From assembly GCA_022478985.1 (NCBI GenBank), contig JAKSZP010014508.1, forward strand, positions 124,001-188,000: a stretch of DNA of 64,000 nt, read 5' to 3'. The position numbers and the translations under genes are program-made. The notes beneath the pieces are model-generated. The model was not told where the DNA came from and ran no database searches. It worked only from the letters and a program-made list of their open reading frames with translations. Within the stretch, counting starts at the first letter, position 1, and the number at the start of each line of letters is the position of its first letter. Positions 1 to 64,000 of this stretch are shown piece by piece. Source of the stretch: Massospora cicadina (taxonomy: Eukaryota; Entomophthoromycota; Entomophthoromycetes; Entomophthorales; Entomophthoraceae).

Positions 1-1229
1 CATGGCAGATTTGGCTGACATTATGTATAAGAAGATGGGGGTGAACAATTATCATGATGAGCTGCTGCAAGTAATCAAGGTACTAGACGGGATTAGGTAG
101 GATAATTTCCTATGTGAAGGAAATATATAAGCAGATTGGAGACTCGACGCTGAGTTTCCTTAAACCTTCTGCTAGACCCATGATTATTATGGATGCTCAT
201 AGGGTGGTAGGGCATTGATGATTGCGGAAAACTTTGCAGTTTTTGCAGCCCCACTACTACTGGGAGAGCATAAATTATGATGTATTGGAAACGGCAAGTT
301 GTTGCCATCAGTGTCAAGTGGAAAAGCCTTTTCACAAGAAGACCAAATACCAGCTGGTTAAGCCCATTTCACCTGGCACACCGTTTCCCTTAATGTAGTG
401 TGACCTCAGCCAACTGGCGCCAACCGATCTAAGTATATAATTTTCGCAATTGATCATTTGACAAGATGGCTGAAGGCCAGAGCCATTAACAACTTGGGAG
501 CAACCATTACTGCCAAAATTATTATGGAGTGTGTTATAAAGTGACAAGGCTGCCCACAGTTCATTCTAACAGATAATGGAACCAACTTCACTTCACAAAT
601 CCTGCTTAAGTTGAACGAGTTGATGGCGATCAGAGGGGTTTTGACCACCCCCTACCACCTGGAATCAAATGGAATGGTGGAACGGGGCAACATAACCTTA
701 GTGAACATACTCCATGAGTTGGTAAAGGATTGACCCTCAGAATAGTGCTTTTCTACCTACAGCTGTGTTTGCATATAATATCAGTTATCATTCGTCCACT
801 GGTAAGAGCCCTTTCCAACTGCTGTATGGTCAGCGTCCAGCTCTGCCTGCCTTGCTTTAATCGTGTATAGATGACACCATTGGTCTGGACCCTCATTGAT
901 ATTTGATGAATCTTACAGAAACACAGATCAAGCTACAAATGGAAGCCTATTCCACCAGCTTGACAAGTAGATCTGCAATCAGGTGACCAACCAGAAAAGA
1001 TGGAGCGAACTTTCACTGTTCGCTGTAGGAGATCATGTCTTACTTCATGACTAACACAGATTTGGGAGAGAAAACAAGCTCTTTACATCTGAGCTTGGAT
1101 TTTTGAGATAATTGAGAAGACTGGCATGGACGCCTACACCATTAAGGAACCAGAGGGGGGTCATATTATTAACTAAGTTCATGAAAAGTTCCTTCAGCCA
1201 TACAAGAATTAGAAGCTTATCATCCAGTC
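1..1229 (+). pseudogene. pol: Ty3/gypsy pol 3' end (integrase), family A, copy A1
   Basis: This is the integrase part of a gypsy polyprotein, cut by the window edge and broken by stops and frameshifts. By eye, across frames, I can read the zinc-binding end (CCHQCQ near 300-330), the core motifs AIDHLTRW (about 448), LTDNGTNF (about 563) and NGMVERGN (about 668), so all three catalytic acidic residues are still encoded. Around 1100-1150 the reading IEKTGMDAYTIK matches the GPY/F module at the integrase C-terminus. It is collinear with 7235-8455 of copy A2. The ORFs predicted on the minus strand here are shadows. The remnant cannot make a protein. Confidence 0.85.
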
Positions 1230-1241
1230 AAAGGGGGGTAA
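1230..1241 (+). other. polypurine tract of copy A1
   Basis: A purine run (aaaggggggtaa) stands directly before the LTR start TGTCG, as expected for plus-strand priming. The equivalent tract of A2 is at 8468-8479. Confidence 0.6.
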
Positions 1242-1720
1242 TGTCGAGAAGTTGATATGATTAGACATTATGCTACACATTCTGGTGGATTGGAGTGGGA
1301 GTCAAGACGAGTTTTAAGATTGATGGAAAAGATATAAGAAAAGTAAATCAATTGAAGTGTTGACCGCTCAGCGAATCAAGGGAAACTACGCCAAGATTTC
1401 AAGATAGATGAGAGCTCCTAGAAAAGGGAAAACAAATAGGAGATTACCAAGCTGAGGATGCATCCAGATTGGGGGACCAAGTTTTATAGAGTTGAACGAA
1501 GGATTGAGGAGGAGGTTTTTTTATTTTAGTAGGTTGTTGCAGATAAGTCTGCGATTATTAGAAGATAAATATAAGGTCAATAGGGGCAATCACTCCATAT
1601 ATCTTTTATTGGTTTTTATTAGAGTCAGCGATCTTCCTATAGTCTGATTTGGTTGCTCAGTGGTTAATACCCTGTGTAAAATGACTTGGCAGAATCAAGA
1701 CTTTATGATGAGAATTAACA
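1242..1720 (+). repeat. LTR of family A (copy A1), about 479 bp
   Basis: It begins TGTCGAG directly after a polypurine tract and ends TTAACA one base before a primer binding site, giving TG...CA ends. A TATA-like stretch lies near 1568. The last 100 bp resemble the 3' parts of the A2 LTRs (for example the block around ctcagtgg near 1656), but the rest is too diverged to be the same insertion. Because pol precedes it and a PBS follows it, it is either the 3' LTR of A1 joined to another element or an LTR shared by two tandem copies. Confidence 0.75.
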
Positions 1721-1721
1721 G

Positions 1722-1738
1722 TGGTGCTCACTACAGGG
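1722..1738 (+). other. primer binding site after the A1 LTR
   Basis: tggtgctcactacagggg begins one base after the LTR. The same motif follows the 5' LTRs of families A, C and D in this window, so it is a real minus-strand priming site. Confidence 0.7.
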
Positions 1739-1881
1739 GACTCTGCTGGTTGGTGCTTAAGTAGCTGATGGGTTTGTAAAGAGGTGGCAGGGATATGCCA
1801 CTGTGGTTTGATTCTGGAGGTTGTTGGTGGTGGGGTGGGGCAAGCCCTGGATGCCCACCCCACATGCTGAGGTTGGAAGTA

Positions 1882-1941
1882 GGAGGATTACCATCTGGCT
1901 AATTGTGGAAATGTCAGAATTTTAACCAGATGGAATCCTCC
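1882..1941. repeat. 60-bp near-perfect inverted repeat
   Basis: The left arm (ggaggattaccatctgg then ctaa) and right arm (ttaaccagatgg then aatcctcc) pair over about 20 bp with one mismatch and one unpaired base, around a loop of about 20 nt. It could be a small foldback element or a structured RNA; nothing else supports a function. Confidence 0.6.
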
Positions 1942-2127
1942 GATGATTTAACGTTATTTGGTATGAAATGGCCAATCCTGGTGGAATGGCTTATTGACTG
2001 AATTTCTTACGATATAATGTAATTTCTAGTTAGTTTATCCCAAATTTGGTTTGAGCCAAATCCAAGTATTCCGACGAGATTGGAAGTAGATTCAAGTGGG
2101 GCAATTGGTGGCCCCAAATTAGTATAA

Positions 2128-2160
2128 GGATCACCAGTGACTAATAGCTGAGGATGATCC
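2128..2160 (+). repeat. hairpin unit, copy 1
   Basis: GGATCA and TGATCC flank an interior (ccagtgactaatagctgagga) that is nearly the same as in the unit at 2545-2579. The arms differ between the copies but remain complementary in each. Confidence 0.55.
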
Positions 2161-2544
2161 AATAAGAATCTGTCAGCAGAATCAGTGTTAAATGCCAAAT
2201 GCTATTTGTGGACTGTTATGGGATTTCTGGTATAAAAATGATGTATTCACTTTAATCACACATCTATGATTTTGCTGCCTATACTTTTTATTTGATGTCG
2301 GTGTATCTGACAATAATGATTTTGAGACAGCCAAGGCTGTTTCAGGAACCTCATTTATTATAACGATTATCACCTGAATAAAGCAATTTCTAATCAATTG
2401 ACTAATATAAGTTGAGAAGAGATGTTGGCAAGATGTTAAGATATTCTGAGTCAAAGCGAGTGACCAAAGCTGTTTCTGGTGCATTATTATCAACTCAATA
2501 GTCGGATCCAAATGTGACATTTATTTAAATTAATATTTTATATA

Positions 2545-2579
2545 TGACTCACCAGTGACTTAAGGCTGAGGATGAGTCA
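2545..2579 (+). repeat. hairpin unit, copy 2, with two TGACTCA sites
   Basis: TGACTCA and TGAGTCA flank the same interior as copy 1, about 415 bp away. Both arms equal the core site bound by Gcn4/AP-1-type bZIP proteins in fungi and animals; whether they act as such is unknown. Confidence 0.55.
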
Positions 2580-3047
2580 AAACTAATTTGGACATCGTGA
2601 AGGATAAAGCAAGAGGGTTGACGCCAGGAAAGAGAATAATGCATCAGAAGAAGAAGAGTGGTTGGCTTGAAGAACCAGCAGAAGAGACAATAGGTCGGCA
2701 GTGGGCGCAGTAGCCCTGTTGTAAATAGTATAAACACCTGGCGCTTCCCTCTCAATACATATCTACCTTTGTCTATTCTCTTTTATAATTTTTGTTTATA
2801 TTTATTTCATTGTTTGGGGAATGAGGCTGGGAGAACCCCAAATGGTGCGGGTGATATGCCAAGGGGTCAGCTGGCACTGTTGTCCCATTGCCTAAGGCGA
2901 AATGGCAAGGGCTGACCAGTATTCATACTGGTTGGTCTGCCAACTAGCAGAGCTCATGGTCAATTTTCTGACATATGCCATCCAATAGAGCGAGCTTCTA
3001 AGTCCTGCATTCAAATTTTGGGTTAGTACCAATAGCATCAAACCCTG

Positions 3048-3547
3048 TGTCATGATTCTGATATGACTGGACGATCAGCCCTAAGTTGTTAAGGTGGAAT
3101 GGATAGGATCCACCAAGTCCAATATGATTAATGATTATTCAAGCGCCTTGAAGTGAGGCGATATTGGCTTGTTGGTAAATCTTTTTGAATCAGGCGATCA
3201 TAAAATTACCAAATGCAGAGTTGCTAGAACCAATGAGATATGGCGTATTAATTTATTAAGCCAGAAAGCGTTATCATCCAAAGTCGCTACAATATAGGTG
3301 AGATAAGATGATTAAGGAAGGATGTTGTTAATAGTTTAGAGTTAGCGGAACAGTGAGGATCCGCTATAGTTATTATATCAAATAAAAAGAGCATAGAGGG
3401 AGCAAGTGCTCCATATTTAATAAATATGTTTATTTCTGTTGTTTTAAGGGCAACGATCCTCATATTGTTAGTCCTATGGCTCAGTGGGTCAAACCCTGCA
3501 CAAAATTGCATACAGCGTATCTTAACGATAACGCCAATTTAAAATAT
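3048..3547 (+). repeat. 5' LTR of A2 (500 bp)
   Basis: It starts TGTCATGATTCTGATATG and is collinear with 8480-8979 over its full length, with many substitutions. A probable transcription region lies near 3380-3425. It ends directly against the PBS, and the terminal CA has mutated to AT. Confidence 0.88.
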
Positions 3548-3563
3548 TGGTGCTCACTACAGG
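3548..3563 (+). other. primer binding site of A2
   Basis: tggtgctcactacagg, the same site as at 1722. Confidence 0.75.
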
Positions 3564-3839
3564 AGGCTCATTGATAAATCACAAAAACTAATAAAAAGTT
3601 CCTCAGTTGCTGGCCATGTTGTATCCAGCTTGCTTTGGCAAGGAATCATCCCAGGAGCACTGCAACCATTAAATATGCAGAACTCAAGCTTGCCCTGGAC
3701 GCTGTGCTTACATGGAAAAAGGCTTTTCTGCAAGAAAGTTCTATTGTTAAGCTGCCTCTGTTTGATTGTGACAGAATTATTTATGGATTTTATAAATAAA
3801 TTTGAGCTCTCAGTAGAAGGAGCTTCAGATTGACATAAA

Positions 3840-4932
3840 GCCAAATTATTAATGTCCACCCTGGATGTCAGAAGCGCTGACCAAGTTACTTGCTATATTC
3901 CAACAGTTCCTTTACCTATCAAAAAGTGAAGTATACTGTAATGTGGTTGTTTGGAGGAATTTCAAAAATGGCGCAATGAAAGGCTGAGTTTCTAACCATT
4001 GGGTTTCAACAGAATGAGACCCTCACTGCGTTTGCTGATCAATTTTTAGCAGAAGCCCATGTGTTAATTGGGGCAGGGATTTTATCTGAATGTGACATAA
4101 GCATAGCGTTGACCTCCACTCTGAAACCATACCGTGAGCTTTTTAATGCTATGGCTCTATATTTAGAGGTTGACGTACCCTTGTTTAAACTTGTTTAAAT
4201 TCTATGCCGTCTATCAGCTACTTTCCCTCCACCCAATATAGAGCAGAAACCTATCGCCTCCGCTGCTAGCCTTTTTTATCTGGAGGAATTATCCCTCCCT
4301 GTTCAGCGTCCGGTTGGCATCCCCTGGCCTTATCATCAATACAAGCCTCGCTTCTGACACAAATGCCAACAGCAGTTCACTTATCAGGAGGGGCCTGGTT
4401 ACAATGTTCGATTCCAGCCCAACCTTTGGGGTGGCCCCTTTTACAACAATCAAGGACGCCGGTCTTATCTGGTCAATTTCTTTTCGTGTGGTCACTCTGG
4501 GCACCTGGCTAGAAGTTGTCAAAATTGTCAGGTCTAGTACCTACCGCAGGAGCAGTATCATCAGGGAAAAGTCAGAGCGAAGTAGATATGGGACTCTCTA
4601 CCTCCGCTATTTTGACCCAAAACGTCCCACCAGAACCTATTCCTGTACAATCAGTGGAAGTTCCTCAGTATGATGACGCCTTCTTGTATCAGCAACTGGT
4701 TGGAGGTGTGAATGTGTTGACACAAATGCAATTCATGGACATGGAAGAAGCAGGCTATCAGGAACAACCAAAGCCTTATGCTTGTCAAATGTTTGATCAC
4801 ATTTCTATAGATGAACCAGATCCATTAGCTGATGCACTTCTCTTGAAAGGGGTAAACGTGGCCCTCCCTGTGGACGCTAAAGTTAAAAAATACCCTAAAT
4901 TTGGAGAAAGTATTATGAGCTTCCTTGTATAG
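3840..4932 (+). pseudogene. gag: A2 gag (capsid and zinc knuckle), broken
   Basis: The capsid-like part around 3978-4180 reads KAEFLTIGFQQNETLTAF, the retrotransposon-gag type segment. Near 4475-4530 a nucleocapsid knuckle reads SCGHSGHLARSC; the first cysteine of the CX2CX4HX4C pattern appears to be Phe. The best open stretch is 4516-4932 (138 codons), which is the gag C-terminus and linker toward the protease. At least two frame changes separate these parts. Confidence 0.75.
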
Positions 4933-4984
4933 AGATCCGTTAAATGTCCATGTCTTAAAACAATCAGATGCATCTTACACTGAG

Positions 4985-5530
4985 TTACTTACTGTGACAC
5001 TGTTGTAGCAAAAACCCAAGTTCATTTGATAATCAATACAGGTGCCCCAATCAACATAGTATCCATAAAGTTGGTATCAAAGTTGGAATTAAATCCTGAC
5101 GAGGAGCATCATATGGTGTATGGGACTGCAGGTGCAGAAAGCACAGTCTCTGAAGGAGCGTACAGCGTGCTACTCCTTGCAGTTTGGGTCAATTGTCATT
5201 ATAGCCCCAGCTATAGTGTTACCAAACAATAACTGTGACCTTTTAATAAGAACTGCTTTTATGCGCCACTTTGGGGCTGTTGTTGATATGACAGAGGATA
5301 CATTTGAAATTATGGGGCAGCGGATCCAAATCTACTTCACTTTCAGCGGAATGCCAAAGGATTCTGTACACAAGAGTCACATTAACCTTGCATTTAATAA
5401 TGGAGTGGTTTTGGTTCACTATCATCGACTAAAGAGCAAGACCCAGGCCCTTCCACATCAAAGTTATGAATATCAAGGGCACCACTTAGAGCTGCGGGCC
5501 CTATATCTATTCCCTCTTGACACCAAGTAA
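4985..5530 (+). pseudogene. pol: A2 aspartic protease, broken
   Basis: The active-site loop reads NTGAP (about 5035) where the family has DTG or DSG, so the catalytic Asp is Asn. A frameshift near 5130-5180 separates this from the second half (5120-5530), where CDLLIRTAFMRHFG corresponds to the conserved hydrophobic-Gly motif of retropepsins, with Arg in place of Gly. It lies directly between gag and RT as usual. Confidence 0.75.
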
Positions 5531-5559
5531 TCATAAACACTGAGTTAGAGGTGGAAGTG

Positions 5560-6720
5560 CCTGCTCGGTTTTATGTGGAGGTCATTGGGCCTTATCAGCA
5601 ATCACAGCTCAATCCCACGTGGCCCCAGGTATTATACTTCTGGGACATGGGGAAATTAAGTTCTTGGTAGCAAATCTTTAGGATAAACCAATGCAAATCT
5701 GCTGACACCAAATAGTGGCATCTTTACATATCATCCCAGTTGAAGAGGTCTTCCAGGCTCATGAGTTCAGTTCATTGGATGAATTTGGATTGCCCATCAA
5801 AACACATCCTGGCATAATGGCAGTTGTACCGCACGATAATTTAATGGGGCTAATGGAAGGCCAGATAGATCAAGAAGAAGCCTTATTTCAAAAATACAAA
5901 GAGATTTTTGCTGTTGATGATCAGGATTTAGGGTGCGTGCAGGGAGTTATCCATCGAGTGTACGTTGGAGATCATCCCCCCATCGGATCTTGGCTGATCT
6001 GCTGATCTAGAGCAGCAGAAGAAGTTGTCATGGCAGAAATTGATAAACTGCTAGAGCAAGGAATGCTTAAATCATTGAAGATCCCATGAGCTTCCCCTGT
6101 CCTAATTGTCAAAAATAAGGATGGGACCAACCAAATAGTAAAAGACTACCGCAAGCTCAACAGCATTACAAAAAAGACTCATACCCTTTGCCACGAATTA
6201 ATGATGCTTTGGACCGGGTGGGAGGAGCGCAGTACATATCCACAATGGATTTGATAGCTGGCCATTGGCATATTGAGTTACCTGTGGTGGAACAAGAAAA
6301 ATGCGCCATTATCACATCAAAAGGGATTTTACAATCGACACATATGCCACAAGAGCTGTGTAATGCACTGGCTACTTTCCAACGGGCGATTGACACTATC
6401 CTTGGCAACTTGAAGCTGTCCTGCGTTCTTGAATACATTGATGATATAAACGTTTTCTCCCGCAGGTTTTCTGAGCACCTTAGCCATTTGGAAGAGGTAT
6501 TCTACCAGTTGGCTGAGGCCAACAGCAAAATAAAACCTCAGAAATGCAACTTTTTAAGAATCAGCTAGAGTACTTTGGTTTTGTAGTTGATGCAACAGGT
6601 CTAAGGCCCCAACCAGCTAAGGTGGAGGCCATTTGGAAGATGCCTATACCAAGCAGTAAGTGAGATATACAAGTGTTTTAGGAATGGTTGGCTACTTTTG
6701 CCGATTCATACCAAACTTTA
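5560..6720 (+). pseudogene. pol: A2 reverse transcriptase, broken
   Basis: The N-terminal part is open at 5715-6005. The middle (about 6010-6190) carries stops but reads VLIVKNKDGTNQIVKDYR. The palm is open at 6188-6568: STMDLIAGHWHIEL, then the catalytic box YIDDINVFS near 6435, with both aspartates kept. The tail to 6720 (LEYFGFVVDATG, then GMVGYFCRFIPNF) is in another frame. Confidence 0.88.
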
Positions 6721-7320
6721 GTTGTATTGGAGGTCTGCTGTTTGAGTTACTAAAAGACACCACGTTTGTATGGACGGAACACTGTCAACGCTCATTTTAT
6801 ACTCTTTGAACAGCATTGATCAATGCACCAGTGCTACGCTACCCAAATTTCAAAAAGGAAGTAGTTTACAGATGGATGCATTTCTTTCCGCTGTGGGGGC
6901 AGTTCTGTCCCAAAAAGATGATGAAGGGGAGGAGCACCCAGTGGCGTACTGCAGTCGGAGCCTAAATAGCCATGAACGTAATTATACTGTGACCAAGCGG
7001 GAGTTCTTAGCAGTGATTTATGCATACAAGAAATCTAGAGTATATTTACATGGCGTAAAGTTTAATGTTGTAATGGATCATGCCTCATTATGCCGGTTGC
7101 AGAATCTTAAAGAGTTGGATGTTCGTCGAGCCCAATGGGCCCTTAAACTACAGGCTTACAACTTTGATATCCTTCACCAACCAGGAGCAAAACACCAGAA
7201 TGCTGATTGCTTGTCGAGTCTACCAACCATTGCAGTTATGGCGGATCTGAGTGATATTATGTATGACAAAATGCTCAGCGTAAAGTACAATGATGAGCCA
7301 CCACAAGTCATCAGGCATTG
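6721..7320 (+). pseudogene. pol: A2 RNase H domain, nearly open
   Basis: The open stretch 6770-7321 (183 codons) carries LQMDAFLSAVGAVLSQK (first Asp), NYTVTKREFLAVIYAYK (Glu) and VVMDHASLCRL (second Asp), then HQPGAKHQNADCLSSLP, the standard end of a gypsy RNase H. It is the longest surviving frame of this element. Confidence 0.88.
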
Positions 7321-7329
7321 AATGAAATG

Positions 7330-8455
7330 CAAGCCAATAATTTCTAGCGGAATTGTGAGTTGTACAAGCAGATTGAAAACTCCACAATAAACTTTCCACG
7401 ACCCTCAACGCAGCCTAACATTATCATGAGCACACATAAGGCAGTTGGACATGGTGGCATGCGCAAGACGTTAGAATTATTGCGGCATCAGTATTACTGG
7501 GAAAACATGAACTTTTATGTGCTTGATACTATCTCCTCCTATCACCAGTGCCAAGTGGAAAAGCCGTTCCACCAGAAGACCTCATACCAGTTAGTGAAGA
7601 CACACTTTGCTTGCTTACGGTTTCCCTTAATGCCATTGGTCCTCTGCCAACAGGAGCTAACTGGTTTAAGTATATCTTGGTGGCAATTGACAACTTGACC
7701 AGGTGGGTTGAGGTGTGGGCCATATGGGACCCGGGGACAGTTACTGTGGCTAAGTTTGTAATGTAGTGCATCATTCATCATCACGGCTATCCGCAGTTTA
7801 TCCTTACTGACAACAGTACTAATTTTACCTCTCACATAATTCCCAAGCTCAACAAAATGATGGCCATCCGCGGGGTTCTAACAACCCTGTACACTATGAG
7901 TCCAAAGGAATGATTGAACTGGTCAATAAGACCCTAGTGAACATTCTATGGAAGTTGGTTATGGATAGGCCCTCTGATTGGAGTACCTCCTTTCTACCGC
8001 AGTGTTTGCCTACAACATTAGCTACCATTCTGCCATGGGGAAAAGCCCATTCCAAACTCTTTACAGACAGAACCCCGCTTTGCCTGCGTCCTATATGCAA
8101 GTGTAGAGGACACTGGCAGAATGGACCCACAATGCTATTTAGCCACCCTAATGAATACACTGATAAATTACAAATTGAAGCGTATTATTCAGCTTAGCCA
8201 AGAAAATCAAAAAACCAGGCTGCTGATCAGGTACCTCGAAGTGGCCTAGCACAACTAAAAGATGGAGACATGGTTTTATTCCACAATCAACATGGGTTTG
8301 GGCGGAAACACAAGTTGGCTAGTATCTAGATTGGGCCATTTGAAGTTATTGAGAAGACAGGTATGGATGTGTATACTATCAAGGACTCCGCTCATGGTTA
8401 GATAATCAACCAAGTTCATGCGAAGTTCCTCCATGTGTATAAGCAATAGGAGCCT
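7330..8455 (+). pseudogene. pol: A2 integrase, broken
   Basis: The zinc-binding end (7430-7560) reads HKAVGHGGMRKTLELL and later YHQCQ, so one Cys of HHCC has become Tyr. The core is split over frames: AIDNLTRWVE near 7683, LTDNSTNFT near 7805 and [11 protein letters not shown] near 7900, where Glu is kept. GPFEVIEKTGMDVYTIKD near 8333-8385 is the GPY/F module. No chromodomain is visible. Confidence 0.85.
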
Positions 8456-8467
8456 TATTGTCCAGTC

Positions 8468-8479
8468 AAAGGGGGATAA
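8468..8479 (+). other. polypurine tract of A2
   Basis: aaagggggataa lies immediately upstream of the 3' LTR and matches the A1 tract at 1230-1241. Confidence 0.65.
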
Positions 8480-8979
8480 TGTCATTATTCTGATATGACT
8501 GGATGATCAGCCCTAAGTCATTATGGCAGAATGGATAAAATCTGCTGAGCTTAATATAATTAATGATTATTTGAGCGCCTCAAGGCAAAGCAATATTGGG
8601 TTGTTGGGAAATTGCTTTAAATTAGGCGATCATGAAAGTAACAAATGAAGAGCTTCTAGAACCAATGAGATATGGTATATTAAATTACTAAGCCATGAAA
8701 CGGTATATCTGAAGTTGCTAAAAATATAGGCGAGATAAGATGATATAGGAAGGTTGTTGTTAATAGTTTAGAGTTAGCAGAACAGTGAGAATCCACTATA
8801 GTTATTGTATCAAATAAAAAGAGTATAGTGGGAGTAAGTGCCCAATATATATAAAATAAGTTTATTTATGTTGTTTTAAGAGCAAGGATCCTCATATTGT
8901 TAGTCCTATTGCTCAATGGGTTGAACCCTGAGCAAAATCATTTATGGCATATCTCAACGATTATACCAATTTTATAACA
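8480..8979 (+). repeat. 3' LTR of A2 (500 bp)
   Basis: Starts TGTCATTATTCTGATATG and ends TATAACA, collinear with 3048-3547 and of identical length. Confidence 0.88.
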
Positions 8980-9475
8980 CACTGAATCAAAGCCGCTTGA
9001 ACATTGGAGGTTTTGGAACTGCAGGATTTAGATTTGAATTTTTTGAGTTTTGGATGGGTAAGCATTAACGGCATTAGTGGGTCGTGTGGGGTTATGATTA
9101 GTTAAAGCGGAATTACTGTGATTAGCTCAGAGTTTTTAGTCAAGTGAGACCCATCAGGGGATTGTGACTCAGGATTTCTGGTAGGATATGTTGCTCCTTT
9201 TTAAACTCATAGCTAAAGTTTTAGTTTAATAAGTCACAGTGAGTCCTTATTTGCCTGTGAATCAACTTTTGAGGTTTGTGAAGTATGTCAGAAATTTATG
9301 TTCTATATTAACAATAAACGGATGTTTAGCGCCCTTTAAGAGGTACTTCCAGTGCATCAATGACCACATGACCACAGCAAGCTCTTTAACATAAATGAAC
9401 CAAGAGTTTTCAGTTATGATAGACTTTTTTTTAAAAAAAGAACTGGATGTTTACAACTCTCATTCTTTTCCAGTA
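8980..9475 (-). pseudogene. pol: element I: RNase H fragment of an old gypsy element
   Basis: On the minus strand, around 9405 down to 9250, the reading KELAVVMWSLMHWKYLLKG, then KHPFIVNIEHKFLTYF, is the central RNase H region of a fungal-type gypsy pol. It stops at 9475, exactly where the element II LTR begins. Its missing upstream part (gag, PR, RT) is at 29934-31926 on the plus strand, which ends at the corresponding point of pol. Confidence 0.7.
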
Positions 9476-10308
9476 TAACAGTCTCAACTGACATGCCTGA
9501 GGCGTTGCAAGCCACAATCAAGGGCTTACCTTCATCAGAATGCTGCATGTTTCAATTTGTTTGCTTGACCATCCAGCGATTTAATTAAAAAGATCACTTT
9601 TAATTATGATTTTGTTATAGGAGTCATTGATATGTATGAATTTCCAGCGCATGGACTGCAATTCTTGTAGTGAGTTGTATAAGTTGTACTAAATTACTTA
9701 AAGTGATTTCTTCTTGGCATTGATAGTTATAAATAATTAGAATGTTATATTAAAGCATAAAACCGCTGGTGCAATCTCTACTGCTACTTTGTTTAAATCC
9801 TCTTAGTCTATTTTATCTCCCGCGCCATCATAAAACAAAACGTTATTACAGTCCTTATTGATAGTATGGACATTGGGTGTATTTTGATTACAAATGGCGT
9901 ATTATTCATATTATAGAGATTCCCCAATCCCTATTTACTCGCTCTATTGACATAAAAAAGATGTTAAGCTCATAAAACCCACTCTTAATTGCTGCTTAGT
10001 AAACATGTGATGCATAATAAGAACCTTAATAAAGAGAGCATATCTAGGTGAATTTGCATTTTGAAGGGGTCTTTTTTTCTAAGTAGCTACCTTTAGTCTG
10101 CTACTAAGTTTAATAAAGCGATATTCTGAGCCACTGGTAGTACTAGATACTAGGTGTGCTCCCTTATTCTATTAATAGATAAACTCTATTGCCAATATAA
10201 GGTTTCCATTAAGTAATTTTTTTCAGGTTACTGTAATCAAAGGGTACCAAATCTCGTTGTGTTGATACCTGTATACTCAAAATCTGGTGCTTAAGTACCA
10301 ATTAAACA
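9476..10308 (+). repeat. 5' LTR of element II (about 833 bp)
   Basis: It matches, in inverted orientation, 41119-40690 continued by 32347-31927. Clear shared blocks include ccagcgcatggactgcaa near 9645 and the stretch around gcgtattattcatattat near 9896. It ends TTAAACA, three bases before a PBS-like sequence. The left flank cagta (9471-9475) compares with ctgta read on the minus strand from 31926-31922, a 4 of 5 match. Confidence 0.8.
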
Positions 10309-10311
10309 TTG

Positions 10312-10330
10312 TGATGCTCAATAAAAAGGG
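10312..10330 (+). other. primer binding site of element II, mutated
   Basis: tgatgctcaataaaaaggg aligns with the tggtgctcactacagggg site of other elements and sits three bases after the LTR end, the same spacing as in families C and D. Confidence 0.5.
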
Positions 10331-10369
10331 TCTCACGCCTTGTTTTCCTGAACAAAAATCTTTTCAACT

Positions 10370-11990
10370 ATGGATTTTAATGATTCCGTTGACAGCTACC
10401 TTATTTCATAAGTAGCACAAACTGCCAAAATTGAAGAGGCTGCCCAAGGCCAAAAGAACATTTTGACAACTTTCACATTTTAAATGCTGATTTGAATGCC
10501 CATGTTGGAAAACTCTCTTATATTATATTTGGCCAAGATTGCCAAGTGAAAGTATTATCAAAAGTTAGTAAAAACATTAGTGCCGCCTCAGTGGCCTAGA
10601 TGCAGATATGGACAGATCGGTTCACTCTGATAATGACTTGTACAAGGTCATTGATGCCTTGTTTCTTGAAGTGAAAACTTAGTCCATAAGGTACAGTCCA
10701 TGGTGAATAAGAAACTCGACATTAAAGCAGATTTTCCTGGATGCTATTAAAAAAGTTGACAATATAGAACTCCAGTTGCAGGAGGAATGCCATTGTGTCT
10801 CCATTATGATAAACTATTTTAGGGGATAATCCAATGCACAACCCGTTGATATTTTTAGCAATAAATGGGAACCTCTTTTGTTGGAATTGGATATCAAGGG
10901 TAAAGAAGCACCGTTTATAACTAATTTGCCTATGGTCTTTATCTCCGCTTTGCGTGTTGGAGCTACTTCTCAATCTGCCATTCTGGAAAATCCTCCTCCT
11001 AAGCATCTGACTCAATTATTTGCAAAACTACAATCCAATCCACAACACCATACTGCTGATAACCCTAATCAGGTTTCTATATGCTCCTTGACGCGGGGTG
11101 CTCCAGTGGCTCAGGGTATTTTACTCCCACTTCTCATCTTTATCACTCTGGATTTTATCTAGGAGTGACACAGGCCCTTTGTCCATGCAGCAATAATCCT
11201 CAAACTCATATTTGCCCCATTAACATGTTAAAGTTTTATTAAGACAAATATGCACAATTTTATAGTCTATTTTAAAATTAGTATAACAGGAGCAACCAAG
11301 AATGCTAAGTTGGCAACGGTAATGAGCTTGCTGTACTCAGAAAAGCCAAGAGTCAGTTATTCCTAAACTATAGGAGGTCAGTGTGACCTATCACAATGCT
11401 AAGCATCAACTTATCAAAAAGTTCAGTGGTCCAGAGCAAATGACCACCTAGAAAACAGAGTTCCTCAACAGTATTTTTTAAAAGATGAGACTGTGAAAGC
11501 ATTTGTGGAGCGCTTCTACTTGGAGGCATTAACACTATCTGGTGATAACTTCACTAATGATTTTGATGCTCAGATCGCTTTGCAACATGCCTGTGAGCCT
11601 TAAAAAGAGTTGTGTTGGATTATGACTCTGTTCTGGATGAAGAACGATATCACTCAAATGGTATATTATCTCTAGTGCGCCATCACCTTTGAGGCGCACA
11701 ACACAAATTATTGGTATCCTCAAAAACTGTGGCCTCAGTCCTATCCTCAAAAAAGTTTTTCCTCCACAATATGAGCTCATTACATAGGCCTGACGTTAGT
11801 CAGAATACCTGTGTATATGTAAAATATAGGGCACTTCACTAATCATTGCCCTGATTTGAGATTTAAACTCAAGGTTCATTCTGTGAAACTTTTGAATGAT
11901 GGAGAGTTGGTAAAAGGCAAAATAAATTAGAATCAGGACCTTCTACATCCTCTTACTCTAACTAAATCCCAGGTAAGATAAAATCCACCA
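10370..11990 (+). pseudogene. gag: element II gag, heavily broken
   Basis: Stretches at 11385-11760 read HNAKHQLIKKFSG and, after stops, ETVKAFVERFYLEALTLSG, the capsid pattern. A zinc knuckle is detectable at 11806-11866 (a Cys start, then GHFTNHCPDL) but its halves are in different frames. The open stretch 10878-11162 lies in the N-terminal part and has no motif I recognise. Confidence 0.6.
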
Positions 11991-12284
11991 AGTCACCTCA
12001 GTAAGATAAGAGGACAACAACGTCAGGCCATCTTCAGCGGTTTAAGTTATAACAAATGACAGTGTAGCGGTGACTACTCATTTTTGAGAAAAACGTGACT
12101 CAAGTTGGTTTAAAAAGTAGTTTAAAGCTGTATAATCAATGATCGAAACCCCTTGAGCTTCCAATCCCTTCTAGTGAATCCCCTAAGTTGAATGGGGTAC
12201 AAGTGGCTGTACCTATTGAGGCCTTGAAAGAATCTAGCACACAATTATGTAAAGAACTTCAGAATTACTTAGGTCAAGAGAACA

Positions 12285-12960
12285 CTTCTAATGTCATCAC
12301 AATATTTTCTAATGATGGTTTTTTTCAAGTGTAATTATATTGATATAACTTTAAATAAGCTCAAATTCCGAGCTACCATAGATTGTGGGGCACCAGTTAA
12401 TATCGTGTCCACTAAGCTTGTAAAGAAACTGGGCCTCGCTACCAGACATAGATCACAGGAAATTCTAAGGTATTGCGGGCCCTCAGACCATAACCTCTAA
12501 TAGGATACAGTGCATTGCTGCTGAGGTTAAGCTAACTGGTGATCTCCGCTCCCACTATTGTTTTCCTAAATCAAAATTACAACTTTCTTACTGTTATATC
12601 AATTTATGAGAAAACATGGAGACAAAGTTGATTTCAAGGAAAAATATGCTGGAGTTACTTTGGCAAACTCTTCTGCTATTTTAAAACCAGAAGGAAGAGA
12701 CTCTTATGGTTAAAAAAAGGGTTTGTTAACCTTCTATTTTAGGATGTTTTAGTGCTAATTGGTTACCAATGGCTACATGGCAGTAATCAGTTCTTATCAT
12801 ATAAGATTGTGGAATCTAAGGGCATTCTGCTACGTGCAATCTTAGCCTAACCATCCCAGTGGGCCATTATGTCATAGTGGGGACTAAATTACTGTAGATA
12901 TTTTTCAAGGACTAAATGGAGATATAGTTTCTCCATTTGACCAATAAAATCTGGAACCTG
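12285..12960 (+). pseudogene. pol: element II aspartic protease, broken
   Basis: The open stretch 12291-12500 reads FRATIDCGAPVNIVSTKLVK: the catalytic Asp is present, but the usual Thr/Ser is Cys. Downstream the protease C-terminus and linker to RT are full of stops. Confidence 0.72.
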
Positions 12961-12999
12961 TTGCTAGGCACATGTCTATGATACTGGACCATGGCGAGA

Positions 13000-13687
13000 T
13001 TCAGGTGCCCTTAGCTAACCTTTATCCCTATTCTGTTCAAATTATGTGGCATCAAATCGTCTCTTTGTGCATGTTTTGCCTGGTGAAGAAGTAGCAAATA
13101 TTCATGATTTTGGTAATCTAGATGAAATTCTGCTCAAGGGCAATAAGTACCACTCAATACGTTCTTGGTACTTTAAAGGACGCCTTTCTGGTCTGAGTGA
13201 AAATGAGAAGAATAAATTTCTGGCCATGTTTGAAAAGTACAGTATCATCTTAGCTAAATATGACTATAATTTGAGGTTTCCACATGATGTGCTTTACCAC
13301 ATTATAGCTGGTAATCATCCATCAATTTTTCTCCATCATATTAGGTGCATAAAGGTAGCGGATGAGGTCATCAAACACAAAATCAACCAGATTGTACAGA
13401 AGAGGATGCTAGTTGTCCTCCAAGACTTCTTGGCCCTCCTTGGCGTTAGTTAATAAAATATTGTGGATCAAATTGAGTATTTATAGATTATCAGAAGCTA
13501 AATGAAATCATCTATAAAGATATCTAAATTTTTCCCTTTAATAATAGTTCTTTAGATCACTTGGGCAGCAAACAATATTCATCTGCTATAGATTTAATAT
13601 CTGTATATTGGCAGATTAATCTGTAAAAGGAGGACAGGTGAAGTGCGTTATTGTTACTTCTCAGGGTCTATACCAACCCACTAGGAT
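13000..13687 (+). pseudogene. pol: element II RT, N-terminal half, cut by a family-C LTR
   Basis: 13046-13453 is open and covers the segment before the RT fingers, including GEEVANIHDFGNLDEIL. After stops, 13560-13620 gives SAIDLISVYWQINL. Near 13670 it reads LYQPTRI and ends at the LTR start, 13688. The continuation, MSQGLCNAPPTFQHAM, lies 29.7 kb away on the minus strand at 43377. Confidence 0.8.
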
Positions 13688-14441
13688 CATTGGACAAATG
13701 CACTCCCAGATTCAAGAGAAAATTTTTTTGGGACAAAATAGGCCAAAAGAGGAAATGTACACTTACAAGTTTGAGATAGGAAAAAGAGCTTTTTGAATAA
13801 AAATAATGATAGTATGGGCCAAAAGACCCTGGTTGATTCTCGGTGGAACCCCTTGAATCCAGGTAACACTTTTAATAATATTACATTCAATTAGCACAAG
13901 AACAGGCAGTCAGAGTTCCCCGACCAAGCAGCAGAATCTGGAAATACATTGGAGGTTCCTCCCCAGGCCACATCTAGTTCAATTCAATCACTTAAGTGGT
14001 GACCACCCCTTTTATAGGATTGTCAGGGGTCCCCTAAGGTGCAATTATTTTCTATAATGGTGATTGGTTGAAATACAAATTATTAGCCCATGGGTTTTTC
14101 TTACCTAAAAATAACTTTCCATCAGTTGTCTCACCAAAGTGAAGTAATTTCCTAAGCTCCAAAAGGTCGAAATTCATATTCCCTAATTTTGGACCATACT
14201 AAGCTATTTCAAACATTAGCATTGAATTCCCTTTGAACCTTAATACTCAATACAGTTTAAATACTGAGCAGTAGTATCGAGAAGAAGCACTTTTTGTTTC
14301 TTGTCCTGAACTCATTAAAAACCATTAAAAACCCCAACTTTACTTTTATTTAAAAAAGTATTAGCTTTGGTTTTAGAAGTGTTTAGTGGTAATCCGGCTG
14401 TTATCAACACCAGTGAGCATAAAACTTGCTGGATTCCCAAA
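13688..14441 (+). repeat. 5' LTR of family-C element C (754 bp)
   Basis: It starts at a mutated TGTTGGACAA and ends CCCAAA. It has the same length as 29180-29933, 59115-59868 and the reconstructed LTRs of F. Its 3' third (for example gcactttttgtttcttgtcc near 14288) is closest to the LTR at 43378-44276, not to the LTR at the other end of C. Confidence 0.85.
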
Positions 14442-14444
14442 AAA

Positions 14445-14464
14445 TGGTGCTCACTTCAGGGGCT
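14445..14464 (+). other. primer binding site of element C
   Basis: tggtgctcacttcaggggct follows the LTR after a 3-nt spacer (aaa). Confidence 0.8.
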
Positions 14465-14479
14465 CCTGTACAACACAAG

Positions 14480-16900
14480 TTTAATTAAGATCATAATGGA
14501 GGGCACACCTGCTGGAAGTGTTACTAGATGGGCGAGAAACGGAGATGGGGCAGAAGATGACCGTGTGGATAGCCCCCAACTTTATCATTTGAATGAGGGC
14601 AGTTGGAATGAATCCTGATGACAGAGTCTCACCGCCTTACCTGGCCTGCAGCTGAAGTAATGAGAGATTTAACTCAAGGCATATTAAACACTGGCGATAA
14701 TGCTTCTCAAGAAAGAGGCTCTTCTGTAGTGGACCATCTTAAGTATCTCTATGAGGCTTGAATCCTTCCTGATGCCTATAACCAGCTTAGCAATTTGGCC
14801 ACCTATGTCCGCAATTTTGCCCATCCTACATTGTTTCACATTATAGCCTATGAGCCGTCCATCATGAAGAGCTGCACTGACACCTGGCTAACCAGGATGC
14901 TCTAAGATTAGCTCATGATAATATATACCAACTGACATCTGAAAATGTTGGAACAGAAACATTTGGTGTGGAGGCAAACCGCAAATTCATTATTAAATTT
15001 CATGAGCGGCTCACCACCATGGATACTAGTGTAGTAAAGTATGTATAGGAGGCTATGAAGATCATCTGGGATGAGATAAATGCATTAGCTGCTAGCACCC
15101 TTTCTCTACTTGAGGAGTTTGCCAAGGAACTTGAGAAGAATGAAGAACAAACTCACCACGACTTCTTGGCTCATGCGTCCACCCTCAATCTAGTGATAAA
15201 GAACGTGTGGCTGTGGAGGAGCAGCAACTAGCTCAAGCCTTGTCACGCGTTGACTAACTCGAGCAGTGTCAGCTGCAAGAACCTTCTAGGGTTACCCCCG
15301 CTCTAAAGGTTAAGGTTGCTTAACTGGAAAAGTAGCTATCCCTTAAAGCCTCTCTTGAGAATACCAAATATTTATCCTGACGGGTTAGAAAGTGTGAAAA
15401 AGAAGATCAAGGAGTCAAGACCTCTCTTGAATGGCCCAACCTGTTGAAGGATGTGGATAGTCAATTGACACATATTAAGCGTAGCTATGAACAGATTTCG
15501 GGTGATGTATATTTGCAAGGCTCTCTACCCACATGACGAAAAAGGTGTAAGCTGATGAAAAAAGAGCTAAAAACTCGTGGAATGCTGGAATTTTGACAAA
15601 AAACCTAAGCTCTCTTGTGTCACAACTCTGTTTTAAAGTCCAAGCACTAGAGAGTCAGGTGAAGAACTGTAAACTCACAAGCATAGAATGTAAGCCCGAT
15701 TGGATTTATGGTAATACGCCTCTTATAAGCCCATCACCTCCATGAAATAGGCTTGAAGCTATCCAAGACCAGCTCTATCAACTCTCTCACTCCTTTGATC
15801 AATTTGGACCTTCTCTCAGAGACCATGGTGAAAGATGCTTCTGCAGTTCATAAACTCTCTTTTGGTGACCCTGTTTCATTAATACCAACTTTTAAGGACA
15901 AGTTTATCCTTGGTGAGGGTAGCATCGCTTCATTTTTATATATAGAAGAAGCTGCTATGGAAGGGGCAACTGACCGTCATAAAGTCAAACATATCCTCTC
16001 TTGTTTGAGTCGTATGTCCCAGGAGGTGACGTTGCCCCATATGGATGCCCTTAACACTAGGTCCGATGTTAAGGAGGCTCTCATTGACGAGTCTGGCTCA
16101 AAACAAAGCTTAAGCATGAAGAAGCAAGTGTTAATGCGCAATAGCATAAGAATAGGAGAGTCAATGGTTGCCTTTGCGGAATGGTTCTATATTGAAGTGC
16201 AGCCGTTGTTAACTTTTAAGATGTTGACCTTGGACACGTTGTTGCCGCTTACTTTCCTGGGTTGGCATCTCACCCTCCTTTAGCGATGCACATCACTTCC
16301 ATCAATCGCTATTCCTGCAACGTCCATGATATAAAAGAGGCTCTTCTAGATGTCGCTGACTTTCATAAGCTTGAAGAGTCTTGTGGAGTAGTATCCCAAC
16401 CTCGCATTCTGGCCATTGAGTATCAAAAGCTTAATCCCCAAGTCCTGACCATTGAAGAAAAAAAGAGACCCTTCAGATTATGGGCCCTGAGGAGAAAAAC
16501 AAAAAGACAAGTGGCCTGAACATCTCTGGTGTTCCTACTACAATAAGGTTGGGCAATATGAGACTGCGTTGGTGCAAAAAAAAAAAGCTGACATCAAGGA
16601 TCAGGAGGAGGAGAAAGAGATGTTGGCGTAGGGATTGTCATTCCTATTGCTGACGAACATCATGTGACTGATTTACTTACTTCCATGTTTTAATTTCCTC
16701 TTGTTGAAAATACCACTGGGGATGAAACTGAAGGGGGTTATGAGGACTTTGGTTACTACATACTAGGAGTACCCGCTGAAGTGGAGGTTCTTGATTGTTT
16801 GAACGCTGGAGGAGTAGATGAGACCACTGTACCTGAAGATACGTACCTCTGACAAGTTTTTAGTATCTTGCAGTTCTTGACACCTCCATAGATGCTAATC
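14480..16900 (+). pseudogene. gag: family-C gag, copy C, broken
   Basis: A long gag with a coiled-coil-like middle (15100-15700, rich in Glu, Lys, Leu and Gln). The best open stretch, 15753-16283 (176 codons), ends in the capsid-like part AFAEWFYIEVQPLL. Near 16525 the expected knuckle, kept in copy G as CAYCNKVGHYET, reads WCSYYNKVGQYET and has lost zinc ligands. The segment 16640-16890 is an acidic linker toward protease. Confidence 0.7.
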
Positions 16901-16914
16901 AGCACCTATCTGGC

Positions 16915-17640
16915 TTGATTCGCCCTCTCCAGCGAGGTCACACTATAAAGTCCATCTTGGATATTTACCCTGAGACTGCTCGCAAACTAACCTCCACTTT
17001 CTGGCTCAAGGAGGTCTTTGCTCTGTCGCTTAACTATGGAGGAACACTCATCAAGGTGGAAGTGGTTATTCAGAAAGTCAGAGTGATTGACATCCTGGAT
17101 ACTGGATTCACAGTGAGCGTAATCTTATCAAAGCTTATGAAAAAGATCAAGCTGGAACCTGAATTGTATTACAAATAAAGAGTTTGCAAATCAGCCTTGA
17201 AAAACACCAGCGCCATCAGGGCATAATCTTCCCTTCCCATTTGAATTGGGAAGCTCAATTTATTGGTCCCGCAGTAGCCTTAAACAACAACACCTATAAT
17301 ATGAACATAGATACTTAATTTATGATCAAATATGAGAAGAATTATCAACATGAATTAAGGTTATCTCGTTATTCTAATACGTAATCCCTTTAGTTTTATC
17401 CAATAAAGACTCCAGCAAAAGCGATTATTCTTTCCTGGTTGAGTACCTATTTTCAGTTTTACATTTACATTATACCACCGCAGGACAAAATACAAAAAAT
17501 TGCCTGATTCAGTGGATGCTATGGAAGGTACATTTTCTATGCTTCAGATGAGGTAGTAATTGAGCTGGGTATACAACAAGTGGATGACACAAAGATCACC
17601 CTCCAAATTTAACACCACTGCTGGTTGCACCTCGTAAATT
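16915..17640 (+). pseudogene. pol: family-C aspartic protease, copy C, broken
   Basis: 16915-17178 is open: RPLQRGHTIKSILDIYPE at its start, then IDILDTGFTVSVILSKLMKK with the active-site DTG kept. The second half, 17200-17640, contains several stops. In copy G the same protease is interrupted by element H just before this active site. Confidence 0.8.
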
Positions 17641-17729
17641 TGAGGGCGTGAGCCCCTTGAAGCCTTGAGTATTGCCTGGCATTCTAGACCCAGCCTACCA
17701 AAGGCCTATTACATCTCTTTGGGGAACCT

Positions 17730-18658
17730 CAACAGCAAGGACATAGTTGTAAGAAAACACCAGGAGATTAGTAGAGGCTTGTTAGTCCCTTTGGAGGACA
17801 TTGAATAAATTCACTTCATTGGCTCTACGTTGAATATGGGCCTGCCAACGATTATCTGTTATTTACCTTACATAATGTCCATATCTTGGATGATCTGACC
17901 CCAGATGAACTTGACAAAATTTACACTTTATTGGAAGGATTTAGCAACATATTCTATAAATCAGATAAAGGCTATGGCCATATGGAAGACTGGAGCCACT
18001 CCATTGAAGTGGGTGATTCCCGTCCTATTAGGTCCAACTCTTATCGTAAGTCAAAGGTTGAAGAACAACAGATGAGGACAGAGCTTCAGTAGTTTTCTAG
18101 ACACGAGGTTAATAGATCCTTCACAATGCCCTTTGTCTTCCCCCTTTTGCTAATAAAAAAGAAAAAAAGGAAATCATCAGATAGTCATGGACTACCAAAA
18201 GTTAAATAACCTCACGAATTAGGATAGCTATCTAATACCCTGCATTTAGATGCCCTGTCCCAACTCTCTGGCTCAAACTTCTTTTCCGCTATGGAATTGG
18301 CTAGCAGCTATTGGCAAATGGACCTTTCCCCTGAAGACCAGGAGAAATGTACTCTCATTTGTAGTGAGAGTCTCTTACAACCAATCCAATCACCCAAGAG
18401 TTGTGCAACTCACCTGCAACTTTCCAACATGCAATGGACTTCATCTTACAGGACCTGAAGTTAACTTGTGTCATCCTATATCTTGATTACATCATAAGAT
18501 TCTCATGAACCTTCAACGAACATCTTGATCACCTGAAGAAGGTGTATCAATGGTTACGTAAGTCAAATATTAAGTTGAAGCCCTCAAAGTGTACCTTCTT
18601 CCAAAGGAAATCGAATTTTCTTGGACACTAAATTTCCCAAGAGGGAATCCAACCCATG
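17730..18658 (+). pseudogene. pol: family-C RT, copy C, cut by element D
   Basis: 17886-18092 gives the linker before the RT fingers (LTPDELDKIYTLLEGF, then GDSRPIRSNSYRKSK). Near 18255-18420 the finger and palm regions appear in two frames. The catalytic box near 18475 reads YLDYIIRFS, so the second Asp of YLDD is Tyr. The frame ends at 18658 where element D starts; the same pol resumes at 27327 (QDKVKAISKMPHP). Confidence 0.82.
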
Positions 18659-19797
18659 TGTAGAAATTAACTTTTGGTTGATTATCGGCTATCAACCCAG
18701 TAACCTTTTTACTGCACAGGTTCAATCTCCTTGTGCACTTTGTTGCGTTGTATAGGATGTATTAATCAACGATAGTATGGAGACTATTATCTGAGTTGAG
18801 ATTGAACTATTATTTGCCCAATACTCGGCCATTATTTCTGATTAAAAACTCTTGAAGTCATAGTTGTAGGGATTCATTCCCTATACTCTTGTCCACCCAA
18901 TCTTTGTTAAGATACCCCGGTGACAGTCTCTCTTGGCCCAACACACAGTTGGCAGCTATCCCTGCTTGTGGTTCCTTTGTCTCTAGATCCCCACTCGGAT
19001 CCTTACTATTCTCTCTGAGAGTCTTCCAATTATTGCAGTCTGCAATATTATCCTTGAGATAAAGCGATACAATATAAGATGATAGTCTAACTATACACCG
19101 AATTGATAATATTATTGTGAAGTGTAATACTTTCATAGATAATAATGATTTGTTTATTATAGTAAATCTTAGGGAATTATATAGTGGGGGATTTAGCTGT
19201 CTAACCCTCAGTTGACACCTCTTCGATGAAACAGAAGCTGTTGCCATTGAATCACCCTTCCTCGTCTTGGCAGTGATGGTCTTCCCCATCCTGGCTAAAA
19301 TTCCGTCATTGGACATCCTTTAGACCTCAAACGGAAAGAGTCAGAAAACGTGTCCCTAACGTTTTCCTCTCTTTACAAGCAAATCCAACCATAATTGGCA
19401 TAGCGACCTGCTTAGGTAATGGGACTTATTACCCATTATGGCAGGTCACTTTACCAACTGATCAATTCGCTAGTTGCAGGCAGCATCACTCACTTCACAA
19501 CTTGCTATTCATTCCCAATCAGTCAGTAATGAAGCCCAACCAATCCCAATTAGTACACCTGATAGTTAATCACTATCAGATGCCCCTATTTCGTCAGGGA
19601 CTCCGCCCAATGAGATCTTAGGTATTCATCCAGATTGATCTCTGACGGATATGACCAGGAAAATCTTTAAAATCCCCTGAACATAGTTCCTCTGAGCCTC
19701 AGGCCAACTGATTTCCAATTCACTTCGCCTTAGGGAATTTTCCCCTAAAGATACCAGATAATCTAGTAGGCTGGGAATATGGGCAAAGATTCCAACA
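18659..19797 (-). repeat. 3' LTR of element D
   Basis: Collinear with 26189-27326 throughout. On the minus strand it starts TGTTGGAATC after the purine tract gcaagagggggatg (19798-19811) and ends AATTTCTACA. The minus-strand ORF 18858-19316 in it lies in repeat sequence and has no motif. Confidence 0.88.
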
Positions 19798-20300
19798 CAT
19801 CCCCCTCTTGCCTAGATTTCCAGCAAGAAAAGGACCGGAGCATGAGAACACCACTTTGCACACTTGGTTGAATACTTCATTGGTTTAAGCGGAGTACACT
19901 CATCAATACTAAATGCTGCTCGGGATGACCTTTGGCATTAGGCTTCTTCCTCTTCTTCCTCGCTACTGCCTTCTCAGAGAGCAGTCCCCATGACCTTCTG
20001 TCATGCCGGGCTGATTGATTTACTTGTGACAATATTAATCCTGTGATCCAGTTTTCCCCCATCAGGGTATAAGACCCACTGTCATATTCAGGACTCTTGG
20101 TCTAGCATCTTTGATTTCCTGATTTTCTCCTCATCCTAGACAGGAGACTCTTACTGTCAATGTTTGTTTCGTGGCTTAATTAAGAGCTCTTATTTCTTAT
20201 TCGCCATTCTTATTTCGCTCATAACCTCTTGGCATAAGTCATTCTTAATTCTTCTCTTGGAGAGCTTATCTCATTATTTTTTGAGATTAGTTTCCCCGAA
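19798..20300. other. element D internal, no gene seen
   Basis: Apart from the polypurine tract at 19798-19811 I see no coding motif in this 0.5-kb stretch. Confidence 0.5.
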
Positions 20301-20311
20301 ATTGGAGCCTA

Positions 20312-21500
20312 ATGGATTATAGAGTGCATAATGTCAACTTCTATATAAGTATGACATCCCCCTCTCGTCCAGCACATATTTCAAATTCCGAATCTCAATA
20401 CCAGCAGCTCCTCAACAGTCTGTCTGATTTAGACCTCCATCTCTTCCAGCAGATGAGTCAGGATGCTCGACAGAACCTCTTTTATGGTCCTTCTAGGACT
20501 CATACGCCTAGTCTGGCGCAATTAGCTAGTCCTTCCGTCAAATTACTAGAAATGGTAACTAATCCCTCTGAAACCAGGCTGGCCATCATTTCAAACAACT
20601 CTCGGCTGACTCTTCCTCTACAGTATATTCCAGAGTTGGACTCCAAAACCATCCTGGATTTGTCTCCTTTTGCTGATGCTCTGAACACCATCATAGATGC
20701 TCCAGAGATTAGCTGGTTGCTCTGGATCATTCATTTCTGGCCAGGTTGGAATTTCTCCCTGAGTTCCTCTTCCAGATAGGTCAATTTTAAAAACCCACTG
20801 TTCTGGTCTCCAAGCTCTCAATCAGTAACATCATACACTTTGAGCTCCCCTACGCTGAACTCTGGGCCCAAGTCACTGAGGCTTTGACATTAAAGCTGAA
20901 TCCCTCTGATCTGGATAACCTTCTGGATTGGGATACTGCTGCATATGCTCTTCGCTTTTCTGGCCAAGTTCTTAGAAGTTGGTCCACAAAGCTTCCAGCC
21001 TCTCCTGGGTTCCACCATTCATTCAGCTTTAGCTTCCATGAAGCCCATAGTCACCGCTTGCAGGATGTGATCTGCTCTCTGTACAACTATCTTTTCTCCA
21101 GAGCTTCCCATTGATATCTTCCACTGATGGCGTTAATAGGGGGCATGATTCAGCAGCCCCCATCAAATATTCCTTCTTCATTGCTGGCCCATATGTCCAG
21201 TGTCCTTTATAAGCCTGTTGGCAGGCGCGCAGGAAAAATCTTCTGGTTCCAGTGCCATATCAGGATTACTCGGGGTTATTCGCTAATTGCCTCTTTCTTT
21301 ATTTCTGCTTTCCTCCCCACTCTGGGGTTTTGCAATTGGCATCCAAAAACATCTCAATTTCCCTTCCCCTAGTCGTTTTTTTCAGGGCTCAGAATCCACT
21401 CAACAAACTTGGTTTTGTGTAGGTTTCGCCCTAGCAAGCATCCAATTGCATATCAATTTTGATGGGCTGTTCATTCCCACAGCGATCCATCCTCCCTCCC
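20312..21500 (+). pseudogene. antisense ORF region inside element D, unknown protein
   Basis: The plus strand, opposite to D, carries open stretches 20312-20779 (155 codons), 20884-21114 and 21127-21372. The first two join into one coherent protein if a frame change near 20720 is allowed; the second frame can be read back to about 20716 with a single stop (about 20794). The N-terminus is rich in Ser, Gln and Pro; the middle holds PELDSKTILDLSPFADALN and the later part LTLKLNPSDLDNLLDW. I recognise no domain. It could be an accessory antisense ORF of D or an acquired sequence. Confidence 0.5.
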
Positions 21501-21529
21501 CCAAGAGGTGACATAGGCGGAATCATCCC

Positions 21530-21853
21530 TGTACTGAGGATGATCATTAAAATTAAAAATTATAAAAATATATTGTCTTTTTTATCTATGCAGTTTATAA
21601 TTTTTCTAATATCCATTATCAATTTTTTTATCTTTATTCTTCTTTTTTACTATGGGACTTGACCTTGTTTTGGTTCAGAGGTCCATCGTTTCCCCCAAAC
21701 TGGGTCCTGGGTACTTAAACCTACCAGTTTTCCATGGTTCAGAGGTCCTTTTTTTGGACTTAACCATCTAGATTGGTTCAGAGGTCCTTTTTAGGACTTG
21801 ACCTAATCATCAGGACATGATCAACTTAATGGTTTATCAGTCCTTTGGGAACT
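21530..21853 (-). repeat. 3' LTR of element E, with GGTTCAGAGGTCC hairpin repeats
   Basis: On the minus strand it starts near GTTCCCAAAGGAC and ends CAGTACA. It shares with 24870-25123 the order of blocks gggtcctgggtacttaaacc, ggttcagaggtcc and an AT-rich end. The overlapping 3' end of pol reads into its first bases. Confidence 0.65.
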
Positions 21854-22930
21854 CTTTTATTTTTTCCTCGATTTGATACTTTAGATACTTAGCGTGGAAA
21901 CAATTTACAAATCTTCCATCCAAAAGATTATTAATGGAGTAAGCATCAGTCACCATCTTGGCGATTACTTTAAACGAACCTGATCACAACACATCCAATT
22001 TGTTTCTTCGTCCTAAACCATGCATATCACAATAGGCGACTCTTTCCGCTATTTGATATTCTTTTAATGCCATTCAGTTCTTGTCATCTGTTGATTTCGC
22101 TTGTATCTTTTTCTTCAAGGTTGTATTGAATGCTTGTAATTGCATATTGATCAGTATACTCGTCATTCTTTCAAATATTGTTCAAAATCAGCCCCAACGT
22201 AGGTTCCACCAGCGAATATAAAATTGGCAGAAACTCGGCCTTCTTTCCATATAGTAATTCAAATGGCGTCTTACCCATCATGGTATGATGACTAATGTTG
22301 TAGGCGAACATTACTGAACTCAAATACATTCCCCACATGGAAGTTCTCCCTGCGATTAGCTTCCTCAGAGTCATGGCAAGCATCCCAATGACCCATTCTA
22401 CCAGTTTGCTCATCTCCAGCCAGTATGGTACTGACATGACTCCTTTGATCCCCATTATTTTGTTTAACCTCAGGATCACATGAGACATGAATTTGGTCCC
22501 ATTGTCACTCAACAGAACTTGCAGACATCCATGTCAATATACTACTTGATCCAGGATGAATATCGCAGTTTCGATAGCATCAACTTGGGTTAAAGCCTTC
22601 ATCTCGACCCATCTCTAAAGATGGTCAATGCAACTATGATGTACGTGACTCCCCCTGTGCTCATCGTCAGTGTCCCATCACATCAATGGACACCGTGTGC
22701 CAGGAAAATCCAGGGCGGACCAGTCAGTATCCAGTTGTATTCTTATGTGGTTTGTGCAGCTGGCACTCCACGCAACAAGACAGATGATCCGCGACATCAT
22801 AGTTGATCAATTTCCATTAATAATACTGGCAAATATGGTCAGTTGTTTTCCTCAAGCCTCCGTGCCTGACAACCTTGTGAGCTGCTTGTACTATCGCTGC
22901 TCTTTCTGACAGTTTTGGGTATAATAGCCG
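21838..22930 (-). pseudogene. pol: element E integrase, broken
   Basis: Minus strand, from the right: HKVVRHGGLRKTT and CCVECQ (zinc-binding end, about 22880-22760), then SDNGTKFMSH near 22510 and the open stretch 22512-22171, where the Glu region reads LEMSKLVEWV. The C-terminus (about 22000-21840) reads GSFKVIAKMVTDAYSIN, the GPY/F module, and stops inside the LTR start. Stops interrupt the first half. Confidence 0.82.
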
Positions 22931-23640
22931 CTTCCCATTGATCATCTTGGATACTTGTCCATCCATAGTCTCGGTGTTTTCCATCACTTTTTGAAGCGCA
23001 CCTTGGATTTCTCAGGGCTCGTCCCCAATTCTTCCTTTGACCATTCTCTGGAATAGCTCATCCTCCTGAAGGTATACCAACAGGACCATTGGCAACCGCG
23101 ATAAGCCATCTGCATTATGATGAGAAGCCCACATTTGGTGGACTATCTCATAATCGTAAGCCTGAAGCTTAAGTGCCCATCAGACCAGTTGTCCTTCCGG
23201 TTCTCTTAGATTGTGTAGCCAATGCAGCGAAGAGTGGTCCATAACCACCTTAAAGTGCGTTCCGTGAATGTACACCCAAAACTGCTTTCATGCGTATATG
23301 ACTGCAAGGTATTCCCACTCTATCACGGTGTAGTTCCTCTTAGCAGCTGAGAGTGTCCAGCTACATATGCCTCCAGATGCATGTCCCCAAGTTTATCTAC
23401 TTGGCTCAGTACAGCGCTGATTGCCATCAACGAAGCATCAGTCTGAATGATAAACTCCCAATCGAAATTTGGATATTTTAGAATCAGCGAATCTATCAGA
23501 TACTGGCGTAACTCAACGAAGTAGTCCTGGGCCTCTTCTTTCCATATGAAGCCTTCATTTGGGTCCTTTAATAAATGAAATAAAGGCTCGGCTATTCAGG
23601 TGAAGTCCTGAATAAATCTTCTGTAGTATTTAACCATCTT
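22931..23640 (-). pseudogene. pol: element E RNase H, broken
   Basis: Minus strand: DASGG near 23375, NYTVIEWEYLAVIYA near 23330 and VVMDHSSLHWLHNL near 23250, then HHNADGLSRLP near 23110. The order and spacing fit a gypsy RNase H. Single stops occur, for example in the helix after YLAVIYA. Confidence 0.82.
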
Positions 23641-24300
23641 GAGGAATACTTAAATGTTTCAGACACCCTTTGGTGCAGCCATACGCTCTATAGATGCTAT
23701 CTTCTGGGTTTGCGGCTGCAATCCACTTGAGTTGATTACAAATCCCAGGTATTCCAACTCTTTCTTAAAGAAGTGGCACTTCCTTGGCTTGATCATCAGG
23801 TTAGCCGTGAACAGTCTCTTAAAAACTTCATCCAAGTGGTGCAAGTGATCAGTAAACGTCCTACTGAACATGTTTATATCGTCCAGATATACCAGGACGC
23901 ATGACAACTTCAGGTCGCTTGATATCACGTCCATTGCCCTCAGGAACATCGCGGGCACATTGCAAAGACCATGGGGCATCCTCGCCAGCTGGTATAACCC
24001 CTGCTCAGTAATAAATTGCGCATCTTTCTTGGTCTTCCTTTGGCAAGTCGATCTGCCAATTTCCCAAGATTAGATCCATCATGGAGAAATACTTCACTTC
24101 TCCTAAACGATCCAATGCATCGTTGAGCCTCAGTAGGGAATACAAATCCTTCTTCATAATTTTGTTCAGCCTCCGGTAGTCAATCACCACCCAGTTCAAT
24201 CCTTCCTTCTTCTTCACAATCAAAATTGGACTCACCCAGGGACTTGATGATGGAACTAGAAGCCCATGCTTCATTAGTTTGCGATCTCATCCTCCAATAC
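23641..24300 (-). pseudogene. pol: element E reverse transcriptase core
   Basis: Two open stretches: 24274-24005 (LNWVVIDYRRLNKIMKKD, then FSMMDLILGNWQIDLP) and 23979-23659 (MPHGLCNVPAMFLRAMD, catalytic YLDDINMFSRTF, ELEYLGFVINSSGLQP). Both catalytic aspartates are present. Only one frame break separates the halves, so it is among the better kept gypsy RTs here. Confidence 0.88.
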
Positions 24301-24353
24301 CGCTTTGGCAGTTTTCAATCTTCAGATTGGTCTCATTCTTATTTGTAAATTTT

Positions 24354-24842
24354 CCCCAGTGTCGACCTTGTGAATTATGTCTCATGCATATCCCAAATCA
24401 TGGTCATCCTGAATGAACATTTCCAAATACTTCTTGAATAGTTCAAGCACTTCCTCCTGCTGGCCTTCTGGCAGATCAGTGAGCTGCTCCTAAACAACTA
24501 ATAGATTGATGCTTTTGGCTACCCCAGCTAATAATCACATTTCATTGAGAGACCCAAAATTGTAAAATCATCTCAATTTTGCCTGATCGGAGAATTTTAC
24601 CCATTATTGACCTTGTGAATCACATCTTTCATGCATCCCAAATCATAGTCATTTTTTGGGCGAATACTCTCAATATTTTTCAACAATTTGAGCACCTCCT
24701 CTGGATGCCCTTCTGACAGATCAGCGAGTTGCTCTTAATCAACCAATAGGTTGATACTTTTGGTTACCCCAGCCAGTAATTTCATCCTATTGAGGGTTAA
24801 ATTTCCTCTGTTCGGCCATCTTGATTTCTTGTCACTTCTTAA
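24354..24842 (-). repeat. 245-bp tandem duplication of the RT N-terminal region in E
   Basis: Two direct copies start at gaccttgtgaat (24364 and 24609). Both encode, on the minus strand, the same segment (ending in the region NDYDLG and IHKV), so the pre-RT linker is present twice. They differ at many positions, so the duplication is not recent. 245 bp is not a multiple of three. Confidence 0.8.
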
Positions 24843-25123
24843 GTCTGAAAATCATAGACCATAAATCGATATTTAATAAGTTTTATAAATATTTTTTGCA
24901 TTCTTCTTTTGCAATGGGACTTGCAACCTACAAAAAGGCTCAGAGTTTCTTCTTTTCCCTTCATCCAAACTGGGTCCTAGGTACTTAAACCTACCAGTTA
25001 TCATAGTTCAAAATCTTATACTCTTAAGATTTAACCAACCATTTGGTTCAGTGGTCCCCTTCTGGGACTTGACCAAAATCTCAGGACATAACCATTTAAT
25101 GGTTCAGAGGTCCGCTGGGAACA
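24839..25123 (-). repeat. 5' LTR of element E
   Basis: Counterpart of 21530-21853. On the minus strand it starts TGTTCCCAGCGGACC. It carries the same ggttcagaggtcc and ggacttgacc blocks; the AT-rich 3' end is poorly conserved. Confidence 0.6.
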
Positions 25124-26166
25124 TTGCAACTATTTTTTCTTAGGCTCAATACTACCAATTAGTATTGACTTTCTCCCTATACAACCAGCAGCGCTGTCCC
25201 TCATGTATAGGTGACTCTTACCGACTTTTTGGCAATTCTCTTAAATATTAGGCCTTCAACCCTGACTGGTTATTCGTCCAACAGGTCTTAATTTCATCTC
25301 GTATTTTGGCAACTGATGCTTTGGATCCTCGTACCTCCTAAGCTAACAGTTTCATTTATTATCCAGATCGTTTTTCTCCTAAAAACGATTTTCTGCCTTC
25401 GTGGCTATCCTTAATTACACAGGTCGTTCTAGCCTCGTTAGCTTCATACAATTTCTCCTGAATTGATGAACTCGTCTCCAGCAACTTCTGACCAGTGATT
25501 GATTGTTATTAAGTCAACGATTTCCTCCACTATCTTGGATCAATCATTACCTGTTTTGACTTCATCTCTTCATTGGTATGGCAATACAATTCTCCGGATT
25601 GATTGCTTTTTATTTTGTCCAATGCCTCACATAAACACTCACTCCTCAGGACTACTTAAAGCGGAACCCATTTCAACCTGAGTTGATCCTGCGGTCTCTT
25701 GGGATTATCTAAAGTGGGCCTAATTCCAACCCAAGTTGGCCCTGCTGAGCCTTGGGACTATTTCCAGTGGGCCCAATTTCAAATCAAGTTGGTCCTGCTG
25801 TTCCTTGAGACTATTTACAGTGGGCCAAAATTTAACCCAAGTTGGCAATGCTGTTCCTCAAGACAATTTCCAGTGGGCCCAATTTCAACCTAAGTTGGTC
25901 CTGCTGATACTCTTCATCTCAATTAGATGTCTGGTAGAACTGATTTCCTTGCAGCACTAGATAGTTCCATATATAGGCTGCAAGTTCTTTCCAGGAACTT
26001 GAGTAGCTTCATTTTGCTTCACTCGGAGCTCCACTGCTGAGCTGGGTGAACGCCACTGAACGTGATCCTCTTCACGTTCTATCTTTGTTACTTCCTTCAG
26101 TAACTTGTTTCAAAAAATTGGAAACATCTTCTTTGTATGACTTTATAATATATCCTTTACTCAACT
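25124..26166 (-). other. element D leader region
   Basis: The 1 kb between the D PBS and element E. No gag motif can be read on the minus strand. It contains the 53-bp tandem array listed below. Confidence 0.5.
25661..25912. repeat. 53-bp tandem repeat array, about 4.8 copies
   Basis: Units begin at 25661, 25714, 25767, 25820 and 25873, so the period is exactly 53 bp. The shared unit contains gtgggcccaatttcaa, caagttggtcctgctg and gactatttcca. The period is not a multiple of three, so the array shifts frame at each unit and is unlikely to encode a repeat protein. Confidence 0.9.
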
Positions 26167-26167
26167 A

Positions 26168-26185
26168 CCCCTGTAGTGAGTACCA
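26168..26185 (-). other. primer binding site of element D
   Basis: On the minus strand, tggtactcactacagggg follows the LTR after a 3-nt spacer. One base differs from the PBS of families A and C. Confidence 0.75.
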
Positions 26186-26188
26186 ACC

Positions 26189-27326
26189 TGTAAAAATTTA
26201 TTTTTGGTTGATTATCAGCCATCAACCCAGTAACCTTTTTACTGCACAGGTTCAATTTCCTTATGCACTTTGTCGAGTTATATAGAATGTATTAAATAAT
26301 AATAGTATGAAGACTATTATCCATAGTTTAGATTGAACTATTATTTGGCCCAACACTCGGCCAGTATTTCCAATTAGATACTCTTGAAGTTGTACTCGTA
26401 GGGATTTGTTCCCTATACTCTTATCCACCCAATCTTTGTTAAGATACCCCGGTGACAGTCTCTCTTGGCTCAACACACAGTTGGCATCTATCCCTGATTG
26501 TGAACCTTTGTCTCTAAATCCCCGCTTGGATCTTTACTCTTCTCTCTGAGAATCTTCCAATTATTGCCTTCTGCAATAATATTCTTGAGATAAAATGACA
26601 CAATAGAAGATGGTAGTTTAACTATACACCAAATTGATAATATTACTGTAAAGTATAATATTTTTGTAGATAATTATAATGTGTTTATTATAGTAAATCC
26701 TAGGGAATTATATAGTAGGGGATTCAGCTGTATAACCCTCAGTTGATACCTCTTCAATGAAATGGCAGCCGTTGACATTGAATCACCCTTCCTCATCTTG
26801 GAAGCAATGGTCTTCCCATCCTGGCTAGGATTCCGTTGTTGGTCATCCTTTAGACCTCAAATGGAAAGAGTCAGAAAACGTGTCCCTAACGTTTTCTTCT
26901 CAATCAAAGAAAACCAACCATAATTGGCTAGCGCCCTGCTTAGGTAATTGGACTTATTATTCATTATGGCAGGTCACTTCACCAACCAATTGAATCACTA
27001 GTTGCAGGCAGCATCACTCACCTCGCAACTCGCTATTCATTCCCAATCAGTTGGTGATGAAACCTGGCTGATCCCAATTGGTAAACCTGATAGTTAATCA
27101 CTATCAGATGCCCCTATTTCATCAGCCACTCCGCCCAATGAGATCTAGGTATTCATCCAGATCAATCTCTGATGGATATGACCAGGCGAATATCCCAAAT
27201 TCCCCCAAACATAGTTACTCCATGATTTGGGTCCACCGATTTCCAATTCACTTCGCCTTAGTTAATTTACCACTAGCTATACCAGGTAATCTAGAAGGCT
27301 GGAAATATAGGCAAAAATCCCAAAAA
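26189..27326 (-). repeat. 5' LTR of element D
   Basis: Collinear with 18659-19797 at nearly equal length, with scattered substitutions. On the minus strand its end is TTTTTACA. Confidence 0.88.
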
Positions 27327-28080
27327 TCATGCAAGATAAGGTTAAAGCGATTTCAAAAATGCCACACCCTAACAACCTACGGGATATTTAGGTATTTCTA
27401 GGGATGATGGGGTATTACCATCTATTTATTCCCAAGTTTGCACAGCTCAGAGAACCCCTCATTGGCTTACTGACTAAGAACACCATTTTCCAGTGAGGTG
27501 CGGAATAGAAGGCTGCTTTTGAGACGCTAAAGCAACTGCTACAACAACTTAATATCCTGAAGCACCTGACTATGGTAAAACGTTTATCTTGTTTACAGAC
27601 GCCTTGGACTATGCCGTTGGAGCCATCTTAGCCCAACTGGATAAAAATGGTGTTTATTGTAGTGTATCCTAATTCATTAAGATGCTATCAAAGGCGGAAC
27701 ACAACTACAGCATAATGGAGAAGAAGTGGCTTACTGTTCTGTTAGTTATAAAACACTAATGTTTTTTCCTGTATGGGACTACCTTCACTGTGTTACAGAC
27801 AACGGTTCTCTGAAATGGTTTCAGAACCTGAAGGATCCTACTGGCCAGTTATCTCGCTGGGCTCTAAAGCTCCAGCATTATGACATGAAGATTGAACACA
27901 ATGCTGAAACCCGTCACATGTATGTTGATGGGTTATTTCAGCTGCCAATTATTCACCTGGATAATAGTGAGGCGGATAGGATATATGACCTCTTAATGAC
28001 CCCGATGACTGGGAGAATGAGGACAAGCCTGTCCAGAAGATGTTAGCCCAGCACTCCCACAACATCAAAGTGGATAATGG
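27327..28080 (+). pseudogene. pol: family-C RT end and RNase H, copy C
   Basis: The pol frame interrupted at 18658 resumes here: KAISKMPHP, then FLGMMGYYHLFIPKFAQL. RNase H follows: YAVGAILAQ-type first motif near 27610 (reads MPLEPS after a frame slip), then VTDNGSLKWFQNLKDPTGQL in the open stretch 27726-28046, and TRHMYVDGLFQLP at the end. Several frame slips. Confidence 0.82.
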
Positions 28081-29170
28081 GAAACTGTAAAAGCAGGTGG
28101 GGTAAAGTGGCTATCTTAACTTCGGCACTCAGAACGTGTAACTGCTATCCTGGAAGCCCACTCCACCTTAAGTCATGGGGGAACAAAAAAACCTATGAAT
28201 GGATTAAAGAACGATACTATTGGGAAGAAATTATGGAAACTGTTGTCAAAGTCTTAGAAGCCTGCCTCATATGTAAGAAGCAATCTAGTTTTAGGACTAT
28301 ATACCAATACTAATTAACTACCCCTCAACAATCTTTCCACACCATCAGTCTAGAATTAGTAGGTCCTCTCCCTTAGTTTACCAGTGGAAACAAATTTATC
28401 CTAGTAACATTGACCCCTTTAATAAATGGGTCGAAGCCATGGCTCTCCCTGCCCAAAGGCAAGGCCACAACCACATTTTTACATAAGAACATTTTCACTC
28501 ATCATGGCTTTCTTCAAGTACTACTCTGCGACAATGGTAAGAACATCACCTCCAGATTAGTCAAAATCCTGGGTACTTCCATGGGAGCTCAACGGCTTTT
28601 CTCGACTCTATATAATTCATCTACCAATGGGACTGTGGAGAGAGCAAATGAAATCTTGGTCTCCATTCTACGAAAAATGGCATCTTCTGATCCACTTCAC
28701 TGGGATCAATTCCTACCCAGTGCTCTTATAGCATACCAGATTGGTTATCATCAGATCCTGAAAAGGTCCCCATTCCATGACTTGTATGGGCGGAAATCCC
28801 AGAATACCTGCGCTTTTAGCTAAAGATTTCTTCTCTAGTGGTGAGGAACCTGAGAAAGCCATGTTAAGATTTGCTCAGCGCATCATCCAGCTCCAATCTG
28901 AGGCTATGTCCAATCTAGCCAAAACAGTGATAAAAGAAGGGCAGGTTCCCAATGAGCTCTGAACCCCCTATCTTCTTTCCAAGTGTCTGACCTGGTTCTG
29001 TATTATCATAACCACATCACTCCTAGAAATGGTAAGCTTGGGGCAATCTGGGAGGGTTTTTATCTCAAATACAAGTGTAGTGCGGAGCTTTCTAACAAAA
29101 CCTTGGAACAGGGATTATCATAAACTGGATATATGGCCATTTCCTACGGCCCTATTCTCCCCCAACATTC
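28081..29170 (+). pseudogene. pol: family-C integrase, copy C, broken
   Basis: Zinc-binding end: YEWIKERYYWEEIMET with CLICKKQ (28190-28290). The core is open at 28410-28823: LLCDNGKNITS (second Asp), then STNGTVERANEILVSIL (Glu). The C-terminus (28960-29170) reads into the LTR border through a GPF-like segment in mixed frames. Confidence 0.82.
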
Positions 29171-29179
29171 TTGAGGTGA

Positions 29180-29933
29180 TGTTGAACAATTACCCTCCCT
29201 GCTTCAAGAAAAGAATGTTTTGGGTCAAAATAGGCTGATAGGGGGAAGAGTCATACATTTACATGTTTAAAATGGAGATTGGAACTTTTTGATTAAAAAT
29301 AATGATATTATTGGCCAAAAGACCCGGTTAATTCTTGGCGGAACCCCTCAAATTGAGGTAACACTTTTGGTAATAATTCTCAGTCAAATAGCATGAGTTC
29401 AGGCAGTTAGATTGCACTAACCATGCGGCGAAATTCAGGGGAGTCCATCTGAGGTTCTTCCCCATTCCATTAACAACTTAGGCAAACCACCTATGTGGGG
29501 ATCACCCTTTTTTATAGCCTTAGAGGGTGCCCTCACAGGTGTAAAACTTTTCCCTCATGGTGACTGGATTATATATATCAAATATTTTCCAAACGGAATG
29601 ATCCTACCTGAAACCAACTTACCATTGGTTGTTCCACAAAAGTGAGGCAAGTTTGCAGAGCACCAATAGATTGTATCCCCATATTCCCTAATTTAGACTT
29701 TATTAAGCTATTCCAAACTTAGCATTGATTTCCCTTTGAACCTTGATAAAGTTTAAATACCATCTGGTAAGATATCCAGAGGGTACGTTTTGTTTCTTGG
29801 CCGCCACTAATAATTCTTCTTTGAAAACCTATTCTTTACTTTTTTATAAAAGAGTAATAACTTTAGCTTTATATTTTAGTGAAAATCAGCTGTTATAAGC
29901 ACCAGCGAGCATAAAACTTGCTGGATTCCCACA
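29180..29933 (+). repeat. 3' LTR of family-C element C (754 bp)
   Basis: Starts TGTTGAACAATTACCC and ends CCCACA. Its 3' third (atctggtaagatat near 29763, then gtttcttggccgc near 29790) matches the LTR at 59115-59868 far better than the LTR at 13688-14441. Confidence 0.85.
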
Positions 29934-31120
29934 GGGAGGGCGTCTCCTGGCAGTCTGGAGATACTGTTGGAGGTGTCCAAACAACATCACCAACAGTTCA
30001 GTTTCCTCTTAGTTTAACCTTTGCCTAACAAAAAAATTAACAAAAAAAGAAATTGTGAGCTGGAGTATTATTTATGGGGCAGTATTCTCAGGAAATGATT
30101 TCTGCTGTTTTTTAAATAACTACTTTACCCCCTCCCCTAGTGCTGAAATTTATATTTTAGTTCAGATGGAATCTTCATGTTCTTAGTATTCTATCCCATG
30201 TGAAGACATCTACCAATCACCTTTAATAAAAAGTTGCAATACATATAGAACCCGCAGCCTCTGCAATTAAGCTTATCACATCTCTCTGATGCACTAATTT
30301 TGAAAAGCATTGACGTGCCAACTCAGATTTAAGAATCTTTCTAATGTATAGCCTTTAACTGACCTTGAAGGTCCTGATTCCTCTAATATCTTATGCCAGG
30401 ACTTCCGCTATGCCCACTCAGTTTGTAAAAGGTACAATAAAGTGCAGAAGAGACCCAAAGTTAAGAATTCAGATCTCACCATTAGTTCCTTTAATGAACT
30501 AGATCATATCTACCGTGCTTACTTCTTTTTTCCTTTAAATATAAATGTAGGGCAGCGTAAGATCACAGTAACTAAAATTATGAAATTTAGAGCCACAGTG
30601 AATTACATTTATATAAAGTTTTACAGGCATTATATATTGAAGTAACCCCAAGTGCACATGTTATGGGAGCATCTATTATCCTATGATCACACTTTATTTG
30701 CGCAAACGATTGCAGTTTATTGCCCATGAGTATAAACTAACGGCGAATTTTTTGGTCATTCCAGAGATATGATACCCCCTAAGTTTTAGATGAAATCGTG
30801 GTGCTGCCAGCCATTGATTATTGATTTGGAGTAAAAACATGTTACCTTTTACCTCTAACTCTCTTAAAGATAAATTCCACTTTTACCAACATTGGCAACA
30901 GGTAATTTAGTGTCGTAAACAGTAAAATATTGTTCCACCAAGGTTGTGCTTGAGCTACCCACTTTTCCACATGTTATTATACCATTTTTAAATTGACTTT
31001 GACGCGGAAGGTGCTAAGTAACCTCCTAGTCACTATGAGTTTTATCATAGTTTTCAGATTCTAGTTGATCTCATTAAGATCAACTTCCATATAACTCCTA
31101 CACATCTGAAGAGAATCAGG
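29934..31120 (+). pseudogene. pol: element I: gag end and protease region, heavily broken
   Basis: 29934-30370 shows nothing recognisable. The open stretch 30442-30645 reads MKFRATVN followed by YIYIKF, resembling the protease start where the active-site Asp-Ser/Thr-Gly is lost. Further on, fragments such as HEYKLTANFLVIP and WSKNMLPF (30730-30850) fit the protease end. Confidence 0.55.
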
Positions 31121-31926
31121 ACATAAAGTATAAAGCTGACATGGTGAAGTTAAGTCGGATTATTAAGAACTATTTCATGTAATCACCAGTAATTTTTGCC
31201 CAGAAACCTGATGGAACTATGAGACCCTGTATGGCTAAAAGTATGTGAACAACGTCACTGTTCTTGATCCTTCTCTCCTTCCTTTAGAAGCTGCTATTTC
31301 TCATGCTATTTACAAGTTGAAGATCTTCTCCAAAAGTTATACTTGGTTAGTGTCTTTCAACAACTGTGGATGAGGTCTGGTCAGAAATTAGATGACAGCC
31401 ATCTGGTCCTGGTATAACATTTATCAGTTCAAGGCCATGCCTTTTGTCTTATAAATGCTCCAGCATTGTTTCAACGCCGCATTGATGATGCTTGGGGAAT
31501 CTCAGATTATCCTGTTAAATTGCATATGTGGATGAAATCTTAATTCACTATACCAGCACTGGGCAGCATGGCAAGGACTTGGTGTCCTTAATGCAGCCCT
31601 GCACAAGGCGGGTTAGTTGCTAAGCAACTTAAATGTGAGTTTTACAATGATGAAATGATTTTCAGGGTAATCTAGTATTAGAGATGGTCATGCTACTGCG
31701 CCTTAAAATTGGATTCCATTTGTTCTTCTCCTATCCTGTGAAACAAAGGCAATTTTGCAACTATCATGTATCTGTCACAACTTTGAGAAATTTAATGCCC
31801 GCCAACTCTGAACTTAAATATCTCTTACACCCCCTCACAGGCAAGAATGCTTTTTTGTTTGAACCTTAGAGGACCAACAAGCTTTTGATGTATTAAAAAC
31901 GTTTTTACTACCATCCTACTTTACAG
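31121..31926 (+). pseudogene. pol: element I: RT to RNase H start, cut by element II LTR
   Basis: Readable fragments: KPDGTMRPCMA (31205-31240), FKAMPF and APALFQRRIDDAWG (31425-31500), YVDEILIHYTSTGQHGKDL near 31525 (the second catalytic Asp is Glu), and AFDVLKTFLLPSYF near 31885. It breaks at 31926 at the LTR border of element II. The continuation is the RNase H fragment at 9475-8980. Confidence 0.75.
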
Positions 31927-32347
31927 TGGTGAATTTAGCATTTAGGCGTCAGATTTTAAGTCACAGGTATCAACACATAATAAAATTTGGTGTCATTTAA
32001 TGACATAAACATGGAAATAGTACTAATAAAAACTTTATATTAGTATAGGATTTCTTAATAATAAATTAAAGGAGCAAGCCACTTTATCTAATTTTTGACA
32101 CTGGCTCAGAGGCTCTCTATATAGTAAACTTGATAGTGGACTTAAGGTAATACTTAGGAATAAAGACCCCTTTACAGGTAGAAAAATCACCCAGATATGT
32201 TTTCTTTACCAGAGTTCTCATTATTACATCTCATGTTTACTTAGCACTTAAGTGTGGTAAACTATGGGTACAACATCCAAATTAGACCAATAAAGTGAGT
32301 GAATAGGGATCAAGAAATTTTAATAATATGAATAATATGCCAGCCGT
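31927..32347 (-). repeat. element II 3' LTR, distal part
   Basis: Reverse complement matches the second half of the 5' LTR (about 9890-10308), for example the block gtaaacatg near 10000 and gttgataccTgt near 10262. It is cut from the rest (40685-41119) by element F. The joined LTR is about 851 bp against 833 bp for the 5' LTR. Confidence 0.82.
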
Positions 32348-32364
32348 TTTTGGACATTTGCCTT
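32348..32364 (+). repeat. first 17 bp of the F 5' LTR
   Basis: ttttggacatttgcctt corresponds to the LTR start TGTCAGACATTTGCC at 39929. It is separated from the rest of the LTR by K. Confidence 0.75.
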
Positions 32365-32487
32365 TTTTTAGCACAAGTGGTGCCCAACCCAAAGGGGGAG
32401 CCGCCACGCTTCTTTATTTTGCAAATTGGCCAAACAAAGGGATTATCGTTAATAAAAAATTCCTAACATAGCCCCTAAGTTATCAGC

Positions 32488-33402
32488 CTAGGAATCTATA
32501 TCAGAAGGTGAGGAAGCTTTGGGGAAACTTTTGTCCGGCGCCCACTTTAGCTGGCTGACCATGGTGGACAACATAGGGGTAGGGGCATCAGCGACATGGG
32601 GCATGAGGAGGTATAGCTTCGGGTTTTCTTTGTTTATGAGGCTAGCGGTATCCATCGCCTCAATGTATTGAGCAAGCTGATGCTCAGCAAAAGTGATGAG
32701 AGCTGACACACAAGTGAAAGACTTGATGTGCTGGCGGGTTTGGGATCGTTGGAGTCAAAAAGAGAGGTTTTTGCCGCATCAATGCAAGTGCAGCTCACAC
32801 CAAAGCAAGCTCCTCAATCTCATATATTGCATCTTCCTTAAAATCATTGGGGAAATTGGGGATATGAATACCCTCAACCAGGGGTTCCATTGCCCCATGG
32901 AGTTGCTGGCGTAGTAGGGTGTTGGCAGGAGCAGCAATGGCTTCAACTGCCTTTTTAATTATATTTTTATAAACTGGACAACCGTTTTTAGGGAAAAAAT
33001 AATGGGGGCACATATTAGGAGGATCAACGAAGATTCAAAAAGCAAAATCAGGATTAACATTATAAGCCTAGTCTGAATCATCAATCCATTTGAGCGCTTC
33101 AAATGGATTTAAATCAGCTAGTGATGGCCCAGCCACCATAGTTGGCAGGTTGGCAGCACCTTAATGGCTGTGAGCTGCTGACCATGGAAGCTCAGCTGAA
33201 ACTGTTTCAGTTATCAGCTCAGGGTGCCATAATTCAACCAAATTAATTAAATTTTTTTGATTGGCTGCAGCTTTGGAAGCCATGCAAAATTTGCCAAGGT
33301 GGGGGTAGGAGGATCATGCTCCATTCAAAAAATTGGGGTGAGGCAGCCACCGGGGCTTTGCTGGAGGGGGAAGCAGCGGAAGTGGAAGAAGCAGAAGCCA
33401 TA
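32488..33402 (-). pseudogene. K ORF, C-terminal part, unknown domain
   Basis: After a Ser/Ala/Pro-rich linker starting MASASSTSAASPSS (about 33400), the frame reads NLVELWHPELITETV (about 33250), NPFEALKWIDDSD, and the open stretches 33013-32795 and 32709-32488 (ending VSQLKWAPDKSFPKA). The same C-terminus appears in copy 2, so it is a conserved part of the family. I do not recognise the domain; no RT, endonuclease or transposase motif is present. Confidence 0.55.
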
Positions 33403-33414
33403 GGGCACTTGCAC

Positions 33415-34224
33415 TATGAGTGATCGAGATCAGAACACAAGGGGCAGATGGTGCAGCCATTTTTGATGCATGCCCAAAAAGGATGATCAGGGGCGGACCT
33501 GCTCACGGTGTGGGAGGGGAATTGTGAGGTGGGTGTCATGATGAAATGAGTGGATCATCGTGAAGGTGCGAGGGCCTGCCAAATGATCCACCCCATGGGG
33601 CACCATGAACTGCAACATGGGGTCTGTGCCATAAACAGCCAAAATTTCCGTGAGCTCATAGTGGAGGCATTCTTGGGAAAGGAAGGAGGGCAACCTGGCG
33701 AATTGGACCACCAAAGTGGCCTCATCTGGGAGCCAGGTGCGAATGGTGGGCAAAGGAATTTTTTATAAAATTAATTACGGCTTGGCTGCTGCTGTATCAG
33801 CTTCAGAGTGGAAGCCAAGGTCAAAGTACCCCTTAAAGGGGTGGAAGTCAATATAGCCAGTGGGTTTGAAAACTGCTGTGACCATCTCGATGATGGATAT
33901 GCTTGAAAATGTGAAGAGATTCCCATACTCAACCCAGAGGCCAGAACGCAAATTGCTCTGTGGGAGCACCAAAGGGCCAGGAGCTCCGCCTGAGAGCTTA
34001 TGAGGTGGTGGGCCAAGTACCAAGGGGGACATGACGCCCAGTAGCATTGGGAGGGCTAGCAGAGCCAGCCCAGGCGCGCTTTGGCGGTGGCCAAAAGACG
34101 CCAGATGCCGGTACACTACAACCCAGGCCAGGGCAGCAGGTGTCAATTGCATTGATATTGGTAAGCATTGGCTTAATTTTGCAGTTGTGTGTTGTATTTT
34201 TAAAAAATACAAATTTGGCTTCAA
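33415..34224 (-). pseudogene. K ORF, N-terminal part: gag-like region and CCHC knuckle
   Basis: Open stretches 34224-33775 and 33753-33487. The first starts Pro/Ala/Leu-rich and ends VFKPTGYIDFHPFKGYFD; the second holds PTIRTWLPDEATLVVQF and LTEILAVYGTDPMLQF. This layout resembles the RRM-like region of LINE ORF1 proteins, but I cannot confirm a fold. Around 33455-33415 CPLCSDLDHS, then CKC, fits CX2CX4HX4C with one in-frame stop. Several frame breaks, and the start is uncertain. Confidence 0.55.
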
Positions 34225-34250
34225 TTTAGGTATCGAAGCAAAAGAAAGAT

Positions 34251-35003
34251 TTTGGACATTTGCCTTCCAGGCCTCAAAAGAAGAATGTTGTGCGTCAAAA
34301 TTCGCTGAAACAGGAAAATATCAGCCATATAAGAGTTTTCAATGATACAAAGAATTGCTTTATTTAAAACTAACGATGATTTTAAGAATATTATTCAAAA
34401 GACCCTGGCTTGTTCTCAGTGGAACCCCGTTAATTGGGGTAACACCATTATGAAACCTGCTTAGCAATTAATGTGAAATCAAAAAGTCAGATTTCTCTGA
34501 CTCCATGACAGACTTTGGGGCAACCAGCGGAAGGTACCCCACAACCATCACCAAGCCCCTCAAAGCACATACGTGGGGGCCCACACCCTTTTATAGGCGT
34601 GGCAGAGGTCCCCCAGGTGAAAATACTTTATCTAGAGGTGATTGGTTGAAGTTCATCAAAACCTTATTGCATGTGTATGTTTTTCCCCAAAACCCCATCT
34701 ATTGGTTTTTAAAAAAGTAACTCGTTTTTCCAAGATCTGATAGGAGCTCCTACCATATTGCTTAATTTGAAAGCATCTAAACTATTCTGAAACTATCCTC
34801 AAATTCCTTTTCAACCCTCAAAACAACTAAATATTGTTTGGTCGAATATTGAGAGGGATTGCTTTTTACTTTACCCCTTTTTTACTAATAAAACTCCTAA
34901 AACCCCATTTTTTTATTAGTGAAATTTTACTAAAATATTTAAAAATTTTGTGATATCCAGTAACGTTATCACCAGCGAGCTCCTAAAAAGCTGGATTCCT
35001 ATA
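34251..35003 (+). repeat. F 5' LTR, main part
   Basis: Begins with the second copy of the K target duplication (34251-34266) and runs to CCTATA at 35003, collinear with 39929-40684. Counting the duplicated bases once, the LTR is 754 bp, like the other family-C LTRs. Confidence 0.87.
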
Positions 35004-35006
35004 GAA

Positions 35007-35022
35007 TTGTGCTTACTACTGG
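35007..35022 (+). other. primer binding site of F, mutated
   Basis: ttgtgcttactactgg, 3 nt after the LTR; differs at a few positions from tggtgctcactacagg. Confidence 0.6.
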
Positions 35023-35029
35023 GGTTTCT

Positions 35030-36240
35030 GCACAACCAAAATAGTTGCTCTTGAAAAGCAACTGTTAAGCGCTTTGTCCCGCCTTGAGGAGCTTGAGAAG
35101 CGCCCTTTCAAACTCCCCTTAAGTAAAAGCTCACCTATGGTGAAGGGAGCATAGCTTCCTTCTTATAAGTTTTGAATTAGTAAAACAAGATTCATCTGAT
35201 AAGCAAAAAGTCAAAATCATCTCCCTTACTTGACCCGTTTAACATAAGAGATGTTTGTTCCTTACTTGAACCCTTTGCATACTTGGGTGAAGGTTAAGCA
35301 AGCGCTTATTGTTGGGTTTGGCTCAAAACAGAGTTTGCAACGGCAGAAAAAGGACTTTATGTACCTCAGTTTGCAAAAGGGCGAATTTATTTCCTCTTAT
35401 GTTAAGCGAGTCTATACAAAAGCTCAACATCTGTTAATTGCCAAAATGCTCTCTATTGATAAAGCAATTGCAGCTATCTTGGCTGTCTTAGCATCTCATC
35501 CTCTATTGGTGATGCATATCTCTTCCATAAAGTTAACTTTCACTACTGTATGAAATATTAAGGGGCCTTATTAGCAGTTGCTGATATCTATAATCTTTTC
35601 CCTACCTAAGGATGTTTGAGTCACGCAGTTACGCCAACTAATGTAGTTTCTGATACTGCTGTTACCCTTTGAAACCTGCTCTTACAACGTTGCCAGCACA
35701 AACAGTTACTCCTTCCTATAACAATAAGCTGATGGTTCTAGCTGTGACAGGGCTGTGCATCCCTGCATTTTCAGATCAAAATACTCAGTCGGTGAAAGTC
35801 GTTGACCCTTTAACTTGTCTATCTTCTTCTCAGAGCGGCCTTCCCAAGTGGTTCAAAGCCTGCTCTTCCGCATAAACCTCTTTCTTGGGTACCAATCCCT
35901 CCCACTGACAGTGGTTTAAATGACCAGGTCACAAAGGTTAAACCGCCTGTTATACAAAAGCACCAACCCCCTACTTTGAGAGATGAAGCACAAGCGGTGG
36001 AAATTCCACCACCTTCTCCAAAAGTTAGACGGTGGAGTAACAAATCCTTTACTTATTCTACTTTAAGGGTAGGCCTGATCTTACCTCACCTCCTATGGGC
36101 TCCCTAACCTGCATTGATAACCCCTCTGACGACGAGTCTGAGGGTGGTGATGAAGATGTTGGTCATTACGTTTTAGGAGCCCCAAGTGAATTGAGTTACC
36201 TGATTGTTTGAATATGGATAAAGTCAATTGGGCTAGATCC
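35030..36240 (+). pseudogene. gag: family-C gag, copy F, shortened
   Basis: Only about 1.2 kb against about 2.4 kb in copies C and G: the N-terminal and coiled-coil parts are largely missing. 35251-35553 is open and holds the capsid-like region FGSKQSLQRQKKDFMYLSL and LLVMHISSI. 35600-36240 is a stop-rich linker. The shortening points to an internal deletion or a gag subtype. Confidence 0.7.
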
Positions 36241-37133
36241 CTCGTCTCACATTTATCTTTAGCATGTGATAAAGGGGTCTCGAGATTATTGACACTGCTA
36301 GTGATGTGGACCAATTCGTTGCTAAGTTTCTCCAATCTACCAAGAGTGTGCTTACCTTGCATAATATTCAGGAGAAATACCCTGAAAAAAGCAAAGCGCC
36401 TTGCCTCAACTTTTCATCTAAAAGAAGTCCCCACTCTTCCTCCCTCCTTGAGTGTGGTACTTTAACTAAAGTGGAGGTCGTTGTTAATGGAGTGCAGGTT
36501 AAAGCTATACTTGACACTGGGTCCCCGGTGAACGTTGTGTCAACTAAGCTCATAAAGAAAATTAAGCTGGCCCATGACCTTGACTACACTCAATAGTTTG
36601 GAACGGCTGGGCCAAATAACACTTGCGCCATTGGAGCCTACTCTTCTTTGCCCATATGGTTTGGGAAGCTTCTTATGTCAGCTCCAGCAGTAGATTTGAT
36701 TAATAATACCTACGACTTACTCATTGGAACCCAATTTATGCTTAAATTTGAAGGTGTTATTAACATGAAGCAGCAAGGCTATCTCTTTCTACTTAACTAT
36801 GAGGTTCCTCTAATTCTGTATAATGATGAGCACAATAAAAAGGATTATGTTTGCACAGTTGAGTATTCCTCCTCCGCTTTATCCCTGCACTACACCACGG
36901 CAGGAAGGCATACCAAACTGTTGCCTCCCTCAGTGGACGCATTGGAGGGTATCCCTTTCTATGCTTCTGAAGAGGTGGTCATTAAGGATGGGGAACAAAA
37001 GGTAGTTGACACGAAAATTACCATGCAAATCCCTCACAACTGCCTACCGCACCTCATCAGCATAGATGGAGTTAGTCCTTTTGAGCCAAGAGTTTTGCCA
37101 GGCGTTTTAGACCCTGCTATCAGCGGCCTATAA
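36241..37133 (+). pseudogene. pol: family-C protease, copy F
   Basis: 36306-36596 is open and reads VKAILDTGSPVNVVSTKLIK, with the catalytic triplet DTG intact. After one stop the second half is open at 36648-37133 and contains NNTYDLLIGTQFMLKFEG, the second conserved motif. This is the best preserved protease in the window and the reference for the broken ones. Confidence 0.87.
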
Positions 37134-38110
37134 TATATTGCTAGGGAATCTCACCAAGAAGGATATGGTGGTAAAAAAGCATCAGGAGATCGGAATTGGC
37201 CTGTTGATACCCATTGAGGACATCAAGCAAGTCCACTGTATTGGGTCTATGGCAGATATGTGCTTACCTGTCGACCACTCTATATGTACCTTATTTTAAA
37301 TTCAATTCTCCGATAAACTGACTCCAGCTGAGTTGGAAAAGTACACATCTTACTTGATGCCTACAGTGACATTTTCTCAAATCTGACAATGACTATGGGC
37401 ATATGAAGGGGTGGATGCATACAATCGACATTGGTGATGCTAAATCTGTTCACTTCAAGCCCTACTGAAAATAAAAAGTTGAGGAGCTACAGATGCAGAC
37501 GGAGCTCAAACAGTTTCTGGATGCCGAATTACTGTTGCCATCAAAAAGACCTTAGTCATCCCCTCTTTTTATTAATAATAAAGAAGAATATGAAGGTCAT
37601 TGGTAGTGATGGACAACCGCAAAATTAAAGAAACCCTCACCAAGAAGGATAGCTACCCTATCCCTCTCACATTTAAGCACACTCAGGCCCAACTTTCTGG
37701 GTCTAAATACTTCTCTGCCATGGACCTAGCTAGCACTTATTGGAAAATGGAACTTTCTCCACAAGACCAGGAGACATGTGCTCTTATCTTCAGTGAGGGT
37801 CTCTTCCAGCCTACTCAACTTCCACAAGGGCTGTGGAATACAGCTTTCACTTTCCAGCGAGGGATGATCATATCATGCAGGATCTAAAATTAAAATGCGT
37901 CATCATCTATATCGATAATATCACAGTCTTTTCTAAGACTTTCAATGAACATCTTGCACATCTAAAGGAGGTGTTTCAACGCTTAAGAGTTTCTATTATC
38001 AAAGAAAGCCCTTTAAATGCACATTTTTCCAGAGTAAGCTGGATTTCCCTGGACACTATATCTCTCTAGATGAGATAGAACCGCTTTAAGATAAAGTTGA
38101 AGCAATATCC
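37134..38110 (+). pseudogene. pol: family-C RT, copy F, broken
   Basis: 37600-37887 is open (KYFSAMDLASTYWKMELSP, then EGLFQPTQLPQGLWNTAF). 37833-38069 overlaps in another frame and holds the catalytic box YIDNITVFSKTF, so the second Asp is Asn. 37150-37600 contains the pre-RT linker with stops. Confidence 0.87.
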
Positions 38111-38850
38111 AAGATGCCTGCGCCTAAAACCCTTCACGAAACTAGGTATTATTGGGTATGATGGGGTATTACCATTAATCTATACCAAATTTTGCGCAGC
38201 TCAATGAGACCTAGTTGGCTCTTAATTATGAACACCCCTTTCCATTGGGGTGCTGAACAAAAAATCGCCTTTAATACCCTAAAGGCACTGTTACAAAATG
38301 ACCAATACTCCCACCCTAACTACAGCAAACCCTTCATGTTGTTCCCAGATGCCTCTGACTACGCTGTTGGTGCAATACTAGCCCAGTTGGATGAGCATGA
38401 AGTCGATCATCTGTGTCTTAAATTAGCAAAATGCTTTTAAAAAGCTGAGCGTAATTATAGCCATCATGGAAAGGAGTGCTTGGCTGTCCTGCTTGCTGTC
38501 AAACACTTCTGCCCATTCTTATATGAGACTTTCTTTAAAGTAATTACAGACCACGCTTCATTGAAGTGGTTGCAAAATATGAAAGATCCCACGGGAGCGG
38601 TTGGCTCGCTGGGCTCTTAAGCTCCAGCATTACAGTATGACCATAGAGCACCGAGCTGTGACACGCCATATGAACGTTGATGGGCTGACGTGGCTACCTG
38701 TCCTTCATCTTGACAATAGCGAAGCTGAGCGGTTGCATAACCTCCTAATAATTCCTGATGCAAGGGTTAAAATGAACAATTACAGAAGATTCTCTTTTTG
38801 GCACTCTTAAAATACAAAGATGGAGAATGGCAAATTATATAATATATTAA
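38111..38850 (+). pseudogene. pol: family-C RNase H, copy F, broken
   Basis: 38192-38440 reads FMLFPDASDYAVGAILAQL; then NYSHHGKECLAVLLAVKHF near 38450-38510 and KVITDHASLKWLQNMKDPTG near 38540-38600. 38601-38810 closes with TRHMNVDGLTWLPVL. All acidic residues are present, but at least two frame breaks occur. Confidence 0.87.
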
Positions 38851-39915
38851 GAGTAAATTATTTGCCTTATCTCCAGCCAACTGTGTGAGTGCCTGTCATT
38901 TTAGCGCCTCACACTCCCTTGAGCATGGCAGAGTATGAAAACCTCTGAGTGGATAAAAAGGCGATACTATTGGGAGAGCATCATGGAAACCATAAATGAA
39001 GTCTTAGATGCATGCTTAACCTGTAAAAAACAAACCAGCATCAAGACCCAATATCAGTATCAACCTACAACGCCCCACCAACCCTTCCACACCATAAGTC
39101 TGGATGTGGCAGGTTCTCCTCCTCAAACTACAGGTGGAAAAACCATATTTTGGTTGGTATTTATCATTTCAGAAGTGGTTTGAAGCTGTTGCTCTGCCCG
39201 CTCTGGCTGCAAAAGCCACGGCCACGTTTTTGCACCAGTAAATCTTCACCAGCATGGGTGCCCCAGGTCCTCCTACGTGAAAATGGGAAAAACTTTTACT
39301 TCCCAAGTGGTTAAGTTCCTCGCCAATTCTATGGGAGCTCAACAACTCTTCTCAGCCCCATATAACCCATCCACAAATGGTGCGATAGAAAGAGTAAATG
39401 GGACCCTGGTCACAATATTGTGCAAAATGGCCACCTCCAACACTCTCACTGGGATCATTATTTGCTCAGTGCATGACATATCATATCAGCTATCATCATA
39501 TCCTTAAAATGTCCCCCTTCTGGGTGTTATATGGGTGAGAACTGGGAGTGCAAGCACATTTAGCTAAGAATATTTTCTCTGGGTGGACTGATCCCATAAG
39601 CCATGAAAAATTTGGCTCAACACATCATTTAATTACAAGCAGAGGCCATGACTAACTTAGCTAATACTGTTACCAAAGAAGGCCAAGCTGCGAATAAGCT
39701 CAGGGCCCCTATCCCCTCATTTCAAGTATCTGAAGTGGTTTTTATTACCATAACCAAATCACACCAAGAAGTGAAAAGCTCAGTTCTGTCTGGGAAGGGC
39801 CTTATCCAGTCACATTCAAACGAGGGGATGAGTATTATATCAAATCTCTCCCCAGGACTTACCATTAGCCGCGTTCATGGCCGTTTCCTTCGGCCTACTC
39901 ACTCCCCCAACATTT
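38851..39915 (+). pseudogene. pol: family-C integrase, copy F, broken
   Basis: 38935-39183 is open: EWIKRRYYWESIMETINEVL, CLTCKKQ, then HTISLDVAGSPP. The second core motif near 39280 reads ENGKTFTSQ where Asp is expected. 39277-39507 has NPSTNGAIERVNGTL with the Glu. 39648-39900 is the C-terminal region with a GP-like segment and ends at the purine tract gaggggggtaa (39918-39928). Confidence 0.85.
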
Positions 39916-39928
39916 TTGAGGGGGGTAA

Positions 39929-40684
39929 TGTCAGACATTTGCCTTCCAGGCCTCAAAAGAAGAATGTTTTGGGTTGAAATCTGTGGAAATGTGAAAATGT
40001 TGGCCATATAGTAGTTTGCAATGATCTGAGAATCGCCTAATTTAAAACTAATGATGATTTTGAGATTATCTGTCAAAAGACTCTGGACGATTCTTGGTGG
40101 AACCACATTAATTGAGGTAACACCATACAAAACCTTCATGGAGAATTAACGTTAAATCAAATGGTCAGATTTCTCCAACCCCATAATGGAGCTTGGGGAA
40201 ACCAGCGGAAGGTACCCCCCAACCATCATCAAGTCCCTCAAAGCACCTATGCGGGGACCACAACCTTTTATAGGCGTGGCAGAGGTCCCCCAGGTGAAAA
40301 TACTTTATCAAGTGGTGATTAGAGAAGATCATCAAAACTTTATCTCATGTGTATGTTTTCCCCAAAACCCATCTATTGGTTTTAAAAAAGTAACTCGTTT
40401 TTTCCAAGATCTGATAGGTAGGAGCTCAAATCAGATTGCCTAAATTGGAAGCATCTAAGCTATTCTGAAACTATCCTCAAATTCATTTTCAACCCTCAAA
40501 ACAGTTTAAATACTGTTTGGTTGAATATTGAAAAGGATCACTTTTTACTCTACCCCATTTTTATTAGTATAAACTCCTAAAACCCCAGTAATTTATTAGT
40601 GAAATATTATTAAAATTATTTACAAATCTTGGTGGATCCAGCGGCGTTAGAACCAGCGAGCACCTAAAAAGCTGGATTCCTACA
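39929..40684 (+). repeat. 3' LTR of F (756 bp)
   Basis: Starts TGTCAGACATTTGCC and ends CCTACA. Matches 34267-35003 closely, including gcgtggcagaggtccccc near 40275. The minus-strand ORFs in it are shadows. Confidence 0.88.
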
Positions 40685-41119
40685 TCCGTAATCAAAATAG
40701 GCCAGATGGTCATATTACCAATAGGGATCCTATTACCTTTTGTTTTAATATTGCGTGAGGATATAATTAGACTGTGATTTGAATAACTTAAAATGGAAAA
40801 TATACACAAGAGGGGTTAAGGATATGATCTGTCATTCCAACTATCTATAACTAAAAGCGCCAAGGTGAAGTCACCAAAAGTTTTTTTAGCTACTTTTGAA
40901 AATCTACAAAGTTGTAGGCCATGCACTGGAGTATTCATAACAAATGAGTTAATTCTTTATCAAATCTAGTTGAAATAATTATGAAATAAATATTAATTCA
41001 GCGGATGGTTGTTAAAATCAATTTGCAACATTTCACACACTTTATCAAACATAAGGTAACAAAGATAAGTGGGGGTTATATGAGCTATTGAGAGCTCAGG
41101 GACGGAAGGCTGGAGTGCA
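40685..41119 (-). repeat. element II 3' LTR, proximal part
   Basis: Reverse complement matches the first half of 9476-10308, for example gcatggcctacaa against gcatggactgcaa, and ttagttataga. The first five bases, tccgt, are the target duplication of F. The start toward the integrase is approximate. Confidence 0.75.
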
Positions 41120-42290
41120 AATAATACTTTTTAACTACACTTATCATGAACTCAGTTGATAACATAACCCTTAATGGGATCCTCTATAGTTTAGGCATCT
41201 GATGATGTCTACTCGATGATCTTGAAGATACCGTTACAAAACCATCTAGTACTAAAAACAGATACCGTTACAAATATGTGCTAGTATGGTAGCCCTTCCA
41301 AAGCCATGATTTTCAAAATACCAGACCAATTGCCTTATTCCAAAGATAGGTAGTGTCCAGAAGTCTTCATTATCACATGCTCTAGCCTTGACTATCTGAG
41401 CCAGCGCTTAGAGTAGGCAGAGCTTTGTAGATTAATTAAAGTCCATTTAAGCTTTTTAAGGTATCTACTAGGACTAATGCTCTTTTCCTTAACGCAAGAG
41501 TACAAAAGTGGAGCATTGCGGACTGCTTCTCATGAGTAAGGAAAATTGGGAGTGCCCTATGGCCAAGATGTATACAATGTTATAACAAATACTACAGAAA
41601 GCAGTAAAAGTTCCCAATGGACGCTTTGCCTATGGCCAGCTTATTTATAAGCCCAACAAAAGTACAATATGCTCATTTAGTGGTGCTATTGGTCTCAGGT
41701 AATAGAGCTTAGATAATACTCCTCCTATCCCCATTTTCATTAATCTTAGTAAACTTTGGTATGTTAAATTAGTTTATTATCTGTAAATAAAAGTTGGGGT
41801 ATCCATGCCAACAAATAATGCCTTCTAAGATAGACTTAGTGGTGGTTGTGGCCCCTAAATCCTGACCACTCTGGCTTCCACCCACAAGGTGAGGTGATCA
41901 ATAGCTATGATTATATTATTGAACTGACCAGAAGTATTAGCCATAAGGCCTAAAACGTCAATAGAGATAGAGTATGAGGAGAAATGGGTTTAACTAATTG
42001 ATAGGAAGTGGCATTTTAGTGGGGTGCTTCATCTTGGAATTCTTGTCAGCAGCTGAGATCATTATGAATATCAAACGACAATAAATTCTGATAACAATGT
42101 GATAGATGATTGTGCATTTTCTTGTATTGCTTGCGACCTAGCGCTTTATGGGCGACAATAACAAGTCCACCAACTTAGTGGGCTTAGGAAACAAAGAAGT
42201 TTGTTTGTTAATAACATTATGAAGTTTCATGTTATACACAAAAAGTATTCTGCATCACTTAGACTTTGTGTAGAACATATTCAAGGTTAT
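41120..42290 (-). pseudogene. pol: element II integrase, heavily broken
   Basis: Minus strand: HKALGRKQYKKMHNHL (about 42155), SCCQEFQ, YQLVKPISPHTLSISIDVLG, then IIIAIDHLTLWVEARV near 41900, which is the first catalytic Asp region. The remainder down to 41120 has no clear motif. Confidence 0.75.
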
Positions 42291-42299
42291 CCTCTAATT

Positions 42300-42780
42300 G
42301 GCCAGTAACCATTTTCTCAAACAAAACATAGGTGTGATCAGCCTTTAAAGCTATGTATATAAGTGGGAGAGGCCATCAGCGGTTTGATGTTTAGCGCCAG
42401 GAAGATGTTAATGTTAAAGTTATAATCTTATAATTTCAACATCCAGTAGGGCAACCATTCTTTAAACTCTTTCAGATGCTGCAACCAGAGCAGAGAACTA
42501 TGATCAGTCAACACAATAAAGTGTATATATTAGATGTAAATTTGAAACTGTTTACAAGTATAAAAAACAGCTAAACACTCTTTATTTTTAACAATATAAT
42601 TGTTTATGCACATCCAGCGTCTGGCTACAGTAAGCCACAAGATAGTCTACTCCATCAGAATCGAGTAGGGATAACACTGCCTCACAGCAGTGAGAGACGC
42701 TCCATCTGAATGATAAACAGTTTATCAAAGTTTGGATATATCAGGATCATCGCTTTGGTGAGACAAAGCCTTAAATTGTC
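42300..42780 (-). pseudogene. pol: element II RNase H, broken
   Basis: Minus strand, about 42600-42440: NYIVKNKECLAVFYTCKQF, then FIVLTDHSSLLWLQHLKEF, two of the RNase H motifs in the usual order. The first-Asp region (about 42700-42660) is readable as a stretch with AVLSLLDSD-like fragments. Confidence 0.75.
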
Positions 42781-43377
42781 AAAGGCCAGCTTAAATTATC
42801 CGTCCATTTGAATGGTACCTCATTCTTGATAAGTCTATATGATGGTTCACCTATTTTGCAAAATTCTATATAACCAGCAGTAGTAGCTGGTCATTTCCAT
42901 TAATACCTGGATATCACACTTCCTAATTGGCTATGTCAATTTTCATTACCTCAACCTTATGAAATGGGTCCTTAAGCCTTATTTGTCAATAAAAAACCCC
43001 AGATATTCAAGTTGTTTTCAGAAAAAGTGGACTTATGGGTTTGATTTTTAGATTGGCCTTTATAAATTATTTGAGGTGGGTTGACATTGGGACAAATATA
43101 CCACACTAAAAATGTTTTCTAGTCAGTACAGGTTTCAAACTCAAAACCCGCACTAGGGGTGGAAGCAGTTTTACTCACTCAGTTAACCACCCTTTTAGAT
43201 TGGCCTTTACTGGTGGCAGAAATTTTCCTCAAAGTACTGCAGATAATCTGAAAAAATTCTGAAAAACATTAATATTATATAAATAAATTACGCACCAGAT
43301 AATTTTTAAATCACCAAAATTTTATTCATAGCATGCTGGAATGTTGGTGGGGCATTACACAGCCCTTGCGACATCAT
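42781..43377 (-). pseudogene. pol: element II RT, C-terminal half, interrupted by a SINE
   Basis: Minus strand, starting at the LTR border 43377: MMSQGLCNAPPTFQHAM, the motif that normally follows PTR(M) in RT, then FFRIFSDYLQYFEE. The YXDD region cannot be read cleanly. The SINE at 43063-43192 splits it. The N-terminal half is 13000-13687. Confidence 0.78.
43046..43209 (-). repeat. tRNA-related SINE, copy 1, with 17-bp target duplication
   Basis: The body is 43063-43192 on the minus strand. A perfect 17-bp duplication (ttttagattggccttta) stands at 43046-43062 and 43193-43209. The 5' part is tRNA-like: ggtggttaac then tgagtgag (A-box region), and gagtttgaaacc (B-box, GGTTCRANNCC-like) about 35 bp on. 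The 3' end is A/T-rich (caaataattta). It lies inside the element II RT. Confidence 0.85.
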
Positions 43378-44276
43378 TGTGGGAATTCAGCAACATTTAT
43401 GCTCATTGGTACTGACAACAGCTGGATTAACACAAAACACTTCTAAACTATTTTATTCGAGGTGGGTAGACCTTGGGACAAATATACCACACCTGAGAAT
43501 GTTTTCTAGCCAGTGCAGGTTTCAAACTCAAAACCTGCACTAGGGGTGGAAGCAGTTTTACCCACTCGGTTAACCACCTTTAACATTTCTAGACTAAAAC
43601 TTTTTAACTAAAGTAAAGTTGGGTTTTTAAAGGTCTCTAACGAGAGCAGGACAAGAAACAAAAAGTGCTCCTTCTTATACTAATGCTCAGTATTTAAACT
43701 ATATCAAGTATTGAGGGACAAAGGGAATTTAATGCTAATGTTTAGAATAACTTAGTACAGTCCAAATTAGAGAAAATGGAAATTTGACCTATCAGAGTTT
43801 GGGAAACTTATTTTATTTTAATAAAATGACTGAGGTAAAGTTATTTTTGGGTAAGATTAACCCGTGGGGTAAAAATTTGATATATTTTAACCAATCACCA
43901 TAGAGAAAAAATTGCATCTTGGGGGACCCCTGACAAGCCTATAAAAGGGGGAGGTCCCCGTTTAGCTGTTTAAATTAAACTAGATGTGGCCTGGGGAAAA
44001 AACCTCCAATGGACTCCCCAGATTCTACTACATGGTTGGGGCAATCCGACTGCCTGACCTTGTGTTAATTGCCATATATTATTAATAAAATTGTTACCCT
44101 GATTTAAGGGGTTTTACCAAGAATCAATCAGGGTCGTTTGGCCCATACTATTATTATTTTTATTCAAAAAGTTCTTATCTCCATCTTAAACCTGTAAATG
44201 TATTACTCTTCCCCCTATCAGCCTATTTTGACACAAAACATTCTTTTCTTGAAGCTGGGAGGGCAATTGTCCAACA
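43378..44276 (-). repeat. 3' LTR of family-C element G, with SINE insertion
   Basis: On the minus strand it starts TGTTGGACAATTGCCC at 44276 and ends CCCACA at 43378. Without the SINE and one copy of its duplication it is about 753 bp. Its 3' third matches 13688-14441 (actgagca, then cactttttgtttcttgtcc), not the LTR at the other end of G. Confidence 0.85.
43436..43596 (-). repeat. tRNA-related SINE, copy 2
   Basis: The body is about 43457-43578, minus strand, over 85 percent identical by eye to copy 1 (shared: ctagtgcaggttt, gtggtatatttgtccca). Flanks aacacttctaaacta (43436-43450) and aacatttctagacta (43582-43596) match at 13 of 15. The A-box region reads ttaaccgagtggg and the B-box region gagtttgaaacc. 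Confidence 0.82.
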
Positions 44277-44285
44277 TCACCCCCT

Positions 44286-46160
44286 TCAAGAATGTTGAGG
44301 GGGAGAATAGGGCCGTAGGAAATGGCCATATATCAAGTTGATGATAATCCCTGTAGTCAAGGATTTGATAGAAAGTTCCGCACCTCTGTTATACTTGATG
44401 ATAAAAGGGCCTCCCCAGATTGCCCCAAGCTTACCATTTCTAGGAGTGATGTGGTTATGATAGTACAGAACCAGGTCAGACACTTGTAAAGAAGATAGGG
44501 GGTTCAGAGCTCATTGGGAACCTGCCCTTCTTTAGTCACTGTTTTGGCTAGATTGGCCATAGCCTCAGATTGGAGCTAGATGATGCGCTGAGCAAATCTT
44601 TTCATGGCTTTCTCAGGTTCCTCACCACTATATAAGACATCTTTAGCTAAAAGGACAGGTATTCTGGGTTTCCGCCCATACAATACATGGAATGGGGACA
44701 TTTTCGGTATCTGTTGATAACCAATCTGGTATGCTATAAGAGCACTGAGTAGGAATTGATCCCAGTGAAGTGGATCATAAAATGTTTTTTTGTAGAATGA
44801 AGACAAGGTTCCATTCTCTCTCTCCAAATTCCTTTTTTAGATGAATTATATAGAGCTGAGAAAAGCTGTTGAGCTCCCATGGAAGTACCTGGGACTTTGA
44901 CTAATCTGGAGGTGAAGTTTTTAACATTGTCGCAGAGCAGACTTGAAGACAGCCATGATAAGTGAAAATGTTTTAATGTAAAATGTGGCTTTATGCCTTG
45001 CCTTTTGGCAGGGAGAGCCATGGCATCAACCCATTAAGTTTAGTGGTCAATGATACTAGGATAAATTTTTCTCTACCAGTAGTCTGCGGGAGGAGACCTA
45101 CTAATTATAGGCTGATGGTGTGGAAAGGTTGTTGAGGATTAGTTAATTGATATTAGTATATAGAATTAAAACTAGATTGCTTCTTACACATGAGGCAGGC
45201 TTCTAAGACTTTGACAATAGCTTATATAATTCCTTCCCAATAATACTGATCTCTAATCTACTCACAGGTTCTCTTTTTTTAGCACTAGTGGTGCCCAACC
45301 CAAAAGGGGGAGCCGCCACGCATCTTTAATTACAAATGAGCCAAACAAAGGGATTATTAGAAATAAAAATTTTAATATGGCACTTCAGCTAACAGCCTAG
45401 GAAGCCATATCAGATGGTGAGGAAGCTTTGGGCAATCTTTTGTCCAGTGCCCGCTTTAGATGGCGGACCATGGCAGACAGCATCAGGTTGGGAGCATCAG
45501 TGACATGGGGCATAAGGAGGTATATTTGTGGCTTTTCTTCATTTATGAGGCCAGCGATGTCCATGCCTCAACATATTGAGCATGGTGATGATCAGCGAAA
45601 TTAATGAGTGCTGACACACAAGTGAATGACTTAATGCTCTGGCAGGTTTCAGGATAATTGGGGTAAAAGAGAAGTTTTTGCCGCATCAATGCAAGCGCAG
45701 CTTGCTCCAAAGGCGAGCTCCTCAATTTCATACTTTACATCTTTTTCAAAATCATGGGGAAATTAGGGATGAAAATAACCTTTACAAGGGGCTCCATCGA
45801 CCATTGAATTTGCTGGTGAAGTAGGGTGTTAGAAGAGGCATATGCAGCCTCAACTGCCATTTTATTGAATTTTTTAACTATGAAAACCGTTTTTAGGGCG
45901 AAAAAGGTGGGCCACAATTTGGGAAGATCAACAAAAATATTCCCCCCAAAGCGAAATCTGGCTTGACGTGGTATGGCCATTCATCCTCTTCACAGGTTTT
46001 CTTTGCTCCCCTTGACCTATAGTGAAGTGAGCATCTAGGATAACAGGTAACCATTCTGAGTGCCGAAGGTAAGGTAGCCACTTTGCCCTCACCTGTTTGT
46101 ACAATTTCCGATTCTCCACTTTGGTGTTGTGGGAGTTCTGGGCTAGCATTTTTTGGATAA
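44286..46160 (-). pseudogene. pol: family-C integrase, copy G, interrupted by K copy 2
   Basis: Minus strand. The zinc-binding end is at 46120-46006 (ILDAHFTIGQGEQRK) and continues after K at 45261 (DQYYW-type segment, then CLMCKKQ near 45190). The core: LLCDNVKNFTSRLVK near 44935, then MERENGTLSS (Glu region, 44827 on), AYQIGYQQIPKMSPFHVLYG. The end 44483-44286 reads AIWGGPFIIKYNRG, the GPF module, and stops before the LTR. Confidence 0.85.
45277..45989 (-). mobile_element. retroposon K, copy 2, 5'-truncated
   Basis: A 0.7-kb insertion with the same 3' end as copy 1 (gcggctccccc, gggttgggcacc, then A7). It keeps only the C-terminal part of the K ORF (open pieces 45980-45735 and 45731-45543). 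Flanks tcacaggttctcttt (45262-45276) and tcacaggttttcttt (45990-46004) match at 14 of 15. 5' truncation is typical of LINE-type integration. Confidence 0.83.
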
Positions 46161-46164
46161 GCAT

Positions 46165-46780
46165 ATCCTCATCCTCCCAGTCATCAGGGTCAGTAAGAGG
46201 TCATATAGCCTCTCCGCCTCACTATTATCCAGGTGAAGAATTGGCAGCTAAGTTAACCCATCAACATTAATGTGACGGGTTATAGCATGGTGTTCAATCT
46301 TCATGTCATAATGCTAGAGATTTAGAGCCCCGTGAGCTAACTGACCAGTAGGATCCTTCATGGTTTGTAGCCATTTTAATGAAGCGTGGTTTTTAACCAC
46401 AGTGAAGGCAGCCCCTACGGAAAAATTTTAGTGTTTTATAGCTAACAAAACAGCAAGACACTCTTCTCCGTTACACTGTAGTTGCGTTCCGCCTTTGATA
46501 GCATCTTAATGAATTAGGATACAAGATGATAAACACCATTTTCATCCATTTGATCTAAGATGGCCCCAACAGCATAGTCTGAGGCTCAGTAAACAAGATA
46601 ATGATTTCCATAGTCATGGTGCCTCAGGATAGGACATTGCTGTAGCAGTTGCTTTAACGTCTCAAAAGCGTCCTTCAGTTCAGCATCACAACTGAAAGGG
46701 GTGCTCTTAAAAAGTAGGCGGACGAGCGGTTTTTGAAGTTGGGTGACTTTAAAGATGAACTGATGATAATAAATCATCTT
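46165..46780 (-). pseudogene. pol: family-C RNase H, copy G, broken
   Basis: Minus strand: FKVTQLQKPLVRLLFKSTPF and CDAELKDAFETLKQLL (46777-46650), then the AVGAIL region near 46570 and the DHASLKW region near 46385, and TRHINVDG near 46270. Several stops. Confidence 0.8.
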
Positions 46781-47864
46781 CCCTAGACCTACCAGAATAT
46801 CCTATAACTTTTTGGTGGAGGCATTTTCGAGATCACTTTGACCATATCTTCTATGGGTTGAATTCCCTCTTGAGAGATGGAGCGTCCAAGGAAATCCAAT
46901 TTCCTTTGGAGAAGGTATATTTTTTTAGTTTGGAGAAGGTATATTTTGAGTGTTTTAACTTGATATTTGACTCACTTAAGCGTTGGAACACTTCCTTAGG
47001 TGATCAGAATGTTTGTTAAAGGTTCTTGAGAACACCATGATGTCATTAAGTTAGACCATGACACAACTTAACTCTGGTCCTGCAATATGTGATCCATCGC
47101 GCATTGGAAAGTTGCAGGTGCGTTGCACAACCCTTGAGGTAATAGGATGGGTCAAAAGAGACCCTCACTGAAAATAAGAGCACATTTCTCCTGGTCTTGG
47201 GGAGAAAGGTTCATTTGCCAATAGCCGCTAGCCAAGTCCTTTGCGGAGAAGAAAGATCTGGATAGTTGTGCCAAGGCGCCTCAATGCAGAGGATAGTAAA
47301 GCTATCCTTTGTCATGAGGTTACATATTATGTGGTAGTCCATGACTATCTGATGACCTCCATTCTTTTTTTCAATTAGCAAAAGGGGGAAATACCAAGGG
47401 CTTTGTGAATGAACTAGTAGCCCCGGGTCAAGTAACTTCCTAAGCTCCGTCCTCATCTGTTGTTCTTCCACCTTTGACTTACGATAAGAGTTGGACCTAA
47501 TAGGACGGGAATCACCCACCTCAATGGAGTAACTCCAGTCTTTCATATGGCCATAGTCTTTATCTAATTTGTAGAATATGTTGCTAAATCCTTCCAATAA
47601 AGTGTAAATTTTGTCAAGTTCATCTGGGGTCAGATCATCCAAGATATGGACATTGGGTAAGGTAAATAACAGATAATTCGTTGGCAGGCCCATATCCAAC
47701 CTAGAGACAATAAATTTAATTTGTTCAATATCCTCCAAAAGGACTAACAAGCCTCTGCTAATCTCCTGGTGTTTTCTTACAACTTTGTCCTTGCTGGCGA
47801 GGTTCCCCAAAGAAGTGTAATAGGCCTCTGGTAGGCTGGGTCTAGAATTCCAGGCAATACTCAA
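46781..47864 (-). pseudogene. pol: family-C RT and pre-RT linker, copy G
   Basis: The open stretch 47864-47211 (217 codons) is the longest family-C pol frame: GLPTNYLLFTLPNVHILDD, LTPDELDKIYTLLEGF, IRSNSYRKSKVEEQQM, then KKNGGHQIVMDYHI. Downstream, 47210-46800 holds the palm in other frames; the catalytic box near 47050 reads LNDIMVFSRTF, so the first Asp is Asn. A short duplicated stretch (ggagaaggtatat at 46910 and 46934) lies near 46910-46950. Confidence 0.85.
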
Positions 47865-47869
47865 GGCTC

Positions 47870-48511
47870 TAAGGGGTTAACGCCTCAATACTACGAGGTG
47901 CAACAAGCAGTGGTGTGGGATTTGAAGGGTAATCTTTGTTTATCCACTTGTTGTTCATCAAGCTTAATTACTACCTCATCTGAAGCATAGAAAACTATCT
48001 TCCATAGCATCCACTGAATCAGGCAATTTTTTGTATTTCGTCCTAAGGTAGTATAATGTAAATGTAAATCTGAAAATGGGTACTCAACCAGGAAAGAATA
48101 ATCGCTTTTGCTGGAGTCTTTATTGGATAAAATAAAGGGATTAAGTATTAGAATAACGAGATGAACCTTACTTCAGGTTGAAAAATTCCCTCATATTTGA
48201 TCATAAATTAAGTATCTATGTTCATATCATAGGTGTTGTTGTTTAAGGCTACTGCAGGACCAATAAGTTGAGCTTCCCAATTCAAATGAAAAGGGAAGAT
48301 TATGCCCTGATGGCTCTGGTGTTTTTCAAGGCTGATTTCCAAATTATTGATTGTAATACAATTCAGGTTCCAGATTAATCTTTTTCATAAGCTTTTAGAA
48401 GATTACATTCACTGTGAAGCCAGTATCCAGGATGGTAATCACTCTGACTTTTTGAAAACCACTTCCACATTGATGAGTGTTCCTCTATAGTTAGGCGATA
48501 TAGCTAAGACC
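47870..48511 (-). pseudogene. pol: family-C protease, copy G, cut by element H
   Basis: Minus strand: YRGTLINVEVV near 48490, a frame slip, then LDTGFTVN-type reading near 48430. It begins at 48511, the left border of H; the preceding codons (ARKITSTLWQKD) are at about 56600-56554, right of H. Confidence 0.8.
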
Positions 48512-48516
48512 TCCTT

Positions 48517-49739
48517 TGTGACAAATGGGGTCCTTCCACATTGCAACAAAACAGTTGGGCAAGAGGGTCCAAGTGAGGTCCCACAAACAGGAGAGTGCAG
48601 CTGTAGTCAAGTCCTTCGTTTGTTGGCTTGATGAGCAATTATTGATATATTCTTGGAATATGGTAAGGACAATGCTGACACTGATTAGAACAGTTTGTCC
48701 ACCAGAGAGGGCGTACAGAGAGGCGACTGCTCTTTTAAAGTATGAGGAATAATCCATTTGTCACTCAAAGTCCAGGGTTTTTCTCCAAAATTAAATAAAT
48801 GATTTTAAGCTTTTAAAAGTTTTAGTTCCGATTTTTGAGAATTTTAATTAATATACTAGAAGATGAAGTTGTCCTAAACACCTTCGTCTGATTGTATTTA
48901 TGTTAGGAAGCGGAAGATATGGGGGAATTTTTTCCCACAGAGTTTTCATACAGCAGGCTATCCATGGGCCTATTTTGAGAATCTCAGCCTCTGATATTCC
49001 CATCTGGGCCCATTCTAGACCGTTCATTGGGTACTCCAGGCGTTATGAAAAACTTTTCCACATACAATTTCATTCATTAGGGACAAATCAGAGCTTGGCA
49101 TTCTCATATCAACCTTATCACAAAATTTGAAATTAATGTTTATTAAAAGTTTTCTGACAATTTCTGAACTACTCAGCTGCTGCTCCCCATAACTCTCGAC
49201 ACTTCTATTTTTGGTATAATTTGGATTGGCAGCCCCTGATTCGCTGAGCTGCCATTTGCTATGAGTCTCAATAATCTCATATAGCAGTGGATTCAGCTTG
49301 GCAGCTCCTGATTCGCTAATCTGCCTTTCACCATGAATCTCGATATTCTCATCTAGTGGTGGATTCTGCTTGGCAGCTCTGATTTGCTGAGCTGTCTAAT
49401 GCCGTGGTTCTCAACATTACTGCTTTTAGCATAATTTGGCTCGACGGTTTCTAATTCGCTGGGCTGCCCTTTGCCGTTGTCATTATTATTATTTAGCTCA
49501 TCAGACTTTGGGTTGGCAGCCCTTGACTGGCCTGGTCGCCATTTACATCAACCCTTGCCACCTCTACTCTGAGGTTTAGTTGATTTGTCAGCATCTGATT
49601 TATCAGAATGCCATTTATGAGGGTCGTTGCCCTCAAACCCTATGATTTTATTATTATTATCTATGTTACTAAGAGCTAAATTCCCGCCTTAGGGGGGGTT
49701 GGGGCTATGTGGCAGTCAGGTAGCGCCTTGACCGTCACA
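48517..49739 (-). repeat. 3' LTR of H (1223 bp) with five 72-bp units
   Basis: On the minus strand it starts TGTGACGGTCAAGGCGC after a purine tract and ends TTTGTCACA. 72-bp units begin near 49153, 49225, 49297, 49369 and 49440. One unit more than the other LTR explains the length difference. Confidence 0.88.
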
Positions 49740-50811
49740 TCACCCCTCAGAGGAGAGCCCCCCTGTGCCCCAGTATTCCTCCACCTTCCAGGGACAGTTG
49801 GCGCAATTGGTGGCTGTTTGCCAGGAGGATTCTTCTATCAGTTAGACGACCCATTTTACCAAGTACCATCACTTTTTGTGAACGATCTTGGTATTCAGAA
49901 TCTCCTCCACCTCATACTCCAGCTCCTTGGTTGTCCGACTGGACCAGCTCCAACTTTGCTGGTATGTGCCTTCATATTTCTTGAGCTGCAAAACGTGCAA
50001 AACAGGTGTGCATGTGATCCTTCTGGGAATTCTAGTTCATACGCCACCTCATTCACCTGTCAAAGGACCTTGTAGGGTCCTAAGTTGATGGGTCTGAACT
50101 TTCTACACTGTCTTTAGGGTGTGTAGTATATGACATTTATCAAGATATAGTCTCCATTTTTGAGGGGCGGAGCCTCAGAGCGATGCGCATCTGCCTTCCT
50201 CTTCTGGGCCTCCACCACCTTCTCCAGGTTGTCTCTCAATGTCTTAAACTTTTCCCTCATTCCAGTCACTAAATCATCTGCCATGGGGTTCATTCCCCCA
50301 GCGTGTCCCTCCATCATCCGTGGGTGATACTCATGATTTGCAAAAAAGGGCGACATTCCGGTTGATGAGTGTGCCAGGTTGTTGTATGAAAACAGTGCAA
50401 TTCTCAGCCACTTGATCCAAAGATCTTGTCAGGTGGTGAGTTAGTACCATAGGTAATGTTCAAGGTTCTGATTGACACTCTCCATCTGGCCAACTGATTG
50501 GGGATGGTAAGCGGAGGACTGGAATGGTTTAATCTTAAGATTTTCAGGCGGTGATTCCAGAACCTAGAGATGAACTTCGGGCCCCTGTCTGAGATGACCT
50601 CATCTGGGAGTCCATGTCAGACAAAGACCTCCCTCATAAAGATTTCAGCCATGTCCTTCGCCATGACCTTAGAGGTGCATGGGAAGAACTCAGCATATTT
50701 TGTTAGTCAGTCCTCTACCACCATGACTGCATCATAGCCCTCCAATTTTGGATGCCCGGTGATGAAATCCATGCTAAGGGAGGTGTAAGTCTCAGGGAAC
50801 ATCCTTTGCTC
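49740..50811 (-). pseudogene. pol: H integrase core, C-terminus and chromodomain
   Basis: Minus strand: SLSMDFITGHPKLEGYDAVM (about 50785, first Asp), [14 protein letters not shown] (about 50610, second Asp), MSPFFANHEYHPRM (50356), then KADAHRSEAPPLKNGDYIL. Around 49925-49800 EYEVEEILNTKIVHKK and WYLVKWVV, followed by EESSW, is a chromodomain, with a stop in the middle. Chromodomains of this class bind methylated H3 and guide integration into heterochromatin. Stops also occur in the core. Confidence 0.83.
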
Positions 50812-50820
50812 TTGATCAGG

Positions 50821-52224
50821 TCATTTTCCTGTTCCAGAATAAAAGACACCGAAGAGGATGGCGGTACCTCTCATCACTCAGGGCGACCTCACTCACGTAG
50901 TAGATGAGCGATGGGTAACAGCTTGTCCGCTCCAGATCCCACCCCCAATACCCACACTTACCTTGGCAGAACTGTTGTGGGGAATTAGTGAAATCTGTGC
51001 CAAGATTACTGAGCTTAAATCGGCTGTATCTAATTCGGCCAGCAATCTGGCTGATGCCCAAAATTCAAATGGCTGTAAAAGCATGAAGAATGAGATATTG
51101 GCTTGATCGCCCAATGGTTCTAATTTTATCTCCAAACCAGTTGAACAAATATTGGGTGCTATTGATGGGGGTTTGAAGCCCTCAGATAGTAATTTGGGCG
51201 TTGCGCCCAATGTGCTGCTGTTGACTGAACAAATAAATTAATGACTGAGTGCAGGTGGGTTGGCCATCCTGGACCCATTCCCAACCAAATGGACCTGTCC
51301 CTATAAGGGATGGCCTTGGGGGATTCCTGTCACCCGATGGGCCAAACGCTGTCATGCTAATCATTGGAAACGTAGTCAATCCCTGGTTTGGACATCTGAG
51401 GTTGAACTGAAAGAGACTCGGCCTGCCACCAAATTTTACAATTTTGGTTCCTAAATAATAAACCCCCCCATTCCCAAACAATTCGCCGGTTAGGTCATAT
51501 CTGTGGGTCCCAACCCCATCCTGTCACTACCCAATTGACCACTATTTAATCAGTTGCATGGCACTGAGAAAACTGTTGAATGATTTTCTTACTTTCCTTT
51601 CCTAATAAATTTTTGCCAAAAAAAATCAAATTTTCTTTATTTTCCATTCTGACCGCATCCCAGATGGCATTTCCCTGGTGGTCCATCACCCCGCACTCTG
51701 GGTGGGCTTTACTAATTCTTTTGGTCACCATGGCTCCCACTATCATTGATTGGGCCCAGCGAGTCTGACACTTTTGGTCTTACAACCCCACTCTTATGAA
51801 TTTCTGACAACAATAAATGGGGATCTTATGGCCCTATGTACAACAATGGATAGAGAGAATCCATCTCCCTATTGCCCCCAGATGAGTTGGTCTCTCAAGC
51901 CAAGAATCTCGTTGAGCCTGTCCCAGTAATCCCACCTCCTGCAGTTAAAACCACTGAGTTGGGAATGGGTTCAGCGTGGTTTGCCGTTGGAACACTCCTT
52001 ACCCTGTTGTTACACCACCACTTCGTGGTATCACATTTTCCAGCTCTATATCAAGTCGTATGGTTGGCAATGCCTCTGGCATTCTGACTTGCTTTTTGGG
52101 TGCTCACACTTCCCAACTGGCAGGCCAGTTTAAACTCCTTCTGCCGTTTCCATGACAGGAGGTCCACGGCATTCATTAGATATTAAGTGTTTTAACTTCC
52201 CTGTGGGTTTGCTTCAAGATGGCT
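50821..52224. mobile_element. insertion X, 1.4 kb, unknown type, 9-bp target duplication
   Basis: It separates the zinc-binding end of the H integrase (right) from the core (left). Flanks are ttgatcagg at 50812-50820 and 52225-52233, and its removal restores the integrase order CLTC to SRAKDVP. No terminal inverted repeat, A tail or LTR is visible. Plus-strand ORFs 50858-51106 (LTLAELLWGISEICAKITEL, a short helical stretch), 51260-51454 and 51872-52087 are short and unrecognised. A 9-bp duplication is common for Mutator-like transposons, but the ends do not support that. Confidence 0.6.
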
Positions 52225-53210
52225 TTGATCAGGCACAGGTAAGGCAGCGTGCAGTATACCCTCTTACGGTTCCCACTAGGACCAGCCAGGAGTATTTCCA
52301 GCGTATCAGTTCAAATTGTTTTCCCCACACCAGGGTGTCCCGCCATGGGGTGGTCATGACATAACTCCATTACTTCATTTTGAAGCTTGAGCGTTGGGTT
52401 CATAGGCGGTCATGGTGTAGGATGAGGACCCCTCCTTCCTAAAATTCTTGTAGCCTTCGCTGGGGCCCCCCTCCCTCTATCTCTCTCCTGACCTTGTCCC
52501 CAAATTTGGTGCGTCATTGGGATGTCCAGATTCTCTCTGTTAAGTTGGCACGTTCTTCCTGTATCGATACAAACACCTGGTGAGGGAGCATTGTGACCAT
52601 GTTGAACACGTCCAGCTCCTCCTTCATGAAGGTCATTTTTGGGTCCCAGCTAAGTAGGTCTGGAAGTAAGGATTGCTCTCCCTAGGCTTGTATTCTATTT
52701 TGAAGTCATATTGATACAGCTCTAGGTGCCAGCGGGCTTGTCTATGGTTCATCCTATGGGGGCTCTTATGGAACTCCAAAGCCCTGTGGTCAGTCTGGAT
52801 TATGAATGGGTGGCACGTTTACAACAGATGATGCTGCCACTTGTCTAGTGCTGTGACGATCTCCAGGAGTTTCTTGTCATAGATGGGGTAGCTTGTTTCC
52901 GCTGGTAGCATATTCCTGCTGAAGTAGCATATGGGTGCTCCAAACCATCCTCACCTGTCTGCAAGAGGACCGCCCGAATGGCAAATTTTAATGCATCTGT
53001 CTCCACAATGAATGGATGACTAGCATCCGTTTGCACTAGGACTGGCGCTGTGAGAAGGGCCTCCTTGATGGCCTGGAACGCCATCTCTTCCTCCTCTCCC
53101 CATTGAAAAGGGACTTGCCCAGTCAACTGGGTAAGCGGGGTGGCTGTTTCTGAGAGGTCCTTGGTGAATCTCCTCAGGAAATTCACCACCCCTAAGAAAC
53201 TGCGCACACA
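52225..53210 (-). pseudogene. pol: H RNase H and integrase zinc finger, broken
   Basis: Minus strand. 53207-52845 is open: MRSFLGVVNFLRRFTKDLSE, then FIVETDALKFAIRAVLLQ (first Asp). Then TDHRALEFHKSPHRMNHRQA near 52790-52730 and IEYKPRESNP. The integrase end reads HDHPMAGHPGVGKT near 52350 and VRGYTARCLTCA near 52245, the HHCC finger. Frame breaks between. Confidence 0.83.
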
Positions 53211-53925
53211 CCTGTCTTATCCGTTGGCGCTGCCCACTCCTTCACTGCTGTCAGCTTTTCTGGGCAGATGGCTGTTCCCTTATTGAATACAACGTTGCCT
53301 AGGAAAGATACTGAGCCCTTATAGAACTTGCATTTGGAGGACTCCACATGCAGGTTAGCCTTGTCCAGTGCCCTGAGGACCTTCTTGACGTCCTCTGTGT
53401 GCATCTCGTGAGACTTGGAGAACACCAGGATGTCGTTCATGTATACAACACAGCATTTCCCAATCAAGTCGCCCAGGGCATGGTCAATGGTCCTTTGGAA
53501 AACGGCTGGGGCGTCTTTAAGTCTGAATGGCATGACCTTGTACTCATATACCCCTAGGTGGCACCTGAAGGCCATGTACTGTTGGTGCTTGGGTACAGCT
53601 GGCACTTGGTTGAAGGCGTAACCAGGTCCAACTTTGAGAACACCTGACTCCCAGCGATCATCTGGGAGATTCTCGCCATTAGTGAAATGGGATAGGGGTC
53701 CATTTCAGTTATGGCGTTCAAATGGCGGTAGTCAACACAGGGGCAGAGCTTGCTGTTTTTTGGGGACCAGGAGGATGGGAGACACCACTGGAGATTTGAA
53801 GGCACAATCATCCCTCGCTCCATTATATCCTTCACGTACTGGTCTAAGACTTCCCTCGCTCTGGGGTTCAGGGGGTACACTGGGCTTCCTTTTGGGAGCT
53901 CAGCATCCCCTTTGAACTTGAACAA
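53192..53925 (-). pseudogene. pol: H reverse transcriptase, broken
   Basis: 53925-53554 is open: AELPKGSPVYPLNPRAREVL, SKLCPCVDYRHLNAITEMDP, SQVFSKLDL. 53605-53192 follows in another frame: FRCHLGVYEYKVMPFRLKDA, then CVVYMNDILVFSKSHEMHT, so the first Asp of YMDD is Asn (GAC to AAC would do it). Confidence 0.87.
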
Positions 53926-55230
53926 GAATATGAAGGGGCCCTATGGAGCGCAGGTGGTGGCAACGCTCCTCTAGAACAGGTGTTCATAGTCTCTGAATTC
54001 CTCTGGTAACTTTTCCTCTCTGTCCCTAGGTGCACAGAGCTCACGCCAGGCCTGCTCCTTCCCAAGATAAAGAATTCTACCATTATAGGCTCTTTAATCC
54101 TTTGGGGTGAAGCATCACTAGCTCTCCTCCAGATCAAAATGTGTGGAGTACTTGTGCCACCATCTCATGCCCAGAACGATGGGGTGGGGCAGGTTCTAAA
54201 TAGCGCAAAATTCTTCCCAGAATTGGTAGGTCCCTGTTGAAGCTTTATACTGGGCTTGATCCCAAAGCATTCTGACGACTTGGAGGTGTCCGCAAGAGTC
54301 ACAATACCCTTTTCTTGCATTTGTACTTTCAATTTCTAGGCTAACTCCAGGTCCAGGTAGTTTTCTTCAGCTCCAATTTCCACTAGCGCCCAAATTTTTC
54401 TAACTTGACCCATTTCCCTTTCTTCTTTCGCTTCAAAGTAAACGGAATAAACAGATAAGAGGAACCGTTTCCTTTATTGAGCAAAGAAATGCGAGCAGGG
54501 GTCAGGCGAAGGTTGTAGGTGGGGCCGTCCAAGCCGCTGGGAGTTGTGGGTGCAGGAGCTGCAGAGCGTGGGGCAGTTATACTGGAGCCCCCTGCTCTTG
54601 TTGCCCCACATGTTTTGAGATGAGCTCTGACTCCGCGTGTCATCCAAGTAATCTACTGTGGTTCCCAGGCACAGGGATCCTGGCTTGGGCAAGGCTAGCT
54701 GGTTCACTACCTGAGAGGCAACAGTGACATCTTCCTCCAAGGTTGTCCCCAGGTGGGTAGCGGCCATAGCTTTGTGGATGTCCGGGCGAAGATTCTGTCT
54801 AAATATCTGTGTGAACTGGGAAGGAGTCACTTTTGCAGCTTTGGCTAGAGGCTGGAACAGCTGGGAGTTTCATTGATGGACATTTTCCCCTGGCTAAGGG
54901 CTAAGAGCGCTGACCAGGCGGCATCCTGAGTGTTGTGTGGGGTGGCGACTCAAAAAATAAAAATGGAGAAAGTCCTCCAGAGAGGTTGGAAGGACCAGCT
55001 GTGTTTCCAAGAGTTCAGTAAGCTAGATGGACAGGTTCATTGGCAGATCCACTATCACCTGAGCGATCTGGAAAGATGCTGCCATTGTTCCCCTAGTGGC
55101 CGTAGTGAGGTGGGCCTGCTATCTGATGCGAGAGAAGGTTCCATGCATTACACTCAACTTCTACGGGATCAGTTCTTGTCTAAACTTGGACATGGCGCCA
55201 ATGTGTTGGACATAAGCAATGTAATACCCT
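53926..55230 (-). pseudogene. gag: H gag and protease, broken
   Basis: 54830-54474 carries FTQIFRQNLRPDIHKAMAAT, THLGTTLEEDV, the C-terminal gag region of chromoviruses. Upstream (55230-54840) is the gag N-terminus with stops. Around 54400-54350 the protease start reads GKWVKLE, then ALVEIGAEENYLDLELA; the catalytic Asp is Glu. 54137-53868 is the protease-RT linker. Confidence 0.72.
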
Positions 55231-55394
55231 CAGGATGGAAGGACGCGAGTGGCTTTCTTTAGCAGGAACATTATGGAAAAGAAAACCATCAGGAGAGTGG
55301 TTGTGTGCTTATACCAAGTGGGTAGGGCTCTCTCATATGGTTTCCCCATCTCATCCCATAAAATGGAGATGAGATTAAAAAGAACTTCGTCTAA

Positions 55395-56548
55395 TGTGAC
55401 AAAAGGGGTCCTAACACATTGCAAAAAAACAGTTGGGCAAGAGGGCCCAAGTGAGGTCCCACAAACAGGAGAGTGCAGCTGTGGTCAAGTCCTTCGTTTG
55501 TTGGCTTGATGAGCGATTATTGATATATCCTTAGAATATGGTAAGGATGATGCTGACACTGAGTAGAAAAGTCTGTCCACCAGAGAGGGCGTACAGAGAG
55601 GCGACTGCTCTTTTAAAATATGAGGAATGATCCATTTGTCACTCAAAGTCCAGGGTTTTTCTCCAAAATCTAAATAAATGTTTTTCAAATTAATTAAAAT
55701 TTTATTTATGATTTTGAGATTTTTAATTAATATGCTAGAAGATGAAGTTGTCCTAAACACCTTCGTCTGATTGTATTTATGTTAGGAAGCGGGGGATATG
55801 GGGGAATTTTTTCCCACAGAGTCTTCAGACAGCAGGCTATCCATGGGCCTATAACAAGAATCTCAGCCTCCGATATTCCCATCTGGGCCCATTCTAGACT
55901 GTTCATTGGGTACCCCAGGCGTTACAGAAACTTTTCTGCATATAATTTCATTCATCGGGGACAAATCAGAGCTCAGCATTCTTGTATCAACCTTATCACA
56001 AACTTTTGAAATTAAAATTCATTAAAAGTTTTCTGCTGATTTCTGATTCACTTGGCTGCTGCTCCCCTTGACTCTCAAAACTTCCATTTTTGGTATAATT
56101 TGGCTTGGCAGCCCCTGAATTTCTGGGCTGCCCTTCGCCATGGCTCTCAATATTCTCATCTAGTGGCAGATTTAGCTTGGCAGCTACTGATTCGCTGAGC
56201 TTCCAAATGCCATGGTTCTTGATGCTACTGCTTTTGGCATAATTTGGTTTGGCAGCCCCTGATTCGCTGGGCTTCCCTTTGCTGTTGTCATTATCATTAT
56301 TTAGTTCATCAGACTTCAGGTTGGTGGCCTTTGATTGGCCCAGTTTCCATTTAAATACATCCTTTCCACCTCTGCTCCGAGGTTTAGTCAATTTGTCAGC
56401 ATCTGATTTGTCAGAATGCCATTTATGAGGGTCGTTGCCCTCAAACCCTATTATTTTATTATTATTATCTACATTGCTAAGAGCCCCAATCCCTGCCTTA
56501 GGGGGAATTGGGGCTATGTGGCGGTCATGCAGCGCCTTAACTGGTACA
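55395..56548 (-). repeat. 5' LTR of H (1154 bp) with four 72-bp units
   Basis: On the minus strand it starts TGTACCAGTTAAGGCGC at 56548 and ends CTTTTGTCACA at 55395. 72-bp units begin near 56032, 56104, 56176 and 56248. The adjacent internal sequence (ttagacgaagttc) is not a PBS of the type used by the other families. Confidence 0.88.
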
Positions 56549-56646
56549 TCCTTTTGCCATAAGGTGGAGGTTATTTTGCGAGCAGTCTCAGGGTAAATAT
56601 CCAAGATGGACTTCATAGTGTGACCTCGCTGGAAAGGGCGAATCAA
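55996..56646 (-). other. chimeric ORF: G gag-pol joined to the H LTR
   Basis: 217 codons. The first 30 or so (MIRPFQRGHTMKSILDIYPE and on) are the end of family-C gag-pol; the rest is H LTR. The LTR part reads the 72-bp units in frame as 24-residue repeats (SESGAAKPNYAK, then a variable half), rich in Ser, Asn, Lys and Glu. The join is an accident of insertion, but the repeats stay open through the whole LTR half. Confidence 0.7.
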
Positions 56647-59090
56647 GCCAGATAAGAGCTGATTAGCATCGCTGGAGGTGTCAAAAACTGCAAGACACTA
56701 AAGGAGTTGTCAGAGGTACAAATCTTCAGGTAGGGTGGTCTTATCTACTCCTCCAGCGTTCAAACAATCAGGAACCCTTACTTCAGCGGGTACTCCTAGT
56801 ATGTGGTAACCAACATCCTCATAACCCCCTTCAGATTCATCCCCGGTGGTATTTTCAACAAGAGGAAATTAAAACATGGAAGAAGGTAAGTCAGTCACAT
56901 GATATTCGTCAGCAATAGGAATGTCTATCCCTAAGCCATCACTCTTTCCCCTTCTCCTACTCCTTGATGTCACCTTTCTTTTTCCACCACACAGTCTCAT
57001 AGTGCCCAACCTTATTGCAGTAGGCACACCAGAGATGTTTAGGCCGCTTGTCTTTTTGTTTTTACTCCTCAGGGCCCATAATCTGAAGGGTCTCTTTTTT
57101 TGTCTTCAATGGCCAGGACTTGGGGCTTGAGCTTTTGATACTCGATGGCCAGAAAGCGAGGTTGGGATACTACTCCACAAGAAACTTCAAGCTTGTGGAA
57201 TTCAGCGACATCTAGTAGAGCCTCTTTTATATCATGGACGTTGCAGAAATAGCGATTAATGGAAGTGATGTGCATCGCCAAAGGAGGTTGAGATGCCAAC
57301 CCAGTCAAGTTAGCGGCAACAGCGTCATCCAAGGTCAACATCTTAAAAATTAACAACGGCTGCACTTCAATATAGAACCATTCCGCAAAGGCAACCACTG
57401 AGTCTCCTATTCTTATGCTATTACGCATGAACGCTTGCTTCTTCATGCTTAAGCTTTGTTTTGAGCCAGACTGTCAATGAGAGCCTCTTTAACCTCGGGC
57501 TAGGTGTTAAGGGCATCCATATGGGGCAACATAACCTCCTGGGCCATAAGACTCAAACAAGAGAGGATATGTTTGACTTTATGACGGTCAGTCGCCCTCT
57601 CCATAGCAGCTTCTTAGATATATAAAAATGAAGCGATGCTATCCTCGATAAGGGTAAACTTGTCTGTAAAAGTTGGTATTATTGAAACAGGGTCATCCCC
57701 AGAGAGTTTATGAATTGCAGAAGCAACTTTCACCATGGTCTCTGAGAGAAGGTCTAAATGATTAAAAGAGTTAGAGAGTCAATAGAGATGGTCTTGGATT
57801 GCTTCAAGCCTGGTTTTCATGGAGGTGATGGGCTTATAAGAGGTGTATTCACATAAAGCCAATCGGGCTTACATCCCATCTTGTAAGTTTCTAGTTCTTC
57901 AACCCTACCCTCCATTGCCTTGACTTTAAAATGGAGTTATGGCACATGGAAGCTTAGGTTTTGTTGACCAATTTCCAGCACCCCAAGCGCTTTTTGAGCT
58001 CATCTTTCATCTGCTTACATCCTTCATCATCATGGGGATGGGAGCCTTGCAAATATACGTCGCTCTTAACCTGTTCATAGCTTCGCTCAACCTGCGTCAA
58101 TTGACTATGCGCTCCTTCAACAAGTTGGGCCATTCAAGAGAGGGCTTGACTCTTTGAGTTTTTTTCACATTTGCTAACCCGTCAGGCTAAGTATTTGGTA
58201 TCCTCAAGAGAGGATCTAAGGGATAGCTCCCTTTACAGTTAATCAACCTTGACCTTTAGCGCGGGAGCAGCCCTAGAAGATTCTTGAAACTGACGCCGGT
58301 CAAGTTTCTCAACGCGTGACAAGGCTTGGCTAGTTTCTGCTCCACCACAGCCACACGTTGTTCATCCTAAGGTTGAGGGGTGGATGCGTGCGCCAAGAAG
58401 TTGTGGTGAATTTTCTCTTCATGCTTTTCGAGTTCATTGGCAAACTCCTCAAGTAGAGAGCGGGTGCTAGCAGCGGATGCATTTAACTCATCCCAGATGA
58501 TCTTCATAGCCTACTCTACACTTTAATACACCAGTATTTTTGGTGGTGAGTCGCTCATGAAATTGAATAATGAATTTGCGGTTTGCCTCCACACTAAATG
58601 TTTCTGTTCCAATATTTTCAGAGGTCAGTTGGTATATATTATCATGAGCTAATCTTAGAGCATCATGGTTAGCCAGGTCTTAGTGCAACTTTTCATGATG
58701 GACGGCTCATAGGTTATAATGTGAAACAATTTAGGATGAGAAAATTTGCGGACATAGGTAGTCATACTGGTAGCTGACTGTAGGCTTTAGGAAGGATTTG
58801 GATCTCATAGTGGTACATTAAATAATTCTCTTCATAAACCTCTTTCTTGTGAAGCAATGTCGCCAGGGTTAATATGCCGTGCATTAGGTTTCTCACTACT
58901 TCAACTGCAGGCCAGGTAAGGAGGTGAGACTCTGGTATTAGGATTCGTTCAAAAAGCTATTTTTCAAATGATAAAGTTGGAGGCTATCCATATGATCATC
59001 TTCTGTCTCATCTCCATTTCTCACCCATCTAGTAACACTTCCAGCAGGTGCGCCCTCCATTATGATCTTAATTAAACTTGTTTTGTACAG
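56554..59090 (-). pseudogene. gag: family-C gag, copy G, broken
   Basis: Minus strand. 57446-57069 is open and matches copy C: AFAEWFYIEVQPLLIFKMLT, HDIKEALLDVAEFHKLE. The knuckle near 57040-57000 reads CAYCNKVGHYETVW: three of four zinc ligands remain, the last Cys being Trp. 58500-57850 holds the coiled-coil-like middle. The N-terminus (59000-58550) is stop-rich. The family's gag is about 800 codons long. Confidence 0.78.
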
Positions 59091-59091
59091 G

Positions 59092-59111
59092 AGCCCCTGA
59101 AGTGAGCACCA
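59092..59111 (-). other. primer binding site of G
   Basis: On the minus strand, tggtgctcacttcaggggct, identical to the site of copy C, after a 3-nt spacer. Confidence 0.8.
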
Positions 59112-59114
59112 TTT

Positions 59115-59868
59115 TTTGGGAATCCAGCAAGTTTTATCCTTACTGTTATTGATAACAGCTGGATTTTCACAAAATACTTAAATCAAAGTTATTAATTTTT
59201 ATAAAAAAGTATTGAATAGGTTTTTAAAGAAATTTTTTATTAGTAGCGGCCAAGAAACAAAAACGTACTCTCTAAATATCTTACCAGATAGTATTTACCT
59301 TTTATTGAGGTTCAAAGGGAACTCAATCTTAAGTTTGGAATAGCTTAGTAAAGTCTAAAATAGGGAATATGGGGATTCAACCTACCAGGGCTCTAAAAAA
59401 ACTTGCCTCACTTTTGCAGAATGTCCAAGTAAAAGTTAGTTGTAGGTAGATCAATCCATTTGGCAAGGATTTTGATATATCTGATCCAATCACCTTGAAA
59501 ATTTTTACACCAGTTGGGTCCCTTTGAGGCTATAAAATGGGGTGGTCCCCACGTAGGTGGTTTGTCTAAGTTGTTAATGGAATGCGGAGGAACCTTGGAT
59601 GGACTCCCCAATTCCACCAAATGATTCGGAAAATCTGAGTGCCTGAACTTGTGCTATTTTCCCAGAAATATAATTACCAAAAGTTTTGCTCCAATTTAAG
59701 AGGGGTTTCACAGAGAATTGGAAGGGACTTTTGGCCAATAATATAATTATTTTTACTTAAAAAGTTCTTATCAAAATATCAAACCTGTAATGGTCCAAAT
59801 TACCCCCTTTCAGCCTATTGTACAAAAAAAGATTCTTCTCTCAAAGCTGAGAGAGCAATTGTCTGACA
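59115..59868 (-). repeat. 5' LTR of family-C element G (754 bp)
   Basis: On the minus strand it starts TGTCAGACAATTGC and ends CCCAAA. Its 3' third (ctatctggtaagatatt, gtttcttggccgc) matches 29180-29933, the 3' LTR of copy C. Confidence 0.85.
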
Positions 59869-60024
59869 CTTTAAAAGATTAGTAAAGTGGAAGTGGTAAA
59901 GGGTGGGTTTTCTTCATTGGCAAAGGTTAAGAAAGGGTAGGTTTACCGTTCTTTAAGCTGCTGCACTCAACAAGCTGAACAGAATATTTTCAACATTGTT
60001 TACATCTTCAAGCCCACTAGATAT
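59869..60024. other. unassigned DNA between G and the LINE
   Basis: Purine-rich then AT-rich sequence with no motif. It does not continue the RT of element II, which would be expected if G were a simple insertion at that site. Confidence 0.4.
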
Positions 60025-60220
60025 TAAATTTGAGTTTAAATTAAGTTTAAATTTAAATTTATTGCGGGGAAGGCCGACCATGGGACGTACACTTCCGAAT
60101 ATGACTCAGGAAAGATAAACTTAGTACCAGGGGCACCCCAGAGAAGCGATGATATCTCTTGTTGCCAGCGGGAATGCCACTTATGGGGAGGGGAGGGAAC
60201 GTGTGAAGGGGCCGTAGCCA
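60025..60220 (-). other. LINE 3' untranslated region
   Basis: About 200 bp after the ORF2 stop, ending in an A/T-rich stretch with taaattt repeats rather than a plain poly(A). The exact 3' end is not certain. Confidence 0.6.
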
Positions 60221-61394
60221 CTATTGAGCACGTGTGGAGGAAAGGTCTGATTTGATGAACCAGACTGGGAACCAGGAGGAGATCAGCTGTTGGCAACGCG
60301 GTGGGAGATATTCAAACATCCACTCTTGAAAGTGGTCCACCAAATGAGACCGGAGTCTGTGGACAGCTTCTGGGAGGGTGGGGATGGAGCCACCGATGGC
60401 ATCCATGACAATAGTGTGAATAGTCCACATGGCGATTGCAACTACCAGAGCACAGAGGGAGGGTGGAAGGGGGGAGGCCATTGATGAAGCAAACATATCT
60501 CTTGACAGACTAAAGGGATGCGTTTGATCCTGGCCTAGCAGACGTTGGACTTCGCGACATATCACTTTAGAGGTGGGGCACTTCTTCAGGCGGTGGAACA
60601 GCGTTCCATACTGGCCACACACGACACAGGATGAGTGTAAAGCGTTGGAGCGCTCAGCTGTACGATACACCCGCCTCAGGCAGCACCACACATGGGAGTG
60701 GACTTGAGGCTGCAACAGAGGATGGTGTGCGTATTTTACAGATAGTCTTTTGGGTTTCAATGGAATAAGGGATGTCCATCATGTCCAGGTAGTTTACCCT
60801 GGATAGGACTTGGGGTCGAATGGGGATCACGCCATCATGGATGGGTAGCCCCTGTACCTCTTGTGTGAACTGAGGAGAGGGGCGGCCTCTTAGGGTTGTA
60901 TGTCCACTAATACAAATTCTCCATCCTGCGCTTCGCATGGAGAGTAGGATTCATTTGTAGTGGGTTTTAGTCCCGTGAGGACCTGTGGCCGATGTGTGTG
61001 ATACGAGGTATTTCATCAGGGAGTGGGGGTTTGATGGATTGTTGAGGCCCAAGGCTCGGGAGAAGTTGGAGCAGGCCGCGCGGGACCAGTGTTGGGATGG
61101 GAGTGTAGGAGCAGTGACAGCCGCAATCCAGGTGCCCAGGATCTTGGCAGCATGGGCTTTGAAGTCAAGCAGGCCCATGCCACCTTGATGATGAGGGCCA
61201 AACATGACCTCTAGCCGTACTGGTGGAGGGCGGCCTGACCAAAGCCATCCTTGCAGCAAAGCATACAGGGATTTGAAGAAGTTTGGGGAGAAGGGGATGG
61301 CGTGGGCTCTGAACCAGACTTTGGATAGGAGCATAGAGTTGGTAAGAATAACCCTGCCAGTGAAGGTAGTAGGATGGGCTCTGAGAGAGGCGAT
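60221..61394 (-). pseudogene. LINE ORF2: C-terminal region with zinc motif
   Basis: 61334-60951 reads FFKSLYALLQGWLWSGRPPP and GGMGLLDFKAHAAKILGTW, the standard segment after RT. 60760-60221 reads CCLRRVYRTAERSN, then CVVCGQYGTLFHRLKKCP, the zf-RVT zinc-binding region, and ends at the ORF2 stop. Confidence 0.85.
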
Positions 61395-62460
61395 TCACTT
61401 TGTCACGTTGTCCAGTATATGGCACTCCATTACTGCTGACGCATATCCGCCTTCCTCCATCCACACGCCCAGATGGCGCACCGGTCCTATGGTAGGACGT
61501 GGCACAAAGGGGAGCACCAGTGGAGCGGTGTGTGTTGAGTTAGTAAGGCGTGTACGTGGGCGAGCAGATGGGCTGGGTTGAGAACTACTTGCTGGGGCCC
61601 AGCAGTTCTGAAACTGACCAAGGAGGATGATTTCAGATTTGGAGGCGTTCAGTGCCACGTTGCTTACCCGGGAATATTCCTGGATGAGGGCTTCAAGCGC
61701 GCGTGCATCATTGTTATTAGACACCCCCACCACGCAATCATCTGCAAATGCCATCATCTTGACTGGGGTTTGGCCTGGCACATGGACCCCAGTGAGTTGG
61801 GCATTCCCATTTTGCAGTAGTGGGTCAAGGCTGAAGTTGTATAAGAGTGGGCTGAGGGGGTCCCCTTGTCGCAGGCCCCTTTGAGGGCGGACTACTTCCG
61901 TTAGGAAGCCTGGGCCACGCACTGCCATTGTCGCAGATTCCGTGAGCAGCATCACCCAGTTTATGAAGCGGGGGGGTAGGCGGAATTTATGGAGGCAGGC
62001 CCTAAGGTATTCCCAGTTTACTGTATCATAGGCCTTTTGTTGGTCCAAGAATACAAGTGCCCCAGAGGCTGTGGACTGACATACATTAGCCACAGAGTGC
62101 ACATTATCCTAATTCGACCTTCTGGGGATGAAACCAAATTGTTCTGGGGAGATGGTGGCAGATGCTACATTCCCTAAACGGTTAGCCATGATTTTTGTTA
62201 AAATTTTGGTGTCTGTGTTTGTTAGAGAAATGGGGCGCCAGTTGGCTAAGTCAAGCTTATCCCCTTTCTTGAAGAGTGTGACAGTAAAGGCCTCATGTCC
62301 TCCTGGTAGGAGGCGCGTTTCCAACAGGCTTTGGTTGAGTGAGGCTAGCAGCAAGGGGATATATATTTGAAATATTTTTTGTAGAACTCATATGGAATGC
62401 CATCTGGACCTGGGCATTTTTGTTTTGGTGCACCGTGAATGGCTGTCTATAATTTGTTCC
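61395..62460 (-). pseudogene. LINE ORF2: reverse transcriptase domain
   Basis: CPGPDGIPYEFYKK (about 62415), 62354-62109 (NWRPISLTNTDTKILTKIMA, PEQFGFIPRRSN), then 62102-61395 (ALVFLDQQKAYDTVNWEYL, GLRQGDPLSPLLYNFSLDPL, MAFADDCVVG with both catalytic Asp). The style PISLTNTD and YDTVNWEYL places it with L1-like LINEs. One frame or stop change separates the two open stretches. Confidence 0.88.
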
Positions 62461-62475
62461 GAGTAATTAAATTCA

Positions 62476-63124
62476 TTATTTCTGGGTATCAGAAAACGGT
62501 GCAGATATGAGCTCGGTCAAGAAATTCCGCCATTTCAGCTGGCTGAATTGGTTCATCTCGGTATAACTTGGAGTAATATCTTTGCGTTTTGATTGCCACT
62601 TCAGCCAGTGTGTCCACAATGGAATTATCCAATCTTCACACCTGTGTGCAGGCCATGCTCTGGCATGGTGCAAAAATTTTTTTAAAGAAGTATGTGGTGC
62701 ACTTGTCACCTTTAGTGATGTGTGTGGCTCTGTATTGAACACAAACCTGATGTTTGTGTTGCTTTTCAAGTGCGTTGAAGTGGGCGGCTGCCTCTGCCCA
62801 CTTCCGGCCCCATGCAGGGCTGTATCCTGTGGCTGGAATGTTGGACTCCAAGTGGGCCAATTCCGCCAGTGCGCGCGAGATAACCACCAATGTGGCTCAT
62901 GAGCATCTGGAGGAGAGATGGCGATAGTGGCGGATGGTGTCCTCTTTGAAAGTTGCCCATGTGGAAATGGGGTCCATGCAAAACGGTGCAACAAATGATC
63001 TCGCCAAAGTTGCCTCTTCCACCCACATGGAAAATCCTGGCGATGCGAGCTCGGGGGGGCAGATTTTGCACCAATGTGGGGCCTTTGCAACTGTGACGGG
63101 TAAGTGGTATGTTATCGAGACCAG
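62476..63124 (-). pseudogene. LINE ORF2: linker between endonuclease and RT
   Basis: Open pieces 63090-62476, 63074-62766 and 62890-62636 overlap in different frames, the sign of one protein broken by indels. Recognisable: ITKGDKCTTYFFKKIFA (about 62710), the motif that precedes RT in L1-like ORF2. Confidence 0.75.
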
Positions 63125-63811
63125 TCAGTGGTCAGAGAATTCTATTTTCGTTGTTTTGAAGTGGGAGATTTGGGGTTGGAATTTCGCCAAAGTTAGAATA
63201 AGGTCAATGCGGGTCATGGACCTTAATTGGCCATTGTGGACGTGGGGACGCATCATGCTTTTGAGCAGTGGGGCATGTCGCAGCAGTGCATCCATTAACC
63301 CAAGGGTGGCTTTTAGAATGCATAGTTCTATGTGACCCTGTGGGGCGTGGGGTGAGGGCGGCCACCAGTCCGTTGGTGAGGTTAGCCAACAGTTCATGTC
63401 GCCAACTAGGAAAGAATCAGGGGGTAGCGGGAGGGATTTGACTGACAAGAAAAATTCCTAACGCTCATGTGCACCGTTTGGGGCGTAGATGTTGACAATT
63501 GTGTGTGCAACGTCAGCCCACGAGAAGGTGACAATGAGCACTTGGCCATTTAGGAATGTTTCTGAGGATGTGAATTTGAAGAAATTATTTTTCTGAATTA
63601 GCACCCCACAGTGCTTCGACCAAAAGGATAGGGATGGTAGGAGCATTGTTTTCCAAGCTTCCTCAGAACCTCGTGGACAGTGGGACTCCTGGATTTCCAG
63701 GATATCCACGGGTAAATTGTTTTGTAAAAAACTCAGTTTCCTAGCCTGGGATGGGGAGGCCTTGAGTCCACCAATATTCAGCGTCCCTAGAGTGAAGGTT
63801 TCCCCCATCAC
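63125..63811 (-). pseudogene. LINE ORF2: apurinic-type endonuclease domain
   Basis: 63811-63458 reads TLGTLNIGGLKAS (Asn), DILEIQESHC (Glu), TIVNIYAPNG. After a stop and a few bases, 63448-63125 reads FLVGDMNCWLTSPTD (Asp/Asn), TRIDLIL and ends FSDH (catalytic His) then a stop. This is the full series of APE motifs, in order. The domain nicks the target DNA in target-primed reverse transcription. Confidence 0.87.
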
Positions 63812-63971
63812 AACTTAGGTGTGAGGGGTGGGCCCCGGGCCCACCAGCCTCTTCAAGGTCCCCACGGGCTTTCACAGCAGCGCGGGTGTTAGCAGCAACG
63901 CTATCAGGGTTTTTGTTAATTTTTGCAGAAAGAGTCACATTGGCTTTGGCCTTCACTTTTTGTTTTCCCAA
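63741..63971 (-). pseudogene. possible LINE ORF1 end or ORF2 leader
   Basis: 77 codons overlapping the ORF2 start in another frame. It is basic at first (MGKQKVKAKANVTLSAK) and has no zinc knuckle. It could be the ORF1 C-terminus or the upstream part of ORF2 read after a frameshift. Confidence 0.4.
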
Positions 63972-64000
63972 CGTCGGACGAATTTTTTGTGGTACGGATA

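Follow-up and report, generated by a model that had tools for sequence, protein, structure and literature searches.

Crossed LTRs and split target sites point to an inversion between two facing retrotransposons in Massospora cicadina

C and G, two members of a single LTR retrotransposon family, lie in opposite orientation on a contig of Massospora cicadina (JAKSZP010014508.1, assembly GCA_022478985.1). These facing copies very probably underwent ectopic recombination, which inverted the DNA between them, and the original insertions, X and Y, are now distributed over both. In the sequence itself, the LTRs of C and G pair crosswise, both target sites are split between the copies, and some tracts of similarity are specific to C and G. 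Ectopic recombination between facing copies accounts for all three features. Coordinates refer to the window, which is the whole stretch of 64,000 nucleotides analysed (positions 124,001 to 188,000 of the contig).

According to the proposed history, X, with LTRs of an alpha type, and Y, with LTRs of a beta type, would have inserted facing each other. The target of X would have been an old Ty3 element, D, interrupted in its reverse transcriptase, and that of Y an old repeat, E. The inverted copies would then have recombined by ectopic homologous recombination with crossover, which would have flipped the DNA between X and Y. The products would be two chimeras, C with the 5′ end of X and the 3′ end of Y, and G with the 5′ end of Y and the 3′ end of X. 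Gene-conversion patches between C and G would have accompanied or followed the exchange, one of them stopping inside the 3′ LTR of C. We infer that the DNA was flipped in the genome itself rather than in the assembly, that it involved a single crossover, and where this crossover lay. Divergence is about 30% between alpha and beta LTRs and 15–20% between family interiors, which is high for homologous recombination unless more similar patches were used.

Structure of the two copies

C and G each contain one nested LTR element of 8–9 kb. The interior of C, on the plus strand, comprises a left part at 14442–18658 and a right part at 27327–29179, separated by an element at 18659–27326 whose LTRs are identical at 979/1134 positions. 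The interior of G, on the minus strand, comprises a 5′ part at 56549–59114 and a 3′ part at 44277–48516, the latter with an insert at about 45279–45988. The element nested in G occupies 48517–56548, has an LTR pair identical at 1000/1151 positions, and carries TCCTT at both sides. The sole Pfam match in six pieces of C and G is RT_RNaseH at 21.9 bits (cut-off 24.8), and five pieces are matchless. Element A, a Ty3 neighbour in the window, has reverse transcriptase, RNase H, and integrase in this order above the curated cut-off at 6119–7695.

The word TGGTGCT lies just past the 5′ LTR in A (3548–3554), in C and G (14445–14451), and in D (10285–10291). The next four bases are CACT in A and C, and TAAG in D; the shared word possibly represents a common primer-binding site. 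A short insert occurs twice, at 43453–43581 in the 3′ LTR of G and at 43067–43194 in D, with 90.7% identity over 129 bp. A stretch that looks tRNA-like, with A and B boxes read from an alignment, suggests that the insert is perhaps a tRNA-derived SINE. Neither ARAGORN nor Rfam, the latter scanned at gathering thresholds, calls this insert, and both were without hits across the whole window.

Pairing of the LTRs

The four LTRs are located where the sequence-only reading had placed them. The 5′ LTR of C (C5, 13688–14441, plus strand) is of the alpha type except for its last two diagnostic sites, which are beta, and the 3′ LTR of G (G3, 43378–44276, minus strand) is likewise alpha. These two are assigned to X. 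The 3′ LTR of C (C3, 29180–29933, plus strand) is alpha to LTR position 88 and mostly beta from position 199, and the 5′ LTR of G (G5, 59115–59868, minus strand) is beta; both are assigned to Y. G3 measures 899 bp compared to 754 bp, with some 145 bp inserted close to its end accounting for the excess.

Site patterns and identities bear out the crossed similarity that the same reading had described, with poorer matches within each copy. Two-against-two sites in the LTR alignment group C5 with G3 and C3 with G5 in 67 cases, C5 with C3 and G5 with G3 in 14, and C5 with G5 and C3 with G3 in 11. C5 and G3 are identical at 573/747 positions, or at 545/678 with G3 truncated to its first 690 bases, which excludes most of the insert. 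C3 and G5 are identical at 581/744 positions. The within-copy values are 526/741 (C5–C3) and 489/737 (G5–G3), and the remaining ones 506/734 (C5–G5) and 515/745 (C3–G3).

A tree was built from 28 LTRs, four from the window and 24 from 17 of the 20 fetched family copies; LTR matches below 560 alignment columns were excluded. C and G aside, 38 places were scored; the 20 copies were all taken from the upper ranks, with one place near a contig end skipped, and the genome searched amounts to 1.4699 Gb in 16968 contigs. The tree contains an alpha class with C5 and G3, a beta class with C3 and G5, and a third group without window members. An LTR tree had been named in advance as the test of crossed pairing, and the predicted grouping was obtained with IQ-TREE, in which C5 and G3 are sisters (98/93), as are C3 and G5 (98/96). 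Forcing the within-copy pairs costs 138 (C5 with C3) and 123 (G5 with G3) log-likelihood units, so the within-copy pairing is rejected. Of the control copies, seven contributed both LTRs to the tree, and in 7/7 the pair are sisters, with weak support in L016 and L018.

FastTree recovered only C3 with G5 (0.975). Both C5 and G3 fall in the alpha group in this tree, but not together, G3 standing beside another alpha LTR. C5 with G3 is the weaker of the two crossed groupings. Because some further alpha LTRs match C5 at least as well (up to 80.8%) as G3 does (about 80%), the target site outweighs the tree for X, which rests mainly on its site in D.

Target site of X

The target flanks are stronger proof of the inversion than the LTR tree. 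The left half of D (9611–13687, plus strand) has LTR-like similarity at 9611–10301, followed by pol to the middle of the reverse transcriptase, and its 5′ LTR proper probably ends near 10284. The right half (40965–43377, minus strand) matches the remainder of this domain together with RNase H and integrase. The peptides left of C match the pol of element A as far as the reverse transcriptase, and the minus-strand peptides below 43378 match the remaining reverse transcriptase, RNase H, and integrase. With the D flanks rejoined, the frame reads QGLYQPTRMSQGLCNAPPTFQHAM around the join, and joins in the present order break the frame.

The 3′ LTR of D is present in two minus-strand pieces, at 40685–40964 (66.7% identical to 9611–9896) and at 31935–32347 (70.7% identical to 9895–10301). 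They are separated by element F (32348–40684, plus strand), which is nested in this LTR and has the flanks GCCGT and TCCGT. The LTRs of D pair solely across the flip, 9611–10301 on the plus strand with 40964–40685 and 32347–31935 on the minus strand. The two LTR pieces are still similar some 17 bases beyond the likely LTR end, and a target site duplication of D itself was sought and not made out. The 5′ LTR of F has a 1.9-kb insert of its own at 32363–34249, flanked on either side by TTTTGGACATTTGCC (15 bp), and a short T run marks the plus-strand start of this insert, which is perhaps a LINE-like insertion on the minus strand. A relative of the first part of this insert (79%) lies in G at 45273–45938.

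The target site duplication of X consists of AGGAT (13683–13687, plus strand) and ATGAT (43373–43377, minus strand). These flanks, proposed earlier as the junction of one restored element, are present, agree in four of five bases, and have the right location in copies of D. All three D copies fetched from 39 other scored places (L044–L046) run across the join, where the two flanks of X overlap by 5 bp. The flank left of C5 stops at base 199, 199, and 197 of the respective locus, and the G3 flank starts five bases inside, its first 2–10 bases being extrapolated in one comparison and aligned in another.

Target site of Y

The right flank of C3 (29934–30633, plus strand), which is the searched part of the right half of the Y target, belongs to the old repeat E, with relatives that are 66–72% identical. 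The left half is the 177-bp flank of G5 at 59869–60045 (minus strand). In five of the ten fetched copies of E (L047, L049, L051, L053, and L056), this flank matches directly upstream of the right one. The offset between the two flanks at the join ranges from −4 to +3 bases, as obtained by ungapped extrapolation over the last 34–48 bases of the left flank. In the other five copies, the 177-bp flank has no significant match. The target site duplication of Y is poor (TAAAG and GGGAG, 2 of 5) and requires a small deletion or several changes. The joined site has no reading frame.

A LINE starts at about 60046, directly beyond the 177 bases, and covers 60046–64000 on the minus strand. It has 39 other copies at 93–95% among the 40 scored of 6015 first-look candidates, and is therefore not part of the Y target. 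It contains a TTAAATTTAAGT-type repeat near its 3′ end, and a LINE protein at 61398–62108 matches a Massospora cicadina protein with 86% identity, the alignment covering 41% of the query.

In a cross-control on the plus strand at an E-value of 1e-3, no copy of D matched the E flanks and no copy of E matched the D flanks. The G5 flank was limited here to the 177 bases before the LINE; a longer flank matched the D copy L045 through its LINE part. The looser cutoff (E-values up to 1) gives some weak matches of the D flanks to copies of E, the best at 0.007. The earlier proposal that flipping the interval between C and G restores two normal elements agrees with these flanks, as D rejoins across X in 3/3 copies and E across Y in 5/10.

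Gene conversion and the position of the crossover

The interior alignment has eight rows, namely C, G, and six control copies with all five segments. C and G are 0.80–0.82 alike to the six controls, which are 0.82–0.85 alike among themselves. C and G are 0.91–0.93 alike in four tracts and 0.76–0.82 alike between the tracts, whose borders come from a two-state segmentation with author-set identities of 0.80 and 0.915. Sites that are shared by C and G and absent from the six controls number 149, compared to 7–32 such sites in the 27 other pairs. The first of the two larger tracts covers 15688–18079 of C (plus strand, identity 0.911) and corresponds to 57874–56554 and 48516–47449 of G. The second covers 28688–29378 (plus strand, 0.912 in 28688–29179), corresponds to 44777–44281 of G, continues into G3, and ends at the alpha-to-beta switch at 29267–29378. 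Short tracts are found at 14442–14593 (0.934) and 14822–15125 (0.921), both on the plus strand. C and G agree at 9/9 alpha/beta diagnostic sites in 17505–18179. Gene conversion between the two copies is a well-supported reading of these patches of about 91% on a background of 80–85%, taken together with the private sites.

Over the initial 80 columns of the 3′ LTR alignment, C3 and G3 agree at 75/80. C3 has the alpha type of C5 and G3 at 6/6 diagnostic sites between LTR positions 26 and 88, and G3 is alpha at the same six. Either the start of the 3′ LTR of Y was overwritten by alpha sequence from X, or the crossover itself lies at 29267–29378. The two beta sites at the end of C5 hint at conversion in the opposite direction. 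The sequence-only reading had given 29180–44276 as the minimum inverted interval. This minimum is slightly smaller, an estimated 29.38–44.07 kb, because the start of C3 carries the C5/G3 type.

A scan of the interiors for the crossover, suggested by the same reading, revealed the C–G tracts, but the crossover point is not visible. Placement from alpha- and beta-type interiors failed, with window means of about 0.82 both within and between the classes. The classes are about equally alike inside, and therefore only the 3′ LTR edge is informative on the crossover. The alpha and beta LTRs sit on interiors without a clear class difference, as if the LTRs had been reassorted with the interiors before the copies spread.

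Divergence and order of events

The K2P distances of the LTR pairs are 0.232 for X, 0.256 for Y, 0.202 for F, 0.154 for the element nested in C, and 0.146 for the one nested in G. The LTR pieces of D, which is interrupted by X, are merely 67–71% identical. This order of LTR divergence fits the nesting. The conversion tracts, with about 9% difference, look younger than the elements nested in C and G, an order that is not firm because LTRs may diverge at another rate than interiors. In the family copies (L009–L028), the tree distances between LTRs of the same insertion are about 0.20–0.25 in 5/7 copies and exceed the interior divergence between copies. Either the LTRs mutate faster or the interiors undergo homogenisation. 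Faster LTR evolution alone was considered as the cause of the drop in C–G identity at the LTRs and was rejected, as it leaves the crossed pairs and the private C–G sites unexplained.

Alternative explanations

The main and only serious rival is a flip in the assembly, in which X and Y are intact in the genome and the assembler joined inverted copies wrongly. Inverted repeats permit both orders, and passages of the published genome description (PMC9584336) give an assembly of 1.488 Gb with 92% transposable elements, made with wtdbg2 from Nanopore reads with an N50 of 5,209 bp. Such an error is improbable here, although conceivable. The longest unbroken homology between C and G is about 2.6 kb in the interior (3.3 kb with the LTR), which is below the read N50, and even its best tract is merely about 91% identical. 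Elsewhere, copies with LTRs about 7–8 kb apart and interiors 0.82–0.85 alike stayed separate. A misjoin alone would not produce shared sites that are specific to C and G. No second contig of the locus was found among the 40 scored places per search, where the best other matches reach 84% for the C interior (G itself 86%), 70–71% for the D flank, and 71–72% for the E flank.

A second alternative dispenses with the inversion and explains the swapped LTRs by gene conversion, either between the two copies or with other members of the family as donors. Such conversion is itself well supported for C and G, but it cannot place the halves of D and of E at opposite ends of C and G, and this contradiction makes the alternative very unlikely. 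Template switching during reverse transcription is a well-known source of recombination in retroelements, and alpha and beta LTRs on undifferentiated interiors would suit elements that were mosaic at birth, but an insertion should begin with two identical LTRs, as the 7/7 controls fit, and the split target sites are unexplained by such an origin and contradict it, which leaves it scarcely credible.

Comparison with known systems and significance

Events of this kind are already known, and C and G are a complete reciprocal example. For HERV-K (HML-2), passages of PMC11379458 describe rearrangements (Hughes and Coffin 2001, 2005) in which discordant LTR trees indicate proviral recombination, and note that the 2001 study identified no reciprocal pairs in humans. 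In both systems, recombination between two copies is read from discordant LTR trees. On the points these passages cover, C and G differ in showing both reciprocal products and both target sites. The same source describes the gibbon SERV-K/MER11 provirus 10_73510506-gib, which has discordant LTRs, non-matching target site duplications, and a reciprocal solo-LTR partner, and is read as a chromosomal translocation. C and G share the discordant LTRs, the non-matching duplications, and the reciprocal partner, whereas they represent an inversion confined to 46 kb, and both of the reciprocal chimeras are full.

In Atlantic cod, inversions mediated by transposable elements are attributed to ectopic recombination, with arrays of MITEs located at large, haplotype-defined inversions, according to passages of PMC12368964. 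Related inverted elements at both breakpoints and the expectation of chimeric elements are common to the cod and to C and G. C and G are LTR elements, in contrast, and the old order is read from nested targets in one genome. In maize CEN10, passages of PMC4806543 report chimeric centromeric retrotransposons and inversions reconstructed through synteny with sorghum. Complete elements with mismatched target site duplications are read there, too, as recombination products. The maize elements are centromeric and their inversions come from synteny, whereas nested targets provide the old order for C and G.

An inversion can thus be recognised from nested insertions in a single genome, by crossed LTRs and two split targets, with no sister species. 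The same test is applicable across this Ty3-dominated genome to count flips by facing copies. C and G also illustrate, at a local scale, clear gene conversion between diverged retrotransposon copies. A more tentative idea, which we consider possible and somewhat doubtful, is that C and G form a standing recombination pair, with repeated exchange after insertion, four tracts, one of which replaced the beginning of C3 by alpha sequence, and the inversion as one outcome. Facing pairs like C and G may then be a general driver of local inversion and homogenisation throughout the 1.5-Gb genome.
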